Under the pieces are notes generated by a model, which was not told the DNA's origin, searched no databases, and saw nothing but the letters and a program-made list of their open reading frames with translations. From Georgenia sp. TF02-10 (lineage in GTDB: Bacteria > Actinomycetota > Actinomycetes > Actinomycetales > Actinomycetaceae), in assembly GCF_022759505.1 (NCBI RefSeq), contig NZ_CP094289.1, positions 1,922,001 through 1,986,000 on the forward strand: a stretch of DNA of 64,000 nucleotides. Reading direction: 5' to 3'. Positions 1-64,000 of this stretch are shown here, in pieces; within the stretch, counting starts at the first letter, position 1, and each line of letters begins with the position of its first letter. The position numbers were made by a program, and so were the translations under genes.

Positions 1-2149
1 CCGCCCGCGCGGCCGCCGCGAACAGCAGCAGCATGAGCACGACGAAGACGATCGACAACGTCCCCTGGATGGCCGTGTTGCGCACCACCGCCTCGGCGTC
101 GGCGGCCGCCTGGGCGTCGGGGAAGTCCCCGGCCGCGACCATCGCCCGGTAGTCGGCGTGCTGCGCCCAGTACCCGATCTGCGGGTCCGCCGAGAAGATC
201 TTCTGCCACGAGGCGGTGAACGTGACGGCGGTGATCCAGGCGAACGGCAGGGCCGGGATCCACACCCACCTCAGGTAGCCCTTGTTGACGACCATGACCG
301 TGACCAGGCACAGCGCGGCCGCGGCGATCAGCTGGTTCGCGATCCCGAACAGCGGGTAGAGCGTGCGGATGCCGCCGAGCGGGTCGGTGACCCCCATGAG
401 CAGCAGCGAGCCCCACGCCGCGACCACCACCGCCGTGCTGATCCAGCCGCCGACCTGCCAGGAGGGGTTCTTGAACCTGGGGATGAGGTTGCCGAGGGAG
501 TCCGAGAGCATGAACCGGGAGACCCGCGTGACGGCGTCGACCGCGCTGAGGATGAACAGCGCCTCGAACATGATCGCGAAGTGGTACCAGAACGACATCA
601 GGGCCTTGCCGCCGATGGCCTGGTGCAGGATGTTCGCCATGCCGACGGCGAGGGTCGGCGCGCCGCCGGTGCGCGAGACGACCGAGGGCTCGCCCACGTC
701 GTCGGCGACGGCATCCAGCGCCTCGGCCCCGGTCCGGGTGACCGGCTCGCCGTCGACCTCGGTCTCCCACTCCACGTCGATGGGGTTGCCGGCGTGGTCG
801 GTGACGGCCAGGTCGGCGACGGCGGCCGCGGCCCCCTCGCTGGTGCCCTCGGTCATGGCCTCGGGCATGTTCATCGAGAAGTACACGCCCTGGTTGAGGG
901 AGACGGCGGCGGCCAGCGCCATGATCGCCACGAAGGACTCCATGAGCATGCCGCTGTAGCCGATCATCCGGACCTGGCTCTCCTTCTGCACCATCTTCGG
1001 CGTGGTGCCGGAGGAGACGGTGGCGTGCATGCCGGAGAGCGCGCCGCAGGCGATGGTGATGAACAGGAAGGGGAACAGGGCGCCGGCGAAGACCGGGCCC
1101 TGCCCGTTGCTGGCGAACTCGGTGACGTCGGGCATCTCGGCGATCGGCCGGACCAGGACGATGCCGATGGCCAGCAGCACGATCGTGCCGACCTTCATGA
1201 AGGTGGAGAGGTAGTCGCGCGGGGTGAGCATGAGCCACACCGGCATGACGGCGGCGAAGAACCCGTAGATGACCACGGCCCAGGTGAGGGTGACGGGGGA
1301 GAGGGTCAGGTGCTCGCCGAGGGGGCTCTCGGCCACCACGCTGCCGCCGAGGATGGCGGCCAGCAGCAGCACGAAGCCGATCACCGACGTCTCGATGACC
1401 CGGCCGGGCCGGATGTAGCGCAGGTAGACGCCCATGAACAGGGCGATCGGGATCGTGCAGCCGACGGAGAAGACCCCCCAGGGGCTCTCGGCCAGGGCGT
1501 TGACGCAGACCATGGCGAGCACGGCGAGCACGATCATGAGCATGACGAAGACGACGACCATCGCCACCGCGCCGCCGAACGGCCCGATCTCGTCCTTGGC
1601 CATCTGCCCCAGGGAGCGCCCGCCCCGGCGCATGGAGAAGAACAGGACCAGCATGTCCTGCACCGCCCCGGCGAGGATGACGCCGAGGATGATCCACAGC
1701 GTGCCGGGCAGGTAGCCCATCTGGGCGGCCAGCACCGGGCCGACGAGGGGGCCGGCGCCGGCGATGGCGGCGAAGTGGTGGCCGTACAGCACCCGGCGGT
1801 CGGTGGGGTCGAAGTCCTTGCCGTTGTTGATCCGCTCGGCCGGGGTGGCGCGGCGGTCGTCCGGGCGCATCAGCCGGCGCTGGATGTACAGGGCGTAGAA
1901 CCGGTAGGCGATGGCGTAGGTGCACACCGCGGTGACGACGAACCAGATGGTGTTGACCTGCTCGCCGCGGACGACGGCGAGGGTGGTCCACCCGGCGGCG
2001 CCGAGCAGGGAGATGAGGACCCACAGGAGGATCTTCGGCAGGGTCCACCTGGGTGGTTCGTCCGTGCCGACCGGCACGCCCCGGGAGTTCCGCAGGACGT
2101 GCTGCTCTTCGGGCTGGTGACGTTCGGCTGCGTCTGCGGCGACGGCCAT
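1..2149 (-). CDS. cstA: Carbon starvation protein CstA family, partial (C-terminus off the left edge)
   Basis: Reading the minus strand from an ATG at 2149 gives an open frame of 716 codons to the window edge. It begins MAVAADAAERHQPEEQ and then runs through repeated hydrophobic helices. The segments RRVLYGHHFAAIAGAGPLVG and GTLWIILGVILAGAVQDM are typical of the CstA family of peptide/pyruvate transporters. A GGAGGGGG Shine-Dalgarno lies about 5 nt before the ATG. CstA proteins are inner-membrane proteins of about 700 or more residues, so nearly the whole gene is present and the frame is still open (LSIVFVVLMLLLF) at base 1. Family knowledge: CstA takes up peptides or pyruvate during carbon limitation. 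The exact substrate here is unknown. Confidence 0.93.
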   Translation of the reverse strand, partial: MAVAADAAERHQPEEQHVLRNSRGVPVGTDEPPRWTLPKILLWVLISLLGAAGWTTLAVVRGEQVNTIWFVVTAVCTYAIAYRFYALYIQRRLMRPDDRRATPAERINNGKDFDPTDRRVLYGHHFAAIAGAGPLVGPVLAAQMGYLPGTLWIILGVILAGAVQDMLVLFFSMRRGGRSLGQMAKDEIGPFGGAVAMVVVFVMLMIVLAVLAMVCVNALAESPWGVFSVGCTIPIALFMGVYLRYIRPGRVIETSVIGFVLLLAAILGGSVVAESPLGEHLTLSPVTLTWAVVIYGFFAAVMPVWLMLTPRDYLSTFMKVGTIVLLAIGIVLVRPIAEMPDVTEFASNGQGPVFAGALFPFLFITIACGALSGMHATVSSGTTPKMVQKESQVRMIGYSGMLMESFVAIMALAAAVSLNQGVYFSMNMPEAMTEGTSEGAAAAVADLAVTDHAGNPIDVEWETEVDGEPVTRTGAEALDAVADDVGEPSVVSRTGGAPTLAVGMANILHQAIGGKALMSFWYHFAIMFEALFILSAVDAVTRVSRFMLSDSLGNLIPRFKNPSWQVGGWISTAVVVAAWGSLLLMGVTDPLGGIRTLYPLFGIANQLIAAAALCLVTVMVVNKGYLRWVWIPALPFAWITAVTFTASWQKIFSADPQIGYWAQHADYRAMVAAGDFPDAQAAADAEAVVRNTAIQGTLSIVFVVLMLLLFAAAARA

Positions 2150-2720
2150 GTCGATCCCCCTCCGGTCAGCGGCAGGGTCCGGCACCGGACGGGCCTGCCT
2201 TGCGTGTCGTGCACCTCCCTGGTGCCGCCGCGCCGCCGGTGTGTGCTGCGTCACCAGAACGGGACGACCGTAGCACTCCGACGGCCGGTGGCCGTCCGTA
2301 GGTCGCGCGGCGCGCCGAGAGGGGCCGCTCGCCCGTGCTGCGGCGGACCGGGACGGGTCCGGCCACCGGCCGGTGGGGAGCCGAGCCGAGGCGCGGCCGC
2401 CCCGGCGCACCACCGGCCACGATGTCCGACCCGACTGCACCGCAGCCGTCCACGGCAGGTTGTCCGAATATGACGAGATCGGCGACCCCGAGATTGTCCA
2501 TGCTGGTGCAGCCGAGAGCAGGTCCGGGCGATGAGATCTCGAGTCTGGCCGGGTCGATGTCGGTGACCGAAGGTGCTCGCCCATCGCCCGGTGCGGCGAG
2601 GACGGAGCCCACGGTCCTGGTCGCACCAGTCCGGACGGTCCGGAGCAGCGGGTGCCCGCGACGCCGGGCACCGACCGTGGCGCAGCTGTCAAAGAAGTGC
2701 GCTTCACACAAGGAGGAATC
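2150..2720. other. Intergenic region between divergent cstA and the DHFR-like gene
   Basis: 570 bp separate the divergent cstA and reductase starts. Open frames cross it on both strands but none has a ribosome-binding site or recognisable protein. It must hold the cstA promoter near 2150-2250 and the promoter of the 2721 operon near 2600-2700. I see no clear palindrome, repeat or RNA structure. Confidence 0.5.
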
Positions 2721-3284
2721 ATGGCGGAGCTCATCGTCGACATGCTCATCAGCGTCGATGGCAGCGCGTACGGGACCCGTTCGCCCGGCTACTTCGGCCT
2801 CTCCGGGCCCGACCTGGAGCACTGGGTCGCGAAGGAGGACGCGATACCCCGACTCAACGTCATGGGCAGGAAAACCTACGAGATGATGGCGGATCTCCCG
2901 GCCGAGGACCGCGACGAGAGCTGGGAGACGATGTCGAAGAAGCCAACCATGGTGTTCTCTCGCACTCTCACGACGTCGGAGTGGCCCGGCGTCGAGCTGT
3001 GCGCGAACGACGTCGTCGAGGAAGTCCGCGACCGCAAGCGGCGCTCCGAGCACGACCTGCTCACCGTCGGCAGTCTGACGCTCGTCCACCAGCTGCTCAA
3101 CGCCGGACTCGTCGATCACTTGCGTCTGCTGGTGTTCCCCCTAGTGCTCGGCGAGTCGGGTGAGAAGCCCCTGTTCGCCGACATCGGCGACTTCGCGCTC
3201 GAGCTGGTCGATCAGCAGGTGATGGATGCCGGGACGGTGCTGCTGCACTACCGGCCGGCCGGCGACCCTCCCTACGCCGAGTAG
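2721..3284 (+). CDS. Dihydrofolate reductase family protein (RibD C-terminal-like)
   Basis: 187-residue protein starting MAELIVDMLISVDG at an ATG with a perfect AGGAGG at 2711-2716. An upstream in-frame ATG at 2652 is rejected because only 2721 has a ribosome-binding site. The pattern of an N-terminal strand ending in SVDG, then NVMGRKTYEMM, then a C-terminal LVFPLVLGES.PLF block is that of the RibD_C/DHFR-fold family, which uses NAD(P)H to reduce pteridine-like or pyrimidine-like substrates. Many actinobacterial members are stand-alone reductases of unknown substrate. It is followed after 15 nt by a DoxX gene, so the two are probably co-transcribed. The family is clear; the reaction is unknown. 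Confidence 0.85.
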   Translation: MAELIVDMLISVDGSAYGTRSPGYFGLSGPDLEHWVAKEDAIPRLNVMGRKTYEMMADLPAEDRDESWETMSKKPTMVFSRTLTTSEWPGVELCANDVVEEVRDRKRRSEHDLLTVGSLTLVHQLLNAGLVDHLRLLVFPLVLGESGEKPLFADIGDFALELVDQQVMDAGTVLLHYRPAGDPPYAE

Positions 3285-3299
3285 CAGCAAGGAGCGACG

Positions 3300-3713
3300 A
3301 TGACCGCACCACCAGCAGCGATCCCGGCTCAGCCTCGCGGCAGGAGCCGGGTCCTGCGCATCTCCCTCTGGATCGTCCGCGGCCTCCTGGCTCTGCAGTT
3401 CCTCGTGGGAGGCCTGACCAAGCTGGTCGGCGACCCGGCCATGGTGACCATGTTCGCCGACATGGGCGCTGGCCAGGGTCTCCGCCTCCTGGTGGGGGCC
3501 TGTGAAGTGGCCGGCGCGATCGGGCTGGTGATCCCACCGCTGTACCGGCTCGCCGCATGCGGGCTGGTGCTGCTGATGGTCGGCGCCACAGCCACCAACG
3601 TGCTGTTCCTGCAGATCAGCCCGGTACCCCCGCTGCTGTTCGGGGCGCTGGCTGCCGTGGTGGCCGTCGTCGGCCTCCGCCGGCGGGACCGCCAGGCTCC
3701 GCGCGGTGGGTAG
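3300..3713 (+). CDS. DoxX family membrane protein
   Basis: 137 residues with four predicted membrane helices: WIVRGLLALQFLVGGLTKL, LLVGACEVAGAIGLVIP, LAACGLVLLMVGATATNVL and PLLFGALAAVVAVVGL. The first-helix LLALQFLVGGLTKL motif and the GACEVAGAIGL second helix are characteristic of DoxX/DoxD-like proteins, a family linked to oxidoreductases and redox stress. AAGGAGCGACG lies before the ATG. It starts 15 nt after the DHFR-like gene, consistent with a two-gene unit. Confidence 0.85.
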   Translation: MTAPPAAIPAQPRGRSRVLRISLWIVRGLLALQFLVGGLTKLVGDPAMVTMFADMGAGQGLRLLVGACEVAGAIGLVIPPLYRLAACGLVLLMVGATATNVLFLQISPVPPLLFGALAAVVAVVGLRRRDRQAPRGG

Positions 3714-3847
3714 CGACCACAGCCACGTCGCGCTGACCCACGACGAGAACGGCCTGCCTGTCCGGCCAGGGCGGGACCTGCCCTGCACGACCGGCCTGGG
3801 AGAGGCCTCGCGATGACCACACCAAACGCACGCACCGAGGAGGAATC

Positions 3848-4303
3848 ATGACCCAGAACGCCGACGACGGCACCACCCAGCCGGAGCCGTCACCGCAACC
3901 CGATCCCGACCTCACGACGCTCGACAGGCTGGTCGGCACGTGGACCGTCTCTGGCGAGGCGGAGGGGAAGGTCACCTACGAGTGGACCGAGGGCGGCTTC
4001 TTCCTGCTGCAGCACATCGAGCTCGGCGGGACCAAGGGGCTCGAGGTCATCGGCCACGAGAAGGGCTACGGCCAACCACCCAGTGCCGACATCAGATCGC
4101 GCTACTACGGCTTCGGCGAGGGCGAGACGCTCGACTACACCTACCAGCTCGAGGAGGACGTCCTCACCATCTGGATGGGCGAGCGGGGATCACCGGCCTA
4201 CTACCAAGGCACCTTCAGCGACGACGGCAACACCCTGACCGGCGCCTGGCACTACCCGGGAGGCGGCGGCTACTCCACCATCACCACCAGGCTGACCAGC
4301 TGA
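3848..4303 (+). CDS. DUF1579-like / lipocalin-fold hypothetical protein
   Basis: 151 residues with a GAGGAGG ribosome-binding site 5 nt before the ATG. The first 22 residues are polar and proline-rich. The rest looks like a small beta-barrel: LDRLVGTWTVSGEAEG near the start, then EWTEGGFFLLQHIELG, and a final GTFSDDGNTLTGAWHYPGGG. The LxxLVGTW..G.... and DDGNTLTG.W signatures occur in DUF1579 and similar lipocalin-like proteins of unknown ligand. It could belong to the upstream DHFR/DoxX group (135-bp gap). No signal peptide is seen. Function unknown. Confidence 0.6.
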   Translation: MTQNADDGTTQPEPSPQPDPDLTTLDRLVGTWTVSGEAEGKVTYEWTEGGFFLLQHIELGGTKGLEVIGHEKGYGQPPSADIRSRYYGFGEGETLDYTYQLEEDVLTIWMGERGSPAYYQGTFSDDGNTLTGAWHYPGGGGYSTITTRLTS

Positions 4304-4459
4304 CCCATCACCCCGCACGGGCGCAGGTCCAGCTGCACCACCGGTCAGCCGGACCCGACCGACCCGAACGCACGCGCGCCGATCGGGACCTCCCGCCGTC
4401 GAGGGCGGCCCCGGGCAGTCGTCGACGACGCGTAGACCGGCCACCGATCCGGGGGGATC

Positions 4460-5881
4460 ATGCTCGCTCTCCATCGAACCGGCCGATGCCGCGGCGTCAC
4501 GACGGGTCACCGAACCGGCCGACGCCGCGGCGTCACGGCGGGTCGCCGGACCGGCCGACGCCGCGGCGTCATGGCGGGTCGCCGAACCGGACCGCCGGCG
4601 CCGACACCGACAGCACTGCTGCGGGCGGTTGTGCTGTCTGCTGCCGCCGCGGCAGCCGGTGGTGTCGCCACCGTGGTCTCTGCCCGGTTCGCTGCCGCGC
4701 CTGCCGTGTTCCTCAGCGCGGGGCTCCTGACAGCGGGCGCCGCCACCTTGGCTGGTGCGCGCAGGTTCCTGCGCCTCCGGCGCTGGACTGCGGCAGTGAT
4801 GGCCCTCGGCGTCGTCGGACTGCAGGCGACGGCGTTCCTCGTCCCGTTGTCGAGCGGAACGCCGGAACCCGCTCAGACCGATCTCCGGTACTGGCAGCTC
4901 CCCACCGGCTCCCGACTCGGCTACCTGTCTCAGATGCCGCCACCGGTCGCTCCTGGCACTACGTCGCCGTTGGAGCACAAAGACCCGATCGTCGTGCTCC
5001 ACGGCGGGCCCGGCATCCCCGACCTCGCCGAGAACGCCGCCTACTTCGGGCAGCTGGCTACCCTCGGCCATCCCGTCTACACCTACGCCCAGCTCGGCTC
5101 AGGACCCTCGACCCGCCTCGACGACCCCCGCGGGTACGGCCTCGAACGCGACGTCGCCGACCTGGAGAGCATCCGTCGCACCCTCCGGGCGCCGCGCCTG
5201 ATCCTGGTCGGCCACTCCTACGGGGCCGCGCTGGCCGCGAACTACCTGGCCGCCTACCCCGACCGGGTCGCAGCGCTGGTCCTCAGCTCACCGGCACCCC
5301 TCGATCCACACGATCGCAGCAGCGACCGCGCCTCGGCCAGGCTCACCACCGGCCAAAGGATGAACACCTACCGCCTGGTCTCGGCCCCGCGCGCCCTGCT
5401 CGGCTACCTGCTGCTGCAGGTCAACCCGGCCGCCGCCCACGCCTACTTCCCCGACCCCGAAGCCGATGCCCGCAACGACCGGGTCATCACCGCAGCCGCG
5501 CCGGGTCTGCACTGCGACCGATCGCGATCGTGGCCGGCGACCCGAGGCTCCGGGTTCTACGCCCACCAGTACCCCCAGTCGGCAACGTCCCAGCGCCCGC
5601 CCGACATCCGCGATCGACTCAGCGCGCTGAGCCGGGAAGGACTGAAGGTCGAGGTCCTGCTGATCAAGGGCGGCTGTGACTACCTCAGCTGGCAGTCCGC
5701 TCTCGACTACCGCCGCGTCCTGCCGGAGACCCGGCTGGTGTACCTGCCCGTGGCCGGCCACAACACCTACGCCGATCAGCCCCAGACCGTGCTCGCCTGC
5801 ATCCGCGCCTTCCTCGACCACCAAGACACCCCGGTACCGACGTACACCTCCGACGACCAGCCGCCCGGCTACCAGGGGTAA
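4460..5881 (+). CDS. Membrane-anchored alpha/beta hydrolase, proline-iminopeptidase-like
   Basis: 473 residues from the ATG at 4460, which has a GGGGGG stretch 4-9 nt upstream. An internal ATG at 4571 is the alternative start. Residues 6-41 are three copies of a basic 12-residue repeat (RTGRRRGV type) encoded by a 36-bp tandem repeat. Then come three hydrophobic segments at about 50-130. The hydrolase domain follows: HGGPG (oxyanion hole, as in proline iminopeptidases), GHSYGAA with the nucleophile serine, a GGCDYLSW loop with a possible acid Asp, and a late AGHNTY histidine. The substrate is unknown; a peptide or ester bond is likely. The repeat-encoded head is odd and may be untranslated if 4571 is used. 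Confidence 0.75.
   Translation: MLALHRTGRCRGVTTGHRTGRRRGVTAGRRTGRRRGVMAGRRTGPPAPTPTALLRAVVLSAAAAAAGGVATVVSARFAAAPAVFLSAGLLTAGAATLAGARRFLRLRRWTAAVMALGVVGLQATAFLVPLSSGTPEPAQTDLRYWQLPTGSRLGYLSQMPPPVAPGTTSPLEHKDPIVVLHGGPGIPDLAENAAYFGQLATLGHPVYTYAQLGSGPSTRLDDPRGYGLERDVADLESIRRTLRAPRLILVGHSYGAALAANYLAAYPDRVAALVLSSPAPLDPHDRSSDRASARLTTGQRMNTYRLVSAPRALLGYLLLQVNPAAAHAYFPDPEADARNDRVITAAAPGLHCDRSRSWPATRGSGFYAHQYPQSATSQRPPDIRDRLSALSREGLKVEVLLIKGGCDYLSWQSALDYRRVLPETRLVYLPVAGHNTYADQPQTVLACIRAFLDHQDTPVPTYTSDDQPPGYQG
4475..4590 (+). repeat. 36-bp tandem repeat, 3.2 copies
   Basis: Copies at 4475-4510, 4511-4546 and 4547-4582, plus an 8-bp partial copy. Each starts CGAACCGGCCGA or a near variant and ends GGGTCAC or GGGTCGC. 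The unit is a multiple of three and lies in the N-terminal codons of the hydrolase gene, so changes in copy number would keep the frame. Confidence 0.9.
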
Positions 5882-5979
5882 TGCGGAGCCCTCCGCAGTC
5901 ATGTCCGCTGGCGGACCTGCTCGGCGTCACCGAGCCGACGCTCCGCGTCTGGGCGAGCCGGCTGCTCTCTCGGGTCGTC

Positions 5980-7083
5980 TCAGCCCTGGGTGGCGTCGTC
6001 GGCCCGTCTGCGTCGATGCTTCGCCCGAGCGATTGCGGCCAGCTGGTGGAGGGCAGCGCCGGCCCCCGCCGGCAGGGTCAGTGCGTCGAGGTCGGCGGCC
6101 AGCAGCTGGTCGGCGTTCGGGAACGTGCGGTCGAGCCCCCAGAGGCGCAGACCGCCGACCGGGGTGCCGACCTGTCTGGCCAGCACACCCACGCAGTGCC
6201 TGGCCTCCGGGAGGCCGACGACGTCGGCGACGGCTGCTACGACATTGTCTTCCCAGGCGTTCCATCGGTGGCGCGGGACCGGTGGTCGCGCGGGCGCCCG
6301 CGACCCGGGTCCCAGGAGCCGACGCGCCGCTTGGACGATGTGCACGAGCTCCTCCCAGTGCGGGAGGTGTGCGGTGAGCTCCACTGCCCCATCCGTCCTG
6401 GCTCCGAGCTCGAGGACACCGACGTCCCCATGGACGGTCACCGTCCGTCGGTAGGTCTGGTCGAGGACCGACTCCACCCCGGGGACGACGTTGTCGGCGA
6501 GTCCGGCGACGACGGCTGGCCAGTCCACAGCGCGAGATGGGGTGACGCGGAGGGTGAGGCCGCCGTCGGCGACGAGGCGGTCGTGGCGGCGGCGTCGCAG
6601 CCGGAGCCGGCTCGGGGTGTCGTGGAATACCTGTCGCATGTCGCGGCCGAACTGGCTCAAGCTGCCGAAACCGGCGGCGAAGGCCACCTGGGCGACGGTG
6701 AGGTCGGTGTCGTCGAGCAACCGGCGAGCGAGGTGGGTGCGCGCGGACCGGGCCAGCATGGTCGGGGTGACGCCGAGGTTGTGGTCGAAGAGCCGCCGCA
6801 GCTGGCGGGCGGACAGCCCGACCCGCTGGGCGAGCTGCTCCTCGCCGCCGAGGTCGAGTGCTCCGTCGAGGATCAGGGCGACCGCCCGGCACACCAGATC
6901 CGGCGCGCCGGCCACCTGGGCGTCCAACGGCACCCGGTAAGGGCGGCAGCGGTGGCACGGGCGGAACCCGCCGACCTCGGCGGCAGCAGCCGAGGGGAGC
7001 GTGGTGGTGTTCTGCGGCAGCGGCCGTGCGCTGCAGGCTGGCAGGCAGTAGATGCCAGTCGTCCGGACTGCGACGACCTCCAC
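5980..7083 (-). CDS. Ada-AraC-AlkA type DNA alkylation repair protein with truncated glycosylase domain
   Basis: The start is taken at the GTG at 7083, preceded by AGGAGGG at 5-nt spacing, giving 367 residues. An upstream ATG at 7275 in the same frame lacks such a site. Order of domains: an Ada methyl-phosphotriester domain near residues 1-55 with TTGIYCLPAC and PCHRCRP supplying four Cys ligands; an AraC-type helix-turn-helix (LSARQLRRLFDHNLG, VAFAAGFGSLSQFGRDM); an AlkA N-terminal beta domain; and the start of a HhH-GPD domain (WNAWEDNVVAAVADV). The frame ends at about the middle of the glycosylase domain, before the GPG hairpin and catalytic Asp that AlkA normally has. The next gene ends 98 bp away, so the rest is missing. 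Confidence 0.8.
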   Translation of the reverse strand: MEVVAVRTTGIYCLPACSARPLPQNTTTLPSAAAAEVGGFRPCHRCRPYRVPLDAQVAGAPDLVCRAVALILDGALDLGGEEQLAQRVGLSARQLRRLFDHNLGVTPTMLARSARTHLARRLLDDTDLTVAQVAFAAGFGSLSQFGRDMRQVFHDTPSRLRLRRRRHDRLVADGGLTLRVTPSRAVDWPAVVAGLADNVVPGVESVLDQTYRRTVTVHGDVGVLELGARTDGAVELTAHLPHWEELVHIVQAARRLLGPGSRAPARPPVPRHRWNAWEDNVVAAVADVVGLPEARHCVGVLARQVGTPVGGLRLWGLDRTFPNADQLLAADLDALTLPAGAGAALHQLAAIARAKHRRRRADDATQG

Positions 7084-7396
7084 CTCGTCCCTCCTCTCGG
7101 CTGCGGACCACCTCGCCGTCGTGCTGACGTGGCGTTCTCCTACCGGTCGGCGGCCGCGCAGCCTTCCGACAGTGGTCTCCACCGGCCGTACCGCACGCGC
7201 GAAGCCCGCCAACGCCCAGGAGGTGACACACCCACTGATCGACGGCGCCGAGGGTGGTGACCTCCACCTGGCCAAGACCGGGGACCTCCACCTGGCCAGG
7301 ACCGGGGACCTGCACCTGGCCGCTGGCTCAGCCCGTGGCGGGCCGGGACGGGCCCGCCGACCCGTCCCGGCCGCCGTCGGCCGGGTCCCGCGCAGC
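7084..7396. repeat. Intergenic region with a 24-bp tandem repeat (7259-7321)
   Basis: 313 bp between two minus-strand genes. At 7259-7282, 7283-7306 and 7307-7321 a 24-bp unit beginning GACCTCCACCTGGCCA is repeated 2.6 times. The rest is plain GC-rich sequence that should hold the promoter of the Ada-like gene. No other gene is supported. Confidence 0.7.
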
Positions 7397-7885
7397 TCAG
7401 GCGGTGCCCGTACGGGAGCCGAGCAGCTCCTCGAGCCGGTCGTAGCCCTCGTCCAGCCCCTGCTCCATGCCGCTGGCCGCCATGCCGTCGCGGGCCTCCT
7501 GGGTGGGGTAGACGGCGCGGCCGCGCAGCCGGCTGCGGCCCCCGCCCAGGTCCTCGAAGGTGAGGAACTCGATGCTCACCACGTCCGGGTAGCCGTCGAA
7601 CTCGAAGGTCTGCACGGCGAACTCGTTCTCGCGGACCTTGTGGTAGACGCCGGAGAAGCCGTAGGTGCCGCCGTCGGGGTCGGTCTGGCGGTAGCGGTAG
7701 GACCCGCCGGTGCGGAAGTCGAAGCTCTCGACCTCCATCGTGTACCCGCGGGGCCCGAGCCACAGCTTGACCAGGTCCGGGTCGGCGTGCGCCCGGAAGA
7801 CCTCCGCGACCGGGAAGTCGAACTCGCGGGTGTAGTCGATGAAGGGGACGCCGTCGGGGACGGTGAGGTGCAGGGCGTTGCTCAT
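7397..7885 (-). CDS. SRPBCC/AHSA1 family protein
   Basis: 162 residues from the ATG at 7885 (MSNALHLTVPDGVPFIDYTR). The stretch FPVAEVFRAHADPDLVKLWLGPRGY is the usual start of activator-of-Hsp90 homology (AHSA1, START-like) proteins, followed by TGGSYRYR and a Y-x-E-I-x-P-like beta core. The C-terminal helix is GMEQGLDEGYDRLEELL. The start overlaps the stop of the upstream ArsR gene (ATGA, 7882-7885), so the two are translationally coupled. ArsR-SRPBCC pairs are a common actinobacterial module in which the fold probably binds a small hydrophobic ligand; the ligand is unknown. Confidence 0.9.
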   Translation of the reverse strand: MSNALHLTVPDGVPFIDYTREFDFPVAEVFRAHADPDLVKLWLGPRGYTMEVESFDFRTGGSYRYRQTDPDGGTYGFSGVYHKVRENEFAVQTFEFDGYPDVVSIEFLTFEDLGGGRSRLRGRAVYPTQEARDGMAASGMEQGLDEGYDRLEELLGSRTGTA

Positions 7886-8265
7886 GTCTTCTTCTCCTCG
7901 GTGGGTGGGTGGTGCCGGGCGGTGGGCCCGCCCGGTTGGCTCTGTGCGTGCAGCACGGCGTCGAGGCCCCGGAACCGGCGTTCCTGCACCAGGCGGTACT
8001 GGTCGATCCACGCCGTCAGCGTCTCCAGCCGGGCCGGGTCCAGGTGCACCGGTCGGCGCTGGGCGTCGCGGGTGCGGGTGACCAGCCCGGCCTGCTCGAG
8101 CACCTGGATGTGCTTCGAGACGGCCTGCTTGCTGATCTCGAAGGGGGCGGCCAGCTCGTTGACCGTGGCCGGGCCACGGCTGAGCCGGGCGATGAGGCGA
8201 CGGCGCACGGGGTCGGCCAGGGCCATGAAGGCCCGGTCGAGGTCGGCGTCGTCGGGCTCGGACAT
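7882..8265 (-). CDS. ArsR-type winged-helix transcriptional regulator
   Basis: 127 residues from an ATG at 8265 (MSEPDDADLDRAFMALADP). An upstream TTG at 8289 is possible but would lie inside the operator. The core ALADPVRRRLIARLSRGPATVNELA followed by FEISKQAVSKHIQVLEQAGLV is a classical ArsR/HTH_20 winged helix. No metal-binding cysteine motif is present, so it is of the non-metal type that pairs with SRPBCC partners. A perfect inverted repeat, TCAACC-N4-GGTTGA, sits 20-36 bp upstream, pointing to autoregulation. Confidence 0.92.
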   Translation of the reverse strand: MSEPDDADLDRAFMALADPVRRRLIARLSRGPATVNELAAPFEISKQAVSKHIQVLEQAGLVTRTRDAQRRPVHLDPARLETLTAWIDQYRLVQERRFRGLDAVLHAQSQPGGPTARHHPPTEEKKT

Positions 8266-8285
8266 GTTGTCAACGATCTCCTTGA

Positions 8286-8301
8286 TCAACCGATTGGTTG
8301 A
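8286..8301 (-). promoter_or_regulatory. Palindromic operator of the ArsR-SRPBCC operon
   Basis: TCAACCGATTGGTTGA is a perfect 6-bp inverted repeat with a 4-bp spacer, directly upstream of the regulator start. On the minus strand an AT-rich TACTTTGTAGT stretch, a plausible -10 element, lies just before it, so a bound dimer would block transcription. Confidence 0.75.
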
Positions 8302-8440
8302 CTACAAAGTAGGGCGGGGGTGGCCGTCCGTCAAGGGGTTCGTCGACGGTCGCGGGGTGGACGTTCTCGGCGGGACCGGTGCACGTTTCGACGGGACCGT
8401 CCCGGCTGGGTGGCTTCCGCGATCACGCTGTCCCGGGCGC

Positions 8441-8495
8441 CGCTCGCCAGCACTGGCCTCACGTTGTCCCAGGCAGCCGCTCGCCAGCACTGGCC
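8441..8495. repeat. Short direct repeat, 18 bp, two copies
   Basis: CGCTCGCCAGCACTGGCC occurs at 8441-8458 and 8478-8495 in the 229-bp gap between the ArsR promoter and the end of the ZIP gene. Each copy contains the self-complementary core CCAGCACTGG, so it can form a small hairpin; it may act as a terminator or processing site for the minus-strand ZIP transcript or be a remnant. Confidence 0.55.
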
Positions 8496-8530
8496 CCAGC
8501 CCTGACGCCTGGCCCGCGGCGGGCCGCTGT

Positions 8531-9286
8531 TCAGCCGCCGAGCCGGTTGATGGTGAACGCGACGAGGAACCCGGTCGCGGCGATCAGCCCGGTGAGCAGG
8601 TGGGTGCGCTCGAAGGCCTCGGGGATCATGGTGTCGGCGAGCATGGTGAGGATCGCGCCGGCCGCCACGGCGGTGATGACCGCGACCGCCTGCGGCGAGG
8701 CCGCCCCCAGGAGCTGGTAGCCGAGCGCCGCGGCGGCCGCGCTGGCGACGGCGATCCCCACCCACACCCCGAAGACGTAGCGCGCGCTGCGCCCGGCCGC
8801 CCGCATGCCGGCGGCGCTGGACAGTCCTTCGGGGAGGTTGGAGATGAACACGGCGGCGATGACCGTCGTGCTCACCCCGCCGCCGCCGAGCAGGCTCGCC
8901 CCCAGCACCACGGACTCCGGCACGCCGTCGAGCAGGGCGCCGACGGCGATCGCGGCGCCGCTGCCCGGCTGCTCCTCCTCCGACGGCTGCTGGGACTGGG
9001 ACCGCTTGCGGTGCCGGGCACCGCGGCGGGCCAGGGCGGCGTTGGCCAGGACGTAGACGGACGCACCGGCGAGGAAGCCGACGACGGTGGCCGGCAGGCC
9101 GCCGCTGGCCTCGGCCTCCGCCACGAGGTCGAACGCGAGCGCGGAGATGAGCACCCCGGCACCGAAGGCCATCACGCTGGCGACCACCAGCCGCGGGATC
9201 CGGACGAACCAGGCCAGCGCCGCGCCGATGACCAGCGCCGCCCCGCCCAGCAGGCCCCAGGCGCCGGCCGCCAGCCAGCCGCTCAT
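8531..9286 (-). CDS. ZIP family metal (zinc) transporter
   Basis: 251 residues from the ATG at 9286 (MSGWLAAGAWGLLGG). Longer in-frame starts add only low-complexity sequence. There are about eight hydrophobic helices. The family signatures are GALLDGVPESVVLG and, further on, FISNLPEGLSSAAGMR: two metal-site helices with H/D/N and E residues where ZIP transporters carry HNxPEG-type ligands. The loop between helices 3 and 4 (RRGARHRKRSQSQQPSEEE) is hydrophilic as in ZIPs, but basic and Gln-rich rather than His-rich. The likely role is uptake of zinc or another divalent metal across the cytoplasmic membrane. It stands alone on the minus strand. Confidence 0.88.
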   Translation of the reverse strand: MSGWLAAGAWGLLGGAALVIGAALAWFVRIPRLVVASVMAFGAGVLISALAFDLVAEAEASGGLPATVVGFLAGASVYVLANAALARRGARHRKRSQSQQPSEEEQPGSGAAIAVGALLDGVPESVVLGASLLGGGGVSTTVIAAVFISNLPEGLSSAAGMRAAGRSARYVFGVWVGIAVASAAAAALGYQLLGAASPQAVAVITAVAAGAILTMLADTMIPEAFERTHLLTGLIAATGFLVAFTINRLGG

Positions 9287-9580
9287 CGGTCGATCCGCTG
9301 CGCCACGGGCGTCCTTCCGTCGGTGCCGTCGGCCCCGGTCCTTGGTAGGGCCTCGCGGGAGCGGGCGCAACCCGGGGCCGGTGGTGGTCGGGGAGCGGGA
9401 TGGCGGTGCGGTGACGCGGGCGCGCGTCGCGAGCGACGGTCGCCGCGCGCCGGCGCTGCGAGCCCCACGATGACCGCCGGACCGCCTCCCATCTGCGGTA
9501 AAGGTGCGGCACACTGAGAGTCACGCGCAAGCCACGACGCAGCCTGTCCAGCACGAGAGAGGAATGTGGAGGTACCAACC

Positions 9581-9799
9581 ATGGATACCGGCGGTGGACG
9601 CGTCCGGACCGGGGACCGCATCGTCGTCCAGTCCACCCGCGTGGGCTACCCCGTTCGCGAGGGCGAGGTGATCGAGGTCCGTGGACCTGGCGGCACGGCG
9701 CCGTTCCTGGTCCGCTGGTCGGACGGGACGAGCGAGTCGCTCGTCTTCCCCGGGCCCGACGTGGTCGTCAAGCCGAGGGCGGCGGAGCCCGCCGGCTGA
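9581..9799 (+). CDS. DUF1918 domain protein
   Basis: 72 residues from the ATG at 9581; GGAGG at 9567-9571 is the ribosome-binding site and the upstream GTG at 9566 is rejected. The sequence RVRTGDRIVVQSTRVGYPVR, then GEVIEVRGPGGTAPFLVRWSDG and a final SLVFPGPDVVV matches the small SH3-like DUF1918 family common in actinobacteria. Function unknown. It ends 11 bp before a strong GC hairpin. Confidence 0.88.
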   Translation: MDTGGGRVRTGDRIVVQSTRVGYPVREGEVIEVRGPGGTAPFLVRWSDGTSESLVFPGPDVVVKPRAAEPAG

Positions 9800-9810
9800 C
9801 CGGGGCCGCG

Positions 9811-9829
9811 CGGCGGCGTGGCGCCGCCG
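9811..9829 (+). terminator. GC-rich hairpin after the DUF1918 gene
   Basis: CGGCGGCG-TGG-CGCCGCCG is a perfect 8-bp stem with a 3-nt loop, 11 bp after the stop codon. There is no U tract, which is usual for terminators in very GC-rich actinobacteria. It could also be a 3'-end stabiliser. Confidence 0.6.
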
Positions 9830-9982
9830 GTCCACCCGGCGCACGCCGTCGTGCCGCCATCGCCCAGCACGACGGCGACCGGCGCCGCCCCACCGGGCCG
9901 GGGCCGCACCACCCGTGCACCGGCCGCCCCACCGTGCCCGGCTGGGGCGCCGTGACGGCCGGGGCGCCGCGCCGGCCGGGCG

Positions 9983-10008
9983 CCGGGCCGCACCCCGCTG
10001 CGGCCCGG
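9983..10008 (+). other. 10-bp perfect hairpin just upstream of RNase Z
   Basis: CCGGGCCGCA-N6-TGCGGCCCGG forms a perfect 10-bp stem that ends 24 bp before the RNase Z start codon. It could be a second terminator for the upstream gene or a structure in the rnz promoter or leader. Confidence 0.55.
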
Positions 10009-10032
10009 TGCCCGGCTGGGCACACTTGCCTG

Positions 10033-11028
10033 GTGCGTGACCTCCTCGTCCTCGGGACCGCCTCGCAGGTGCCGACCCGCACCCGGAACCAGAACGGGTA
10101 CCTGCTGCGGTGGGACGGGCAGGGTTACCTCTTCGACCCGGGGGAGGGGACGCAGCGGCAGATGATCCTCGCCGGGGCCCCGTCCTCGGCAATCACCCAT
10201 ATCTGCATCACCCACGTGCACGGCGACCACTGCTACGGCCTGCCCGGGGTGCTCTCCCGGATGGTCCTCGACGGCGTCGACCACCCGGTCCACCTGCACT
10301 ACCCGGCGAGCGGGGAAGAGGTGGTCCGGGCGCTGGTCGCCCTGGCCACGCCCGGCCTGGACCTGCGCCGGCACCCGCACGGCGGGCCCGGCGAGGTCGT
10401 CCCGGGGCTGCACGTCGCGCCGCTGCGGCACCGGGTGGAGACCTACGGCTACCGGCTGGTCGAGCCGGACGGGCGCACCCTCCTGCCGGACCGGCTGGCC
10501 GCGGCAGGCCTGCACGGGCCCGACGTCGGCCGGCTCCAGCGGGCGGGCCGGCTCGGCGGGGTGTCCCTGGCGGAGGTGAGCGTCCCCCGGCGGGGGCAGC
10601 GGGTCGCCGTCGTCATGGACACCGCGGTGTGCGACGGCGCCGCCGAGCTGGCGGCGGAGGCGGACCTGCTCCTGGCCGAGTCGACCTTCGCCGACGAGGA
10701 CGCCGCCCTCGCCGAGGCGTACCGGCACCTGACCGCCGGGCAGGCCGGTCGGCTCGCGGCCGAGGCGGGGGTGGGCCGGCTGGTGCTCACCCACTTCTCC
10801 GCCCGCTACCCCGACGTCACGCCCCTGCTCGCGCAGGCCCGCGCCCGCGCCGGGGCGGCGGCGGTGGTCGCCGCGGCGGACCTGGACCGGATCCCGCTGC
10901 CGCGGCGACGGGCCGCGCCGGGTGGCGGCCCGGCGGGCGGGCCGGACGAGGCTGGCACGCAGGACGAGCCCGACGACGCCGGCGGGCCGACGGCGAGGCG
11001 CGCCAGCGGTGGCGCGTCCGGGCGGTAG
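10033..11028 (+). CDS. rnz: Ribonuclease Z (tRNA 3'-processing endonuclease)
   Basis: 331 residues from a GTG at 10033 (VRDLLVLGTASQVPTRTRNQ), the conserved start of this family. Metallo-beta-lactamase fold: ITHVHGDHCYGLPG carries the HxHxDH zinc motif, RHRVETYGYRL and VVMDTAVCDGA supply further ligands, and LVLTHFSARYPD holds the final histidine. RNase Z cuts precursor tRNAs after the discriminator base. The last ~45 residues are a low-complexity Gly/Ala/Asp/Arg tail. There is no Shine-Dalgarno; a CACACT hexamer lies 6 nt before the start, so the mRNA may be leaderless. Confidence 0.92.
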   Translation: MRDLLVLGTASQVPTRTRNQNGYLLRWDGQGYLFDPGEGTQRQMILAGAPSSAITHICITHVHGDHCYGLPGVLSRMVLDGVDHPVHLHYPASGEEVVRALVALATPGLDLRRHPHGGPGEVVPGLHVAPLRHRVETYGYRLVEPDGRTLLPDRLAAAGLHGPDVGRLQRAGRLGGVSLAEVSVPRRGQRVAVVMDTAVCDGAAELAAEADLLLAESTFADEDAALAEAYRHLTAGQAGRLAAEAGVGRLVLTHFSARYPDVTPLLAQARARAGAAAVVAAADLDRIPLPRRRAAPGGGPAGGPDEAGTQDEPDDAGGPTARRASGGASGR

Positions 11029-11047
11029 CCCGGGCCGGGGTCGGGCG

Positions 11048-11500
11048 CTACCGGCCCCACGCGCCCGGGCCGGCGACGCCGCCCGGCTGGCCGGTCTGGT
11101 ACACCGGGACCCAGCCGGCGGGCACCTGCCCGGTGGGGACGATCTGCTTGCCGAACGGCACGACGGTCACCGGCAGCATCTTGAGGTTGGCCAGCGCGAG
11201 CGGGATCCCGACGATGGTGACCGCCTGCGCGGCGGCCGTCGTGACGTGCCCGATGGCCAGCCACAGCCCGGCGACCAGGAACCAGATCACGTTGCCGATC
11301 GCGGAGCCGGCGCCCGCCCCCGGCCGCGCGACGACGGTGCGGCCGAAGGGCCACAGGGCGAAGGAGGCCATCCGGAAGGACGCCACCCCGAACGGGATCG
11401 TCACCACCAGCAGGCAGGCCAGGACCCCGAAGACCAGGTACCCCAGCGCCAGCCACACGCCGCCGAAGACGAGCCAGATGAGGTTGAGGAGGATCGCCAT
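11048..11500 (-). CDS. YccF domain membrane protein
   Basis: 150 residues with two tandem YccF-like halves. Residues 1-50 (LLNLIWLVFGGVWLALGYL, CLLVVTIPFGVASFRMA, WPFGRTVV) are echoed at 65-120 (IGNVIWFLVAGLWLAIGH, VTIVGIPLALANLKM, VPFGKQIV). The tail is Pro/Gly-rich. It is an inner-membrane protein of unknown function, convergent with rnz (19-bp gap). Family assignment is secure. Confidence 0.9.
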   Translation of the reverse strand: MAILLNLIWLVFGGVWLALGYLVFGVLACLLVVTIPFGVASFRMASFALWPFGRTVVARPGAGAGSAIGNVIWFLVAGLWLAIGHVTTAAAQAVTIVGIPLALANLKMLPVTVVPFGKQIVPTGQVPAGWVPVYQTGQPGGVAGPGAWGR

Positions 11501-11613
11501 CCGGCGAGGGTCCCACGGCGCCAGGCCCGGCGACCAGGTGTGCCGGACGGTGCGGCGCAGACGCCGGGCGGGCGGCGCGGCGTCGACCAGACTCCCTCCG
11601 GCTCAGGCCGGGC

Positions 11614-14058
11614 TCAGGCCGCCCGCTCCCAGCGCGCCCGCCGCCGTGCCCGCCGGAGCAGCCCGCGCAGCGGCTCGGTGCCGCTGCGCGGCCACAGCGC
11701 GGCCGCGACCCGCGCCGGCCACCGAGCGCCGCGGCGCGCCCGGCGCAGCACCGCGCGCACGTCCTGAGCCATACCCTCGGCCTCGGGCCCGGCCGGGGCG
11801 TACCGGGTCCGCTCGAGCCGGTCGGCGGCCCGGCCGAGCGCGGCGAGGGCCGGCGGGTCCAGGCCCGCCGCCTCGGCGTAGCGCGCCCGCGCCTGGCGCG
11901 GCGTGGCCGCCGGCGGGGCGGTGACCCCCAGGTCCGCCAGCCCGGCGACGAGCACTCCCCACTCGGCCTCCACCCGGTCGGCCTCGTCCCGGGCCCGACG
12001 CCGGCCGGCGGTGCGCCGGGACCACCCCACGGCGGGGACCACCGCGAGCAGCGCGACCACCACCAGCAGCGCCAGCCCGAGCGGGCGCAGCCGGGCCGCG
12101 GCGGCCCACCAGCCCACCGCCCCGGTGTCCCCGATGACGGGGTTTGTCGCGTCGTCCACCGGCGCCGGGGCGGTGGCCCCCGGCGCCGGGGTCGGTGCCG
12201 TCGCGGGGCCGGTGGCGCCGGCCGGCGCGAAGTACAGCGGCGCCGGCCCGGACCGGCCGCCCGGCGTCGGCTCGAACCGGGTCCAGCCCAGCCCGGCGAT
12301 GTCCAGCTCGGGCCAGGCATGGGCATCCGCGGCGACCACGAGGTGAGAGCCGTCGGGCTGTACCTCCCCGGGCAGGAACCCCACCGCCAGCCGCGCCGGG
12401 ATCCCCGCCGCCCGGGCCAGCATGACCATCGCCGTCGCGAACTGGGTGCAGTAGCCCTGGCGGGTCTGGAGGAAGTGGCTGACCGGGTCCAGCGGTGCCC
12501 CGTCCGGGCCGGGGACCTCCTCGGCGAGGGTGAGGGAGTAGGTGAAGATGCTGCTGCGCAGGTAGGCCTGGATGGCCATCGCGGCCTGGACCTCGTTGGT
12601 CGCCCCGGCGGTCAGCTCGGCGGCGAGCGGCACGACGACCTCGGCGGAGGCCGGGTCGACGGCGAGCGCCGGGTCCGCCGGGTCGTGCCCGGTCCCCGCG
12701 CCCACCCCGGGCGGCAGCGCCCCGCCCGGTCGCCAGTAGCTGGCCCGGTACGCCGCCGGCTGCTCGCCGACCACCCCCGCGCCGGCCGCGTCGAGGAGCA
12801 GGTCCGGGCCGCCGAGGTCGGCGCGGAGCAGCGGGGCCGGCAGGGCGATCTGCGGGGCCCGGACCTCGTTGGTCTCCACCTCGACCTGGTACCGCTCCAC
12901 CGGCACCGCGGGGCTGGCCGGCCCGGTGGGCTCCGCCGGGCCGACCGCCGCGCCGTCGCCGGGGTGCCAGCGGCCCTCGGCGTACCGGTCGGTCACGGTC
13001 ACCCGCAGCGGCACCGGCCGCGGGTCGTCGGTGCGGAACCGGAGCACCAGGGCGGTGCTGCGGCTGCCCAGGTCCTCGGCCAGGTCGAGGGTGCGGGTGA
13101 AGCTGGTCCCGCTCCCGCCCCGGCCCAGCCCGTCCAGCAGGGAGGTGGTGGGCAGGTGCGGCACGAGCGCCGGCGCCGCGGCCGCGGCCAGGACCGCCAC
13201 GGCGCCGACCAGGCGGGCCCAGGACCGGTAGCGGCGCACGCTGCCCGCCGCCGCGGCCTCCACCGCCGGGGCCGCCCGCCGTGCGGGGCCGCCCGCCCCG
13301 TCGCGGGCCGCGCCGGGCCAGTCGCCCAGGCGCCCGATCGCCTGCCGGGCGAGCAGCACCAGCCATGCCACCGCGGCCGCGAGGAAGTAGCGCGGGTGCT
13401 GCGCCGTGCCCGTGCTGGAGGCGCTGACGACGGCGACGGCGAGGAGCGGCAGCCCGGCCAGGGCGGGGGAGCGGGCGGTGACGGCCAGGGCGTCAACCGC
13501 GATCCCGACCGCCGCCAGTCCGACCACGGTGAGGAGCACCATCCCGGCGTTCGCCGGCACCGGCACGGTCTCCATCTCGATCGTGCGCACCGCCTGCGCA
13601 CCCAGCCGGGCGAGCTCGGGCAGCACGGCCGGGCGGGGGAGCCCGTACCAGAGGTAGGCGCCGGGGAAGAGCTGCCAGCACACCACCAGGCCGGCCACCG
13701 CCACCTGCAGCGCCAGCACGCCGCCGGCGCGCAGACCGCCGGCCCGGGCGAGGGCGCCGGTGGCGGCCACCACGGCCAGGGCCAGGACCAGCGGGCCGAC
13801 CCACGGCTGGCTCTGGAACAGCTCGGTCACCGGCCAGCTCACCACCAGGGTGCAGACGGCCGCCAGCGCGGCGTCCACCCAGCGGGACCGGGCCCGGCCG
13901 CCGGTGCGCGGGGGTAGGGGTGTGTCCGGCGGCCGGGCGTCCGACGGCGGCCGGGCAGCCGACGTCGTTGTAGCGCCCGGCAGCGTCGTGGCGCCCGCCT
14001 GCGGCCCGGCGTGCGGCAGCGTCCCGTTGCCCGGCGGGACGGCGCCCGGCGGCGTCAC
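11614..14058 (-). CDS. DUF3488/transglutaminase-like (TgpA family) membrane protein
   Basis: 814 residues from a GTG at 14058 that overlaps the stop of the upstream DUF58 gene (GTGA). A Pro-rich N-terminus (about 50 residues) is followed by roughly seven membrane helices to about residue 240. A large exported region then carries the transglutaminase-like core: QGYCTQFATAMVMLAR with catalytic Cys537, and ADAHAWPELDI with His580. The usual DPT triad motif appears as FEPTP, as in many actinobacterial members. One more helix (LALLVVVALLAVVPAVGW) and a cytoplasmic DUF4129-like tail finish the protein. It forms an operon with moxR and DUF58, a conserved trio thought to act at the cell envelope. The substrate is unknown. 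Confidence 0.88.
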   Translation of the reverse strand: MTPPGAVPPGNGTLPHAGPQAGATTLPGATTTSAARPPSDARPPDTPLPPRTGGRARSRWVDAALAAVCTLVVSWPVTELFQSQPWVGPLVLALAVVAATGALARAGGLRAGGVLALQVAVAGLVVCWQLFPGAYLWYGLPRPAVLPELARLGAQAVRTIEMETVPVPANAGMVLLTVVGLAAVGIAVDALAVTARSPALAGLPLLAVAVVSASSTGTAQHPRYFLAAAVAWLVLLARQAIGRLGDWPGAARDGAGGPARRAAPAVEAAAAGSVRRYRSWARLVGAVAVLAAAAAPALVPHLPTTSLLDGLGRGGSGTSFTRTLDLAEDLGSRSTALVLRFRTDDPRPVPLRVTVTDRYAEGRWHPGDGAAVGPAEPTGPASPAVPVERYQVEVETNEVRAPQIALPAPLLRADLGGPDLLLDAAGAGVVGEQPAAYRASYWRPGGALPPGVGAGTGHDPADPALAVDPASAEVVVPLAAELTAGATNEVQAAMAIQAYLRSSIFTYSLTLAEEVPGPDGAPLDPVSHFLQTRQGYCTQFATAMVMLARAAGIPARLAVGFLPGEVQPDGSHLVVAADAHAWPELDIAGLGWTRFEPTPGGRSGPAPLYFAPAGATGPATAPTPAPGATAPAPVDDATNPVIGDTGAVGWWAAAARLRPLGLALLVVVALLAVVPAVGWSRRTAGRRRARDEADRVEAEWGVLVAGLADLGVTAPPAATPRQARARYAEAAGLDPPALAALGRAADRLERTRYAPAGPEAEGMAQDVRAVLRRARRGARWPARVAAALWPRSGTEPLRGLLRRARRRARWERAA

Positions 14059-15323
14059 CGGGCCACCGCCCAGGCGTCGTCGTAGCAGGCCGTCGCCCAC
14101 GCGTCGGCCACCGGCTGCCCGGCCCGGACCACCGTGCTGCGCCACCCGGCGGCCCGCAGCCGGTGGGCCCGGCCCGCGGCGCCCGGCGACGGCGGGGCGC
14201 CGGCGAAGGTGGCCGCGTCGAGCAGGAGCAGCACCCCGGTCGTGCCGGGCGGGCGGGCCGCGGCCAGCCGGTCCAGCGCGGCGCCGTCGGCGTCCGCCAC
14301 GGCGGCGTCCGCGACGGCGGCGACCACCAGGCCGCCGGCGACGGACCAGGTGGCGTGGACGATGTCGGACAGGTCCCCCTCGGCCGTGCCGGCCAGGGCG
14401 AGGTGGCGCAGCACGGCCTCCCGGCCCAGCGGCCGGTCGACGGCGGCGTCCCGGGCCGTCTCGGCGGTGACCAGGTGGAGCTGGAACCCCTGCCCGGCGA
14501 GGAGGGCGGCGACGGAGGCGAGGGCGCTGACCGCCCACTCGAAGGAGCTGGCCGGGCCGGTGCCGCGGTGGGCCGCCCGGCGCGGGTCGAGCACGAGGGT
14601 GGCGCGCTGGCGGGCCGGCCGTTCCTCCTGGCGGACCATGAGCTCGGCGCGGTGGGCGGTGGCCGGCCAGTGCACCCGGCGCAGGTCGTCCCCGCGGGCG
14701 TACCGCCGGGTGCTGACGTCGTCCTCGCCGTGCACCGCGACCAGGTGCGGGACCGGGCCGGGGCCGGTGACGCCGGTGCCGGGCGGGGCCAGCCCGGTGA
14801 GGTCGACCACCTCGGGCAGGACGAGCACCTCCGCCGCGCCGCCGAGGCGGCGGCGCTGCAGCGTCAGCCCGAAGGGGTCCTCCTGGCGCAGGTCCAGCGG
14901 GCCGACGTGGTGCACCCCGCGGGCCCGGCCCCGGACCGGGTAGGCGACGGTGTGCCGCCGGCCGGGGGCGAGGGCCGGGACGACGAACCGGGCCGGCCCG
15001 CCGAGGGTGGGGTCCAGCCGCTCCTGTGCGAGGTGGCTGAGGGAGGTGCGGCGGCCCTCGTTGCGGACCTCGGTGCGGACCTGGCCGGGCTCGTCCGGGC
15101 GCAGCGCCGCGGGGCTGACGGTGCGGGTGACGGCCAGGCGGGGCGCCCGCCGCCAGGACGTCAGGTAGGCCAGCACCGGCAGCAGCAGCAGCAGGACCCC
15201 GACCCGGGTCAGGTCGGGGAAGCCGAGGAGGGCGCTGGCACCGCCCAGGCCGAGCCCGGTGCCGACGAAGGCCTGCCCCCGGCGGGTCAGCCGCGGGGTG
15301 AGCCGCGGGGCCACGGTGGTCAC
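14055..15323 (-). CDS. DUF58 domain protein
   Basis: 422 residues from a GTG at 15323 that overlaps the MoxR stop (GTGA, 15320-15323). Two hydrophobic helices (GQAFVGTGLGLGGASALLGF, VGVLLLLLPVLAYLTSW) are followed by a beta-sandwich-like region and the DUF58 signature GEDDVSTRRYARGDDLRRVHWPA, then a vWA-like tail (ATLVLDPRRA). DUF58 proteins pair with MoxR AAA+ ATPases and TgpA-like transglutaminases. The start was chosen by the overlap and by the family beginning with this helix pair. Confidence 0.9.
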   Translation of the reverse strand: MTTVAPRLTPRLTRRGQAFVGTGLGLGGASALLGFPDLTRVGVLLLLLPVLAYLTSWRRAPRLAVTRTVSPAALRPDEPGQVRTEVRNEGRRTSLSHLAQERLDPTLGGPARFVVPALAPGRRHTVAYPVRGRARGVHHVGPLDLRQEDPFGLTLQRRRLGGAAEVLVLPEVVDLTGLAPPGTGVTGPGPVPHLVAVHGEDDVSTRRYARGDDLRRVHWPATAHRAELMVRQEERPARQRATLVLDPRRAAHRGTGPASSFEWAVSALASVAALLAGQGFQLHLVTAETARDAAVDRPLGREAVLRHLALAGTAEGDLSDIVHATWSVAGGLVVAAVADAAVADADGAALDRLAAARPPGTTGVLLLLDAATFAGAPPSPGAAGRAHRLRAAGWRSTVVRAGQPVADAWATACYDDAWAVAR

Positions 15324-16306
15324 CGGGGCGCCCGGGGGACGGGCACCTCGTCGAGCACCGCGGCGAGCACCTCGCGGGCGTCGAGGCGGGCGATCTCCGC
15401 CTCGCCGGAGAGCAGCACCCGGTGGGCGAGGACGGCGACGGCGAGGGCCTGGACGTCGTCGGGCAGGACGTGGTCCCGGCCCTCGATGGCGGCGTGCGCG
15501 CGGGCCGCGCGCAGCAGCTGCAGCCCGGCGCGGGGGGAGGCGCCCAGCCGCAGGTGCCGGTGCCCGCGGGTGGCGGCCACCAGGTCGACGACGTACTGGC
15601 GCACCGCGGGGCCGGCGTGCAGGCGCTGGACCGCTGCCATCAGGGCGGCCACGGTGCTGGCGTCGGTGACCGGGCGTAGCGCCGCGAGCGGGTCGCCGCC
15701 GCCGTGGGTGTCGAGCATGGCCAGCTCGGCGGCGGGGGAGGGGTAGCCCATGGAGATGCGGGCCATGAATCGGTCGCGCTGCGCCTCTGGGAGGGGGTAG
15801 GTGCCCTCCATCTCCAGCGGGTTCTGGGTGGCCATCACGATGAACGGCCGGGGCAGGGAGTAGGTCTGGCCGTCCACGGTGACCTGCCGCTCCTCCATCG
15901 CCTCCAGCAGCGCCGACTGGGTCTTCGGCGAGGCCCGGTTGATCTCGTCGCCGACGACGACGTTGGCGAAGACCGCCCCCGGCCGGAAGGTGAAGGCCCG
16001 GGTGTCCTGGTTGAACACGCTCACCCCGGTGATGTCGCTGGGCAGCAGGTCGGGGGTGAACTGGATGCGGCGGACCGTGCAGTCGACCGCGGCGGCCAGG
16101 GTCTTGGCGAGCAGCGTCTTGCCCACGCCCGGCACGTCCTCGATGAGCAGGTGGCCGCCGGCGAGCAGGACGGTCAGCGCGGTGCTGACGGCGGCGTCGT
16201 TGCCCTCCACCACCTGGCGCATCGCCTGGTGCACCTCGCCGACGACGGCGTGCAGGTGCGCCAGCTCGACGTCGAGCGCGAGGCCGGGCGCGGCCACCGA
16301 TTCCAT
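15320..16306 (-). CDS. MoxR family AAA+ ATPase
   Basis: 328 residues. Walker A is DVPGVGKT near residue 57 and Walker B is VVVGDEINRASPKTQSALLE. ATQNPLEMEGTYPLPEAQRDRF is the sensor/arginine-finger region typical of MoxR, and the C-terminal lid includes SPRAGLQLLRAARAHAAIEGR. MoxR proteins are cytoplasmic chaperone-like ATPases that act with DUF58/vWA partners, which fits the next two genes. No strong Shine-Dalgarno precedes the ATG; a CACGAT hexamer lies 6 nt upstream, compatible with a leaderless start. Confidence 0.93.
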   Translation of the reverse strand: MESVAAPGLALDVELAHLHAVVGEVHQAMRQVVEGNDAAVSTALTVLLAGGHLLIEDVPGVGKTLLAKTLAAAVDCTVRRIQFTPDLLPSDITGVSVFNQDTRAFTFRPGAVFANVVVGDEINRASPKTQSALLEAMEERQVTVDGQTYSLPRPFIVMATQNPLEMEGTYPLPEAQRDRFMARISMGYPSPAAELAMLDTHGGGDPLAALRPVTDASTVAALMAAVQRLHAGPAVRQYVVDLVAATRGHRHLRLGASPRAGLQLLRAARAHAAIEGRDHVLPDDVQALAVAVLAHRVLLSGEAEIARLDAREVLAAVLDEVPVPRAPR

Positions 16307-16413
16307 GTCCTGATCGTGCCTGATGGGGGCCGGATGCGGAACCGGTAGCGGGGAGGCGGCCGCGGAGCGGGTCCGGGACGGGCCCGACGATGGCGCCGCC
16401 GTACGCTCCGGTC

Positions 16414-16860
16414 ATGTCCGGTGGGGTGCGTGGCGGGCGGGACCCGGGCCAGGCCCGAGGCGAGGGACGGCGGGGGCGGGACGGGGCGCCGTCGGGCGAG
16501 CCCGGGCACGGGCGGGACGAGGTGTCGGGCGCGCGGGACCAGGCGTCGGGCGGGCGGGCGCGGGACGAGCCGGCGGGCGGCCGTCGGCGGGAGGCTCCGG
16601 TGGCCGGCGAGGGGACCGGGGTCGCCGCGGCGGGCCTGGTGCTGCTCCTGGCGGTGCTGCCGGCCTACCTCACGTCCGGGCGGCTCGCCCCGGGCTGGGC
16701 GGTGGCGCTGCTGCTGGTGGTCTGGCTCGTGCTGGCCGGGTGCGCGGCCTTCTGGTTCCGCCGCCGCCCCCACCGGGTGCTCGCGCTGCCGTTCGCGGCG
16801 GCCGCGGTGTGGTTCGCGGTGCTGGCCGTGGGTCAGCTGGTGCTGGGCTGGCCGGCCTGA
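16414..16860 (+). CDS. Small membrane protein, unknown function
   Basis: 148 residues from an ATG at 16414. Residues 1-65 are highly charged and low complexity (Gly/Arg/Asp-rich). The rest contains three hydrophobic segments: GVAAAGLVLLLAVLPAYL, WAVALLLVVWLVLAGCAAFWF and ALPFAAAAVWFAVLAVGQLVL. There is no Shine-Dalgarno, but TACGCT lies exactly 6 nt before the ATG, supporting this start as a leaderless one over the upstream ATG at 16390. It is divergent from moxR. Not recognised as a named family. Confidence 0.6.
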   Translation: MSGGVRGGRDPGQARGEGRRGRDGAPSGEPGHGRDEVSGARDQASGGRARDEPAGGRRREAPVAGEGTGVAAAGLVLLLAVLPAYLTSGRLAPGWAVALLLVVWLVLAGCAAFWFRRRPHRVLALPFAAAAVWFAVLAVGQLVLGWPA

Positions 16861-17304
16861 CCGGCAGCGCGACGGGGCAGCAGCCGCGGGGTGCGGGCGG
16901 CGTAGGACCGGTAGGCGTCCCCGAACCGGGCAGCGAGCGCGGCCTCCTCGGCGCGGCTCTTGGCGGTGAGCACCGCGGTGAGGGCGAGGGCGGCGAGCAG
17001 CGGGCCGGGGCGGCGGCGGAGCACCGCCACCCCCCACGCCGCGGCGCCCAGGCCGGTATAGATCGGGTGCCGGGTGTAGCCGGTAGGGGCCGGTGGTCTG
17101 CAGCGCCGCGCCGGCCGGTGGCCGGACCCGCGGGGTGAGCCGGCGGCCCTGGGCGGCGGCCCCGGCCACGGCCAGCGCCGCGCCCGCCGCGGCGGACCCG
17201 GCGGCGGCCGCCCGCACCGCGGCGGGCAGCGCCCACCGGGGCCGGCCGGGCCAGGCGAGCCCGGCCAGGGCGGCGGCCTGGCCCGCCAGCAGGAGCGCCT
17301 CCAC
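16833..17304 (-). pseudogene. Isoprenylcysteine carboxyl methyltransferase-like gene with a +1 frameshift
   Basis: The first part reads VEALLLAGQAAALAGLAWPG ... LQTTGPYR from a GTG at 17304 that overlaps the upstream stop by one base. The continuation YTRHPIYTGLGAAAWGV ... ARFGDAYRSYAARTPRLLP lies in the next frame. One extra base near 17079-17082 separates the two parts; removing it gives a clean 156-residue protein with the family signature GPYRYTRHPIY. These integral membrane methyltransferase-like proteins are about 150-200 residues long. Either the gene is inactive or the base is a sequencing error. The 3' end overlaps the convergent gene by 28 bp. Confidence 0.8.
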
Positions 17305-17801
17305 TACCGCCGTCGCCGGAAGAGCAGCGGGAGCGCGGCCCAGCCGACCGCGAGCAGCAGCAGCATGGCGCCGCCGGCGACGACCGCCGGCGTCCGGCCC
17401 AGGACGACGTCGAAGATGAGCACGACCGTCCCGACCACCACCAGGCCCAGGCTGGTGAGCCCGCCCAGCGCGGCCCGGTGCCCGGCCTGGACGAGCGCGC
17501 CCTTGAGCCGGCGCTGGAAGAGCAGGCGGTGCGCGCTCACCGGCGTCACGACGAGCACGGTCGTCAGCGCCGAGAGCACGACGAGGACGAGGTAGAGGCC
17601 GACCTGCTCGGGCAGCAGGTCGTCGAAGGCCGGCTGGAACGGCAGCGTGAGGAGGAACCCGGTGAGGATCTGGGCGCCGGTCTGGGTCACCCGCAGCTCC
17701 TGGAGCAGCTCGCTCCAGTTGCGGTCCGCGCGCTCGTCGGCGGTCTCGTGGCGGCCGTTGTGCAGGACCGGTCCGCGGTCGGCGGACGTGGCGCGGCTCA
17801 C
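17304..17801 (-). CDS. DUF6328 family membrane protein
   Basis: 165 residues from a GTG at 17801 with AGGAGG 4 nt upstream. A polar start (RGPVLHNGRHETADERADRN) leads to WSELLQELRVTQTGAQILTGFLL, a signature seen in the DUF6328 group, followed by four membrane helices and the basic end LLFRRRR. TQTGAQILTGFLLTLPFQ.F is the most conserved block. Function unknown. It is followed, with a 1-nt overlap, by the frameshifted methyltransferase-like gene. Confidence 0.8.
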   Translation of the reverse strand: MSRATSADRGPVLHNGRHETADERADRNWSELLQELRVTQTGAQILTGFLLTLPFQPAFDDLLPEQVGLYLVLVVLSALTTVLVVTPVSAHRLLFQRRLKGALVQAGHRAALGGLTSLGLVVVGTVVLIFDVVLGRTPAVVAGGAMLLLLAVGWAALPLLFRRRR

Positions 17802-18036
17802 GTGACCTCCTCGCTCGTGCCGGGTGCCCGGGTCCCGGCGGGTCGGGACCGACCGGGGGCGCCGGCGGGTAGCCCGAGGATAGGCACCGCCGCGCCCGCC
17901 CGCGGCCCGGGACGGGCGTGGGAGGAGTGGGTGGCCGAGACGGGAGAAGCGGCCTATCGTCAGAAGCGCTTCTCGATCCAGCGGAGGTGTCGGTCACCGG
18001 CAAGCGTCCAGGCAGGCCGTCCGGGGAGGTGGCGCG

Positions 18037-18318
18037 GTGCAGCTCGTGATGAGGTTCGGCGAGGACGGCCGAGCACGCACGGCGGTGGCCAGCGGCCGGC
18101 TCGACGTCGCGGCCGCCACCGAGTTCCGCCTCCTGCTCCAGGGCATCCGTGACGTCGTCGGCGGCGCGGTCACGCTGGACCTGGTCCGCGTGGAGACCGT
18201 CGACGACGCCGGCCGGTGCACGCTGGACACCCTCGTGCACGAGTGCCGCGAGCACGGCGGCCGCGTGGTGCTGCCCGCCGCTCCGGAGGGCGAGCTGACC
18301 CCGGCCGCCGGCGCCTGA
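18037..18318 (+). CDS. STAS domain protein lacking the usual phospho-serine
   Basis: 93 residues. The start is the GTG at 18037 with GGGGAGG upstream; an ATG at 18049 is possible. FGEDGRARTAVASGRLDVAAATEFRLLL followed by VTLDLVRVETVDDAGRCTLDTLV is a STAS fold as in anti-anti-sigma factors. The loop that in SpoIIAA-type antagonists reads D(S/T)SG is VDDAG here, so the Ser/Thr phosphorylated by anti-sigma kinases is absent. It may be a constitutive binder or have another role. It stands alone. Confidence 0.75.
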   Translation: MQLVMRFGEDGRARTAVASGRLDVAAATEFRLLLQGIRDVVGGAVTLDLVRVETVDDAGRCTLDTLVHECREHGGRVVLPAAPEGELTPAAGA

Positions 18319-18670
18319 CCGGTCGTCGGCTCCGCCCGTTCCCGGCTCGGCGGCCGGCGGCTCCGGTAGTTCCGGCTGGGCCGACGGCGGCTCCGGTAGT
18401 TCCGGCTGGGCCGACGGCGGCTCCGGTAGTTCCGGCTGGGCCGACGGCGGCTCCGGCGGGCCCGGCGGCGGCCCCACCCTCCATGCCGCGGCCTGGGGCG
18501 CGCCGGGCGAGCCGTCACCGCCGGCGCCGCCGGACCGGGAAGGGGCCCGTCACGACCGGGGGAGGCTGGGCCCTAAGCCGCTGATCCCGGCTGGTCGCCG
18601 TCAGCCTTGTCCAGTCAGCCCTACGGCGCAGCCTTTCCAGCCAGCCCTACGGCCCCGGGACGGGGCGAGA
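18319..18670. repeat. Intergenic region with a 30-bp tandem repeat (18355-18456)
   Basis: Immediately after the STAS gene a 30-bp unit beginning CGGCGGCTCCGGTAGTTCCG is repeated 3.4 times at 18355-18384, 18385-18414, 18415-18444 and 18445-18456. Further on, CAGCCCTACGGC occurs twice between 18615 and 18655. Frames crossing the repeat encode only low-complexity peptides; I call no gene here. Confidence 0.8.
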
Positions 18671-18874
18671 TCACTCTCGCCTGTCGCGTCCGGCCGTGCT
18701 TCGCACGTACAGCCATCCGGCGGTGGCGAGCCCGGCGCCGATAGCGATTCCGATGCCGATCCCGAGTGCCACACCGATATCGGTGACCAGGCCGATGATC
18801 ACGCCGAGGAGAAGCCCGACGACAGCTCCGCCGATAGCCCAGGTCATCTCGCGCTGCCCCTGCGGGTCACTCAT
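18671..18874 (-). CDS. Small glycine-zipper membrane protein
   Basis: 67 residues from the ATG at 18874 (MSDPQGQREMTWAIGGAV). Two hydrophobic stretches, AIGGAVVGLLLGVIIGLVTD and GVALGIGIGIAIGAGLATAGWLYV, are rich in GxxxG repeats, which favour helix packing. The C-terminus is charged. Not recognised; it resembles many short actinobacterial glycine-zipper proteins of unknown role. An alternative ATG at 18898 would add eight residues. Confidence 0.6.
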   Translation of the reverse strand: MSDPQGQREMTWAIGGAVVGLLLGVIIGLVTDIGVALGIGIGIAIGAGLATAGWLYVRSTAGRDRRE

Positions 18875-19319
18875 ATGCGGAGCGTACTGACCTGACACTC
18901 CTGGCGCGCCGGGAGACGCAATGCCGGTGAAAGCGCCGAGGATGCCGAGCGTAGGTCAGCGGATCGACCTCTGCGGCACGCCCCGGGCGAACCGCGTGCC
19001 GGGGCGGCGGCCATGCTGCCCGAGCCACGGTGGTGGTGACCATGTCGACGTCGCCAGAGGTTGGGCCGCGTCCGCAGCAGCACGAGCGGAGCGTCGGTGA
19101 CGGCCCCGGCTGCACGGTTATGCCCGGAGCTGCGCGGCGGGGGCTTGGTGGAGGGGGCGCCACCTTTCGCGCCCAGGCTTCGGAAGGGCGGAAGGGCTCC
19201 AGGCCGTTCCCCGGGGGCCTGTCTCCAGCGAGTGGGGGGGAGAACCGGCTGGGCACCCACCTGTGAATCCACGAGCCGTTTCCTTGCCCGTGTGGTTCTT
19301 CGGCGAACAGACTGGTGGG
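18875..19319. other. Intergenic region upstream of the sugar-kinase operon
   Basis: 445 bp, divergent. No supported gene. A TTGCCC at 19284-19289, an 18-nt spacer, CAGACT at 19308-19313 and then 6 nt lead straight into the kinase GTG, a plausible leaderless promoter. I see no copy of the TGGG..CG..CCCA operator found elsewhere in the island. Confidence 0.5.
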
Positions 19320-20867
19320 GTGCGGAGCTTGGGCCTGGACGTGGGCAGCACCAACCTCAAAGCGGTGCTCGTCGACGTCGATGCCACGCCGGTCCACCCC
19401 GGTCCAGCCGCCCCCGCGCCGGCCGGAAACGGATCGGCCGGGACCGGACCGGTAGAGCCTGGGCCCGCGGAGCCCGGGCCGGCCCGTCCCGTCACCGTCG
19501 CCTCCGCGGCGGTGCCCACCCCCGGCGCGGGCGCGGCGTTGGTCGCCGCCGCCGTCGGCCTCGTCCGGGACGTGCTCGCCCGCTCCGACGTCCCGCCGGC
19601 GTGCGTCGGCGTCGCGGGGATGGCCGAGACCGGGGTGCCGCTGGACGGCGCGGACCGGCCGCTCGGCGACCTGGTCCGGTGGGACCCCCACCGCGCCAGC
19701 GCCGAGGCTGCCGCGCTGGCCGGCCGGCTCGGCGCGGCCGAGCTGTTCACCGCCACCGGCGTCCGGCCGAGCGGGAAGGTGCCGCTGGCGACCTGGGCCC
19801 ACCTGCGCGCCCACGACCCGGGGCGCTGGTCGGCGATGCACCGCTGGGCCGGCGCGGCCGACCTCCTCGTCCTGGCCCTGACCGGCCGGCTGGCCACCGA
19901 CCACACCCTGGCCGGGCGCACCATGGCCTACCGCCTGCCCGGCCCGGGCGACCCGTTCCCGCCCGGCTTCGACCCCGACCTCCTCGCCGAGGTCGGCCTG
20001 CGCCCCGACCAGCTGCCCGCCGTCGCCGTGCCGACCGAGACCGCCGGCCGGGTCCGCCCCGAGGCCGCCGCGGCCACCGGGCTGCGGGCCGGCACCCCGG
20101 TGGTCGTCGCCGGGCACGACCATGCCGTCGGCGCCTGGGCCGCCGGGGTCCGGACGCCCGGGGACGTGGCCGACTCCCTCGGCACCGCCGAGGCGGTGGT
20201 CCGGGTGCTCGGCGCCCGGCCAGAGCCGGCGGCGGTGGCGGCCGCCGGGATGAGCCTGGTCCGCACCGTCACCGGCTGCCACGACGCCCTGGTCGCCGGG
20301 TCGCCCAGCGCCGGGGAGATGGTGCGGTGGTTCGCCGAGCGCTACGCCGACGGCCAGCCCGTCCCCGAGCTCCTCGCCCGCGCCGCCGCCCGCCCCGGGC
20401 CCCGGACCGGCCTGTTCGTGCTGCCCTACCTGCGCGGGCGGCAGACCCCCGCGCCCGACCCCGGCGCCCGGGCGCGGGTGCTCGGGCGCCGCCCCCACCA
20501 CGACCTCGTCGACCTCGCCGGCGCGCTGCTGGAGGGCCTGAGCCTGCACGCCCGGTGGATGCACACTGAGCAGGCCCGCCTCGCCGGGGCGGACCCGGCC
20601 ACGGACGACGTCGTCGTGCTCGGGTCGGCCGCCGCCCCGGGCTCCCCGCTGCTGCAGGTCAAGGCCGCCGTCGGCCCGACCCGGCTGCGGAGCGTGGCCG
20701 ACCCCGAGCCGGTGGCCGCCGGCGCCGCGCTGCTCGCCGCCCACCGCAGCGGCCTGACCGCCGAGCCGGCCCCGCTGGCGACCAGCGCCACCGGCCGGGT
20801 GCCGGAGCCGGCCTACGACGAGCACTTCCGCCGGTTCCGCCGAGCCGCGACCCGAGGAGAGCCATGA
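19320..20867 (+). CDS. FGGY-family carbohydrate kinase
   Basis: 515 residues from the GTG at 19320, which puts the first phosphate-binding strand (LGLDVGSTNLKAVLVDVD) at the N-terminus, as is normal. An in-frame GTG at 19263 would add 19 unlikely residues. An unusual Pro/Gly/Ala-rich insertion follows at about 20-60. The FGGY core continues with GVAGMAETGVPL, RPSGKVPLATWAHLRA, GRTMAYRL and GHDHAVGAWAAGV; the Asp of GHDHAVGA is the likely catalytic base. The ATP domain includes LGSAAAPGSPLLQVKAAV. FGGY kinases phosphorylate sugars, ketoses or polyols with ATP. Gene overlap (ATGA) with the class I aldolase suggests the product is a sugar phosphate that is cleaved next. Confidence 0.85.
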   Translation: MRSLGLDVGSTNLKAVLVDVDATPVHPGPAAPAPAGNGSAGTGPVEPGPAEPGPARPVTVASAAVPTPGAGAALVAAAVGLVRDVLARSDVPPACVGVAGMAETGVPLDGADRPLGDLVRWDPHRASAEAAALAGRLGAAELFTATGVRPSGKVPLATWAHLRAHDPGRWSAMHRWAGAADLLVLALTGRLATDHTLAGRTMAYRLPGPGDPFPPGFDPDLLAEVGLRPDQLPAVAVPTETAGRVRPEAAAATGLRAGTPVVVAGHDHAVGAWAAGVRTPGDVADSLGTAEAVVRVLGARPEPAAVAAAGMSLVRTVTGCHDALVAGSPSAGEMVRWFAERYADGQPVPELLARAAARPGPRTGLFVLPYLRGRQTPAPDPGARARVLGRRPHHDLVDLAGALLEGLSLHARWMHTEQARLAGADPATDDVVVLGSAAAPGSPLLQVKAAVGPTRLRSVADPEPVAAGAALLAAHRSGLTAEPAPLATSATGRVPEPAYDEHFRRFRRAATRGEP

Positions 20868-21781
20868 TCCCCACCCCCGCCGCCGACGACGGCGCCCGGC
20901 CCACTCTTGGAGCGCTCGCCAGGTCGGCGGGCGGCCTGGCCATGGTGGCGATGGACCAGCGGGAGAGCCTGCGGACCATGTTCGCCGAGGCCGGTGTGGG
21001 GAGGGTGCCCGACGCCCGCCTGGTCGAGTTCAAGCTCGCCGTCGCCGCGCTCCTCGGCTCACGGGCCTCCGGCTTCCTCATCGACCGGCACTACGGCTTC
21101 GACCAGGTCCGGGCGACCGGCCTGCTCCCGCCGACCACCGGGCTCGTCCTGGCCGCCGACGCCCTGACCCAGGAGCCGGGCGGGCCGGTGGAGGAGACCG
21201 ACCTGGACGACGTCGTCCTGGCCCCCGAGCTGGACCTCACCGGTGTGGTCGCGGTGAAGCTGCTGGTGGTCTGGCGGCGCGACCGCCGGCGCGCGCAGCG
21301 GGCGGAGATGGCCGACCAGTTCGTCCGGGCCGCGCGGCGGCTGGGCGTGCTCTCCGTCCTGGAGCCGGTGGTCCGGGCCACCCCCGAGGAGCTGGCGGCC
21401 GGCACCTGGGACGCCGACGCCGCCATCGGCGAGGCCGCCGAGGAGCTCTCCGGCCTGGGCCAGAGCCTGTACAAGGTCCAGGTGCCCCGCGCCGGCCAGG
21501 GGCCGCCGGCGGAGCTGCGCGCAGCCTGCGCCCGGCTCGACGCGCGGATCACCGGGCCCTGGGTGGTGCTCTCCCAGGGCGTGGACCCCGGCGACTACCT
21601 CGGCGCGGTCACCGCCGCCTGCCAGGCCGGGGCGAGCGGCTTCCTCGCCGGCCGAGCCCTGTGGCGCGACGTCGTCGGCGCCGACGACGTCCCCGCCCGG
21701 CTCCGGGAGGTCGCGGTTCCGCGCCTGGACCGTCTCGTCGAGGTCGTCGACACCTACGCCCGCCCCTGGGGGCAGTCATGA
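20864..21781 (+). CDS. Class I (LacD/YihT-type) sugar-phosphate aldolase
   Basis: 305 residues. Residues 21-41 (SAGGLAMVAMDQRESLRTMF) closely match the start of E. coli YihT, the sulfofructose-phosphate aldolase, and are less like LacD tagatose-bisphosphate aldolase. SLYKVQVPRAGQGP carries the Schiff-base lysine Lys204, EPVV is at 167-170, and GASGFLAGRALW holds the phosphate-loop Arg264. The 60-residue Lys-to-Arg spacing matches my recollection of YihT. The expected reaction is cleavage of a ketose phosphate to dihydroxyacetone phosphate plus an aldehyde. It overlaps both neighbours (ATGA at 20864 and 21778), so kinase and aldolase should act in sequence. The true substrate (sulfosugar, deoxy-ketose or tagatose-like) cannot be settled from sequence. 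Confidence 0.82.
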   Translation: MIPTPAADDGARPTLGALARSAGGLAMVAMDQRESLRTMFAEAGVGRVPDARLVEFKLAVAALLGSRASGFLIDRHYGFDQVRATGLLPPTTGLVLAADALTQEPGGPVEETDLDDVVLAPELDLTGVVAVKLLVVWRRDRRRAQRAEMADQFVRAARRLGVLSVLEPVVRATPEELAAGTWDADAAIGEAAEELSGLGQSLYKVQVPRAGQGPPAELRAACARLDARITGPWVVLSQGVDPGDYLGAVTAACQAGASGFLAGRALWRDVVGADDVPARLREVAVPRLDRLVEVVDTYARPWGQS

Positions 21782-22494
21782 CCGCGCGCCTGGGCATGGT
21801 GCACACCGTCCCTGCCCTGGCGGAGCGCTTCGAGCGCCTGGCCGCCCGGCTCGGCGGGCCGGTGGAGGTGCTGCACGTCGTCGACCCCGCGCTGCTCGCC
21901 CAGGTGGTCAGGGACGGGGAGGTCACGGCGACCGTGCGGGACCGGGCCGTGGCCCACGCCCGGTACCTGGCCGGGCAGGGCGTCGGCGCGGTGCTGGTGA
22001 CCTGCTCCTCGATCGGGGAGTGCGCGGACCTGGCCGACGACGGCAGCAAGGTACCCGTGCTCCGGGTGGACCGGCCGATGGCGGCGCAGGCCGTCGCTCG
22101 CGCCGCGGCCCCCGGTGCGCGCGGCCGCGTCGCCGTGCTGGCGACCGTGGCGGCCACCCTGGGCCCCACCCGCCGCCTCCTCCAGGCCGAGGCTGCCCGC
22201 GCGGGTGCCGTGGTCGACGTGGCGGCGAACGTCGTCCCGGACGCGGCGGAGGCGCGCGCCCGGGGCGACCAGGCCGGCCACGACGCGCGGGTCCGGGCGG
22301 CGGTCGAGCGGGCCGTCGCCGACGCCGACGTCCTGGTCCTGGCCCAGGCGTCGATGGCCGACGCGCTCGCCTCCGGCGGGGCAGGTGGGCTGGTGACTGG
22401 CGGCTCGGGCGACGGGTACGGCGGCCGGGTGCTCAGCTCCCCGGTCAGCGGGCTGCGGGCGGTGCTCGCCGCCGTCGGCGTGCCGGCCCGGTGA
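21778..22494 (+). CDS. Aspartate/glutamate racemase superfamily protein with one candidate catalytic Cys
   Basis: 238 residues. LGMVHTVPALAERFERLAARL at the N-terminus and VGAVLVTCSSIGECADLA (first catalytic Cys site) fit the Asp/Glu racemase superfamily. The matching C-terminal site, normally a Cys motif, reads VLVLAQASMADAL, so the second cysteine is absent. One-Cys members of this superfamily include decarboxylases and isomerases rather than two-base racemases. Its 4-bp overlap with the aldolase gene suggests a step in the same sugar pathway, perhaps isomerising the substrate or a cleavage product. This is inference; the family is clear and the reaction unknown. Confidence 0.75.
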   Translation: MTARLGMVHTVPALAERFERLAARLGGPVEVLHVVDPALLAQVVRDGEVTATVRDRAVAHARYLAGQGVGAVLVTCSSIGECADLADDGSKVPVLRVDRPMAAQAVARAAAPGARGRVAVLATVAATLGPTRRLLQAEAARAGAVVDVAANVVPDAAEARARGDQAGHDARVRAAVERAVADADVLVLAQASMADALASGGAGGLVTGGSGDGYGGRVLSSPVSGLRAVLAAVGVPAR

Positions 22495-22531
22495 CGCCAG
22501 CGTGTCTACCGCCGTCGGCGTGCCGGCCCGG
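22470..22531 (+). repeat. 22-bp direct repeat across the racemase-like stop codon
   Basis: A 22-bp sequence starting CGCCGTCGGCGTGCCGGCCC occurs at 22470-22491 and again at 22510-22531. The first copy encodes the last residues of the protein and the second lies just after the stop. It looks like a recent short duplication. Confidence 0.8.
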
Positions 22532-22636
22532 ACACCAGGCCGTCACCGCCGGGGCCGCGGTGCCCGCCCACCCGCCCGGAATGACCCCTTTACCACAAAC
22601 GGGAGAACTGTGCCCGGATCGTAACCAGCAGGAGCG

Positions 22637-22670
22637 TTGACACTTCTTCTCGGGCGTGGGTACGTTCTCA
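22637..22670 (+). promoter_or_regulatory. Promoter with LacI-type operator for the ABC importer operon
   Basis: TTGACA at 22637-22642, an 18-nt spacer and TACGTT at 22661-22666 make a good sigma-70-type promoter. The -10 lies inside TGGGTACGTTCTCA (22657-22670), a palindrome-like site with a central CG as recognised by LacI-family repressors. The leader to the ATG at 22840 is about 165 nt and contains a GGGCGC-N6-GCGCCC hairpin at 22710-22727. Confidence 0.75.
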
Positions 22671-22839
22671 CGACCAGGTGACGGTCGACGAGGGACCACC
22701 GCCGTCGACGGGCGCAGGGAGGCGCCCGAAGTGCACGCCGGTCCGCCGCACTGGTAGAACCAGCAGTGCTGACGCCCGCCGAGCCCCGGGCGGTGGATGT
22801 GGTGCCCCGCAACGGCACCCCTAGCTCGAGGGAGAAGCG

Positions 22840-24231
22840 ATGAGAGTACGAACCGCACGAGGCGTCGCGGTCACGGTCGCGGCCGGCCTCGCCCTTGCCG
22901 CCTGCGCCCAGGGCACCTCCGACCCCGGCGGCGGCGGTGAGGCCGCCGAGGACCTCGCGTTCGACTCCGGGTCCGAGCTGTCCGGGGAGATGGAGATCAT
23001 GGGCTTCGCCCTCGGCGACGACGTCGCGGAGTCCCGCTTCGAGCGCGCCGAGGAGGCGCTCGGCGACGTCACCATCAACCACGTCGAGGGCGCGCTGGAC
23101 ATCCAGCAGTTCCTGACCTCGGTGGCCTCGGGCAACCCGCCGGACGTCATCTACGCCGCCCGCGACCAGATCGGCTCCTTCGCCTCGCGCGGCGCGATCA
23201 TGCCGCTGACCCAGTGCATCGAGGGCGAGGGCATCGAGATCGACGACTACCGGGACAACACGATCGAGCAGGTGACCTTCAACGACGAGGTCTACGGCAT
23301 CCCCGAGTTCAACACGGTGCAGATCACCATGGCGAACCAGGACCTGCTGGGCGCCGCCGGGCTGACCATCGAGGACGTCAACGGCAAGGACTGGGACGCC
23401 ATCACCGCGGCCAACCAGGCGCTCATGAAGACCTCCGGCGGAAAGCTGAGCGTCATCGGCTACGACTCCAAGCTGCCCGAGTTCTTCCCGCTCTGGGCCA
23501 AGGCCAACGGCGTGGACATCCTGTCCGAGGACGCCCGGACCGCGCACATCAACGACCCGGCCGCGCTGGAGGCGCTGGAGTTCGCCTTCGGCATCTACCA
23601 GGCCCAGGGCGGGTTCGGCAACGTCAAGGCCTTCCGCGACTCCGCGGACTTCTTCGGCGAGGGCAACCAGTACGCCAGCAACACCCTCGGTGCCATGCCG
23701 ATGGAGCAGTGGTACATCAACATCCTCAACGACGTCTCCCCGGACGCGCCGGTGGCCTTCGACGCCTTCTACGGTCTCGACGGCGAGCCGCTGAGCTACG
23801 CCGGCGGCAGCGCGTGGGCCATCACCGCCGACGCCGCCAACCCCGAGGCGGCCTGCCGGTACGCGCGGGTGATGACCGAGGTGGACACCTGGATCGCCGC
23901 CGCCGAGAACCGGATCGCGCTGCGGGAGCAGGAGGGCGGCATCTTCACCGGGCTGCTCACCGGCAACGAGCGGGCCGACGAGATGATCCGGGAGATGGTG
24001 CCCGACGCCGGCGAGCCCTGGAACACCGCCATCGACGCGATGTACCAGGCCAACGACAACGCCGTCAGCGCGCCGGCGAGCCCCGCCGACGCCGAGGTCA
24101 AGACCGCCTGGGAGGACGCGATCAACCGGGTCCTGAACGGGCAGCAGGAGCCGAAGGCGGCGCTGGACCAGGCCCAGGAGGAAGCGCAGGCGGCCCTGGA
24201 CAAGGCCTGGGCCGCCGTGGACGAGGGCTGA
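22840..24231 (+). CDS. Sugar ABC transporter substrate-binding lipoprotein
   Basis: 463 residues with a GAGGGAG ribosome-binding site. The N-terminus RVRTARGVAVTVAAGLALAAC is a lipoprotein signal peptide with lipobox LAAC, so the mature protein is anchored outside the membrane by its Cys. The rest is a family 1 (MalE-like) solute-binding protein: QQFLTSVASGNPPDVIYAAR, VYGIPEFNTVQ and YAGGSAWAITADAANPEAA. Two permease genes follow within 3 nt and by overlap. The ligand is unknown; the island's hydrolases suggest a small glycan or glycoside. Confidence 0.93.
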   Translation: MRVRTARGVAVTVAAGLALAACAQGTSDPGGGGEAAEDLAFDSGSELSGEMEIMGFALGDDVAESRFERAEEALGDVTINHVEGALDIQQFLTSVASGNPPDVIYAARDQIGSFASRGAIMPLTQCIEGEGIEIDDYRDNTIEQVTFNDEVYGIPEFNTVQITMANQDLLGAAGLTIEDVNGKDWDAITAANQALMKTSGGKLSVIGYDSKLPEFFPLWAKANGVDILSEDARTAHINDPAALEALEFAFGIYQAQGGFGNVKAFRDSADFFGEGNQYASNTLGAMPMEQWYINILNDVSPDAPVAFDAFYGLDGEPLSYAGGSAWAITADAANPEAACRYARVMTEVDTWIAAAENRIALREQEGGIFTGLLTGNERADEMIREMVPDAGEPWNTAIDAMYQANDNAVSAPASPADAEVKTAWEDAINRVLNGQQEPKAALDQAQEEAQAALDKAWAAVDEG

Positions 24232-24234
24232 CCG

Positions 24235-25197
24235 GTGGCCACCGCCACCGTCCCGGCCGCGCGCCGGCCGGGCGCGCCCGCCAGCGGGCGGGCGCGCCCG
24301 GGGCTGCGGAAGCAGCGCCGCCGCAACACCCTCGCCGCCCTGCTCTTCATCAGCCCGTGGATCGTCGGCGCGCTGATCTTCACGGTCTGGCCGATCCTCT
24401 ACAGCGGCTACCTGTCGCTGACCGACTACGACGTCATCAACGCGCCGACCTTCATCGGGCTGGACAACTACCGCCAGCTCGTCAACGACCCGAAGGTCGC
24501 CGACGCCCTGTGGAACACCACCTTCTACACGGTCCTCGTCGTGCCGCTGCAGATCATCTTCTCGTTGTTCCTGGCGATGCTGCTCAACGAGGCGGGCCGG
24601 GCCTCCGGGTTCTTCCGCACCACCTTCTACCTGCCGAACATGACCCCGCCGGTCGCCGTCGGGATCCTGCTGCTGCTCCTCTTCAACGGGGAGCGCGGCC
24701 TGATCAACAAGGCGCTCGGGTGGCTGGGCGTCAACGGCCCGAACTGGACCACCGACCCCAACTGGGTCAAGCCCGCGCTGGTCCTGATGGCGCTGTGGTC
24801 GGTCGGGTCCACGGTGATCATCCTGCTGGCCGCGCTGCGGAACGTGCCGGCCGAGATGTACGACTCGGCGAAGGTGGACGGCGCGAACTTCTGGCAGCGC
24901 ACCACCAAGATCACCATCCCGATGATCAGCGGGACGATCTTCTTCCTGGTCATCGTCAACACGATCGCCAGCTTCCAGACGTTCACCGAGGCGTACACGG
25001 CCTTCTTCGGGTCGAACTACTCCAACGACGCGGCCCTGTTCTACGCGATCTACCTCTTCCAGCAGGCGTTCGAGTTCCTGCACATGGGGTACGCCTCGGC
25101 GCTGGCCTGGCTGCTGTTCCTCATCATCATGATCATCACCGGCGTGCAGTTCATCTTCAGCCGGCGGCTCGTCTACTACGAGGGGGAGCAGCGATGA
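24235..25197 (+). CDS. Sugar ABC transporter permease, MalF-type
   Basis: 320 residues from a GTG 3 nt after the binding-protein stop. A basic N-terminus leads into six helices beginning LLFISPWIVGALIFTVWPILYS. The ABC-permease EAA loop is EMYDSAKVDGANFWQRTTKITIPMI, where the cytoplasmic ATPase docks. No ATPase gene lies in the window, so a shared MsiK-type ATPase encoded elsewhere probably energises it, as is common for carbohydrate importers in actinobacteria. Confidence 0.93.
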   Translation: MATATVPAARRPGAPASGRARPGLRKQRRRNTLAALLFISPWIVGALIFTVWPILYSGYLSLTDYDVINAPTFIGLDNYRQLVNDPKVADALWNTTFYTVLVVPLQIIFSLFLAMLLNEAGRASGFFRTTFYLPNMTPPVAVGILLLLLFNGERGLINKALGWLGVNGPNWTTDPNWVKPALVLMALWSVGSTVIILLAALRNVPAEMYDSAKVDGANFWQRTTKITIPMISGTIFFLVIVNTIASFQTFTEAYTAFFGSNYSNDAALFYAIYLFQQAFEFLHMGYASALAWLLFLIIMIITGVQFIFSRRLVYYEGEQR

Positions 25198-26114
25198 CCT
25201 CGACCGAGGCGGGCGCCCGGCTGGAGGTGGCCGAGCGCGCGGTGACGAACGAGCCCCGCCCGCACTACCGGCGCGACCGGTCCAAGCGGCCGCTGCCGGT
25301 GAAGATCATCGTCGGGGTGCTGCTGGTCGCCTTCACCGCCCTGTTCATCTATCCGTTCATCTGGCTGATCAGCGCCTCCTTCAAGCCACGCGGGGAGGTC
25401 TTCGACAACAAGATCATCCCGGACACCTTCACCCTCGAGAACTACGTGCGGGTGTGGCAGGAGGCCCCGCTCGCGCTGTGGATCTTCAACACGGTCCTGG
25501 TGACCGTGCTGGCGGCCACCGCGGTGACGATCTCCAGCGCCATGGTGGCCTGGGGCTTCGCGTACTTCCGGTTCAAGGGCCGCGGCCCGCTCTTCGGGGT
25601 GGTGCTGGCCACCATGATGCTGCCCGGGGCGGTCACCATGGTCCCGGTCTTCCTGATCTGGAACCAGCTGGGCCAGGTGGGCACGCTGACGCCCCTGTGG
25701 GCGCAGAACATCTTCGGCAGCGCCTTCTACATCTTCCTGCTCCGGCAGTTCTTCCTCGGGCTGCCGCGCGACATCTTCGAGGCCGCCCGGGTGGACGGGG
25801 CGAGCAACTGGCGGATGTTCAGCAGGATCGCGGTCCCGCTGTGCCGGCCGGCGCTCATCGTCACCCTGATCTTCGAGTTCCAGGCGTCCTGGACCAACCT
25901 CATGGCACCGCTGATCTACCTGCGGGACTCGGACACCTTCACCGTGCCCCGCGGCCTGAAGGCGATGCTCGACCAGTTCGGCTTCGGCGGGAACTGGAAC
26001 TGGGAGATCGTCGTCACCGCGAGCGTCATCACCACCATCCCGATGATCATCCTGTTCTTCCTGGCCCAGCGGCACTTCGTCGAGGGCATCGCGACCACGG
26101 GCGTCAAGGGCTGA
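25194..26114 (+). CDS. Sugar ABC transporter permease, MalG-type
   Basis: 306 residues, start overlapping the previous stop (ATGA). Six helices; typical MalG features are PFIWLISASFKPRGEVF near residue 60, the EAA loop DIFEAARVDGASNWRMFSRIAVPL, and the C-terminus FFLAQRHFVEGIATTGVKG. It forms the channel with the MalF-type partner. The GH1 gene follows after 82 bp, so the operon probably continues. Confidence 0.93.
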   Translation: MTSTEAGARLEVAERAVTNEPRPHYRRDRSKRPLPVKIIVGVLLVAFTALFIYPFIWLISASFKPRGEVFDNKIIPDTFTLENYVRVWQEAPLALWIFNTVLVTVLAATAVTISSAMVAWGFAYFRFKGRGPLFGVVLATMMLPGAVTMVPVFLIWNQLGQVGTLTPLWAQNIFGSAFYIFLLRQFFLGLPRDIFEAARVDGASNWRMFSRIAVPLCRPALIVTLIFEFQASWTNLMAPLIYLRDSDTFTVPRGLKAMLDQFGFGGNWNWEIVVTASVITTIPMIILFFLAQRHFVEGIATTGVKG

Positions 26115-26196
26115 CCCACCCGCCGCCGTCGGCGGCCGCCCCCCGGCCGGCGGCGCGACCGGCACGAGAAGCACCAGTGATGACGAAGCACCCGCG

Positions 26197-27576
26197 ATGA
26201 CCCTGCCCCTCCCGCCCGGCTTCCTGTGGGGCGCGGCCACCTCGGCCTTCCAGACCGAGGGCAGCCTGGCCGTGGACGGGCGCGGGGAGTCGGTCTGGGA
26301 CGTCTTCGCCCGCCGGCCGGGCGCCATCGAGGGCGGCGCCGACGGGTCCGTCGCATGCGGGTCCTACCGGCGGTGGCCCGAGGACCTGGCGCTGCTGACC
26401 GAGCTCGGGCTGGGCGCCTACCGGTTCTCCGTCGCCTGGTCCCGGGTGATGCCGGCGGGAACCGGCCGGGTCGAGCCCCGGGGCCTGGACCACTACGAGC
26501 GGGTCGTCGACGCGCTGCTCGCCCGCGGGATCGTCCCGGTGCTCACCCTGAACCACTGGGACATGCCGCAGGCCCTGATGGCCGACGGCGGCTGGGCCGG
26601 GCGGGGCAGCGTCGCCGCCTTCGCCGAGTACACCCGGGCGGTGGCCGACCGGCTGGCGGACCGGGTGGAGTGGTGGATCACCCAGAACGAGCCGTGGGTG
26701 GTCGCGCTCCTCGGCTACCAGCTCGGGCTGCACGCCCCGGGGGTGGCGGACCTGCGGGCCTCGCTGGCCGCGGGGCACCACCTGCTCCTCGCGCACGCCG
26801 CCGGCGCCCAGGTCCTGCACGGCTTCCCCCGGACGCGGGTCGGCGCCGCGCTGAACCTGCTGCCCTGCGTCCCGGCCACCGACAGCCCGGCGGATGCGGC
26901 CGCGGCCCGGGGCTCGGACGGCTACTGCAACCGCTGGTACCTCGACCCGCTCCTCCGGGGCGGCTACCCGGCCGACATGCGGGCGCACTGGGAGCGGGCG
27001 GTCGGGGACCTCGACGTCGTCCACGACGGCGACGAGGCGGCGATCGCCGGGTGCACCGACTTCCTGGGCGTGAACTACTACACCCGCCGGGTGGTGGCCG
27101 CCGCCGAGCCCGGCCCCGGCCGCCCGTTCCCGTGGCGGGTGGTCGGGCCGGCCGGGGACCTGACCCGCACCGACGACGGCACCGAGGTGCACCCCGGCGC
27201 GTTCGGCGACCTGCTGGTCCGGCTGGCCCGGGACTACCCGGGCACCCCGTTGCTGGTGACCGAGAACGGCGGCGCCTTCGGGGAGACCCCGACCCACGAC
27301 GGCCGGGTGCACGACACCCGCCGCATCGACCAGATCCGCAGCCACGTGGCGGCGATGGCCGCCGCCGTCGCGGCCGGCGCCGACGTCCAGGGGTACCTGT
27401 ACTGGTCCCTGCTGGACAACCTGGAGTGGGCCATGGGGTACCGCCCCCGCTACGGCCTGACCTACGTGGACTACCCCACCGGCCGCCGGACCATCAAGGA
27501 CTCCGGGCGCTACTACGCCGAGCTCGTCCGGACCGGGGACCTGCCCGAGCCCCCCGCCGTCGCCCCGTTCGGCTGA
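26197..27576 (+). CDS. Glycoside hydrolase family 1 (beta-glucosidase-like)
   Basis: 459 residues starting LPLPPGFLWGAATSAFQTEG, the normal GH1 start. The acid/base glutamate is in TQNEPWVV and the nucleophile glutamate in LLVTENGGAF. YWSLLDNLEWAMGYRPRYGLTYVDY is the conserved C-terminal block. Retaining GH1 enzymes hydrolyse beta-gluco-, beta-galacto- or related glycosides. Two usual motifs differ: the D.YHR.. sequence after strand 2 reads CGSYRRW, and the TLxHWD motif reads TLNHWD. The changed strand-2 motif may alter the -1 subsite. No signal peptide, so it acts in the cytoplasm on imported substrate. Confidence 0.92.
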   Translation: MTLPLPPGFLWGAATSAFQTEGSLAVDGRGESVWDVFARRPGAIEGGADGSVACGSYRRWPEDLALLTELGLGAYRFSVAWSRVMPAGTGRVEPRGLDHYERVVDALLARGIVPVLTLNHWDMPQALMADGGWAGRGSVAAFAEYTRAVADRLADRVEWWITQNEPWVVALLGYQLGLHAPGVADLRASLAAGHHLLLAHAAGAQVLHGFPRTRVGAALNLLPCVPATDSPADAAAARGSDGYCNRWYLDPLLRGGYPADMRAHWERAVGDLDVVHDGDEAAIAGCTDFLGVNYYTRRVVAAAEPGPGRPFPWRVVGPAGDLTRTDDGTEVHPGAFGDLLVRLARDYPGTPLLVTENGGAFGETPTHDGRVHDTRRIDQIRSHVAAMAAAVAAGADVQGYLYWSLLDNLEWAMGYRPRYGLTYVDYPTGRRTIKDSGRYYAELVRTGDLPEPPAVAPFG

Positions 27577-27639
27577 CCGGCGCCGAGGAGCCAACGACCA
27601 CCGCGCGACCAGCGACCCAACCGAGAATCCTCGCCGACT

Positions 27640-27663
27640 GACCGACCGACCGACCGACCGACC
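27640..27663 (+). repeat. GACC tetranucleotide microsatellite, 6 copies
   Basis: Six perfect GACC units lie in the 160-bp gap between GH1 and the next hydrolase; further imperfect CGACC units run to about 27722. Repeats of this kind are prone to slippage. They are upstream of the GTG at 27737 and would change leader length rather than a reading frame. Confidence 0.9.
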
Positions 27664-27736
27664 GCCGACCGACCCACTGCCCGCCAACTGCCCGCCGACC
27701 GACCACCACCCGCCCGACCACCCGAACCGGAGAACC

Positions 27737-29599
27737 GTGCAGCTGCAGACCCGCCCCGGAGCCTGGACGATCACCGCCGAGACCTACCGGCTGGAGGTAC
27801 GCGCAGACCCGCCCAAGGCGGTGCTCGCCGACCCGGACGGCCGCATCTGGTCCCACCTGAGCCTGCTGGCCTCGGCGGACTGCACCGACGGCGCCGACGA
27901 GTCCTTCCCGGCCGGCCCGCCGGTCGTGACCCCGACCGCCGACGGCGACGGCATCGTGGTCACGGCCGCCGCCCGCTCCAGCCGGTGGGAGCACAAGGAG
28001 GTCCGGCTGCTCTGCCGGCCCACCGCCGTCGAGATCGGCGTCCGCGTCCGCGGCCGCGGGACCCTCACCGACGTGACCCTGCTCGGCGGCCGGGCGGTGC
28101 GGGCCAGCGGCGCCGCGGGCGCCTTCCGCTCCTCCATCGACTTCCGGACCGTGTTCAGCCCCGGCCCCACCGAGCCGGTCCAGGTGGTCCGCCCGGCGCA
28201 CACCGCCACCGTCCTGGGCGTCGTCGGGGACGCCCACGCCGGGCGGCTGCACGCGCTGTTCTCCCCGCCCCCGCTGTGCCTGGCGCTGGGCCGGCGGGAG
28301 CCCGCGCATGCCACCGACGTCCCGGCCGGCGGCTGGCTGTCCCTGGCCGTGCGCGCCGGCGCCGCGCAGATGCGCTTCACCGAGGTGCGCTACGAGCCCG
28401 TCGACGGCGGCTTCCACCTCGTCCTGGACTACGACGGGCACACCGTGGTCGCCGGGGAGTTCACCAGCCCCACGCTGGTCCTGGCGCCCACCGCCGACCC
28501 GCTCACCGCCGTCGCCGAGCACCGGGCGGACCTGGTCGCGCACGGCCTGGCCCCGGCCGGACCCGCGCACGAGCCCGCGCCGTGGTGGACCGAGCCGATC
28601 TTCTGCGGCTGGGGCGCGCAGTGCGCCCGCGCCCCGCTGCCCGGCACCCCGGCCAGCCACCCGTACTACCTCGCCGACCTCGCCCCGCCGCAGCTCCCCG
28701 CCGGGGTGCCGGTGGCCGCCGACCTCGCCCGCCAGGACGTCTACGACGAGCTGCTGGCCGGCCTCGCCGCGCACGACGTCGTGCCGGGCACGATCGTTCT
28801 GGACGACCGGTGGCAGGCCGCGTACGGCACCGCCGACCCGGACCCCGACCGCTGGCCGGACCTGCCGGGCTGGATCGCGCGGCGGCACGCGGCCGGCCAG
28901 CGGGTGCTGCTGTGGTGGAAGGCCTGGGACCCCGGCGGCGTCCCGGCGGCGGAGTGCGTGCGCGACCCCTGGGGGCGGCCGGTGGCGGTGGACCCGGGCA
29001 ACCCGGCGTACCTGGCCCGGCTGCGGGCCATGGTGACGGCGATGGTCGGTCCCGCCGGCCTGGACGCCGACGGCGTCAAGGTCGACTTCACCCAGCGGGC
29101 CCCGGCCGGCCGGTCGCTGCGCGGGCACGCGCCCGAGGGGGAGCCGGGCGCTTGGGGCATCAGCGCCCTGCACACCCTGCTCGGCACCATGTACGCGGCG
29201 CTGAAGGCCGCCAAGCCGGACGCGCTGATGATCACGCACACCCCGCACCCGGCCTTCGCCGACGTCTGCGACATGGTCCGCCTCAACGACGTCCTCGAGC
29301 GGGACCCGGCGACGGCGGTCGTCCCGGTGACCGACCAGGTGTGGTCCCGGCACGCGGTCGTCACCGCGGCCCTGCCGCACCACCTGGTCGACACCGACCA
29401 GTGGCCGATGCCGGACCGGGAGCAGTGGCGCGCCTACACCCGCGCCCAGCCGGCCCTGGGCGTGCCGGCGCTGTACTACGCCGAGGCGCTCGACCGCTCC
29501 GGCGAGACGCTCCGCCCGGCGGACCTGCGGCTGGTCGCCGAGACCTGGCGCGCCTACCGCGACCGGCGGGCCGCCACAACCACCGGGGCTGCCCGATGA
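27737..29599 (+). CDS. GH31/GH36-like (clan GH-D) TIM-barrel glycoside hydrolase, unassigned
   Basis: 620 residues from a GTG with GGAG 5 nt upstream. Residues 1-270 look like a beta-sandwich domain; a (beta/alpha)8 barrel follows. Barrel signatures: GTIVLDDRWQAAYG with DPDRWPDLPGWI; RRHAAGQRVLLWWKAWDPGG; DPGNPAYLARL; and DADGVKVDFTQ with Asp450 at the position of the GH31/36 nucleophile. LMITHTPHPAFADVCDMVRLND probably includes the acid/base strand. The pattern is that of an alpha-glycosidase, but I cannot place it in a characterised family, and the sugar specificity is open. It lies between GH1 and the FAD oxidoreductase (ATGA overlap with the latter). Cytoplasmic. Confidence 0.7.
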   Translation: MQLQTRPGAWTITAETYRLEVRADPPKAVLADPDGRIWSHLSLLASADCTDGADESFPAGPPVVTPTADGDGIVVTAAARSSRWEHKEVRLLCRPTAVEIGVRVRGRGTLTDVTLLGGRAVRASGAAGAFRSSIDFRTVFSPGPTEPVQVVRPAHTATVLGVVGDAHAGRLHALFSPPPLCLALGRREPAHATDVPAGGWLSLAVRAGAAQMRFTEVRYEPVDGGFHLVLDYDGHTVVAGEFTSPTLVLAPTADPLTAVAEHRADLVAHGLAPAGPAHEPAPWWTEPIFCGWGAQCARAPLPGTPASHPYYLADLAPPQLPAGVPVAADLARQDVYDELLAGLAAHDVVPGTIVLDDRWQAAYGTADPDPDRWPDLPGWIARRHAAGQRVLLWWKAWDPGGVPAAECVRDPWGRPVAVDPGNPAYLARLRAMVTAMVGPAGLDADGVKVDFTQRAPAGRSLRGHAPEGEPGAWGISALHTLLGTMYAALKAAKPDALMITHTPHPAFADVCDMVRLNDVLERDPATAVVPVTDQVWSRHAVVTAALPHHLVDTDQWPMPDREQWRAYTRAQPALGVPALYYAEALDRSGETLRPADLRLVAETWRAYRDRRAATTTGAAR

Positions 29600-31302
29600 C
29601 CGCCGAGGCGATGCCGCCGGACCGGCCGTGCTCGGCGGAGCCAGTGGCCCCGGACCGGCCGCCGACTGCCGGACCGGCGGATCGGGGCCGGCCGCCGACT
29701 GCCGGACCGGCGGATCGGGACCGGCCGCCGGCTGCCGAACCGGCGGCCTCGGGCCGGCCGCCGTCGGGCGGCGCCGCGGAGGTCCTGGTCTACGCCGCCA
29801 CCGCGGCCGGGGTGTGCGCGGCCGTCGCGGCCGCCGAGCACGGCGCGCAGGTGCTGCTCCTGGAGCCGGGCCGGCACGTGGGCGGGATGACCAGCGGGGG
29901 CCTGGGCTACACCGACCTCGGCGACGTCCGGGCGGTCGGCGGGATAGCCGCCCGGTTCCACCGGGCGGTCGCCGACCACTACGGCGTCCCGCCCGGCCGC
30001 TACGCGGGCCCCGAGCCGCACGTGGCCGAGGCGATCCTCCACCGCTGGCTGGCCGCGGCCGGGGTGGAGGTGCTGCTAGACCACCGGCTCACCGCCGTCG
30101 AGCGCACCGCCGACGGGCGGATCGTCGCGGTCACGGCTGGCGGGCGGCGGTTCACCGCGGGAGCCTTCGTCGACGCCAGCTACGAGGGCGACCTCCTGGC
30201 CGCCGCCGGGGTGCCCTACGCGGTGGGGCGGGAGGACCGGTCGCGCTACGGCGAGCCGCACGCCGGCCGCCAGGAGCTCCTCCCCGGCCGGCACGCCATG
30301 CCGCCGTGGATCTCCCCGTTCGCCGACGACCCGAGCGGGGAGCACGCGGGCCCCCTGCTCGCCCAGGTCCGGCCCGGGCCGCTCGCCCCGGTCGGCGCCG
30401 GCGACGGCGGGGTGATGTCCTACGGCTACCGGGTCTGCCTGACCACCGCCCCGGACCGCATCCCCGTCCCCCGCCGGGACGGGTACGACGAGAGCCGCTG
30501 GGAGCTCGGCCGGCGGCTGTTCGACCACTGGCGCCGCACCGGCACCGACGTCCCGGCCGGCCGGCTCGTCGGCCTGGAGCCGAACCTGCCCGGCGGCAAG
30601 TGCGACGGCAACTCCCTCGGCCCGTTCTCGCTCAGCGTCCTGGACGGGGCGGCCTGGGAGTACCCCGACGCCGATGCCGCCCGCCGCGAGGAGCTGCGCC
30701 TGCACCACCTGCACCACGCCCAGGACTTCCTGTGGTTCCTCACCCACGACCCGGCCGTCCCCGCCGCCGTGCGTACCGAGATGCGCCGGTGGGGCCTGCC
30801 GCCGGACGAGTTCGCCGACACCGGCCACCTTCCGCACCAGCTGTACGTGCGGGAGGCCCGGCGGATGCGCGGGGAGCTGGTGCTCACCGAGCACGACCTG
30901 GTCGCCGGCCGCCACCCCTGGGACACCGTGGCGCTGGGCTCCTACCACCTGGACGTCCGGGAGGTGCAGCGGACGTGGCGGTGGGTGCCCGAGCACCCGC
31001 GGCCGGTCGGCATGGTCTTCACCGAGGGGTACCTCTCGGTCCCCGTGCCGGTCTACGGGATCCCGTACCGGGCGCTGGTCCCGCGGCACGAGGACTGCCC
31101 CAACCTGGTGGTGCCGGTGTGCCTGTCCGCCTCCCACGTCGCGTTCTCCTCGGTCCGGATGGAGCCGCAGTACCAGATGCTCGGGCACGCCGCCGGGCTG
31201 GCCGCCGCCGCCGCCGTCCGCACCGGCCGGGACGTCCAGGCCGTCGACGTCGCCGCGCTGCAGGAGCAGCTCACCGCCGAGGGGCAGGTGCTGCGGGTCT
31301 GA
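29596..31302 (+). CDS. FAD-dependent oxidoreductase (FAD_oxidored-type)
   Basis: 568 residues; the ATG overlaps the previous stop (29596-29599). Residues 1-60 are a low-complexity head that includes three 11-residue repeats (PPTAGPADRGR type). The FAD fold begins VLVYAATAAGVCAAVAAAEHGAQVLLLEP and GRHVGGMTSGGLGYTDLG. Later motifs are FVDASYEGDLLAAAGVPYAVGRE and MSYGYRVCLT, and a C-terminal FAD-binding block is SSVRMEPQYQMLGHAAG. This family is frequent in carbohydrate gene clusters but its reaction is mostly unknown. It may oxidise a sugar hydroxyl, allowing elimination-type glycoside cleavage, or a released aldehyde; this is inference. Confidence 0.82.
   Translation: MTAEAMPPDRPCSAEPVAPDRPPTAGPADRGRPPTAGPADRDRPPAAEPAASGRPPSGGAAEVLVYAATAAGVCAAVAAAEHGAQVLLLEPGRHVGGMTSGGLGYTDLGDVRAVGGIAARFHRAVADHYGVPPGRYAGPEPHVAEAILHRWLAAAGVEVLLDHRLTAVERTADGRIVAVTAGGRRFTAGAFVDASYEGDLLAAAGVPYAVGREDRSRYGEPHAGRQELLPGRHAMPPWISPFADDPSGEHAGPLLAQVRPGPLAPVGAGDGGVMSYGYRVCLTTAPDRIPVPRRDGYDESRWELGRRLFDHWRRTGTDVPAGRLVGLEPNLPGGKCDGNSLGPFSLSVLDGAAWEYPDADAARREELRLHHLHHAQDFLWFLTHDPAVPAAVRTEMRRWGLPPDEFADTGHLPHQLYVREARRMRGELVLTEHDLVAGRHPWDTVALGSYHLDVREVQRTWRWVPEHPRPVGMVFTEGYLSVPVPVYGIPYRALVPRHEDCPNLVVPVCLSASHVAFSSVRMEPQYQMLGHAAGLAAAAAVRTGRDVQAVDVAALQEQLTAEGQVLRV
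29660..29758 (+). repeat. 33-bp coding tandem repeat, 3 copies
   Basis: Units at 29660-29692, 29693-29725 and 29726-29758, each starting CCGCCGACTGCCGGACCGGC or a variant. They encode an 11-residue Pro/Gly/Ala repeat ahead of the FAD domain. The first two are almost identical; the third has diverged. Confidence 0.9.
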
Positions 31303-31404
31303 CCGGAGGGTGGCCGGCACTGTCGGTCCGGCGGTCGCCGCCCCGGTCGGGCACGCCGGTCGGCCGGCCCCGGTCCGGGATCCCGGTCGTCCGGCTCCGG
31401 TTCT

Positions 31405-34221
31405 TCAGTCCGGTCGCGCGGCACCCGCGCCGGCGAGCGGCGCCGGCAGGTGGGCGGTGACCTCGTCGACGGCGGCCGCCACCATCGCCCGGCCGTCCTC
31501 GGTGAGCAGCCCGGGGGCCAGCGCCGCGGGGCCGAGGAAGACCGCGACCCGCGGCGCCGGGGCCGGCGAGCCGTCGGCGAGCGCGGCGCCGGCCGGGTAC
31601 CGGAACAGCGCCGGGTGGGCGCCCGGCAGGGTGCGGGCCACCACCGTGGCCGCGGCCGTCGGCGCGCCCCAGGCCACCGTGGCCGGGCCGCGGTAGACCG
31701 CCAGGTGGCCCGACCGGCCGGCCGCCAGCGGGTCCTCGGGCGCGACGACGTCCAGCAGGTCCTGGCCCAGGAGGTCCCCCGACGTCGTGGCCAGGCCGAG
31801 GTCGACCAGGTGCCCGCACGCCAGCATCGGCACGGCCGCGCCGGCCGCGGCCTGGGCAGCGGCCGGGGAGGCGGTGTGCGTGACGACGAGGAGGCTCGGC
31901 GGAGCGGGGTCGTCGACGCCGACCTCGACGGTGGTGCCGAACCGCACCACCAGGCCGCGCCCGCGGAGCAGGTCCGCGAGGTGCTTCTCCCCGGCCCGCG
32001 GCTGGTCGGCGGTCACCACGAGCGCCCACGGGGCGGGCGCCCCGGACGCCGGCTGGTCCGCACCGTCGCTGTCACCCGCCGGGGCCGCCGCCGCGTCGTT
32101 GCCCAGGGCCGACACCGGGTCGTTGCCCAGGGCCTCCGCCGGGTCGTCGCCCGGGGCCTCCGCCCCGCCATCGGCGGCCGGAGCCGCCGCGGCGTTGCCG
32201 CCCAGCCGGGCGTCCATCGCCGAACCGCCCGCCTCTGCAGGGGCGCCGCCCGCCCGGGCCTGCGCTGTGCCGTCGGGAGGCAGGCCGCGCCCACCCGCCG
32301 GGCCCGCCGCGGCGGCGGGCCTGATCCCCAGCAGCACCGCCCGCACGAAGGGCGGCACGATGCCGCGGAGCACGTCCGGGTAGTGCTCCTCCGCGGCCCG
32401 GAGGGCCGCCTCGACCTCGGGGACCAGGGCGTCCCGGCGCTCGTCGTCGCCACCCAGCTGGGCCAGCCGCAGCCTGGCCGCGAGCCGGCCGGCGCGCGCC
32501 ATGTCCGCCCCCGCGGCGAGCCACGGACCGAGCTGGCGCACCAGGGCGCCGGCGCCGACCACCGACCGCGGCCCGGCCTCGAGTGCGGCGAGGTCGTCGT
32601 CGAGCTGGTGCAGCGCGGCGGTCGCGCGTGGCCTGTCAGGGCTCTCGGCTGCCTCGACCAGCCCGCGCAGGTGCGCGCTCTGCAGGGCCGAGGGGGGCCA
32701 GGCGGTGCAGGCCTGGACGAGCGGGGCGAGCGCGGCGGCGTCGGGCCCGGCGACGGCGTGCAGCGCCCGGGCGGCCGCGGCCGCCGGGTCGTAGCCGGCG
32801 GGGTTCCAGGCGTACTCGGCAACGGTGGCCAGCGGCAGCTGGGACGGGGCGGCCGCGACCATGGGGTTGGCGCTGATGCCCGAGAGCGCCGTCCCCGCCG
32901 TCGCCGCGGGCCGGCCGGTGAGCGGGCCGAGGAAGAGGCGGGTCGGGTCGAAGTCGTTGACCGGGAAGTTGTCCCACAGCAGCAGCCGGTGGCGGTAGGT
33001 GGCGGCCGCGGCCGCCACGTCCTCGTCGGTCACCTCCCGGGTCACGATGTCCGCCCCGGTCCACCACACCAGCACCTCGGCGGGCAGGGTGGCGGCCAGG
33101 TACTCGCGGTAGGGCGACGGCGCCGTCCCCGCGTAGTCCGTCGGCACCATCAGCAGCGGGTCCGTCACGCCGCGCGGCGCGAGGAAGCCGCGGACGAACT
33201 CCGCGCAGGCATGGCCGTGGGCGGCGCCGGCCGCACCGGGGCCCTCGCCGAACGCGTCGCGGTCCGCCGCCTGGGTGAGCTCGAGGGGGATGTCGTCGAA
33301 GAGCAGCGCGAAGTCCCGCACACCGATCTCCCACAGCTGGGCGGCCTTGGCGCGCAGCTGCTCGTGCTCGGCCGGGTCGGCGTAGCGCATCGTCAGCCCG
33401 GGGGACACCGCCCAGACGAACCGTACGTGTTGGGCCCGGGCGGCGGCCACCAGCTCGGCCAGGCGCGCGAGGTGCCCGGGCGGGTACGGCTCGCGCCACC
33501 GGTCGCGGTGGAAGGGGTCGTCCTTGGGGGCGTAGACGTAGTGGTTGAGCTTGTGCCGCCCGGCGAAGCGCAGGTGCTCCAGGCGGTCCTCGTGCGACCA
33601 CGGCGGGCCGTAGAAGCCCTCGACCGTGCCGCGCCAGCCGAGCTGGGGCCAGTCCCGCACCTCTCCGTCCGGGACGAGACCGAAAGCGGACTCACCATCC
33701 CCGGGTGCCTCGCTGACGGGGAACCCAGCGCCGGCAGGGGCCTCGTTGACGGCGAGCCCACCGCGGGCGGGGACGTCATGGCCGGCGGGGGCCTGCCGGA
33801 GCAGCGCGAGCAACGTCTGCGCGCCGTAGAACGCCCCGGCCGGGTCCGCCCCCCGGACCACCGCCGTCGGGCGGCCCCTGCTCTGCGCGACCCGCAGGGT
33901 GTACCCCTCCGGCGGGAGGCCGGCCGCCCCGCACTCGACGTCCACCACCAGGGCGGGCGGGGCCGGGGCCGCTGCGGGTCGCGCGGCCGACGGGCCGGTT
34001 CCGGCGCTCGCCGCTCCGGCGGCCCCGCCGTCGTCGGCGCCGAGGCCCTGGGCCAGCAGCCGGCCGGCCGTCTCGGTGCGCGCGTCCCACCGCACCTCGG
34101 CGCCGGCAAAGGCCAGCTCGGCACCGGTGAACCGGAGCTCGCGGGGGAGCGGCGTCAATTCGGTGGGCGACCGCGCCGAGAAGGAGGAGGAATGGACGGC
34201 CGACGACGGCTTTCGTGCCAT
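31405..34221 (-). CDS. GH84-type beta-N-acetylglucosaminidase (O-GlcNAcase/hyaluronidase-like)
   Basis: 938 residues. An N-terminal GH20b-like domain includes YGAQTLLALLRQ. The catalytic barrel follows: GWRGTVEGFYGPPWSHEDR (202-208 core), HYVYAPKDDPFHRDRWREPY, and LFDDIP with the Asp309-Asp310 pair of the substrate-assisted mechanism. VLVWWTGADIV and WDNFPVNDF ... ISANPMVA complete the active site. The C-terminal third is helical with a low-complexity insertion (about 640-710) and a glutamine-amidotransferase-like end. Two odd insertions at about 145-185 and 690-715 are repeat-like. No signal peptide. It is convergent with the FAD gene and divergent from the MBL gene; its ATG is 6 nt from a TAACGT, so the mRNA may be leaderless. 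Confidence 0.85.
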   Translation of the reverse strand: MARKPSSAVHSSSFSARSPTELTPLPRELRFTGAELAFAGAEVRWDARTETAGRLLAQGLGADDGGAAGAASAGTGPSAARPAAAPAPPALVVDVECGAAGLPPEGYTLRVAQSRGRPTAVVRGADPAGAFYGAQTLLALLRQAPAGHDVPARGGLAVNEAPAGAGFPVSEAPGDGESAFGLVPDGEVRDWPQLGWRGTVEGFYGPPWSHEDRLEHLRFAGRHKLNHYVYAPKDDPFHRDRWREPYPPGHLARLAELVAAARAQHVRFVWAVSPGLTMRYADPAEHEQLRAKAAQLWEIGVRDFALLFDDIPLELTQAADRDAFGEGPGAAGAAHGHACAEFVRGFLAPRGVTDPLLMVPTDYAGTAPSPYREYLAATLPAEVLVWWTGADIVTREVTDEDVAAAAATYRHRLLLWDNFPVNDFDPTRLFLGPLTGRPAATAGTALSGISANPMVAAAPSQLPLATVAEYAWNPAGYDPAAAAARALHAVAGPDAAALAPLVQACTAWPPSALQSAHLRGLVEAAESPDRPRATAALHQLDDDLAALEAGPRSVVGAGALVRQLGPWLAAGADMARAGRLAARLRLAQLGGDDERRDALVPEVEAALRAAEEHYPDVLRGIVPPFVRAVLLGIRPAAAAGPAGGRGLPPDGTAQARAGGAPAEAGGSAMDARLGGNAAAAPAADGGAEAPGDDPAEALGNDPVSALGNDAAAAPAGDSDGADQPASGAPAPWALVVTADQPRAGEKHLADLLRGRGLVVRFGTTVEVGVDDPAPPSLLVVTHTASPAAAQAAAGAAVPMLACGHLVDLGLATTSGDLLGQDLLDVVAPEDPLAAGRSGHLAVYRGPATVAWGAPTAAATVVARTLPGAHPALFRYPAGAALADGSPAPAPRVAVFLGPAALAPGLLTEDGRAMVAAAVDEVTAHLPAPLAGAGAARPD
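32095..32166 (-). repeat. 24-bp coding tandem repeat, 3 copies
   Basis: Units at 32095-32118, 32119-32142 and 32143-32166 each begin GTCGTTGCCCAGGGCC or a variant. They encode an 8-residue repeat of the ALGNDP(V/A)(S/E) type in the low-complexity insertion of the GH84 protein. Confidence 0.85.
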
Positions 34222-34277
34222 GCGGGAACGTTACCCAGAATCTTGTAGCGGCTCTATGGGATCGATACCATTCCCGG
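34222..34277. promoter_or_regulatory. 56-bp divergent promoter/operator region for GH84 and MBL genes
   Basis: For the plus-strand MBL gene: TTGTAG (34243-34248), a 17-nt spacer, TACCAT (34266-34271), then 6 nt to the GTG. For the minus-strand GH84 gene: TAACGT (34232-34227), then 6 nt to the ATG. Both fit leaderless transcripts. Two palindromes cover the -10 elements: ATGGGATCGATACCAT (34256-34271), nearly perfect with a central CG, and CGGGAACGTTACCCA (34223-34237). They resemble the LacI-type site at 22657 and 37675, so one repressor could silence both genes. Confidence 0.75.
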
Positions 34278-36191
34278 GTGAGCGGACCGGTGCAGGAGCT
34301 GGCGCCGGGCGTGTTCCGCGTCCGGGACACGTGCAACGTCTACGTGGTGCGGGCGGCCGGGGAGCGCACCGGCGTGGCCATCGACTTCGGGTCGGGGCTG
34401 GTGCTGGACCACCTCGCCGAGATGGGCATTGACGCGCTCACCGACGTGCTGATGACGCACCACCACCGGGACCAGGGGCAGGGGCTGCCGCGGGCCGTCG
34501 CCGCCGGCATCAACGTCCACGTCCCGCCGACCGAGCGCGATCTCTTCGACCGGGTGGACGAGATGTGGTCGGCGCGGCCGGTCTACCTGGACTACAACCT
34601 GCGCGAGGACCGCTTCTCCCTCCTCGAGCCCGTCCCGGTGGCCGGCGTCGTGCCGGAGTACCGCACCGGGACCTGGGGCGGGGTGCGGCTGGCCGTGCGC
34701 CCCACCCCCGGCCACACCACCGGCTCGGTGACCTACCTGCTGGACCGCGACGGCGCCCGCCTGGCGTTCTCCGGCGACCTCATCTACGCGCCCGGCAAGG
34801 TCTGCTCCCTCGCCGCGACCCAGTGGAGCTACACCGAGAACGAGGGACCGGCGATGACGGTCCTGTCCTGCTACCAGCTCCGGCGCGAGCGCCCGGACCT
34901 GCTGCTGCCCTCCCACGGCGAGCCGATGACCGACCCGGCCGCCGCGCTGGACCTGCTCGCGGCCCGGATGCAGCGCTACGTCGACTCCCGCCGGCCGCAC
35001 CCGTGGGACCTGCGGGCCCGCCTGGACGAGCCCTTCGTGCGGCTGACCGAGCACCTGCTGCTCAACCGGAGCAGCACCGCCTACGGCTACGTCCTGCTCT
35101 CCCGCACCGGCGAGGCGCTGCTCGTCGACTACGGCTACGACATGACCACCGGGCTGCCCGCCGGCGCCGACCGCGCCGCCCGGCGGCCCTGGTTGGCGTC
35201 GCTGCCGGCCCTGCGCCGGGGGTACGGGGTCAGCCACGTGGCGGTGGCGATGCCCACGCACTACCACGACGACCACGTCGCCGGCCTGAACCTGCTCCGC
35301 GACGTCGAGGGTACGCAGGTGTGGGTCCCGGCCAACGTCGCCCCGGTTCTGCGCGACCCGCTGCACCAGGACCTGCCGTGCCAGTGGTTCGAGCCGGTCC
35401 CGGCCGACCGGGAGCTGGCGCTGGGGGAGACCGTCCGGTGGCACGAGTACGAGATCACCGTCCACGAGCTGCCCGGGCACACCCGGTACGCCGCTGCTTA
35501 CGAGCTCGAGGTGGACGGGGTGCGGGTCCTCCTCACCGGGGACCAGCAGGACGGGCGCGGCGTGCCCGGGCACCGCCGGGAGATCCTGAACTACCAGTAC
35601 CGCAACCGGCTCGACCTGGCGGACTACCGGGCGAGCGCGGCCCTGTACCGGCGGGTGCGGCCGGCGCTCATGCTCGGTTCGCACTGGGAGCCGCGCTGGG
35701 TGGACGACGCCTACCTGGACATGCTCGCCCGGGAGGGCGAGGAGCTGGTCGACCTCCACCGCGAGCTGCTCCCGCTGGCCGAGCACGACCTGGCCGCCGA
35801 CGGCGTGCTGGCCCGGGTCAGCCCCTACCTCTCGACGGCCGCCGTCGGCACCCCGGTGGACCTGACCGTCACGGTGCGCAGCCCCTCTACCCGGCCGGCG
35901 GAGATGTCCGTCCGGCCCGTCCTGCCCCCGGGCTGGACGGCCGAGCCGCCGGAGGTGCACCGGCCGATCGAGCCCGGGACGGAGCGGGCGGTGACCTTCC
36001 GGGTGACCACCGGCGGCCGGCCGGCGCGCCGGGCCCGGTTCGCGGCCGACGTCTGCGTCGGCGACCTCCGGCTGGGCCAGGCGGCGGAGGCGCTCGTCGA
36101 CGTCGTCACCCCGGCCGGCGAGCGCGGCGCCGCCGGCGAGGGGGCCGTGCCGGCCGAGGCCTATAGTCTCTCGGCTGACGTGTACGGGTAG
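34278..36191 (+). CDS. Tandem metallo-beta-lactamase-fold protein with C-terminal NEW3-like domain
   Basis: 637 residues from the GTG at 34278. Two MBL domains occur in one chain. The first has MTHHHRDQGQG, where the last His of HxHxDH is Gln, then PTPGHTTGS, FSGDLIY and LPSHGEP. The second has a complete PTHYHDDHVAGLN, ELPGHTRYA, LTGDQQDG and LGSHWEP. A C-terminal ~110-residue beta domain (TPVDLTVTVRSPSTRPAEM, PPGWTAEPPEV, FRVTTGGRP) resembles the NEW3/alpha-galactosidase-associated fold. The combination is unusual and the substrate unknown; placement next to GH84 and LacI suggests hydrolysis of an ester, lactone or phosphate in glycan use. No signal peptide. Confidence 0.75.
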   Translation: MSGPVQELAPGVFRVRDTCNVYVVRAAGERTGVAIDFGSGLVLDHLAEMGIDALTDVLMTHHHRDQGQGLPRAVAAGINVHVPPTERDLFDRVDEMWSARPVYLDYNLREDRFSLLEPVPVAGVVPEYRTGTWGGVRLAVRPTPGHTTGSVTYLLDRDGARLAFSGDLIYAPGKVCSLAATQWSYTENEGPAMTVLSCYQLRRERPDLLLPSHGEPMTDPAAALDLLAARMQRYVDSRRPHPWDLRARLDEPFVRLTEHLLLNRSSTAYGYVLLSRTGEALLVDYGYDMTTGLPAGADRAARRPWLASLPALRRGYGVSHVAVAMPTHYHDDHVAGLNLLRDVEGTQVWVPANVAPVLRDPLHQDLPCQWFEPVPADRELALGETVRWHEYEITVHELPGHTRYAAAYELEVDGVRVLLTGDQQDGRGVPGHRREILNYQYRNRLDLADYRASAALYRRVRPALMLGSHWEPRWVDDAYLDMLAREGEELVDLHRELLPLAEHDLAADGVLARVSPYLSTAAVGTPVDLTVTVRSPSTRPAEMSVRPVLPPGWTAEPPEVHRPIEPGTERAVTFRVTTGGRPARRARFAADVCVGDLRLGQAAEALVDVVTPAGERGAAGEGAVPAEAYSLSADVYG

Positions 36192-36206
36192 CGAAGGAGG
36201 AGCCGC

Positions 36207-37241
36207 GTGGCTGACCGGCCCACCTCCGCCGCGCCGGCCCGCCGCCCGACGATCCGGGACATCGCCGCGGCCGCCCGGGTCTCGCGGTCCACCGCCTCCC
36301 GCGCGCTGAGCGGCCAGGGGTACGTCGCCCAGGCCGCGCGGCTGCGGGTGGAGGAGGCGGCCCAGACCCTGGGGTACGTGCCCGACGCGACCGCCCGCCA
36401 CCTGCGCCGCCGGGTGAGCGACTCCATCGGCGTGGTGCTCTCGGACCTGACGAACTGCTTCTACGCCGAGCTGGCCGCCGGGGCCAGCCAGCAGGCCCGA
36501 CGGCGCTCCTACACGATGGTCCTCAGCGACACCGCCGGGCTCGCCGCGGACGAGGTCGAGTCCGCCCGGGCCTTCGTCGGCCTGCGGGTCGCCGGGGTCA
36601 TCACCACCCCGGTCTCGGCCGAGGCGGGCGCCTACCTGCGCGGCCAGCACGTGCCGACCGTCGAGGTCGACCGCCAGTTCGCCGAGGGCGTGGCCGACGC
36701 CGTCGTGGTGGACAACACCGCCGGCGCCTCCCGGGTGACCAGGCAGTTGGTGGAGATCGGGCACCGGCGCATCGCGCTGTTCATCGACGAGACCCGCTGG
36801 ACCACCGGGCGCGACCGCTACCAGGGCTACGCCGACGCGCTTGCGACCGCCGACGTCGGGCTGGACCCGTCCCTGGTGGTCACCTCCGGCTGGGACGTGC
36901 GCGCCGCCCGGGCGGCGGCCGTGCGGCTGCTCGCCGACCCGCGCCGGCCGACCGCCGTGTTCGCCGCGAACAACGTCCTCGCCGAGGGCGTCTGGCGGGC
37001 GGCGGCGGACCTGGGCCTCGCCGTCCCGGCCGACCTTAGCCTCGTCTCCTTCGACGACGCGCCCTGGATGTCGATGGTCAGCCCCGGCATCACCGCCGTC
37101 GCGCAGGACGTGCGCACCCTGGGGGAGACGGCCGTGGACGTGCTCCTGGACCGGCTCGCGCAGCCGGACGCGCCGGCCCGCACCGTGGTGGTCCCGGCCG
37201 AGGTCGTGCTCCGCGGCTCCACCGCGCCGCCCGCCGGGTGA
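36207..37241 (+). CDS. LacI-family transcriptional regulator
   Basis: 344 residues from a GTG with GGAGGAG 5 nt upstream. Helix-turn-helix and hinge: PTIRDIAAAARVSRSTASRALSG ... RVEEAAQTLGYVPDATARHLRR (about residues 13-71). A periplasmic-binding-protein-like sensor follows: IGVVLSDLTNCFYAELAAGA, RQLVEIGHRRIALF, PTAVFAANNVLAEGVW and DLSLVSFDDAPWMSMVSPGITAVAQ. It starts 15 bp after the MBL gene and is likely co-transcribed. As the only LacI protein in the island it is the best candidate to bind the TGGG..CG..CCCA sites at 22657, 34223-34271, 37675 and 40995. The inducer would be a sugar released by the pathway. Confidence 0.93.
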   Translation: MADRPTSAAPARRPTIRDIAAAARVSRSTASRALSGQGYVAQAARLRVEEAAQTLGYVPDATARHLRRRVSDSIGVVLSDLTNCFYAELAAGASQQARRRSYTMVLSDTAGLAADEVESARAFVGLRVAGVITTPVSAEAGAYLRGQHVPTVEVDRQFAEGVADAVVVDNTAGASRVTRQLVEIGHRRIALFIDETRWTTGRDRYQGYADALATADVGLDPSLVVTSGWDVRAARAAAVRLLADPRRPTAVFAANNVLAEGVWRAAADLGLAVPADLSLVSFDDAPWMSMVSPGITAVAQDVRTLGETAVDVLLDRLAQPDAPARTVVVPAEVVLRGSTAPPAG

Positions 37242-37654
37242 GTGCGCGCGGGTGAGTGCGCGGGTGAGCCATGCGGGGTGAGCCGCGCAGGGCGAGCCCG
37301 GGCGGATGGGACGAGCCGCGGCGGGTGAGCCGGGGCCCGGCGGCCGGGTCGCCGTGCGTGCCGCCCCCGGCCACGCCCCCGACCCGCTTCTCCTTCTCGT
37401 CTCACCCCTTCTTCTCCTTCTCGGTCTTCCTCCTCCTTCTCCGTTCTCTCCTTCTTCTCTCTCTCCTCCCACTTCTCCTTCTTCTCCGCCCGCACTTCTC
37501 CGACACCCCCACTTCTTCGCGCACTTCTCCTCCACCCCCCGCACTTCTCCGCGCGCCACCCCCACTTCTCCGCGCCCCACTTCTCCTCGTCCGCCCCGCC
37601 GTCGTCCCGGCCGCCTTTCTCCACTTCTACCCGCCCTCCGCCGCGCCGCTTTGG
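37242..37654 (+). repeat. Intergenic region with a ~260-bp polypyrimidine tract
   Basis: From about 37380 to 37640 the plus strand is almost pure C and T, dominated by CTTCTCC, TTCTTCTCC and CCACTTCTCCGCGC repeats. Upstream at 37242-37330 the motif GGGTGAGC recurs about five times. Frames through it give low-complexity Phe/Leu/Ser or Lys/Glu-rich peptides and no gene is supported. It separates the regulator from the mannosidase promoter. Such homopurine-homopyrimidine DNA can form triplex structures. Confidence 0.9.
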
Positions 37655-37688
37655 TTGACCTCTCCGAGAAGCGCTGGGTACGTTCCCA
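37655..37688 (+). promoter_or_regulatory. Promoter with LacI-type operator for the first GH38 gene
   Basis: TTGACC (37655-37660), 18-nt spacer, TACGTT (37679-37684). The -10 is inside TGGGTACGTTCCCA (37675-37688), which differs from a perfect palindrome by one position per half. The arrangement is the same as upstream of the importer operon. Transcription would start near 37691, about 30 nt before the GTG. Confidence 0.8.
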
Positions 37689-37720
37689 TAAGTCCCGCGA
37701 CGAACCATGGAGGTTCACCC

Positions 37721-40700
37721 GTGCACCGGTTGTCCAGCCTCGAGGGACGCATCGAGCGGACGCTGCTCGAGCGGCTGGTCCCGGCGGTCTACAGCGGCGC
37801 GGTCCCGGTCGAGGTCGCGGCCGTCCACCTCCCGGGCGAGCCGGTGCCGGCGGCCGAGGCGATCGCCATGGCCTACACCCCCTTCGCCGTCGGCGAGCGG
37901 TGGGGACCGCCGTGGAGCACCACCTGGTTCCGGCTGACCGGGCGCGTCCCGGAAGCCATGCGCGGCCGGCGGGTAGAGCTGCTGGTCGACCTCGGCTTCG
38001 AGGGGTCCGGTCCCGGGTTCCGGTCCGAGGGCCTGGCCTACACCGCCGACGCCGTGCCGATCAAGGGCGTGGAACCGCGGACCCCCTACGTCCCGGTCAC
38101 CCGCCGCGCCCGCGGCGGGGAGGCCGTCGAGGTCTACGTCGAGGCGGCCGCCAACCCCCGGTTCACCGGCGCCGTCTCGGCCGAGGGGGACCCGCGGACC
38201 GCCAGCGCCGCCCCGCTGTACCGGCTGGACCAGGCCGAGCTCGCGGTGCTGGAGGAGGAGGTCTACGGCCTGGTCCTGGACGTCCACGTGCTCAGCGGCC
38301 TCGCCGCCACGCTCGCCGAGACCGACCCGCGCCGGCACCAGATCCACCGCGCCCTGGAGGACATGCTCGACGAGCTCGACCTCGGCGACGTCGTCGGCGC
38401 CGCCCCGGCGGCGCGGGCCCGGCTGGCCGGGGTGCTCGCCGCCCCGGCCGTGCCCAGCGCGCACCGGGTCACCGCCGTCGGGCACGCCCACATCGACTCG
38501 GCCTGGCTGTGGCCGGTGCGGGAGACGATCCGGAAGTGCGCCCGCACCTTCGCCAACGTCACTGCGCTGGCCGAGGACTACCCCGACCTGGTCTTCGCCG
38601 CCTCCTCGGCCCAGCAGTACGCCTGGATGCGCGAGCACCACCCGCAGGTCTACCGGCGGATGCGGGAGCAGGTCGAAGCCGGACGGTTCCTGCCGGTGGG
38701 CGGGATGTGGGTGGAGTCGGACACCAACATGCCCGGCGGGGAGGCCCTGGTCCGGCAGTTCACCCAGGGCAAGCGGTACTTCCGCGACGAGCTCGGCGTG
38801 GAGCCGGAAGAGGTCTGGCTGCCCGACTCCTTCGGCTACTCCGGGGCGCTGCCCCAGCTCGCCCGGCTGGCCGGCTTCCGGTGGTTCCTGTCCCAGAAGA
38901 TGTCCTGGAACGAGACCAACCCCTTCCCGCACCACACCTTCTGGTGGGAGGGCATCGACGGCACCCGGGTCTTCACCCACTTCCCGCCCGCGGACACCTA
39001 CAGCGCCGAGCTCTCCGCCGAGGAGCTCGCCCGCGGCGTGCGCACCTTCGCCGAGCACGGCCGGGCGAGCCGGTCGCTGCTGCCGTTCGGGCACGGCGAC
39101 GGCGGCGGCGGGCCGACCCGGGAGATGCTGGAGATCGCCCACCGGGTGCGGGACCTCGAGGGGTCCCCGCGGGTGACGCTGGGCTCCCCGGCGGAGTTCT
39201 TCGCCGCGGCCCAGGCGGAGTACCCCCGCGCCCCGGTGTGGTCGGGGGAGATGTACCTCGAGGCCCACCGCGGCACGTACACCAGCCAGCGGGAGATGAA
39301 GCGCGGCAACCGGCGCAGCGAGCACCTGCTCCGCGAGGCCGAGCTGTGGTCCGCCGCCGCGGCCGTGGCCGGGCTGCACCCGTACCCCTACGAGGAGCTG
39401 GACCGCCTCTGGCAGGAGACCCTGCTGCTGCAGTTCCACGACGTCCTGCCGGGCAGCTCCATCGCCTGGGTGCACCGCCAGGCCCGGCAGACCTACGCCC
39501 GGCTGGCCGCGGACCTGGACCGGCTGGTCGACGCCGCGCAGGCCGCGCTCGCCGGCGCCGGGGACGTCGAGCTGGCCTTCAACGCCGCCCCGCACGTCCG
39601 CGACGGCGTGCCCGCCCTGGCCGCCGCGCCCGCCGCGCCGCCGGGCGGGGAGGACCCGGTCCGGGTCACCACCGACGGCGCCGGGACCGTCCTGGACAAC
39701 GGGCTGCTCCGGGTGCGCGTCGGCCCGGACGGCACGCTGACCTCGGTCCGCGACCTGGTCGCCGACCGGGAGGTCCTCGCCCCCGGCGCCGCCGGCAACG
39801 TCCTGCAGCTGCACCCGGACACCCCCAACCGCTTCGACGCCTGGGACCTGGACGCGTCCTACCGGCACCGCCGCCGGGACCTCACCGCGGTAAACGCCAT
39901 GACCGTGGACGGCACCGACCCGGCCCGGCCGGTCGTGCAGGTGGACCGGTCCGACGGCGGCTCGCGGTACCGGCAGACCGTCGCCCTGGCCGCCGGCCGG
40001 CGCCGGGTGGACCTCACCGCCGACATCGACTGGCGCGAGCGCGAGACCCTGGTCAAGGTCGCCTTCCCGCTGGCCGTGCACGCCGACCGGGCCGCCGCCG
40101 AGACCCAGTTCGGGCACGTGCTGCGGCCCACCCACACCAACACCTCCTGGGACGCGGCCCGGTTCGAGATCTGCGCGCACCGCTGGGTGCACGTGGCCGA
40201 GCCCGGGTACGGCGTCGCGGTGGTCAACGACTCCGTCTACGGCCACGACATCACCGCCCCCGGGCCGGGGGAGGCGCGCGGCGCCGGGCCCACCACCGTG
40301 CGGCTGTCCCTGCTGCGGGCGCCGCGCTACCCCGACCCGGAGACCGACCAGGGCCGGCATCGCTTCGGCTACGCCCTGGTCTGCGGGGCCGAGGTCGCCG
40401 ACGCCGTCCGGGAGGGGTACCGGGCCAACCTGCCGCTGCGCCGTCGCCGGGGGGCGGGACCGGTGGAGCCGCTGGTCCGGGTGAGCCCGACGGCGGTCGT
40501 CGAGGCGGTCAAGCTCGCCGACGACCGCTCCGGCGACGTCGTCGTGCGGCTGTACGAGCCGCTCGGCGCCCGCGGGCGGGCGGAGGTGGCGACGTCCTTC
40601 GACCTCGCGTCCGCCTGGGTCTGCGACCTCCTCGAGCGCCGGGACGAGGAGGTCGCCGCGCTGGCGCCGCTGACAACGGCCTCGGCCCGCGCCGTGACCC

Positions 40701-40948
40701 TGGACCTGGGGCCCTTCCAGGTGGTGACGCTGCGGCTGCGGCCGGTCCCCGCGCGCGCCGGGCAGTCGCCCGCTGGCCGGGCGGGCGCAGAACCACTGGC
40801 CCAGTCGCGGACCGGGGAGCCGGCCGCCGGTCTGGCGGCCCAAGAACCGGATGCCAGCCCGCCGGCGTCGGGGGAGCCCCGGGTCGGCCCGGCCGACGGG
40901 GAGCCCACCACTGCACCGGACCGGCCGCCGTCGGCAGGCCGACCGTGA
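37721..40948 (+). CDS. Glycoside hydrolase family 38 (alpha-mannosidase), long form
   Basis: 1075 residues from a GTG with GGAGG 8 nt upstream; longer frames run into the polypyrimidine tract. The N-terminal ~240 residues are the beta domain of bacterial/vacuolar-type alpha-mannosidases (WSTTWFRLTGRVPE). The catalytic domain has VGHAHIDSAWLWPVRET (zinc ligands), MWVESDTNMPGGEALVRQ and WLPDSFGYSGALPQ with nucleophile Asp369. FGHGDGGGGPTREML follows, then a beta-sandwich C-terminal half. The last ~65 residues are low complexity. Zinc-dependent retaining enzyme removing alpha-mannosyl residues; no signal peptide, so cytoplasmic. Confidence 0.93.
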   Translation: MHRLSSLEGRIERTLLERLVPAVYSGAVPVEVAAVHLPGEPVPAAEAIAMAYTPFAVGERWGPPWSTTWFRLTGRVPEAMRGRRVELLVDLGFEGSGPGFRSEGLAYTADAVPIKGVEPRTPYVPVTRRARGGEAVEVYVEAAANPRFTGAVSAEGDPRTASAAPLYRLDQAELAVLEEEVYGLVLDVHVLSGLAATLAETDPRRHQIHRALEDMLDELDLGDVVGAAPAARARLAGVLAAPAVPSAHRVTAVGHAHIDSAWLWPVRETIRKCARTFANVTALAEDYPDLVFAASSAQQYAWMREHHPQVYRRMREQVEAGRFLPVGGMWVESDTNMPGGEALVRQFTQGKRYFRDELGVEPEEVWLPDSFGYSGALPQLARLAGFRWFLSQKMSWNETNPFPHHTFWWEGIDGTRVFTHFPPADTYSAELSAEELARGVRTFAEHGRASRSLLPFGHGDGGGGPTREMLEIAHRVRDLEGSPRVTLGSPAEFFAAAQAEYPRAPVWSGEMYLEAHRGTYTSQREMKRGNRRSEHLLREAELWSAAAAVAGLHPYPYEELDRLWQETLLLQFHDVLPGSSIAWVHRQARQTYARLAADLDRLVDAAQAALAGAGDVELAFNAAPHVRDGVPALAAAPAAPPGGEDPVRVTTDGAGTVLDNGLLRVRVGPDGTLTSVRDLVADREVLAPGAAGNVLQLHPDTPNRFDAWDLDASYRHRRRDLTAVNAMTVDGTDPARPVVQVDRSDGGSRYRQTVALAAGRRRVDLTADIDWRERETLVKVAFPLAVHADRAAAETQFGHVLRPTHTNTSWDAARFEICAHRWVHVAEPGYGVAVVNDSVYGHDITAPGPGEARGAGPTTVRLSLLRAPRYPDPETDQGRHRFGYALVCGAEVADAVREGYRANLPLRRRRGAGPVEPLVRVSPTAVVEAVKLADDRSGDVVVRLYEPLGARGRAEVATSFDLASAWVCDLLERRDEEVAALAPLTTASARAVTLDLGPFQVVTLRLRPVPARAGQSPAGRAGAEPLAQSRTGEPAAGLAAQEPDASPPASGEPRVGPADGEPTTAPDRPPSAGRP

Positions 40949-40959
40949 GGCCCGCACCG

Positions 40960-41008
40960 TTGACCCGCCCGAGAACCGCTCCCTATGCTCGGTGTGGGAA
41001 CGATGCCA
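40960..41008 (+). promoter_or_regulatory. Promoter and downstream operator for the second GH38 gene
   Basis: TTGACC (40960-40965), 18-nt spacer, TATGCT (40984-40989). TGGGAACGATGCCA at 40995-41008 matches the inverted LacI-type site at 37675 at 11 of 14 positions and overlaps the expected start of transcription. The spacer shares CCGAGAA-N-CGCT with the promoter at 37655. The leader to the GTG is about 185 nt. Confidence 0.65.
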
Positions 41009-41180
41009 GAACCGGCGCGCCGACGTGCCGGGCACCCCGCCCAGCGGGCCGGCCCGCTGCCTGCCGCCGCCCCGCCGCGCGCCCCCCGCACCCGCGCCGC
41101 AACCCCGAGACGCACACCCCGATGCCGCACCCGACCAGCGACCCGGCAGGCCGGTGGGCCGCCGCGGAGGAGAGCCAGCC

Positions 41181-43973
41181 GTGACCGCCCTGGAGCCCGC
41201 CCGCCGGGCGCCCACCGCCAACGCCCCGACCGGCGCGTCGGCCCGCGACCTGGCCCGCGACCAGCGGCCGGCCGCCACCCCGGACCGGACCGTGCACATG
41301 GTCGGCCACGCCCACCTGGACCCGGTGTGGCTGTGGCCCTGGCAGGAGGGCTACCAGGAGGCGCGGGCGACCTTCTGGTCGGCGATCCACCGGATGGAGG
41401 AGTACCCCGACTTCGTCTTCACCTCCGACCAGGTCGTCCTGCTGTCCTGGGTGGAGGAGTCCGACCCCGAGCTGTTCGAGCGCATCCGGCAGCGCGTGGC
41501 GGAGGGCCGCTGGCAGGTGGTCGGCGGCTGGTGGGTGGAGCCGGACTGCAACATGCCGGCCGGGGAGTCCTTCGTCCGGCAGGGCCTGTACGGCCAGCGG
41601 TACCTGCGGGACCGGTTCGGGGTCACGGCCACCGTCGGCATGAACGCCGACCCGTTCGGGCACAACGCGATGCTCCCGCAGATCCTGCGCGGCCAGGGCA
41701 TGGACTCCTACTGCTTCCTGCGCCCCGCCCCGCACGAGCTCGCGCTGACCGACACGGCATTCTGGTGGGAGTCCCCGGACGGCTCCCGGGTGCTGGGCTA
41801 CCGCATCCCGCACGAGTACGGCAGCCCGCCCCGGGACGTCTCCGGCCAGGTGGACAAGGCGATGGCCGCCGTCGACCACCGGCTGGGGGACCTGATGGTC
41901 TTCTACGGCGTCGGCAACCACGGGGGCGGGCCGACCCGGGCCAACATCGAGTCGATCTACCGCTACGACCGGATGGGCACCTTCGGCCGGATGACGATGT
42001 CCTCCCCGCGCCGCTACTTCGACGACCTCCTCGCCCGCGACGGCGGGGCCGCCGTCGCCGACCTGCCGGTGTGGCGGTCGGACCTCCAGCACCACGCGCC
42101 CGGCTGCTACTCGGCCCACTCGGGCATCAAGGCCTGGCAGCGGCGCGCCCAGGCCGCCGTCCTCGCCGCCGAGCGGTGGGCCGCGGTCGGCGCCCTGGCG
42201 CACGGGCTGCCCTACCCGCGGCAGGAGCTGGAGCGGGCCTGGAAGCAGGTGCTGTTCAACCAGTTCCACGACATCCTGCCCGGCTCGGCGATCGAGCCGG
42301 CCTACGACGACGCCCGCGACCAGCTCGGCGAGGCGGTCGCCGTCGCCAAGCGCACCACCACCCTGGTGCACAACACCATCGCCCGGCAGGTCCGGATCCC
42401 CGTCGAGCCCGGGACCCAGCCCGTCCTGGTGCTCAACCCGCACCCCTGGCCGGTGCGGGCCGCCGTCGAGATGCAGTACGCGGTGCAGCCGACCGGGGTG
42501 CACGTGGTCGACGCCGACGGCGCCCGCGCCGTCTCCCAGCGGATCCAGTCCACCGCCACCACCGACGACAAGGGCCGCGGGGCGATCGTCTTCCAGGCCG
42601 AGGTGCCGCCGCTGGGCTACCGGCTCTACCGGATGCGGCCGGGCACGGCGCCGGTCGGGGGGTGGAGCGGCGCCGCGCCGGGCCGGCTGCGGGTCACCGA
42701 GACGCTGCTGGAGAACGACCACCTCCGCGTCACCCTCGACCCGGCCACCGGGTGGCTGAGCTCGCTGCTGGACAAGCGCACCGGGGTGGACCTCCTCGCC
42801 GGCGCGACCGGCGAGCACACCCAGGTCTGCGCCGACCCCACCGACACCTGGGGCCACCGGGTGGTGTCCTACGCCTGGCCCGGCGAGGCGATGCGGACCG
42901 TCCGGGTGGTGCGCCAGGAGGCCGGGCCGCTGCGCGGGCGCATCCGGGTGGAGCGCGCGTGGGGACGGTCCACGCTGGTCGAGGAGCTCATCCTCGGGCA
43001 CGACAGTCGGGCGGTGGAGGTGCGGGTGACGCTCGACTGGCGGGAGAAGGCACACCTGCTGAAGCTCCGGGTCCCCACCGCCCTGACCGACCCCACCGCC
43101 ACCTACGAGATCCCCTTCGGGTCGCTGGAGCGGCCGGTGGACGGGGCGGAGCAGCCCGCGCAGACCTGGGTCGACGTGACCGGCACCGCCAGCCGGGACG
43201 GGCGCCCGGTGCCCGCGGGGCTGGCCGTGGTCAACGACACCAAGCACGGCTTCGACGTCTCGCCCGGGGACGGCCCGGGCGACGGCTCGCCCGGGGACGG
43301 CCCGAGCATCGGCATCACCGCCGTGCGCAGCCCGGTCTACTCCTGGCACGACCCCCGTGAGCTCGACCCGGACGGCTTCTACTCCTACCAGGACCAGGGC
43401 GTGCAGCGCTTCCGCTACCAACTGGTCCCGCACGGCGGGGACTGGCGGGCCGCGGACCTGATGCGCCGCTCCGCCGAGCTCGGCGCCCCGGTGCGGGCCA
43501 TGCTGGAGAGCTTCCACGACGGCGCGCTGCCGGCGGCGACGTCCTTCGCCGCCGACGACGGCGGCCAGGTGATGGTCACCGCCGTCAAGGGCAGCGAGGA
43601 CGACGGCGCGGACGGAGCGGACCTCGTCGTCCGCGCCGTGGAGACCACCGGCCGGCCCGCCGACGCCCGGATCGCGCTGCCCCTGGTGGGCCGCACCCTG
43701 ACCACCCGGTTCGGGCCCAGCCAGATCCGCACCTTCCGCGTCCCGGCCCGCCCGGACCTGCCGGTGGAGGAGGTCGACCTTCTCGAGTGGCCACTGGCCG
43801 AGCCCGGCGCCCCGGTGCACGTCGAGCCGGCCGACGACGTCCGGCGCCGTCCGGCCCGGGACCGGCCCGGGCAGCCGGCGGACCGCGCCGCCTCCGACGT
43901 CACCGAGCCGGCCGAGCGCCTGGCCCCCGGCCAGCCCGACCAGGTCGAGCCCGACCAGGTCGGCGATGGCTGA
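41181..43973 (+). CDS. Glycoside hydrolase family 38 (alpha-mannosidase / MngB-like), short form
   Basis: 930 residues from a GTG with GGAGGAG 7 nt upstream. The catalytic domain starts near residue 38: VHMVGHAHLDPVWLWPWQEG, GGWWVEPDCNMPAGESFVRQ and VGMNADPFGHNAMLPQ with nucleophile Asp157. YGVGNHGGGPTRANIE and QFHDILPGSAIEPAYDDA follow. It lacks the long N-terminal beta domain of its neighbour, so the two are distinct paralogues and may prefer different linkages. The C-terminal beta domains contain a short repeat PGDG(P/S). The stop lies inside the next gene's start (ATGGCTGA). Confidence 0.93.
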   Translation: MTALEPARRAPTANAPTGASARDLARDQRPAATPDRTVHMVGHAHLDPVWLWPWQEGYQEARATFWSAIHRMEEYPDFVFTSDQVVLLSWVEESDPELFERIRQRVAEGRWQVVGGWWVEPDCNMPAGESFVRQGLYGQRYLRDRFGVTATVGMNADPFGHNAMLPQILRGQGMDSYCFLRPAPHELALTDTAFWWESPDGSRVLGYRIPHEYGSPPRDVSGQVDKAMAAVDHRLGDLMVFYGVGNHGGGPTRANIESIYRYDRMGTFGRMTMSSPRRYFDDLLARDGGAAVADLPVWRSDLQHHAPGCYSAHSGIKAWQRRAQAAVLAAERWAAVGALAHGLPYPRQELERAWKQVLFNQFHDILPGSAIEPAYDDARDQLGEAVAVAKRTTTLVHNTIARQVRIPVEPGTQPVLVLNPHPWPVRAAVEMQYAVQPTGVHVVDADGARAVSQRIQSTATTDDKGRGAIVFQAEVPPLGYRLYRMRPGTAPVGGWSGAAPGRLRVTETLLENDHLRVTLDPATGWLSSLLDKRTGVDLLAGATGEHTQVCADPTDTWGHRVVSYAWPGEAMRTVRVVRQEAGPLRGRIRVERAWGRSTLVEELILGHDSRAVEVRVTLDWREKAHLLKLRVPTALTDPTATYEIPFGSLERPVDGAEQPAQTWVDVTGTASRDGRPVPAGLAVVNDTKHGFDVSPGDGPGDGSPGDGPSIGITAVRSPVYSWHDPRELDPDGFYSYQDQGVQRFRYQLVPHGGDWRAADLMRRSAELGAPVRAMLESFHDGALPAATSFAADDGGQVMVTAVKGSEDDGADGADLVVRAVETTGRPADARIALPLVGRTLTTRFGPSQIRTFRVPARPDLPVEEVDLLEWPLAEPGAPVHVEPADDVRRRPARDRPGQPADRAASDVTEPAERLAPGQPDQVEPDQVGDG

Positions 43974-46161
43974 GCCCGGGGCGCCCGCCCGGCTGGTCGT
44001 GGAGATCGTCCGCCCGTCCCGGGCGAGCGTCCCCGTCCCGCTCCGCCGGTGCGGCTCGGAAGGCGGCGAGACCGCCGATGGGGGCCGCGCCGTCGACCAG
44101 GATGACGAAGCCGCGGCCACCGGTGCGCTCGACCCTGCCGGCGCGGGTGCGCTCGACCCTGCTGGCGCGGGTGCGCTCGACCCCGCCGGCCCGGCTGCGC
44201 TCGACGTCGCCGGCGCGGGTGCGCTCGACCCCGCCGGCCCGGCTGCGCTCGACGTCGCCGGCCCGGGTGCGCTCGACGTCGCCGGCCCGGGTGCGCTCGA
44301 CGTCGGCGCCCCGCCGGGCCGGTTCCACGGCACCGCGGCGGGCTTCACCGTGGGCGCCGCCCTCGGGCCCCCCGCCGGCGCCGACGGGCGCACCCTCGAG
44401 CTTGACGTGCACTACGAGGGCGAGGAGGTCACCGAGGCCACCGTGCGGCTGCGGGCCGAGACCCCCGCCCGGGACCCGTGGTGGCTCATCCCCGGCCTGT
44501 TCTACGGCGAGAACCGGCCCGAGGGGTGCGACCGGATCTTTCCCCGCTTCGCCGTCGGCGCCGACGACCCGGCAGGGATGGTGAGCTGCCGCTGGGAGTT
44601 CCGGGCCGACCGCGCCGCCACCCCGGCGGTCTTCGCCTGGGGCGGCGGCGGCGGCGTGGCCCTGCTCACCGCCGAGACCAGCCCGCTGGGTACCTCCGGG
44701 CTCGGGCTCGCTCACGAGGAGCAGACCGGCAGCGCCAGCGTCAGCCTGCTCTTCCCCTATCGGGAGACCCCGGTGACGTACTACGGCTCCGCGCAGCCGC
44801 TGCCCGCCCAGGTGGCCGGGCACCGGTGGCGGCCGGGGGAGCGGGTCCGCCTCGAGGCGCGCGCGTACTCCCTAGGCGGCGACCGGCACGCCTACGCCCC
44901 GATCCTGCGGGCGGAGCACGCCCGGCAGCGGCACGAGGCGGGCGTGCAGCCGTGGGTGAGCATCCCGGAGGCGGCCGACCTCACCGCCCACGGCCTGCTC
45001 ACCTGGCACTACGACCCGGACCCGGGGGTGCTGCTGGAGACCGTCGGGTTCGACCGGGAGGTCACCGGCCGGGACGGCCGGCCGGTGGACCGCCAGGCGA
45101 TGCACGTGGCCTGGATCAGCGGGATCCCGTGGGCCTACGCCCTGCTCGCCCACGGCCGGCGCACCGGCCGGGCCGCGGAGGTCGAGGCCGCCCGGTCCGT
45201 CATCGACCACGTCTGCGCGAACCTGGCCCCGGCGGGGACCTTCTGGGGCCGGTGGGACCGCGCCCTCGGGTGGCGGGCGAGCTGGAGCCCGATCCCGGAC
45301 GGCCTGCACCAGCGGACCCTGGCCGAGGCCACCCTGTTCCTCCTGCGGGCCCTGGACCTGGAGGGCCCGGGCCGGGCGGCGCCGTCGTGGACGGCCGCCG
45401 CCCGTGCCAACCTGCGGGCCGCCGTGCGCCACCAGCGCGCCGACGGCAACCTCGGCTCGGTCGTGCATGCCCGGACCGGGGAGGTGCTCTCCTGGCGCGG
45501 GGCGTCCGGGCTCACCTGGGTCGCCGCGCTCGCGGAGGCGGGCGGTCTGGACGACGACGGCGCCTGCCTGGCGGCCGCGGTCCGGGCGGGGGAGTACTAC
45601 GCGTCCTTCGTCGAGGCCGAGTTCATCAACGGCGCGCCGGAGGACGTCGACCTGGCGCCGACCGCCGAGGATGGGTACGCCGCGGTGATGGCGTACGTGG
45701 CGCTGCACCGGCGCACCGGCGCGCCGCGGTGGCTGGACCTGGCCCGCCGGGCGGCCGACTGGATGCTCACCTTCCGCTACACCTACGACGTGCGGTTCGA
45801 CCCGCGCACCCTGCTCGGCGCCTACGGCTTCGCCACCCGGGGGGCGGACCAGGCCTCGGTGTCCAACCAGCACCTGGGCGCGTACGGCCTGGTGTGCACG
45901 AGCGAGCTCGTGGAGCTGTCCGTGGCGCTCGGCGACCCGCACTACGCCGAGCGGGCGATGGAGACGCTGGCCTGCTTCCGCCAGTTCGTCGCCCGGCAGG
46001 ACGGGGACTTCAACGCCTACCGCGGCATGGTGACCGAGCGGTACTACCACACCACCTGCTTCCAGCCGAAGGGCATGCTGCTGACCCTCTCGCACGCCTG
46101 GAGCGTGGGGGTGCTGCTGCTGGCCTGCGAGCAGGCGCTCGCCGCCGACCGGCCCGCCTGA
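43966..46161 (+). CDS. (alpha/alpha)6-barrel (six-hairpin) glycosidase-like protein
   Basis: 731 residues; start overlaps the GH38 stop by 8 bp, so it is coupled to it. Residues 53-116 are eight copies of an 8-residue repeat (GALDPAGP type). A beta domain (to about 330) contains WWLIPGLFYGENRPEGCDRIFPRF. The helical barrel follows with HVAWISGIPWAYALLAHGRR, FWGRWDRALGWRASWSPIPDG, VEAEFINGAPEDVDLAPTAEDGYAA and ERYYHTTCFQPKGML. This resembles six-hairpin glycosidases, with acidic residues (E, D, D near 550-565) as candidate catalytic groups. I cannot assign a family. Being cytoplasmic and coupled to a mannosidase, it may remove another residue of the same glycan. Confidence 0.65.
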   Translation: MAEPGAPARLVVEIVRPSRASVPVPLRRCGSEGGETADGGRAVDQDDEAAATGALDPAGAGALDPAGAGALDPAGPAALDVAGAGALDPAGPAALDVAGPGALDVAGPGALDVGAPPGRFHGTAAGFTVGAALGPPAGADGRTLELDVHYEGEEVTEATVRLRAETPARDPWWLIPGLFYGENRPEGCDRIFPRFAVGADDPAGMVSCRWEFRADRAATPAVFAWGGGGGVALLTAETSPLGTSGLGLAHEEQTGSASVSLLFPYRETPVTYYGSAQPLPAQVAGHRWRPGERVRLEARAYSLGGDRHAYAPILRAEHARQRHEAGVQPWVSIPEAADLTAHGLLTWHYDPDPGVLLETVGFDREVTGRDGRPVDRQAMHVAWISGIPWAYALLAHGRRTGRAAEVEAARSVIDHVCANLAPAGTFWGRWDRALGWRASWSPIPDGLHQRTLAEATLFLLRALDLEGPGRAAPSWTAAARANLRAAVRHQRADGNLGSVVHARTGEVLSWRGASGLTWVAALAEAGGLDDDGACLAAAVRAGEYYASFVEAEFINGAPEDVDLAPTAEDGYAAVMAYVALHRRTGAPRWLDLARRAADWMLTFRYTYDVRFDPRTLLGAYGFATRGADQASVSNQHLGAYGLVCTSELVELSVALGDPHYAERAMETLACFRQFVARQDGDFNAYRGMVTERYYHTTCFQPKGMLLTLSHAWSVGVLLLACEQALAADRPA
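44122..44313 (+). repeat. 24-bp coding tandem repeat, 8 copies
   Basis: Eight contiguous 24-bp units begin at 44122, 44146, 44170, 44194, 44218, 44242, 44266 and 44290. Each begins GGTGCGCTCGAC or GGCTGCGCTCGAC-like sequence and encodes G-A-L-D-(P/V)-A-G-(A/P). The array inserts about 64 residues in the N-terminal domain of the six-hairpin protein. Confidence 0.95.
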
Positions 46162-46362
46162 CCGGGGCGGCGGCAGCTCGGCGGGCCGGGCCTGCTCGGC
46201 CAGCTGGAGGGCAGCCGGCGCCGCCCGTCGTCGGCAGGTGTGACCTTGTCCGGTGAATGATGCGGTTCTTCCGGTGCCTTTGGGCGGCCTCCGCTCCCGG
46301 GATAGCAGCGGACGGAGCCCTGCGAGGCAAGTGTTTCGTAAGCCGGTCCCCGGCCGGCAGTG

Positions 46363-46383
46363 TGCTACCGGTACCGCTACCGT
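46363..46383 (+). promoter_or_regulatory. Palindrome and -10 element of the VapB-type antitoxin gene
   Basis: GTGCTACCGGTACCGC contains the perfect palindrome TACCGGTA (46366-46373), and TACCGT (46378-46383) lies 6 nt before the ATG. Ribbon-helix-helix antitoxins usually bind palindromes in their own promoters, so this is a likely autoregulatory site with a leaderless start. Confidence 0.55.
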
Positions 46384-46389
46384 CGCTGC

Positions 46390-46620
46390 ATGGCGGCGCT
46401 TCACGTGCGGAACCTGCCGGAGTCAGTGGTGACCGCTCTGCGGCAGCGAGCCGCCAGGAACGGCCAGTCGGTTCAGCAGGAGATCAGGCAGATCCTGGAG
46501 GCAGCCGTGTCCGAGCCAGCATCTCACGAGGTTCCCGGCCCAGTCCGCCTCACCACGGTGCGAGCTGCGACTACGTCCACCTGGGGCCGGGAGGAGATGT
46601 ATGGCGACGCCGGTCGCTGA
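46390..46620 (+). CDS. VapB/FitA-type ribbon-helix-helix antitoxin
   Basis: 76 residues from the ATG at 46390. MAALHVRNLPESVVTALRQR followed by AARNGQSVQQEIRQILEAAV is the ribbon-helix-helix DNA-binding fold of FitA/VapB antitoxins. The C-terminal ~28 residues would neutralise the toxin. The toxin reading frame begins at 46601, inside this gene, which is the normal arrangement, but it is frameshifted. The antitoxin frame is intact. Confidence 0.85.
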   Translation: MAALHVRNLPESVVTALRQRAARNGQSVQQEIRQILEAAVSEPASHEVPGPVRLTTVRAATTSTWGREEMYGDAGR

Positions 46621-46806
46621 CCGCGCTGTTCTCGGCACGAACGTACTTCTTGCGGCAACGACGAGGCGCGGCACGAGCACGAGCAGGCGACAGCAGCGCT
46701 GAACGCGTGGCCGGCAGCCGGAACGGTGCTTGCACCGGCGCGCAGATCCTGCGCGAGGACCTCGTCGAAGCCCGTCCAGAACCCCCGTGTCGTCGACGTC
46801 ACATGA
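46601..46806 (+). pseudogene. VapC-type PIN-domain toxin remnant, frameshifted
   Basis: An ATG with GGGAGGAG upstream starts ATPVADRAVLGTNVLLAAT, which is the PIN-domain N-terminus, although the usual catalytic Asp of LDTN is Gly. After one missing base the frame changes to EARHEHEQATAALNAWPAAG. A second change leads to GAQILREDLVEARP, the next conserved PIN block. The unshifted frame stops after about 33 residues. The 3' half of a normal ~130-residue toxin is absent. The toxin is therefore inactive and the antitoxin is an orphan. Confidence 0.8.
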
Positions 46807-46997
46807 CCCCGAGCCGTAAATCCAGCGTCGGAAGAACGCCGCCGTCCGGGATCGGAAGTCACACCGCCGGCCGTTGCCCGTCGCGGGTCGGCGGTTGCTC
46901 CTCTCCGCCGCCGGGATGCGCCGGCGCGGCCGCCGGCCCACCCTAGAGGCCAACGGCCGCGCCGCACCGCGGCCGGCCCGTCCATGGAAGGAGCGAC

Positions 46998-47276
46998 ATG
47001 GCGTCCGAGACGAGCACCACCACCGACCACGACGAGATCCGCACCTGGGTGGAGCAGCACCAGGGGCGGCCCGCCCGGGTGCGCGGCACGGAGGACGGCG
47101 GGTCCGCCGGCGTGCTGCGGATCGACTTCCCCGGCGGTGCCGGGCAGGACCAGCTCGAGCACATCGGCTGGGACGAGTGGTTCGAGACCTTCGACGAGCG
47201 CAACCTCGCGTTCCTGTACCAGCAGCACAAGGCCAGCGGCGAGGACAGCACCTTCTTCAAGCTGGTGAGCCGCTGA
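46998..47276 (+). CDS. Small conserved acidic protein of unknown function
   Basis: 92 residues with AAGGAG 6 nt before the ATG. DHDEIRTWVEQHQGRPARVRG is followed by LRIDFPGGAGQDQLEHIGWDEWFETFDERNLAFLYQ. The pattern is one I recognise from short bacterial proteins sometimes labelled 1,4-alpha-glucan branching enzyme by mistake; it has no hydrolase domain. Probably a small globular cytoplasmic protein. Function unknown. Confidence 0.75.
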   Translation: MASETSTTTDHDEIRTWVEQHQGRPARVRGTEDGGSAGVLRIDFPGGAGQDQLEHIGWDEWFETFDERNLAFLYQQHKASGEDSTFFKLVSR

Positions 47277-47388
47277 GGCTCCGGCTGCACGGAGACGTGC
47301 GGTCACCCTCCCGGGTTGAGACCGTGGGAGGCGATCACCGCACCGGCGTCTCGATCGTTCCGGGCTCGAGGGCCTTGCCCGGCGTGCG

Positions 47389-47994
47389 CTACCCCTCGAC
47401 GCCCGGGACGAGAGTCGCCCGGTCCCGCCAGGCGCGCTCCCATCGGCGCGTCATCAACGGGTATACGATCAGGTATCGAATCGGCTTGATCGCGGCCATG
47501 TACGCCCGGCCGAACCGACCGTTGGGCTTGACCAGAGCCGCCATTCGTAGCTCGAACTCGCCGTTGCCGGTCGCCACCCAGCCGAGGTGCAGGAGGTCAT
47601 GGACCGTCTTGTTGGCCAGTTCCTGGACGCATTCGTTCTGCAGGAGGTAGACGGGCGTGAACGGGATGTTGGGGTCCTTCGGGCCGGTCGGGGCATCGCG
47701 AAGGTCCGCCGGCAGCCGCTCGCGCAGCGACCGGACGCGGGCGCCGATGGCCTGTCCGGCATCCTCCCAGCCGAACAGGGCGCCGAGCTTCCAGCGCACG
47801 GCGAACAGGAATCGGGTCAGCACGTCGACGCGCCCAGGCTTGTTGGACGCCATCAGCGCGGCGAGCATCGTCGGGAAGTCATCAGGTCCGGCACCGGGGG
47901 TGCGGAAGGACCAGACGTCCTCGATCCGGAAGTCCGGCGCGATCTCGTGGATCCGCCACGGCTGCTCCGTGTGCGCTGCGGGCGGGATCCTCAT
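47389..47994 (-). CDS. DUF2867 family protein
   Basis: 201 residues. WRIHEIAPDFRIEDVWSFRTPG at the start, RFLFAVRWKLGALFGWE in the middle and ELANKTVHDLLHLGWV towards the end match the DUF2867 family. These genes are often next to, or fused with, NAD(P)-binding proteins. Its ATG overlaps the stop of a short upstream frame (47991-48116, ATGA) that looks like the start of just such a protein. Function unknown. Confidence 0.82.
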   Translation of the reverse strand: MRIPPAAHTEQPWRIHEIAPDFRIEDVWSFRTPGAGPDDFPTMLAALMASNKPGRVDVLTRFLFAVRWKLGALFGWEDAGQAIGARVRSLRERLPADLRDAPTGPKDPNIPFTPVYLLQNECVQELANKTVHDLLHLGWVATGNGEFELRMAALVKPNGRFGRAYMAAIKPIRYLIVYPLMTRRWERAWRDRATLVPGVEG

Positions 47995-48116
47995 GGTCGC
48001 GGTGCCCCTGTCGCGCTACCGCCGACGACAGCGACCACTTCGTGGCCGGCACGCTGCAGGAGTCGAGCCACGGGGTGCGCAGCCGGTTCGGTGGTCCGGC
48101 CGATGAGAACGTTCAT
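47991..48116 (-). pseudogene. Truncated NAD(P)-binding Rossmann protein remnant
   Basis: A 41-codon frame with a good GGGAGG ribosome-binding site reads MNVLIGRTTEPAAHPVARLL and ends QRAGHEVVAVVGGSATGAP. It resembles the first beta-alpha-beta unit of SDR/NmrA-like proteins (usually GATG..G..VV..LL..GHEV.A), but the glycine-rich loop is changed and the rest is missing. It overlaps the DUF2867 start and may survive only as a leader peptide that aids its translation. Confidence 0.55.
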
Positions 48117-48299
48117 CCGGTTCCTCCCTTCACCCTCGCAACACGGTAAGGACGAGCGCAGCGGCCCGCATGTGGCAGCCAGGCACAGCGGGCGGGCCGG
48201 GCTCGGCGACGCCAGGTGGTGAGCCGGCGACCAGCCCGACCGCGCCGCCCGTGCCGACGACGAGGTGGTCCGGGCACGCCTGGCGGACCGCTCGCCGCC

Positions 48300-48449
48300 C
48301 GACCGCACCGTGACCTCGCCGGCATCGCCGCGGATCTCGGTTACACCGACCACTCACACCTCGCGCGGGACGTCTGCGCCGTCGCCGCCGTCGCCGCCGT
48401 CACCCCGAGCAGCTACCGGCGCGACATCGCGGGACTCCACGGCGCCTGA
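48300..48449 (+). pseudogene. C-terminal remnant of an AraC-family regulator
   Basis: The frame ending at 48449 contains DLAGIAADLGYTDHSHLARD, followed by VTPSSYRRDIAGL. This is the second helix-turn-helix of AraC-type regulators, preceded by out-of-frame sequence and interrupted by a GTCGCCGCC slippage-type duplication near 48380. No N-terminal half is present. It appears to be a decayed gene end. Confidence 0.65.
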
Positions 48450-48497
48450 CTTCCCCCGTGGTTCGGCATGTGGCCCCGGCACGGTGCCGGGTCCGGT

Positions 48498-49424
48498 TCA
48501 CGCCCCGGCGGCTGCCTCCGCCGTGGCGTCGTCGGCCCCGCCGGGTGCGCCCGAGGCCCGCACGGGCACCACCGCCACGACCGGCGCACGGTGCAGCACG
48601 CCCTGGCTGACCGAGCCCAGCAGGAGGCCGGCCAGCCCGGCGTGCCCGCGGCTGCCCATCACGAGCAGGGAGGCGTCCGCGGCCGCCCGCACCAGCGCCT
48701 CGACGGGTGGCTCCGCCGGCTGGTGCAGCTCGACCGGGACGTCGGGGTAGCGCTGCCGCCACTCCCGCAGGAGTTCCTGGGCGCCCTCGTCGGCGCGCCG
48801 GTCCGCCTCGCCCAGCAGCTCCCGTCCGGCGTCGCTGATCAGGGCGGTCGCCTCGCCGCGCCGGGTGGCGTGGACCAGGCGGACGCTCGTGCCCCGCCGG
48901 CGCGCGTCGTCCGCCGCGTACCGCATGACCTCCGCGGCGCCGTCGGCGGGGTCCACGCCGACGGCGACCGGCCCGTCCGGCGCCCCCGGCCCACCGCGGA
49001 CGACGACGACCGGCCCGGCGGCGAGCGCGGCGGCCTTCTGGGACACGGACCCGACCAGGGTGGCGGTGAGCCGGCCCAGCCCGCGGGCGCCGACGACGAC
49101 GAGCGCCGCCTGGGAAGAGGCGCGGACGAGCTCGGCGGCGGGATCGCCGAGGACCGCGGCGGCGGTGACCGGGATGTCGGGGTGGTCCCGGCGCAGCCGC
49201 TCGGCGGCTTCCTCGGCGAGCCGCTCGCCCGCGCTGAGCAGGCCCTCGGGCGCGGTCACGTCGTAGGCGCGCACGTACGCCGGCCATGGGATGGCGGCGA
49301 GCAGGTGCACGCCAGTCTGGCGCCGGCGGGCCTCCCCGACCGCCCAGTCCGCGGCGGTGGCCGCCCCCGCCGAGCCGTCGGTCCCGACGACGACCTTGCC
49401 CGTCTCTGCATCGGTGGACGCCAT
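48498..49424 (-). CDS. Universal stress protein with two UspA domains
   Basis: 308 residues from the ATG at 49424 (MASTDAETGKVVVGTDGSAG). Domain 1 (about 10-145) ends with LVVVGARGLGRLTATLVGSVSQKAAALA, the ATP-binding GxxGx9GS motif. Domain 2 (about 155-295) ends LLVMGSRGHAGLAGLLLGSVSQGVLHRAPVVAVV. Tandem Usp proteins are common in actinobacteria and bind ATP during dormancy, hypoxia or other stress. Upstream in-frame starts give only low-complexity sequence. It is divergent from the GlgC-like gene. Confidence 0.93.
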   Translation of the reverse strand: MASTDAETGKVVVGTDGSAGAATAADWAVGEARRRQTGVHLLAAIPWPAYVRAYDVTAPEGLLSAGERLAEEAAERLRRDHPDIPVTAAAVLGDPAAELVRASSQAALVVVGARGLGRLTATLVGSVSQKAAALAAGPVVVVRGGPGAPDGPVAVGVDPADGAAEVMRYAADDARRRGTSVRLVHATRRGEATALISDAGRELLGEADRRADEGAQELLREWRQRYPDVPVELHQPAEPPVEALVRAAADASLLVMGSRGHAGLAGLLLGSVSQGVLHRAPVVAVVPVRASGAPGGADDATAEAAAGA

Positions 49425-49756
49425 GGCGACTCTCCTCACCTCGCGCGAGCCCACCACGGCTCCCTCGCGCGGCGGGCAGTCACCGACAGGTTCCCATGCC
49501 GGGAGGCTCCGGCGTGGGCTGTTCGTCCCGCCAGCGTCTGGCCGGCGCATGACGGCGCCGCGCCACCCCGCACCGGCCGGCGCACTACGGCGCCGCGTCA
49601 CCCCGACCGGTCGCCACCCGGCCCGGCCGCTCCGAGCCGGGCCACCCCCGCACGTGACCACGAGGCTCCGGCCGGCGCCCGGCTCCGGTGGTGCGCCGGC
49701 CCCGGCCGGGTCATCGTGGGGGGCCGGACATCCCGTTCCCGAGCTGCAGGAGCACC
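49425..49756. repeat. Intergenic region with a 35-bp imperfect repeat (49540-49609)
   Basis: The 332-bp divergent gap between the UspA and GlgC-like starts carries two tandem copies of a 35-bp unit beginning GGCCGGCGCA at 49540 and 49575, each with the core ACGGCGCCGCG. No gene is supported. It must contain both promoters, but I see no confident -35/-10 pair. Confidence 0.6.
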
Positions 49757-50989
49757 ATGGCCCCGACCCGCACGTTGCTCGTCGTCCTCGCCGGCGGTGC
49801 CGGCGGCCGGCTGGAGACGCTCACCGACCACCGCGCCAAGCCCGCGCTGCGGTTCGCCGGCAGCCACCGCCTGGTGGACTTCCCGCTGGCGCACGCGGCG
49901 AACTCGGGCATCGCCGACGCCTGGGTGGTGGAGCAGTTCTTCCCCGAGTCGATCAACGTCCACCTCGCCGGCGGCCGGCCCTGGGACCTGGACCGGACCC
50001 GGGGCGGCCTGCAGCTCCTCGGCCCGCACCAGGGCGACGAGCGGGAGGGCTGGCACGCCGGGACGGCCGACGCGCTGTGGCGCAAGGCGGAGGCGGTCCG
50101 CGCGGACGACCCGGAGGTTGTGCTGGTCGCCTCGGCCGACGCCGTCTACCGGATGGACTACGCGGACGTCGTCGCCCACCACCTGGCGTCCGGGGCGGCG
50201 GTGACGATGGTGACCACGCGGCTGGGCGGGGACGTCTCGCGCTACGGCGTGGTCCAGGTGTCCGACGGCCGCATCACCGACTACGCCTACAAGCCGGAAC
50301 GGCCGGCGAGCGACCTGGTGACCACCGAGGTCTTCGCGTTCCGGCCCGACGCCCTGCTCACCACCCTGGAGGAGGTCCACCGGGCGCACGGCGCCGGGCC
50401 GAGCGGACTGGGCGACCTGGGGGACCACGTCCTGCCCGCGCTGGTGGCCGACGGCGACGCGGTGGAGTTCCGGCACGACGGGTACTGGCGGGACGTCGGC
50501 ACCGTGCCGGCCTACTGGCAGGCCCACCTGGACTGGCTCCGCGACCCGCCGTTCGACCTGGACGACCCGGCCTGGCCCATCGCCACCCGCGGGCTGCACA
50601 GCGCCGCCGCCCGGGTGCACGCCGAGGCGGAGGTCGTGGACTCCCTGCTCGCCCCCGGCGCCGTGGTGGAGGGCACGGTGCGCCGCAGCGTGGTGTCCCC
50701 CGGGGCGTACGTCGCGCCCGGCGCGGTCGTCAGCGAGAGCGTCCTCCTGGACGGGGTGCGGGTGGAGAGCGGTGCCCGCGTGCACCGGGCGGTCGTGGAC
50801 GAGCGCGCCCGGGTCGGTGGCCGGGCGCAGGTCGGGGAGGACGACGACGACGCCGAGGTGACGCTGCTCGGCGCCGGGGCGGTGGTGCCGGAGGACGGAC
50901 GGGTGCCGGCGGGCGGGCGCTACCCCGACCCGGACGCTGAGCCGGAGGCGGACGCGGAGCCGGACGGGGACGGCCGGGCCCACCGGTAG
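49757..50989 (+). CDS. Glucose-1-phosphate adenylyltransferase-like nucleotidyltransferase (GlgC family)
   Basis: 410 residues from an ATG with CAGGAG upstream. TLLVVLAGGAGGRLETLTDHRAKPAL is the nucleotide-binding loop of sugar nucleotidyltransferases. WHAGTADALWRKAE and VVLVASADAVYRMDY resemble GlgC, as do YWRDVGTVPAYWQAHLDW and the C-terminal left-handed beta-helix repeats (VVDSLLAPGAVVEGTVRRSVVSPGAYV). GlgC makes ADP-glucose for glycogen. The loop reads GGAGGRLETL rather than the usual GGxGxRLxPLT, and the DH in the active site reads SADAVYRMDY, so a relaxed or different sugar-phosphate specificity is possible. The last ~25 residues are acidic. It is divergent from uspA. Confidence 0.82.
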   Translation: MAPTRTLLVVLAGGAGGRLETLTDHRAKPALRFAGSHRLVDFPLAHAANSGIADAWVVEQFFPESINVHLAGGRPWDLDRTRGGLQLLGPHQGDEREGWHAGTADALWRKAEAVRADDPEVVLVASADAVYRMDYADVVAHHLASGAAVTMVTTRLGGDVSRYGVVQVSDGRITDYAYKPERPASDLVTTEVFAFRPDALLTTLEEVHRAHGAGPSGLGDLGDHVLPALVADGDAVEFRHDGYWRDVGTVPAYWQAHLDWLRDPPFDLDDPAWPIATRGLHSAAARVHAEAEVVDSLLAPGAVVEGTVRRSVVSPGAYVAPGAVVSESVLLDGVRVESGARVHRAVVDERARVGGRAQVGEDDDDAEVTLLGAGAVVPEDGRVPAGGRYPDPDAEPEADAEPDGDGRAHR

Positions 50990-51037
50990 GGTTGGCGGGC
51001 AGCTCCCGCCGCACCGGCCCCACTCGAGGAGTCTCGT

Positions 51038-51886
51038 TTGCCGTCCAGGACCTGGTCGACCCAGACCGAGCTCGGCGCCACGTTCGGGCTCACCGCCCGG
51101 GAGATCGGCACCCACCTGACCGCGCTCGGCCTCAAGGACGGCTCGCGCGCCACCGACCGGGCCCTCGCGGAGGGCCTGGCGAGCGCGCGCACGCTGCGCG
51201 ACGGCACCCCGTTCCACGTCTGGCGCACTGACGCCGTCACCAGCCTGCTGGAGGAGCGTGGGCTGACCCCTCAGGCGGGCAGCGGAGGCCCGACGGCGGC
51301 GGGCGGGCCCGGGTTGTCGGCGACCGCCGGTAGGCCGGCCGGCGCAGGCGGAACGGCCGCAGCCACCGCGGCCACTCGCGGTGTGACGCGCGGGACCGGC
51401 CGCGACGGCGCGGCCACGGTCCCGGACGCCCGGTACGACAAGGTCATCGCCACCGACGGGTCCGCGCTGGGCAACCCGGGGCCGACTGGTTGGGCCTGGG
51501 TGGACCAGACAACGGGGGAGAGCGAGTCCGGCGGGCTGGCGCACGGCACCAACAACGTCGGCGAGCTCCTCGCGCTGCTGCGCGCCCTGCAGCACGCCGG
51601 CCCGGACGGCGATCTGCTCGTCCGAGCAGACTCGCAGTACGTCATCAACACCGTGACGAAGTGGGCGCGCGGGTGGCAGCGCCGCGGCTGGCGCAAGGCC
51701 GACGGCAAGGTGCCCGAGAACCTCCAGCTGATCCAGGACATCCTCGCCCTGCTCGACGCCCGCACCGGCCGGACGGACTTCGAGTGGGTGCGCGGGCACG
51801 CCGGCGACGTGCACAACGAGCGCGCCGACGCGCTCGCGGTCGCGGCAGCGAAGGCGGCCGCAGTGGCCGACGCCGTGCGCGGCTGA
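51038..51886 (+). CDS. Ribonuclease HI with an N-terminal extension
   Basis: 282 residues from a TTG at 51038 preceded by GAGGAG. Residues 1-75 form a helix-rich domain (TELGATFGLTAREIGTHLTALGLKD, reminiscent of a small winged-helix/antirepressor-like domain). A Gly/Ala linker leads to the RNase H domain: VIATDGSALGNPGPTGWAWV (first Asp), NNVGELLALLRALQ (Glu), LLVRADSQYVINTVTKW (Asp) and VRGHAGDVHNERADALA (final Asp). The DEDD set is complete. It cleaves RNA in RNA-DNA hybrids in the cytoplasm. The N-terminal domain is not the usual HBD type. Confidence 0.9.
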   Translation: MPSRTWSTQTELGATFGLTAREIGTHLTALGLKDGSRATDRALAEGLASARTLRDGTPFHVWRTDAVTSLLEERGLTPQAGSGGPTAAGGPGLSATAGRPAGAGGTAAATAATRGVTRGTGRDGAATVPDARYDKVIATDGSALGNPGPTGWAWVDQTTGESESGGLAHGTNNVGELLALLRALQHAGPDGDLLVRADSQYVINTVTKWARGWQRRGWRKADGKVPENLQLIQDILALLDARTGRTDFEWVRGHAGDVHNERADALAVAAAKAAAVADAVRG

Positions 51887-52075
51887 CGGCGAGAATGCGC
51901 CGCCGTTCTTGGGGCGGGGACCTGCCCTCGGCGTGACCCATGGCCTGACTCGGCTTGACCGAACTGTCTGACGAACGGCTGGGCCGCCGGTCAGCGGACT
52001 CGTCGGCTCAGATGCTTGTCCACAAGTGTCGCCGAACCTCTGGTGTTGAGCATGGTCGGCTACTACCGTCGCCGC

Positions 52076-52696
52076 ATGGCCGTGGGCGGCAGGCAACGGG
52101 GCACCGTTGCGGCAGCGTGCACCGCGCTGGTCCTGGGAGCCTTGCTCGGTTGCTCCCGGGAGCCTGCCGCTGCCCCGGCGCCGACCGAAACGAGCAGTTC
52201 GCAGACGTCGGCGGGCACGGACTCCCCGAGCCCCGAGCCCACCGTTACTCGGCCAGAGGTGGAGAAGCCGGAGCGGCCAGGGGCTATGGAGCGCGACGAC
52301 GTCGAGGGCGCGAAGGCCGCCGCCCTGTACGCCCTGCGACTGCTCCCGTACGCCTACATCACGGGGGATCTCGCCGACTGGAACGCGATGTCGCGGGAAG
52401 GCTGCAAGTTCTGCGCGAGCGTGACCGAAGATGTCACCAACCTCCACCGGGACGGCGGGTACTCGACCGGCTCCGACATCGTCGTCGAGTACGTCGACGG
52501 GCGTCCCCCGTCTGGCGGCCGAGAGTACTTCGAGATTCTGATTGAAGGAACCGTCATGCCGTCGGTCAACGTAGGTGGGGACGGTGCAGTGTTGGAGGAG
52601 TTCGAGGAAGGCAGGCTGACGTTCTTCGTTGCCGTCAGCCGCGTAAACAACTCTTGGGTCATCTATGGAGTAGACACGGAGGACCCAGATGAGTGA
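52076..52696 (+). CDS. DUF6318 family lipoprotein
   Basis: 206 residues from the ATG at 52076. A signal peptide TVAAACTALVLGALLGC with lipobox ALLGC is followed by a Thr/Ser/Pro linker. The conserved part AALYALRLLPYAYITGDLADW, then MSREGCKFCASVTEDVTNL (two Cys close together) and WVIYGVDTEDPDE are typical of DUF6318, a secreted, NTF2-like family of actinobacteria. TACCGT lies 6 nt before the ATG with no Shine-Dalgarno, so the start is probably leaderless; in-frame starts further upstream are rejected. The stop overlaps the next start (52689). Confidence 0.85.
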   Translation: MAVGGRQRGTVAAACTALVLGALLGCSREPAAAPAPTETSSSQTSAGTDSPSPEPTVTRPEVEKPERPGAMERDDVEGAKAAALYALRLLPYAYITGDLADWNAMSREGCKFCASVTEDVTNLHRDGGYSTGSDIVVEYVDGRPPSGGREYFEILIEGTVMPSVNVGGDGAVLEEFEEGRLTFFVAVSRVNNSWVIYGVDTEDPDE

Positions 52697-53177
52697 GCGC
52701 CACGCCACCGGTCGCGGGCGTCACCATGCTGTTTCCACGCTCATCGCTGTTTCATTCCTGGCTGGTCCGTCATCGTTCGCAGCGACTGCCATGGAGGTCC
52801 CCCCGCCACAGCCTGAGACGCAAATGCAATACAGGTCACGCGCGAATGATGATGGTATAAATGTTGATGGGTTTTCACGGTCGCACCGTCCTCCCGTACA
52901 GGTGCCGGTAGGGCCCCGAGGGCGGCCTGACGGGGCCGCGACCCGGGTCGGGAACGTACACGTGCCGAGCAACGGCCCTGGTTCGGGCGGCGGCGTCGAT
53001 TCCGGTACCGGTGGCGCGGGCGCCGGCGGAACAGGCGGTGGTGGTGGGGACTGCTACGAGTACGTCCCGCTGCCCTCGGGGGACAAGCGGGTGGATTTCT
53101 CCCGGTGCGGCGGTGATCAGGCGGGGCAACGGACGGTGATCAGCCCGACGGCGCCGGCGCCGCCCGAGCGTCGGTGA
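52689..53177 (+). CDS. Secreted low-complexity protein of unknown function
   Basis: 162 residues; the start overlaps the DUF6318 stop by 8 bp. A signal peptide-like N-terminus (HHAVSTLIAVSFLAGPSSFA) precedes a Gly/Pro/Ser-rich body and the short motif GDCYEYVPLPSGDKRVDFSRC. It ends in a GTGA overlap with the PKD-domain gene. Codon use around 52740-52870 is less GC-rich than neighbours. The three genes look like one unit for export. Not recognised. Confidence 0.65.
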   Translation: MSERHATGRGRHHAVSTLIAVSFLAGPSSFAATAMEVPPPQPETQMQYRSRANDDGINVDGFSRSHRPPVQVPVGPRGRPDGAATRVGNVHVPSNGPGSGGGVDSGTGGAGAGGTGGGGGDCYEYVPLPSGDKRVDFSRCGGDQAGQRTVISPTAPAPPERR

Positions 53178-53689
53178 CGGCCCCCGCCCCGCCAGGCGCG
53201 CCGGCGGCCCCGGCCCCGCCGGCGCCGCCGCCGGTCGTGGTCACCGCGCAGGACCTCCAGCGGCTGCCGATCGCCCCGGGCACGGTCTCGGTCCAGCCGG
53301 ACCGTGGGTGGGTGCTGGTCAACATCGACACCATCGTCTTCACCGATGCCACCCCGCAGGTGCTGGACACGGTCGTGCTGGGCACCCCGGTCCGGGTCGG
53401 GGTCAGCCCGGTGGACTACACCTGGGACTTCGGCGACGGCTCCGCCCCGGTGACCACCACCGTGCCCGGGGCGCCGTACCCGAACCACACGGTGGCCCAC
53501 ACCTACACCCGGGCAGCAGAGGCGGTCAGCGTGGGACTGACCGTCCGCTGGAGCGGGCAGTTCGAGGTGAACGGCTCGGGGGTCTGGCAGCCGGTCCAGG
53601 GCACCGCAGTGACTACCGCCGTCTCCGCGCCGTTCGACGTGCGCACCGTCACTGTCAGCCTCACCGACGGCAGTCTTCCCGACCACTGA
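53174..53689 (+). CDS. PKD-domain protein
   Basis: 171 residues from a GTG overlapping the previous stop. A Pro/Ala-rich start is followed by TAQDLQRLPIAPGTVSVQPDRGW, then the PKD core DYTWDFGDGSAPVTT and NHTVAHTYTRA. PKD domains are Ig-like folds of secreted or surface proteins. There is no signal peptide of its own. Since the previous gene has one and the two overlap by GTGA, they may act together, or may be halves of what is one longer secreted protein in relatives. Confidence 0.8.
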   Translation: MTAPAPPGAPAAPAPPAPPPVVVTAQDLQRLPIAPGTVSVQPDRGWVLVNIDTIVFTDATPQVLDTVVLGTPVRVGVSPVDYTWDFGDGSAPVTTTVPGAPYPNHTVAHTYTRAAEAVSVGLTVRWSGQFEVNGSGVWQPVQGTAVTTAVSAPFDVRTVTVSLTDGSLPDH

Positions 53690-53896
53690 CCCACCGGCTG
53701 GCACGGCATGGGGACAACCAGCCACGAGCCCACCTGCGCGGGTTACACGAGCGCACCTGCGCGGGTTGTAGGCATTTCGCAAGCGCTGAGCAGGTGCGCG
53801 CCGCCACGACGCGCACCCGCACTGTCGCGAGCCAAATGAGGGCAGTTGACTGTTGTCGTTATTGCCCTGCAGTCATGCGCCGCAGGGCGCCACCCT

Positions 53897-54205
53897 TCAC
53901 TCCTGCCGCTGGCGCTCCTGCAGGTCGACCCAGGACCCGTCCGGCTGCCTGAGCTGGGGGCGGCTGAGCTCGCCGTACATACCGGAGTGGATACGGACCG
54001 TGATCTCGGTGCCGTCCGGCAGGCTGGCGCGAAGGTCCTTGTCGCCGTAGAACACCCGGGAGGAGTCCGCGAGTTCGCCGTCGACCCGTAGCCGCGGCCG
54101 GTTGAGCACCATTAGCTTCTTGTCGAACTCGAGCTCCACGTCGTGACCACCGGTTGACCCGCCGAAGTAGCGGGTCTGGTAGCTCAGGTCGATGTTCTCG
54201 GACAC
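53897..54205 (-). CDS. Conserved small protein of unknown function
   Basis: 102 residues from a GTG with AGAGGAG 5 nt upstream (SENIDLSYQTRYFGGSTGGH). It has an even mix of beta-type segments: DVELEFDKKLMVLNRPRLRV, SSRVFYGDKDLRASLPDG and TEITVRIHSGMYGELSRPQLR. No signal peptide or membrane segment. Not recognised. It stands alone on the minus strand between the PKD gene and a region with gene remnants. Confidence 0.65.
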   Translation of the reverse strand: MSENIDLSYQTRYFGGSTGGHDVELEFDKKLMVLNRPRLRVDGELADSSRVFYGDKDLRASLPDGTEITVRIHSGMYGELSRPQLRQPDGSWVDLQERQRQE

Positions 54206-54558
54206 GGGCGTCTCCTCTGCGTCGTTGGTTCAGCGTCGAGAACATAGCGCGGTGGACGCGCTACCGCGCGCGTTGGGCTGACGCGTGCGAACTCCGGTGA
54301 GCAGGACCGGGGAAGCCGCCCGGGCATCATCACCTCGCGCACCCGCAGATGCGCACCGTCGGCCTTCAGGATCGGCTGCGTCGCGGCGATCGGCGTGCCG
54401 GCCTGGCCGCACCATCGGCGCCTGCGGCTGACCGCCGTCGTCGCCGTCGTCCCGGTCACCGGCCAAGCCGCCGTCGCCGTGGTCACCCGTCAGGGACACC
54501 TCTTGGCGCCGCCGGTCGGCCCGTGATGGCGCCGCCGATCCACCCTTGGCGCCGCGGG
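54206..54558. other. Intergenic region without supported gene
   Basis: 353 bp. Frames on both strands are open for up to about 100 codons but lack ribosome-binding sites and recognisable protein. Near 54500-54560 the motif TGGCGCCGC recurs three times, each followed by GGTC or GATC, giving a degenerate repeat next to the permease remnant. Confidence 0.5.
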
Positions 54559-54728
54559 TCACCCCTTGGCTGCCCCGCCCAGGCCCGCGCTCTGCAGGAA
54601 CAGCCGCTGGAAGAGGGCGAAGAGGATGACCGGGATGACCGTCGCGATCACTAGCGCGGCGAGGAAGATGCCGAGGTCGGTGGTGGCCTCGATCGAGGGC
54701 AGGCGCACCGACAGCAGCTGGACCGCGA
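54559..54728 (-). pseudogene. C-terminal remnant of a MalG-type sugar ABC permease
   Basis: Minus-strand reading from about 54728 to the TGA at 54561-54559 gives IEATTDLGIFLAALVIATVI followed by PVILFALFQRLFLQSAGLGG and a final AAKG, the last helix and tail of MalG-type carbohydrate permeases. The rest of the gene is missing; the fragment abuts the stop of the LLM oxidoreductase gene at 54729. This is a deletion scar of a lost sugar transporter. Confidence 0.8.
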
Positions 54729-55718
54729 TCAGCGCAGCGCCGGCATGACCTCGCGCTCGAAGAGCTCGATCGACTCGGTGGTGTAGGCCGCGTCGGGGAA
54801 GTAGAAGATCCCGTAGGCCAGGCCCTGCTCGCGCAGCGCGCCGAGCTTCTCCACGATCTGCTCAGGGGTGCCGTAGGCGGGCAGGTCGCGGAACCCGCGG
54901 AGCTCGCGGGCGACGGCGTCGGCGTCCATGTGGGCGCTGAGCCGGGCCTCGAGCTGGGCGAGCTTGCCCCGGACCTCCGCCTCGTCCCGGCCGATGGTGA
55001 CGTTGAAGTTCGCCGAGCGGGTGATCTGGTCGAAGTCGGTGCCCTCGGCCGCGCAGTGCTCGCGCAGGACCGCGCTCTTGCGGGCGAACACCTCGGGTGT
55101 GCCGTCGAAGTTGGTGTAGCGGGCGTGCCGGGCGGCGATCCGCAGGGTCACCTTCTCCCCGCCGCCGGCGACCCACAGCGGGATCCCGCCCGGCTGCAGG
55201 GGCAGCGGGCGGCACAGGGCGCCGTCGACGTCGTAGTGCTCGCCGTGGAAGGTGACCACGCCCTCGCGCCAGGCCTGCTCGAAGATCTGCACGCCCTCGG
55301 CCAGCATCGCCAGGCGCTGCCCGGCGCGGGGGAAGCCGTACCCGTAGGCCCGCCACTCGTGCTCGTACCAGCCGGCGCCGATCCCCATCTCCAGCCGCCC
55401 GCCGCTGACGTGGTCGACGGTGGCGGCCACCTTGGCCAGGTACATCGGGTTCCGGTAGCCCATGCAGGTGCACATCTGTCCCAGCCGCACCCGGTCGGTG
55501 ACGGCCCCGAGCGCCGCCATGAGCGACCAGGCCTCGTGGGTCGCCTCCTCGCTCGGCACCGGGCTGGTGTGGAAGTGGTCGTAGACCCACAGGGACTCCC
55601 ACAGGTCGCCGCCGTCGACCCGGCGGGCGAGGCCGGACATCACCGGCCAGTGCTGGGAGTCGTCGATCCCGGCCAGGTCGAACCGCCAGCCCTGGGGCAG
55701 GAAGAGGCCAAAGCGCAT
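54729..55718 (-). CDS. LLM-class flavin-dependent oxidoreductase (F420-type)
   Basis: 329 residues from the ATG at 55718 with GGAG 7 nt upstream; a TTG/ATG 12 nt earlier is less likely. RFGLFLPQGWRFDLAG at the start, WVYDHFHTSPVPSEEATHEAWSL, VRLGQMCTCMGYRNPMYLAKVAATVDHVSGGR and GIGAGWYEHEWRAYGYGFP are the luciferase-like fold and the coenzyme F420/FMN pocket. YGTPEQIVEKLGALREQGL is the usual C-terminal motif. In actinobacteria such enzymes usually use F420. The substrate is unknown. Its 3' end lies against the permease remnant. Confidence 0.9.
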   Translation of the reverse strand: MRFGLFLPQGWRFDLAGIDDSQHWPVMSGLARRVDGGDLWESLWVYDHFHTSPVPSEEATHEAWSLMAALGAVTDRVRLGQMCTCMGYRNPMYLAKVAATVDHVSGGRLEMGIGAGWYEHEWRAYGYGFPRAGQRLAMLAEGVQIFEQAWREGVVTFHGEHYDVDGALCRPLPLQPGGIPLWVAGGGEKVTLRIAARHARYTNFDGTPEVFARKSAVLREHCAAEGTDFDQITRSANFNVTIGRDEAEVRGKLAQLEARLSAHMDADAVARELRGFRDLPAYGTPEQIVEKLGALREQGLAYGIFYFPDAAYTTESIELFEREVMPALR

Positions 55719-55943
55719 GCGTTTCTCCAATGTCCAGCCGCGGCCGCAGGTCCGGCCGCGGAGAAGCTCACCCTAGCCACGCCCGTGGGGCACCGGCCGG
55801 TCGGAGCCGGCCACGCCCATGGACCGGTCTCGGCGGTCGGTGCGCGGTCGGTAGGTCACCGCGCGGTCTCGGTCCGCCGTCGGCAGGTCACGGACCGGTC
55901 TCAACGGCCGGTCGGCCACCCGGTGCTGCGTACCCTGGGAGCC

Positions 55944-56546
55944 GTGAGCACGCAGCCCGCGGGACGCGCCGCGCCCGCCCGGGCCGAGCGCGTCTGGACC
56001 GTCCCGAACGCCATCTCCGCGGCCCGGCTGGTGCTCGTCCCCGTCTTCGCCGTCCTCATCTTCACCGAGCGGGACCTCGCCGCCCTGGTCGTGCTGGTCG
56101 TGGCCGGCGCCAGCGACTGGGTCGACGGCGTCATCGCCCGCCGCTTCGACCAGGTCAGCCGGCTGGGCCAGCTCCTCGACCCCGCCGCCGACCGCCTCTT
56201 CATCTTCGTCACCATCGTCGGCCTGGGCTGGCGCGACATCATCCCGTGGTGGCTCGTCGTCGTCATCGCCGCCCGGGACCTGCTGCTGCTCGCGCTGCTG
56301 CCGGTGCTGACCCGGTACGGCTACGGGCCGCTCCCGGTCCACCTCGCCGGCAAGGCCGGGACCTTCGCGCTCCTCTACGCCTTCCCCCTGCTCCTGCTCG
56401 CCGGCGCACCCGGCGTGCTCGGGCACGTCGCCTGGACCGTCGGCTGGGCCAGCGCGCTGTGGGGCGTGGGGCTGTACTGGTTCGCCGCCCTGCTGTACGC
56501 GGAGCAGGTGGTACGGATCGTCCGGTCTCACCGCGCGGGCACGTGA
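55944..56546 (+). CDS. CDP-alcohol phosphatidyltransferase (PgsA-like)
   Basis: 200 residues from a GTG at 55944. VWTVPNAISAARLVLVPVFAVL opens the protein. The catalytic motif is SDWVDGVIARRFDQVSRLGQLLDPAADR, i.e. D-x2-D-G-x2-A-R-x8-G-x3-D-x3-D, complete. Four or five further helices follow. These membrane enzymes transfer a phosphatidyl group from CDP-diacylglycerol; position at the head of a DUF881/sbp/DUF881 operon matches Rv1822 (pgsA2) in mycobacteria. TACCCT lies 7 nt before the GTG with no clear Shine-Dalgarno spacing, so the start may be leaderless. Confidence 0.9.
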   Translation: MSTQPAGRAAPARAERVWTVPNAISAARLVLVPVFAVLIFTERDLAALVVLVVAGASDWVDGVIARRFDQVSRLGQLLDPAADRLFIFVTIVGLGWRDIIPWWLVVVIAARDLLLLALLPVLTRYGYGPLPVHLAGKAGTFALLYAFPLLLLAGAPGVLGHVAWTVGWASALWGVGLYWFAALLYAEQVVRIVRSHRAGT

Positions 56547-57493
56547 CCGGGCCCCCGCAGCCGGGCCAGGCCCCGCCCCCGGCGGGCTCCGGCGCCGCCG
56601 CCGGACCGGGCCCGGCCGCCGGCGCCGGGGGTGCCGCCGGTGGCGCGGGCGACGGCGCGGCCGCCCGTCCCGGGCGGCGGCCGGACGAGTCGATGTCGCT
56701 GCTCCGCGACCTGCTGGACAACCCCCTGGACGCGGGGTACCTGGTCGAGCGGGGCGACCGCGCCCGGGCGCCGGCACCGGCGTGGCGCAAGGTGCTGATC
56801 GTGCTCGCCTGCGCCGTCATCGGGGCCGGTGCGGTGTGGTCCGCCAAGGCGCTGCGCCCGGCGCAGGCCGCGACGACGGCGCGGGCGGTCCTGCTCGAGC
56901 AGATCGAGGACCGCACCGCGCACGGCCGGGACCTGGGCGAGGCCAACGCCAACCGCCAGGCCGAGATCGAGCGGCTGCGCGACGCGGGCCTGGCCGGGCT
57001 GGCCCCGGACCGGCTGGAGCGCCTGCGCCACCTCGGCGTGGCCGCCGGCTCCGCCCGGGTCCGCGGCCCGGGCATCACCATCACCCTGACCGACTCCCGC
57101 AACGCCACCTCCGGCGCGCCCGGCGCGGAGGAGCAGCGGGTGAAGGACGTGGACCTGCAGGTGCTGGTCAACGCCCTGTGGTCGGCCGGGGCGGAGGCGA
57201 TAGCCGTCAACGGCGAGCGGCTGGGGCCGATGAGCGCGATCCGGGCGGCCGGCCAGACGGTCCTGGTCAACCTCGTGCCGGTGGTCTCGCCCTACCAGGT
57301 GACGGTGGTGGGGGACCCCGCCGACCTGCAGACCGGGCTGGCGCGCACCGCCGCCGCCACCCACCTCGGCGTCCTGCGCACCACCTACGGCATCACCGTG
57401 GAGGTCGCCCCGGCGGAGGACCTCGAGCTCGACGGCGCCCCGGCGCAGTCACTCCGCCACGCCGTCCCGGCCGGATCAGGAAGGATGGGGTAG
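56543..57493 (+). CDS. DUF881 family membrane protein (first copy)
   Basis: 316 residues; the GTG overlaps the previous stop (GTGA). About 50 residues of Pro/Gly/Ala precede MSLLRDLLDNPLDAGYLVERGDRA. One membrane helix follows (KVLIVLACAVIGAGAVWSAKAL), then a coiled-coil-like segment (LEQIEDRTAHGRDLGEANANRQAEIERL) and the DUF881 domain (VRGPGITITLTDSRNA, LQVLVNALWSAGAEAIAVNGERL). The domain is outside the cell. It corresponds in order to Rv1823. Envelope- or division-associated; no enzymatic role known. Confidence 0.9.
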   Translation: MTGPPQPGQAPPPAGSGAAAGPGPAAGAGGAAGGAGDGAAARPGRRPDESMSLLRDLLDNPLDAGYLVERGDRARAPAPAWRKVLIVLACAVIGAGAVWSAKALRPAQAATTARAVLLEQIEDRTAHGRDLGEANANRQAEIERLRDAGLAGLAPDRLERLRHLGVAAGSARVRGPGITITLTDSRNATSGAPGAEEQRVKDVDLQVLVNALWSAGAEAIAVNGERLGPMSAIRAAGQTVLVNLVPVVSPYQVTVVGDPADLQTGLARTAAATHLGVLRTTYGITVEVAPAEDLELDGAPAQSLRHAVPAGSGRMG

Positions 57494-57826
57494 GTGCTCG
57501 CAGTCATCGGTCTGCTGATCGGGGTCGTCGCCGGGGTGGCCCTCGAGCCGACGGTGCCCCAGGCGGTGCAGCCCTACCTGCCCATCGCCCTCGTCGCCGC
57601 CCTCGACGCGCTCTTCGGCGCGGTCCGGGCCCGGCTCGACGGCGTCTTCGACGACCGCGTCTTCGTCGTCTCCTTCATCTTCAACGTCCTCGTCGCCGCC
57701 CTCATCGTCTTCCTCGGCGACCAGCTGGGCGTGGGCTCGCAGCTGAGCACCGCCGTCGTCGTCGTGCTCGGGATCCGCATCTTCTCCAACGCCGCCGCCA
57801 TCCGCCGGCACATCTTCAAGGCATGA
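57494..57826 (+). CDS. DUF1290 small basic protein (sbp)
   Basis: 110 residues from a GTG directly after the previous stop. Three helices: VIGLLIGVVAGVALEPTVP, YLPIALVAALDALFGAVRARLDG and FVVSFIFNVLVAALIVFLGDQLG. LSTAVVVVLGIRIFSNAAAIRRHIFKA is the conserved end. It matches Sbp/Rv1824, a gene almost always between two DUF881 genes. Integral membrane protein of unknown role. Confidence 0.93.
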   Translation: MLAVIGLLIGVVAGVALEPTVPQAVQPYLPIALVAALDALFGAVRARLDGVFDDRVFVVSFIFNVLVAALIVFLGDQLGVGSQLSTAVVVVLGIRIFSNAAAIRRHIFKA

Positions 57827-58635
57827 CTGCGCCCCGCACGCCCGACGGCGCGCCCGCCCCCGACGCCGGCGGCCCGCCCGCCCCCGGCCGCAAGCCCGAC
57901 GGCGCGCCCCGCCGCGCCACCGGCGGCTGGCGGAGCCTGCTCGTCCCCCGCCTGACCCGGACCCAGGTCCTCGTCGCGGTGCTGTGCGCGGTGCTGGGCT
58001 TCGGCGTCGTCGCCCAGGTCCGCCAGGTGCACGGGGACGCCCTGTCCGGGATGCGCCAGGACGACCTGGTCCGCCTCCTGGACGAGCTCGGCACCCGCAA
58101 CGACGAGCTCGCCGCCGAGCAGGAGGCGCTCGAGGCCGACCTCGCCGAGCTGCGCTCGGCGTCCAGCTCCCAGGAGGCCGCCCGGCAGGCGGCCGCGGAG
58201 CAGGAACGCGTCCAGGGGGTGCTCGCCGGCACCCTGCCGGTGCGCGGCCCCGGCGTCGTGCTCACCGTCGCCGACCCCGACGGGGCGGTCTCCGCCCAGC
58301 AGCTGGTGACCATCCTGGAGGAGCTGCGCAACGCCGGCGCGGAGTCCGTGGAGCTGTCCGGGCAGCGGCTGACCGCCAGCAGCTGGATCGTCGACGGCTC
58401 GGGCGGTGTCGTCGTCGACGGCGTCACGCTCGCCCCGCCCTACCGGTGGACGGCGGTCGGGGACCCCCGCACGCTCGCCGTCGCCCTGGACATCCCCGGC
58501 GGCGCGCTCGCCACCGTCCGCAGCGCCGGCGCGACCGCCACGGTCAGCGAGCGGGAGGAGCTGGAGATCACCGCGGTCCGCACGCTCACCCCGCCCGAGC
58601 ACGCCACGGTGGTCCCGGCCGACGACGCGGGCTGA
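57823..58635 (+). CDS. DUF881 family membrane protein (second copy)
   Basis: 270 residues, start overlapping the sbp stop (ATGA). A Pro-rich start, one helix (RTQVLVAVLCAVLGFGVVAQV), a coiled coil (LLDELGTRNDELAAEQEALEADLAEL) and the DUF881 domain (VRGPGVVLTVADPDGAVSAQQLVTILEELRNAGAESVELSGQRL, presented in family order) place it with Rv1825. Together with the first copy and sbp it probably forms a membrane complex facing the cell wall. Confidence 0.92.
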   Translation: MTAPRTPDGAPAPDAGGPPAPGRKPDGAPRRATGGWRSLLVPRLTRTQVLVAVLCAVLGFGVVAQVRQVHGDALSGMRQDDLVRLLDELGTRNDELAAEQEALEADLAELRSASSSQEAARQAAAEQERVQGVLAGTLPVRGPGVVLTVADPDGAVSAQQLVTILEELRNAGAESVELSGQRLTASSWIVDGSGGVVVDGVTLAPPYRWTAVGDPRTLAVALDIPGGALATVRSAGATATVSEREELEITAVRTLTPPEHATVVPADDAG

Positions 58636-58733
58636 GCCGCGCGGGCGGCCGCCGGCGTGCCGCGCCCACCGGCGGGACCTCTACAGTGGTGCCCAGCACG
58701 GTGCCCGCCCCCCGAGCAGCAGGAGGCAACTAC

Positions 58734-59231
58734 ATGACGCCCACGGAGCAGCCCGGCCAGCGCCGCACGGGGCCGGACGAGCGGCCCGACGCCACCACGA
58801 CCGCCCGGTACGGCGCCGTCGGCCACGAGCCGGACACCGACCTGGTCGCCCGCGGCCTCAGCCCGGACGACGCCGCCGCCGTCGAGGCCCTCCCGCCCTC
58901 CTCCGCCCTCCTCATCGTCCAGCGCGGGCCCAACGCCGGCGCCCGCTTCCTGCTGGACTCCGAGCGGACCACGGCCGGGCGGCACCCGAGCTCGGACATC
59001 TTCCTCGACGACGTCACCGTCTCCCGCCGGCACGCCGAGTTCCTCGGGGTGGAGAGCGGGTTCGTCGTCCGCGACGTCGGCAGCCTCAACGGCACCTACG
59101 TCAACCGCGAGCGGATCGACACCGCCACCCTGCGGGCCGGCGACGAGGTCCAGATCGGCAAGTACCGCCTCACGTACCACCCCAGCCCCCAGCGCGGCGA
59201 GGCCGCGGCGGGCGGCGCGGACCAGCGGTGA
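58734..59231 (+). CDS. garA: FHA-domain protein, GarA/OdhI-like
   Basis: 165 residues with AGGAGG 7 nt before the ATG. Residues 20-28 contain a PDATTTARYG stretch where GarA has its phosphorylated Thr pair. The FHA domain spans about 58-150: LLIVQRGPNAGARFLLD, TTAGRHPSSDIFLDDVTVSRRHAEF (Arg, Ser and RRH phosphothreonine-binding loop) and RDVGSLNGTYVN. GarA/OdhI inhibits 2-oxoglutarate dehydrogenase and controls glutamate metabolism until phosphorylated. The gcvH gene that precedes garA in mycobacteria is not here (98-bp gap). Confidence 0.9.
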   Translation: MTPTEQPGQRRTGPDERPDATTTARYGAVGHEPDTDLVARGLSPDDAAAVEALPPSSALLIVQRGPNAGARFLLDSERTTAGRHPSSDIFLDDVTVSRRHAEFLGVESGFVVRDVGSLNGTYVNRERIDTATLRAGDEVQIGKYRLTYHPSPQRGEAAAGGADQR

Positions 59232-60109
59232 GCCCGGCCCCCGAGCGGCGCCGGGAGCCGGGGACGGCCGGCCGCCAGGACGGGGCGCCCGCCCGGGCCG
59301 ACGGCGCCCCCGCCCGTACCGACGGCCTCGCCCGGCCCGACGGCGTGGTGCGTGCCGACGGCGTCTCCCGGGCCGACGGCGGCCCCGCCCGGGACATCGG
59401 CCCGACCCCCTGGCCGCCGGACGTCTCGCACGAGCCGTCGATGAGCATCGGCGCGGTGCTCGGGGTGCTCAAGCCCGAGTTCCCCGCGGTCACCATCTCC
59501 AAGCTCCGCTTCCTGGAGGAGCAGGGCCTGGTGAGCCCGCGCCGGACCGGCTCCGGGTACCGGAAGTACTCCCGCGCCGACGTCGAGCGGATCCGCTACG
59601 CCCTGACCGCGCAGCGCGACGCTTACCTGCCGCTGCGGGTGATCCGCGAGCAGCTGGCCGACCTCGACGCCGGGCACGCCGTGACCCCGCCGTCCCGGGC
59701 CCGGGTGGTCACCCGGGACGGTGAGCTCGTCGCGCCGCCGTCGGGCGCCCGGGTCAGCGCCGCCGAGATCAGCGAGCTGACCGGCGCCACCGAGGCCGAG
59801 CTCGACGAGCTGGCCCTGGCCGGGCTGATCACCGCCGACAGCCGCGGCCGGTTCCCCGGCCGGGCCGTCCAGGTCGTCCAGGCCGCCCTGGCGCTGGGCC
59901 GGCACGGGATCAGCGCCCGGCACCTGCGGACGGTGCGCACCAGCGCCGAGCGGCAGGCCGACGTCATCGACCAGGTCGTCGCCCCGCTGCGCGCCCAGCG
60001 CTCCGGCGCGGCCCGCGAGCGCGGCGCCGCCCGGGCCGCCGAGCTCGCCGAGCTGTACACCCGCCTGCACGCCGAGCTGCTCCGCGGCGCCGTCGAGCAG
60101 CTGGGCTGA
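59228..60109 (+). CDS. ftsR: MerR-family regulator FtsR
   Basis: 293 residues; the GTG overlaps the garA stop. Residues 1-60 are a degenerate (A/P)RADG(A/V) repeat of low complexity. The DNA-binding part is MSIGAVLGVLKPEFPAVTISKLRFLEEQGLVSPRRTGSGYRKYSRADVERIRYAL. A second helical domain follows with VSAAEISELTGATEAELDELALAGLI and the effector/dimer helices. It matches Rv1828 and C. glutamicum FtsR, a regulator of ftsZ expression. The repeat head is an accretion not needed for the domain. Confidence 0.88.
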   Translation: MSPAPERRREPGTAGRQDGAPARADGAPARTDGLARPDGVVRADGVSRADGGPARDIGPTPWPPDVSHEPSMSIGAVLGVLKPEFPAVTISKLRFLEEQGLVSPRRTGSGYRKYSRADVERIRYALTAQRDAYLPLRVIREQLADLDAGHAVTPPSRARVVTRDGELVAPPSGARVSAAEISELTGATEAELDELALAGLITADSRGRFPGRAVQVVQAALALGRHGISARHLRTVRTSAERQADVIDQVVAPLRAQRSGAARERGAARAAELAELYTRLHAELLRGAVEQLG

Positions 60110-60169
60110 CCGCCCGGGCGCCCGCCGGTTCCCTGCGCGTCGCCCCGCGCGGCGACGTACCGTTGCCGT

Positions 60170-60730
60170 ATGCGTGAGATGGTCGTCCTCGGCGTCCGTG
60201 TGTCTGTGCCGGGCAACGAGGTGGTCGTCGTGCTGGGCGTGCCCGGCGGTGACGTGGTGCTGCCCATCGTCATCGGGCCGCGCGAGGGCGCGGCGATCGC
60301 CTCGGCGCAGGCCGGGCTCGTCCCGCCGCGGCCCCTCACCCACGACCTCCTCATGAACGTCGTCAAGCGGCTCGGGGCCTCGGTGACCCAGGTGCGGGTG
60401 ACCAAGGTGGAGGACGGGGTCTTCTACGCCGAGCTGGTCCTCTCCGGCGGGGTCGTCGTCGACTCGCGCCCCTCCGACGCCATCGCCCTGGCGCTGCGCG
60501 CCGGCTGCCCGGTGCTGTGCGCGGAGGACCTGCTCGCCGTCGCCGGCGTCCCGGTCCGCGACGCGGGCCTGGAGGTCACCGAGGAGGGGCCGGAGAACAG
60601 CCGGGAGATGGAGGAGTTCCGGGAGTTCCTCGCCCGCGTGGAGCCGGAGGACTTCGCCGACCCGGGGGAGGGCGGCGGGCCCGAGGGGCCGGGCGGCCGG
60701 CCGGGGGAGAGCGGGCCGCGCGGGCGCTGA
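60170..60730 (+). CDS. Bifunctional nuclease / DUF151 family protein
   Basis: 186 residues. REMVVLGVRVSVPGNEVVVVLG, VLPIVIGPREGAAIASAQAGLVPPRPLTHDLLMNVVKRLGA and VVVDSRPSDAIALALRAGCPVLCAEDLLA are the DUF151 core (about 1-130). An acidic Glu/Gly-rich tail follows. The family is named for plant bifunctional nucleases, but in bacteria it sits in this division locus (Rv1829). TACCGT is 6 nt before the ATG and there is no Shine-Dalgarno, so the mRNA is probably leaderless. Confidence 0.93.
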   Translation: MREMVVLGVRVSVPGNEVVVVLGVPGGDVVLPIVIGPREGAAIASAQAGLVPPRPLTHDLLMNVVKRLGASVTQVRVTKVEDGVFYAELVLSGGVVVDSRPSDAIALALRAGCPVLCAEDLLAVAGVPVRDAGLEVTEEGPENSREMEEFREFLARVEPEDFADPGEGGGPEGPGGRPGESGPRGR

Positions 60731-60921
60731 CCGTCGGGTCGGGAGGACCTGGGCCGGGGCTCGACCGGAGGTCCAGGGTCAGACACGCGGCCGCGACACG
60801 CCGACGGAGCTCCCCGGCGAGCCTCGTTGACCCGCCCCCGGCCCGGTCCTAGCGTTTGGCTCATCGGAACCACCGCAGCGGTATCCTGCAAGGCGGGGGT
60901 CCACGGACGAAGGAGAAGCCT

Positions 60922-61503
60922 GTGAGCGGCACTGATGCGACGGCCGGTGCCGTCCCCGGCGTCCCCCAGCGCGCCCAGGGCATGCTCTTCGGCGACACCC
61001 TGCCGGACCTGGACCAGGATACTGGCTACCGCGGCCCCACCGCCTGCCGCGCCGCCGGGATCACCTACCGCCAGCTCGACTACTGGGCCCGCACCGGGCT
61101 GGTCGAGCCCAGCATCCGCGGCGCCAAGGGCTCGGGGAGCCAGCGGCTGTACAGCTTCCGCGACATCCTCGTCCTGAAGGTCGTCAAGCGGCTGCTCGAC
61201 ACCGGGGTCTCCCTGCAGCAGATCCGCACCGCCATCACCCACCTGAAGGAGCGGGGGGTGGAGGACCTGGCCCAGATCACCCTGATGAGCGACGGCGCCT
61301 CGGTCTACGAGTGCACCTCCGCCGACGAGGTCGTCGACCTCGTCCAGGGCGGCCAGGGCGTGTTCGGCATCGCCGTCGGCCGGGTCTGGCGCGAGGTCGA
61401 GGGCTCCCTCGCCGAGCTGCCCACCGAGCGCGCGCACGACGACGACGCCCCCGCCGTGGAGGACGAGCTCGCCCGGCGCCGCGCCGCCCGCAGCGCCGGC
61501 TGA
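60922..61503 (+). CDS. MerR-family regulator (Rv1830/McdR-like)
   Basis: 193 residues from a GTG with AAGGAG 5 nt upstream. RGPTACRAAGITYRQLDYWARTGLVEPSIRGAKGSGSQRLYSFRDILVLKVVKRLLDTG is the MerR DNA-binding domain (about 35-95). QQIRTAITHLKERG and LVQGGQGVFGIAVGRVWREVEG follow. It corresponds to Rv1830 (McdR), a division-linked regulator. The N-terminal 20 residues are variable. Confidence 0.9.
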   Translation: MSGTDATAGAVPGVPQRAQGMLFGDTLPDLDQDTGYRGPTACRAAGITYRQLDYWARTGLVEPSIRGAKGSGSQRLYSFRDILVLKVVKRLLDTGVSLQQIRTAITHLKERGVEDLAQITLMSDGASVYECTSADEVVDLVQGGQGVFGIAVGRVWREVEGSLAELPTERAHDDDAPAVEDELARRRAARSAG

Positions 61504-61659
61504 CCCGGCCGAGTCTGGCGCCGTCCCCGGCGGCGGCCGGACGCCGGTCGAACGTGCTGGCACCTGCGCACCGGCGGCGCCGGCTGACCGCCAGCCACTG
61601 CGGCCGGCCCCACCCTGGCGGGCCGCGGACGGCCGGACCTCCTGCGATACGTTGACGGG

Positions 61660-62559
61660 GTGCCGCACGCCCGCAGCCTGCTCTCGCTCCGCCAGCTCGG
61701 CCGCGACGACCTGGAGCGGCTCTGGATCGCGGCGGCAGGCTGGCAGGAGCAGCGCACCCGCCGCCGGGCGCGGTTCGCGGACCGACGGGTGGCGACCATC
61801 TTCGAGGGCCCTGCGATGCGCACCAGGCTCGCCTTCGACGCCGCCATCGACGCCGTCGGCGCGCACCGGGTGGACCTGCCGCTGACGCTCGGGGCGCGCG
61901 AGCCGGTGGCGGACACCGCCGCGGTGCTCTCCGGGGCCGTGGACGCCGTCGTCGTGCGCGTCCCCGCGCACGCCACCCTGCTCGAGCTCGCCGATGCCTG
62001 CGCGGTGCCGGTGGTCAACGCGATGACCGACGCCGGCCACCCGGTGGAGATCTTCTCCGAGGCGTTCAGCGTGCTGCAGCGCCGCGGGCCGCTGGACGAC
62101 CTGGTGGTCGTCTTCGTCGGCGCGGACACGAACACGCTGCGCTCGTGGTGCGAGCTCACCGTGCCGTTCGGGCTGACCGTGCGGCAGGTGTGCCCGCCGG
62201 GCCGCGAGCTGCCGGCGCAGGTGCGCGACGAGCTGGCGGGTGGGGGAGCGGCCGGCCGGGTCGAGGTCAGCCACGACCTCGCCGACGTCGCCGGCGCCGA
62301 CGTCCTCTACACCGACGTCTGGCCGAAGGCGGCCCAGACGCCCGGTGCGGACCGGGAGGCGTTCGTCCCCTTCCGCATCACCACCGAGGTGCTGGACCGA
62401 GCCGGCCCGCGGAGCCTGCTCATGCACGCCATGCCGGTGCGCCGCGGGGACGAGGTGTCTGCCGGGGCGTTCGCCGACCCCCGGTGCGTGCCGCTGGCGG
62501 CCAAGCGCAACCTGCCGCCCAGCCATGCGGCGATCGTGGAGTGGGTCCTCGGCGGGTGA
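61660..62559 (+). CDS. Ornithine/aspartate carbamoyltransferase-family paralogue with altered active site
   Basis: 299 residues from a GTG at 61660. The order of blocks is that of an ornithine carbamoyltransferase: SLLSLRQLGRDDLERL, RVATIFEGPAMRTRLAFD, EPVADTAAVLSGAVDAVVVR, VPVVNAMTDAGHPVE, VLYTDVWPK and LLMHAMPVRRGDEV. Key motifs differ: the carbamoyl-phosphate STRTR motif is AMRTR, HPxQ is HPVE, and HCLP is HAMP (active-site Cys absent). Length is normal. It therefore probably does not make citrulline and may bind another substrate, or be non-catalytic. No arginine genes are near. TACGTT lies 6 nt before the GTG (leaderless). Confidence 0.8.
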   Translation: MPHARSLLSLRQLGRDDLERLWIAAAGWQEQRTRRRARFADRRVATIFEGPAMRTRLAFDAAIDAVGAHRVDLPLTLGAREPVADTAAVLSGAVDAVVVRVPAHATLLELADACAVPVVNAMTDAGHPVEIFSEAFSVLQRRGPLDDLVVVFVGADTNTLRSWCELTVPFGLTVRQVCPPGRELPAQVRDELAGGGAAGRVEVSHDLADVAGADVLYTDVWPKAAQTPGADREAFVPFRITTEVLDRAGPRSLLMHAMPVRRGDEVSAGAFADPRCVPLAAKRNLPPSHAAIVEWVLGG

Positions 62560-62684
62560 GCCAGCCCCTGGCACGGGCGGGACGGCGATGCCGCCCGCAC
62601 GCCCGGACGGCGAGCGGACGGCATCAGGCGGCGGCCTGGCCCTCGTCGAGCTCGGGCCGGGCCGATCTCGCGGGCGGCCGGCGG

Positions 62685-63449
62685 TCAGCTGATCCTGCGC
62701 CGGTAGATCGCGACCGAGACGGCGTAGGCGACGACGAGGATGCCGACGAGCCAGCCGAGCGCGGCCCAGATCTCGCTGCCCACGGGCTGCTCGGCGAACA
62801 GGGCCCGGACGGTGTTCACGACCGACGTCACCGGCTGGTGCTCCGCGAACCAGGCGACCGGGCCGGGCATCGTGCCGGTGGGCACGAACGCCGAGCTGAC
62901 GAACGGCAGGAAGATCAGCGGGTAGCTGAACGCGCTCGCGCCGTCGACGGTCTTCGCCGAGAGCCCGGCGACCACGGCGATCCAGGTCAGTGCGAGGGTG
63001 AACAGGACCAGGATGGCGGCGACCGCGAGCCAGGCGGCCACGGACGCGCCGGTGCGGAACCCCATGACCAGCGCGACGCCGACGACGATCGTGATCGAGG
63101 CGAGGTTCGCCACCAGGGAGGTGAGCACGTGCGCCCAGAGCACGCTCGACCGGGCGATCGGCATGGACTGGAAGCGCTCGAAGATGCCGCCCTGCATGTC
63201 AAGGAACAGCCGGTAGGCGGTGTAGGCGATGCCGGACGCGATCGTGATGAGCAGGATGCCGGGGAGCAGGTAGCTGACGTACGGCTCCCCCGTCCCGGTG
63301 TGGATCGCGCCGCCGAGCACGTACACGAACAGCAGCATCAGCGCGACCGGGGTGACCGCGGTGGTGATGATCGTGTCCGGGCTGCGGAGGATGTGGCGCA
63401 GCGAGCGACCGGTGAGGACACCGGTGTCGCCGAGGACGTGGCTGGTCAT
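62685..63449 (-). CDS. ABC-2 type exporter permease (DrrB-like)
   Basis: 254 residues. [35 protein letters not shown] is the usual N-terminal region of DrrB-like ABC-2 permeases. [24 protein letters not shown] is the conserved cytoplasmic loop, and five or six helices follow, with [18 protein letters not shown] near the end. Its ATG overlaps the stop of the ATPase gene (ATGA, 63446-63449). Such exporters pump out antibiotics or lipids; the substrate is unknown. Confidence 0.93.
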
Positions 63450-64000
63450 CGGGGGTCCTTTCCTGCTGGGCGGGTGCCGGTGGTCCCGCCGTCGGCGGGG
63501 GTCCGGGCGGTGCCGGTCTGGGCGGTGCCGGCAGCGGTGGTCTCGCCGTCGCCGGCGCCGGTCTCGCCCCGGTCACCGACGAGGGCGAGGAAGACGTCCT
63601 CGAGCGACGGCTGCTTTTCGACGTACTCGACGGTGGCGGGTGGGAGGAGCTGCTTGAGCTCGGCGAGGGTGCCGTCCTGGATGATCGTGCCCTGGTGCAG
63701 GATGGCGATGCGGTCGGCGAGCTGCTCGGCCTCGTCGAGGTACTGCGTCGTCAGCAGCACGGTCGTGCCGCCCCGGGCGAGCTCCTTGACCGTCTGCCAC
63801 ACCTCGATCCGGGCCTGCGGGTCCAGCCCGGTGGTGGGTTCGTCGAGGAAGATGACCGGCGGGTCGCCGATCAGGCTCATCGCGATGTCGAGCCGGCGTC
63901 GCATGCCGCCCGAGTACGTCGACGCCTTCCGGTTCCCCGCCTCGGTGAGCGAGAAGCGGGCGAGCAGCTCCTCGGCGACCGCCTCGGGGTCGTCCTGGTG
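63446..64000 (-). CDS. ABC transporter ATP-binding protein (DrrA-like), partial (5' end off the right edge)
   Basis: 185 codons are present, open to the window edge. The ABC signature [11 protein letters not shown], Walker [14 protein letters not shown] and the switch [22 protein letters not shown] are visible; the Walker A half lies beyond 64000. [17 protein letters not shown] is the DrrA-type C-terminal block. A Thr/Gly-rich tail ends the protein. It pairs by ATGA overlap with the DrrB-like permease. Confidence 0.95.

Follow-up and report, generated by a model that had tools for sequence, protein, structure and literature searches.

A YihT-like aldolase with an FGGY-family kinase and a racemase-like protein in a glycan-use island of Georgenia sp. 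TF02-10: a possible route for an acidic ketose

In the window analysed here (64,000 nucleotides of Georgenia sp. TF02-10, contig NZ_CP094289.1, positions 1,922,001 to 1,986,000) genes for a sugar kinase, an aldolase and a racemase-like protein sit with genes for mannose- and GlcNAc-releasing enzymes in a genuine island. By sequence, the aldolase represents a sister clade to the SFP aldolase YihT. We tentatively favour the reading that the trio carries out the final, intracellular steps of glycan use, in which an acidic ketose would pass from the kinase to the aldolase and on to an OtnK/OtnC route. No description of the trio was found among open-licence papers.

The preliminary description had claimed a kinase-aldolase-racemase operon with 4-bp overlaps, an importer without ATPase, at least eight glycan-active or associated genes, a GH31/36-like candidate hydrolase and no ketose isomerase, and all of these hold, the last for the island genes. 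The FGGY-family kinase (19320-20867; Pfam FGGY_N/FGGY_C), the class I aldolase (20864-21781; DeoC/LacD) and the PF01177 racemase-like protein, RAC (21778-22494; Asp_Glu_race), are all on the plus strand and joined by ATGA. They are followed on the same strand by a sugar ABC binding protein (22840-24231; SBP_bac_1) and two permeases (24235-25197 and 25194-26114; both BPD_transp_1), the frame of the second having been corrected from 25190-26200, which has no Pfam match. The Pfam results give no adjoining ATPase gene, which is ordinary for importers of this transporter class. Nine glycan-related genes were counted after the importer. This part of the island comprises, on the plus strand, a GH1 beta-glucosidase-type enzyme (26197-27576; Pfam GH1 457.2 bits, NCBIfam BGL 507.8 bits with cut-off 478.5), a 620-residue glycosidase-like protein, GHX (27737-29599), an FAD-dependent oxidoreductase (29596-31302; PF12831, FAD_oxidored, 328.1 bits), a protein with two metallo-beta-lactamase-fold stretches (34215-36191; Lactamase_B and Lactamase_B_2), a LacI-type regulator (36207-37241; Pfam), GH38 alpha-mannosidase-type enzymes A (37271-40948; GH38N/C) and B (41181-43973, the uncertain start being that of the gene call; GH38N/C found on 40851-43973) and a 731-residue protein (43966-46161), and on the minus strand a GH84 beta-N-acetylglucosaminidase-type enzyme (31405-34221; NAGidase 324.9 bits). 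No ketose isomerase was present among the Pfam matches of the island genes, and scanning the window with Rfam and for tRNA genes gave no match.

Two of these proteins were characterised by predicted structure. GHX passes no Pfam cut-off (GH31 gives 13.6 bits, cut-off 23.5), and its AlphaFold model (pLDDT 90.5) matches GH36 and GH31 folds in Foldseek and VIA, which suggests a glycosidase-like protein of clan GH-D. A profile search matches a GH31 alpha-galactosidase (E 4.4e-7), and the stretch DADG(F/V)KVDF presumably resembles the nucleophile loops of the clan. A sulfoquinovosidase assignment was set aside, as SQases are among many fold matches (Z 21.5-24.0) without being the best (26.4), and a fold search cannot discriminate here. 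The 731-residue protein has no Pfam match at 0.001; its model (residues from 44311 on, pLDDT 74.2) predicts a beta domain and an (alpha/alpha) barrel, and the Foldseek matches to polysaccharide lyase, GH76 and AGE-type folds reflect a generic fold at middling model confidence.

It had also been proposed that the aldolase lies closer to YihT than to LacD, carries the motif SAGGLAMVAMDQRE and shares Lys204 and Arg264 with E. coli YihT, and that it is paired with an FGGY kinase; the data bear this out. The best PDB match is SFP aldolase (E 8.5e-59, against 2.9e-7 for LacD), the motif is present, and the two residues, corresponding to the Schiff-base Lys and the Arg of YihT, are common to both proteins in 8/8 alignment rows. 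One DUF2090 protein (2e-14) ranks between YihT and LacD among the PDB matches. Lys204, Arg264, Asp31, Gln32 and Arg33 are conserved in no fewer than 97% of the 85 trio rows, and also in 6/6 YihT-type rows chosen for the comparison (L023, L024 and L137 were left out); positions 28, 35 and 36 are biased in these counts because the patterns of the relative scan lie there. The Glu two residues past the lysine in the YihT type is Gln in 85/85 trio rows, and a Ser to Gln change also distinguishes the trio aldolases. In a quick tree including 45 of the 85 trio rows, these form one side of a branch with SH-aLRT 96, and nine YihT-type rows are set apart with a support of only 75, so that the aldolase belongs to a separate clade outside the YihT type.

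The kinase passes no equivalog cut-off, its best NCBIfam match being XylB (120.7 bits, cut-off 380.25). Kinase matches were obtained by tblastn in 56/84 related loci (1e-10), or 57/84 with another query (1e-12). A kinase of the trio type (E about 1e-140 or better) was not found in 14 of 24 searched handles of trio-aldolase genomes, which amount to 22 distinct genomes since two pairs gave identical rows, and the best match in those 14 was 1e-61 or weaker, or none. RAC has no NCBIfam match at 0.001. In an alignment of 33 sequences Cys76 is invariant, and the position that we take to be the second catalytic cysteine site of PF01177 racemases is Ala191 in 33/33, leaving one conserved cysteine instead of the usual two. 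A role of RAC as plain stand-in for OtnI was rejected, since locus L098 carries both RAC and a Hyi/OtnI-like gene (249.8 and 203.2 bits, below the cut-offs of 353 and 325). In Rhizobium, relatives of RAC adjoin FAD oxidoreductases and peptide-type importers, which indicates that the family has links beyond tetronates.

The preliminary description would have been undermined if the trio never co-occurred elsewhere; the genome-context search found kinase, aldolase and racemase together in 49 of the 75 loci with enough flank. Of the 99 relatives in the scan the best 80 were retained, and the 84 related loci represent at most 83 genomes, because L020 and L057 come from a single genome. Outside Georgenia the aldolase is found with its partners in Cellulomonas, Microbacterium, Leifsonia, Streptomyces and Nonomuraea, and in Jiangella without the kinase; the counts of GH38A, GH38B and importer genes in related loci are upper bounds, since the two GH38 queries match each other's copies and the importer genes match paralogues. 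Among 396 sampled genomes of the same order, 12 have the trio aldolase. Deinococcus has the same island with a PfkB kinase, a class II aldolase and OtnK- and OtnC-like genes (236.9 and 169.3 bits, both below the cut-offs of 350 and 250), and RAC in one of two cases; a 'GH100' gene there scores better as an MGH1-like hydrolase (60.2 against 53.8 bits). Such a swap of kinase and aldolase families within a kept gene set suggests a real soil sugar without a matched catabolism.

The unexpected partners are of the tetronate type. A DUF1537 (3-oxo-tetronate-type, OtnK) kinase was found by tblastn in 43/84 loci, at a median distance of 2.3 kb from the aldolase, and an OtnC-like gene in 31/84. The OtnK representative scores 431.7 bits (cut-off 350), the OtnC-like one 178 bits, below its cut-off of 250. 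OtnK exceeds the cut-off in 9/12 trio-aldolase genomes against 20/384 others (Fisher p 3e-9, a value that assumes independence, which related genomes do not have). The Georgenia sp. TF02-10 genome has an OtnK of 414.5 bits (cut-off 350) as an orphan about 1.2 Mb from the trio, and its best OtnC match, at 68.8 bits against a cut-off of 250, is a weak candidate. Of 26 genomes behind loci lacking OtnK only 12 have one over the cut-off, and a Micromonospora DUF1537 protein reaches 29.1 bits (cut-off 350). In ten Streptosporangiaceae genomes OtnK exceeds the cut-off in 7/7 with RAC in the locus and in 0/3 without, a pattern seen after the fact.

Many relatives also carry a GH13_18 phosphorylase, and 26 loci have both this gene and the kinase, 25 the kinase only, 2 the phosphorylase only and 22 neither (Fisher p 3e-4, again with related genomes counted as independent although they are not). 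The best PDB match of the representative is B. adolescentis sucrose phosphorylase (E 1.6e-130). The GH13_18 acceptor loop reads PHQ in 90% or more of 30 sequences, and the His aligns by eye with His344 of TtSPP, which is reported to bind the phosphate of fructose 6-phosphate (PMC7178133, PMC6720575). At 1e-60 the Georgenia sp. TF02-10 genome gave no match to sucrose_gtfA, and sucrose itself was therefore discarded as the substrate in this strain.

From these partners we infer the following sequence of events. The FGGY kinase would phosphorylate an acidic ketose at C1; where the YihT substrate has its sulfonate, this ketose would most probably bear a carboxylate. Cleavage of the ketose 1-phosphate by the aldolase would then yield DHAP and an acidic aldehyde of short chain. 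A carboxylate is indicated by the tetronate-type kinase and decarboxylase genes as partners. RAC might then isomerise or epimerise the short acid, which the DUF1537/OtnK kinase would phosphorylate and the OtnC-like enzyme decarboxylate to a further triose phosphate. In many relatives, though with no such match in Georgenia sp. TF02-10, the GH13_18 phosphorylase may free the ketose from an alpha-glucoside, and a ketose isomerase would then not be needed. A C7 chain would fit OtnK chemistry, and a C6 chain would yield tartronate semialdehyde; no C7 ketouronic acid is known to us from glycans of this kind. Against this reading also count the failure to find a trio-type kinase in 14 of the 24 handles, the 41/84 loci without OtnK, the orphan OtnK, weak OtnC match and missing sucrose_gtfA match of Georgenia sp. 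TF02-10, the OtnK- and OtnC-type genes elsewhere that score below their cut-offs, and the MGH1-like score of the Deinococcus 'GH100'. A fuller version, 'carboxy-EMP', appears doubtful to us: a third EMP-like route beside sulfoglycolysis, in which an anionic fructose-like ketose, released in many lineages when a GH13_18 phosphorylase with the new loop cleaves an alpha-glucoside, would give a ketose 1-phosphate and then DHAP and tetronate semialdehyde, the acid half becoming a second DHAP and CO2 via RAC, OtnK and OtnC. If true, soil glycans would have to contain a widespread acidic ketose that has so far gone unrecognised.

The main competitor, possible although somewhat unlikely, takes the ketose to be neutral (fructose, a heptulose or a deoxy-ketose like rhamnulose), its cleavage yielding DHAP and an equally neutral aldehyde, and makes OtnK/OtnC a second, co-regulated tetronate pathway. 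FGGY kinases act mostly on neutral polyols and ketoses, 41/84 loci and five distant FGGY-aldolase loci have no OtnK, and eight Streptosporangiaceae loci (full trio in 4, aldolase and RAC in 1, aldolase only in 3) have a rhamnogalacturonan-lyase-type gene (PL11; one member Pfam-tested) after the DeoR gene next to the aldolase. However, the nearest studied kin of the aldolase takes an anionic tail, the phosphorylase loop has an anion-type His, and OtnK is enriched even where it is not adjacent to the aldolase (5/8 against 20/384 genomes). It is improbable that mere chance has made neighbours of two independent units, the trio and the mannosidase island, as might be suggested by Nonomuraea gerenzanensis, where about 1.5 Mb of the same record separates the island (L140) from the trio (L117), and by a Planctomonas locus (L060) whose trio is amid genes resembling haem synthesis by eye, since GHX is found in 11/12 trio-aldolase genomes against 2/384 others, and in Streptomyces L103 the SIS, GH38B, 731-residue protein and GH1 genes precede the trio, some of them being retained in L104 and L093.

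The preliminary description had also considered a new variant of a sulfosugar, deoxy-ketose or rare-sugar pathway; an unusual ketose pathway is plausible, and the sulfosugar part found no support. That FGGY replaces YihV in a sulfosugar pathway is very improbable, although YihT is the closest studied aldolase and two RAC homologues, other than the window's own, match the cysteate racemase CuyB weakly (E 5.1e-5 and 7.5e-6; 23 and 26 bits, cut-off 190). YihS, YihV, YihU, YihQ, YihR, SlaB/GabD, Arthrobacter PfkB and TauE were found in 0/84 related loci (tblastn, 1e-12), and sulfoglycolysis was set aside on this negative marker search; within 9001-46200 of the window it likewise found no SQ isomerase, PfkB SF kinase or SLA reductase/dehydrogenase. 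The separate clade and the replacement of Glu and of Ser by Gln argue in the same direction, and four YihT-type loci of the same order carry PfkB in 4/4 and SlaB/GabD in 3/4 (the comparison set of nine loci includes L023, L024 and L136, which are not proven sulfo-EMP). A known FGGY sulfofructose kinase was discarded as a precedent, as the part of PMC11968277 available mentions FGGY kinases only beside DUF4867 genes. The acidic-ketose reading gives a way, open to testing, of finding a new substrate in the YihT branch of aldolases, and suggests a role for a one-cysteine racemase family.

The PHQ loop is not among the variants reported for sucrose phosphorylase and sucrose 6F-phosphate phosphorylase in the portions of the literature available (NxDxYQ, GFDVHQ, KXXYYQ, VGA and a Glu variant), and GHX, a clan GH-D enzyme without Pfam assignment, shares the predicted fold of GH31/GH36 glycosidases at 9-15% identity in VIA rows. 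With OtnK/OtnC/OtnI tetronate catabolism many trio loci have in common an OtnK-type kinase, an OtnC-like class II decarboxylase and a DeoR regulator, which are divergent from the trio; they differ in that the pathway would be fed by an aldolase, in having one Hyi/OtnI-like gene in 84 loci, and in the lack of a dehydrogenase among the named recurrent neighbours (LtnD/DenD were not searched as such). Sulfo-EMP with YihT, as in E. coli and Arthrobacter, likewise has a class I aldolase of the same branch, a preceding ketose kinase and DHAP as the expected product, whereas the trio loci, which lack YihS, YihU, SlaB, YihQ and YihR matches, have FGGY in place of the PfkB kinase, an aldolase clade of their own, and the racemase and OtnK/OtnC as partners.

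The FGGY kinase (19320-20867), the YihT-like aldolase (20864-21781) and the racemase-like protein (21778-22494) stand at the head of the glycan-use island (19320-46161), in a high-GC window from contig 1 (1922001-1986000) of a 4.09 Mb assembly. The genes of the preliminary description are real: ATGA overlaps join the three at both junctions, and the Pfam domains (FGGY, DeoC/LacD and Asp_Glu_race) agree with a kinase-aldolase-racemase operon with 4-bp overlaps. The glycan-related genes said to follow are likewise present 3' of the trio. First come an importer that lacks an ATPase gene, GH1, a 620-aa enzyme (GHX; 27737-29599, plus strand), FAD_oxidored and, on the opposite strand, GH84; after these lie a protein in which two stretches have the MBL fold, LacI, a pair of GH38 enzymes and a protein of 731 aa.

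The aldolase is closer to YihT than to LacD-type enzymes, as had been proposed. In the PDB, sulfofructosephosphate aldolase matches it best (E 8.5e-59), a DUF2090 protein comes second (2e-14), and tagatose-bisphosphate aldolases reach no better than 2.9e-7; it shares 40% identity with E. coli YihT. Lys204 and Arg264, both singled out earlier, are common to the trio and YihT-type aldolases in the alignment, as is the DQR motif. Gln206, two residues past the lysine, occurs in 85/85 trio rows and Glu in 6/6 selected YihT-type rows; Asp269 occurs in 83/85 trio rows, with Ser there in 5/6 YihT-type rows, and Gln238 instead of Ser in 82/85 trio rows. A quick tree with 61 rows separates the 45 trio sequences from the rest by a branch with SH-aLRT 96; the nine of YihT type form a group of their own (SH-aLRT 75), and outside both lie one tagatose-type row and six distant aldolases, most of them FGGY-linked. 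Another FGGY-aldolase pairing is seen at L025-L029, loci of the same order, where distant aldolases (~28-38% identical) accompany different FGGY kinases and LacI regulators.

Genome contigs were scanned with five close aldolases, and the best 80 of 99 relatives plus four earlier loci gave 84 trio loci. With the window proteins as tblastn queries (limit 1e-10), the racemase was matched at 73 of these, the kinase at 56, the permeases at 41 and 40, the binding protein at 34, GHX at 39, the two GH38 enzymes at 33 (GH38B) and 31 (GH38A), FAD_oxidored at 23, GH1 and LacI at 22 each, GH84 at 21 and the 731-aa protein at 11, where many loci end at contig ends and the GH38 and importer counts include paralogues. 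The MBL-fold protein (34215-36191) has relatives in 28/84 loci and in two Deinococcus plasmids. Among the 75 loci with enough flank, the kinase adjoins the aldolase in 51 and the racemase lies within 1.2 kb in 65; both hold in 49, so that the context search proposed for the trio did find it elsewhere. A recurring layout is OtnC-OtnK-DeoR (OtnC-like, class II aldolase-type decarboxylase; OtnK, DUF1537 kinase) divergent from kinase-aldolase-racemase-GH13_18. Clusters absent from the window, named from one representative each by Pfam and NCBIfam, are DeoR (53 of 84 loci), DUF1537 (40), GH13_18 (30), class II aldolase (30), SIS (20), GH2 (20) and ROK (18). A PL11 rhamnogalacturonan-lyase-type gene follows the aldolase-adjoining DeoR gene at loci without OtnK in seven Nonomuraea and [Actinomadura] parvosata (L095, L097, L099, L100, L102, L106, L108, L109), and the same arrangement is seen in N. 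gerenzanensis (L117). A Micromonospora run (L098:7198-15358) holds a DUF1537 kinase, FGGY kinase, aldolase, hydroxypyruvate-isomerase-like gene and racemase, and adjoins glucosamine-isomerase-type, BadF-type and GH4 genes.

The sulfosugar pathway suggested from the likeness to YihT is not supported by these loci: none of the 84 matched any of eight sulfoglycolysis marker proteins taken from E. coli and Arthrobacter records, and nine YihT-type loci taken for comparison showed the opposite pattern, with PfkB in 8/9 (Arthrobacter query), SlaB/GabD in 5/9 and zero matches to OtnK, the racemase or the FGGY kinase. OtnK-type kinases were matched at 43/84 trio loci (two types, at 40 and 3 loci) and OtnC-like proteins at 31/84. 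An acidic (carboxylate) ketose is the best-fitting candidate substrate, judged from gene context; the activities themselves are predictions. Among 396 sampled genomes of the order (aldolase limit 1e-60), 12 have the trio aldolase (>400 bits) and 13 the YihT-type (216-280 bits). OtnK lies above cut-off in 29 genomes, comprising 9/12 with the trio aldolase vs 20/384 others (p 3e-9), and in 1/13 YihT-type genomes and 5/8 trio-aldolase genomes without adjoining OtnK (p 3e-5). GHX is found in 13, comprising 11/12 and 2/384 (p 1e-18), and in 0/13 YihT-type genomes; these p values are too small because several sampled genomes belong to the same genera. The genome under study has an orphan OtnK at C1:775459, some 1.2 Mb away from its trio. 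Of a further 26 trio-aldolase genomes in which OtnK is not nearby, 12 encode it above cut-off; for the ten Streptosporangiaceae among them, a post hoc count gave OtnK in 7/7 with the racemase at the locus and 0/3 without. Apart from the trio, the same genome has a run of DeoR, PdxA-like (by eye) and DUF1537-type genes (L115:6804-10045; contig 1, 304000-323900) that resembles a D-threonate operon.

Against the favoured reading, whole-genome searches turned up no trio-type kinase for 14 of the 24 trio-aldolase handles, which stand for 22 distinct genomes; the 14 are G149, G164, G306, G176, five Jiangella handles, L031, L073, L079, L081 and L058, which suggests that another kinase serves there or that the FGGY kinase is not essential. 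Kinase and aldolase are on different contigs in G205, G270 and G375. Kinase and GH13_18 phosphorylase are linked over 75 loci (both 26, kinase only 25, phosphorylase only 2, neither 22; p 3e-4), and the genome under study has no phosphorylase match at 1e-60. The GH13_18 representative scores 322 bits against sucrose phosphorylase (below the cut-off of 334.4), with the B. adolescentis enzyme as top PDB match. Of 30 sequences, at least 90% have PHQ in the acceptor loop, mostly LPHQ; in the T. thermosaccharolyticum enzyme, aligned by eye, the corresponding His binds the phosphate group of fructose 6-phosphate, according to excerpts of PMC7178133 and PMC6720575. The LPHQ type also occurs in genomes G237 and G263. 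In G263 it directly adjoins an OtnK match (L146:2224-5047), an amidase-like frame comes after the pair, and the 5.8-kb contig has no aldolase match.

All 33 aligned racemase sequences share Cys76, and the second-cysteine site is Ala191 in 33/33. Racemase relatives adjoin a four-carbon acid sugar kinase in one Deinococcus plasmid (with a class II fructose-bisphosphate-type aldolase) and in Haladaptatus (with a class II aldolase/adducin gene); one lies ~4 kb from otnC/otnK in Rhizobium rosettiformans, and one on a Rufibacter plasmid (L118:7320-10645) is near a RuBisCO-like protein, a four-carbon acid sugar kinase and pectin enzymes. Other Rhizobium relatives adjoin FAD oxidoreductases, and an Agrobacterium relative an aldo/keto reductase. 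The predicted model of GHX (mean pLDDT 90.5) indicates a fold of clan GH-D that points to no clear family: Foldseek placed a Flavonifractor galactosaminidase, a GH36-type enzyme, on top (TM 0.62, 13% identity), and VIA a family 31 alpha-glycosidase (Z 26.4, rmsd 4.6, 438 aligned), with many rows close behind. G317 lacks the trio aldolase in the run that holds its GHX (L141:5697-16644); the other genes there are GH32, GH13, an iron alcohol dehydrogenase and an importer.

Judged from its sequences, the system is a conserved variant of predicted ketose-1-phosphate cleavage inside a mannosidase island, of which the open-licence papers searched gave no description. The sulfo-EMP route comprises YihS, YihV and YihT, and Arthrobacter adds SLA dehydrogenase, in the excerpts of PMC8873060, PMC9594981 and PMC12890257; PMC12421959 describes a sulfofucose cluster that includes a PF01791 aldolase as well as a kinase of PfkB type, and the pathway it shows is of another kind. 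Two Deinococcus plasmids carry the same island (GHX, GH38, SIS, ROK, GH2, MBL and GH84) with OtnC-like and OtnK-like genes, which in D. taeanensis score below cut-off (169.3 and 236.9). The racemase is present in one (Deinococcus sp. QL22, 216 aa), and in D. taeanensis a 98-aa frame at its place (L128:18646-18942) appears by eye to be a shortened racemase. Where the window has an FGGY kinase and a YihT-like aldolase, both islands have PfkB and a class II aldolase.
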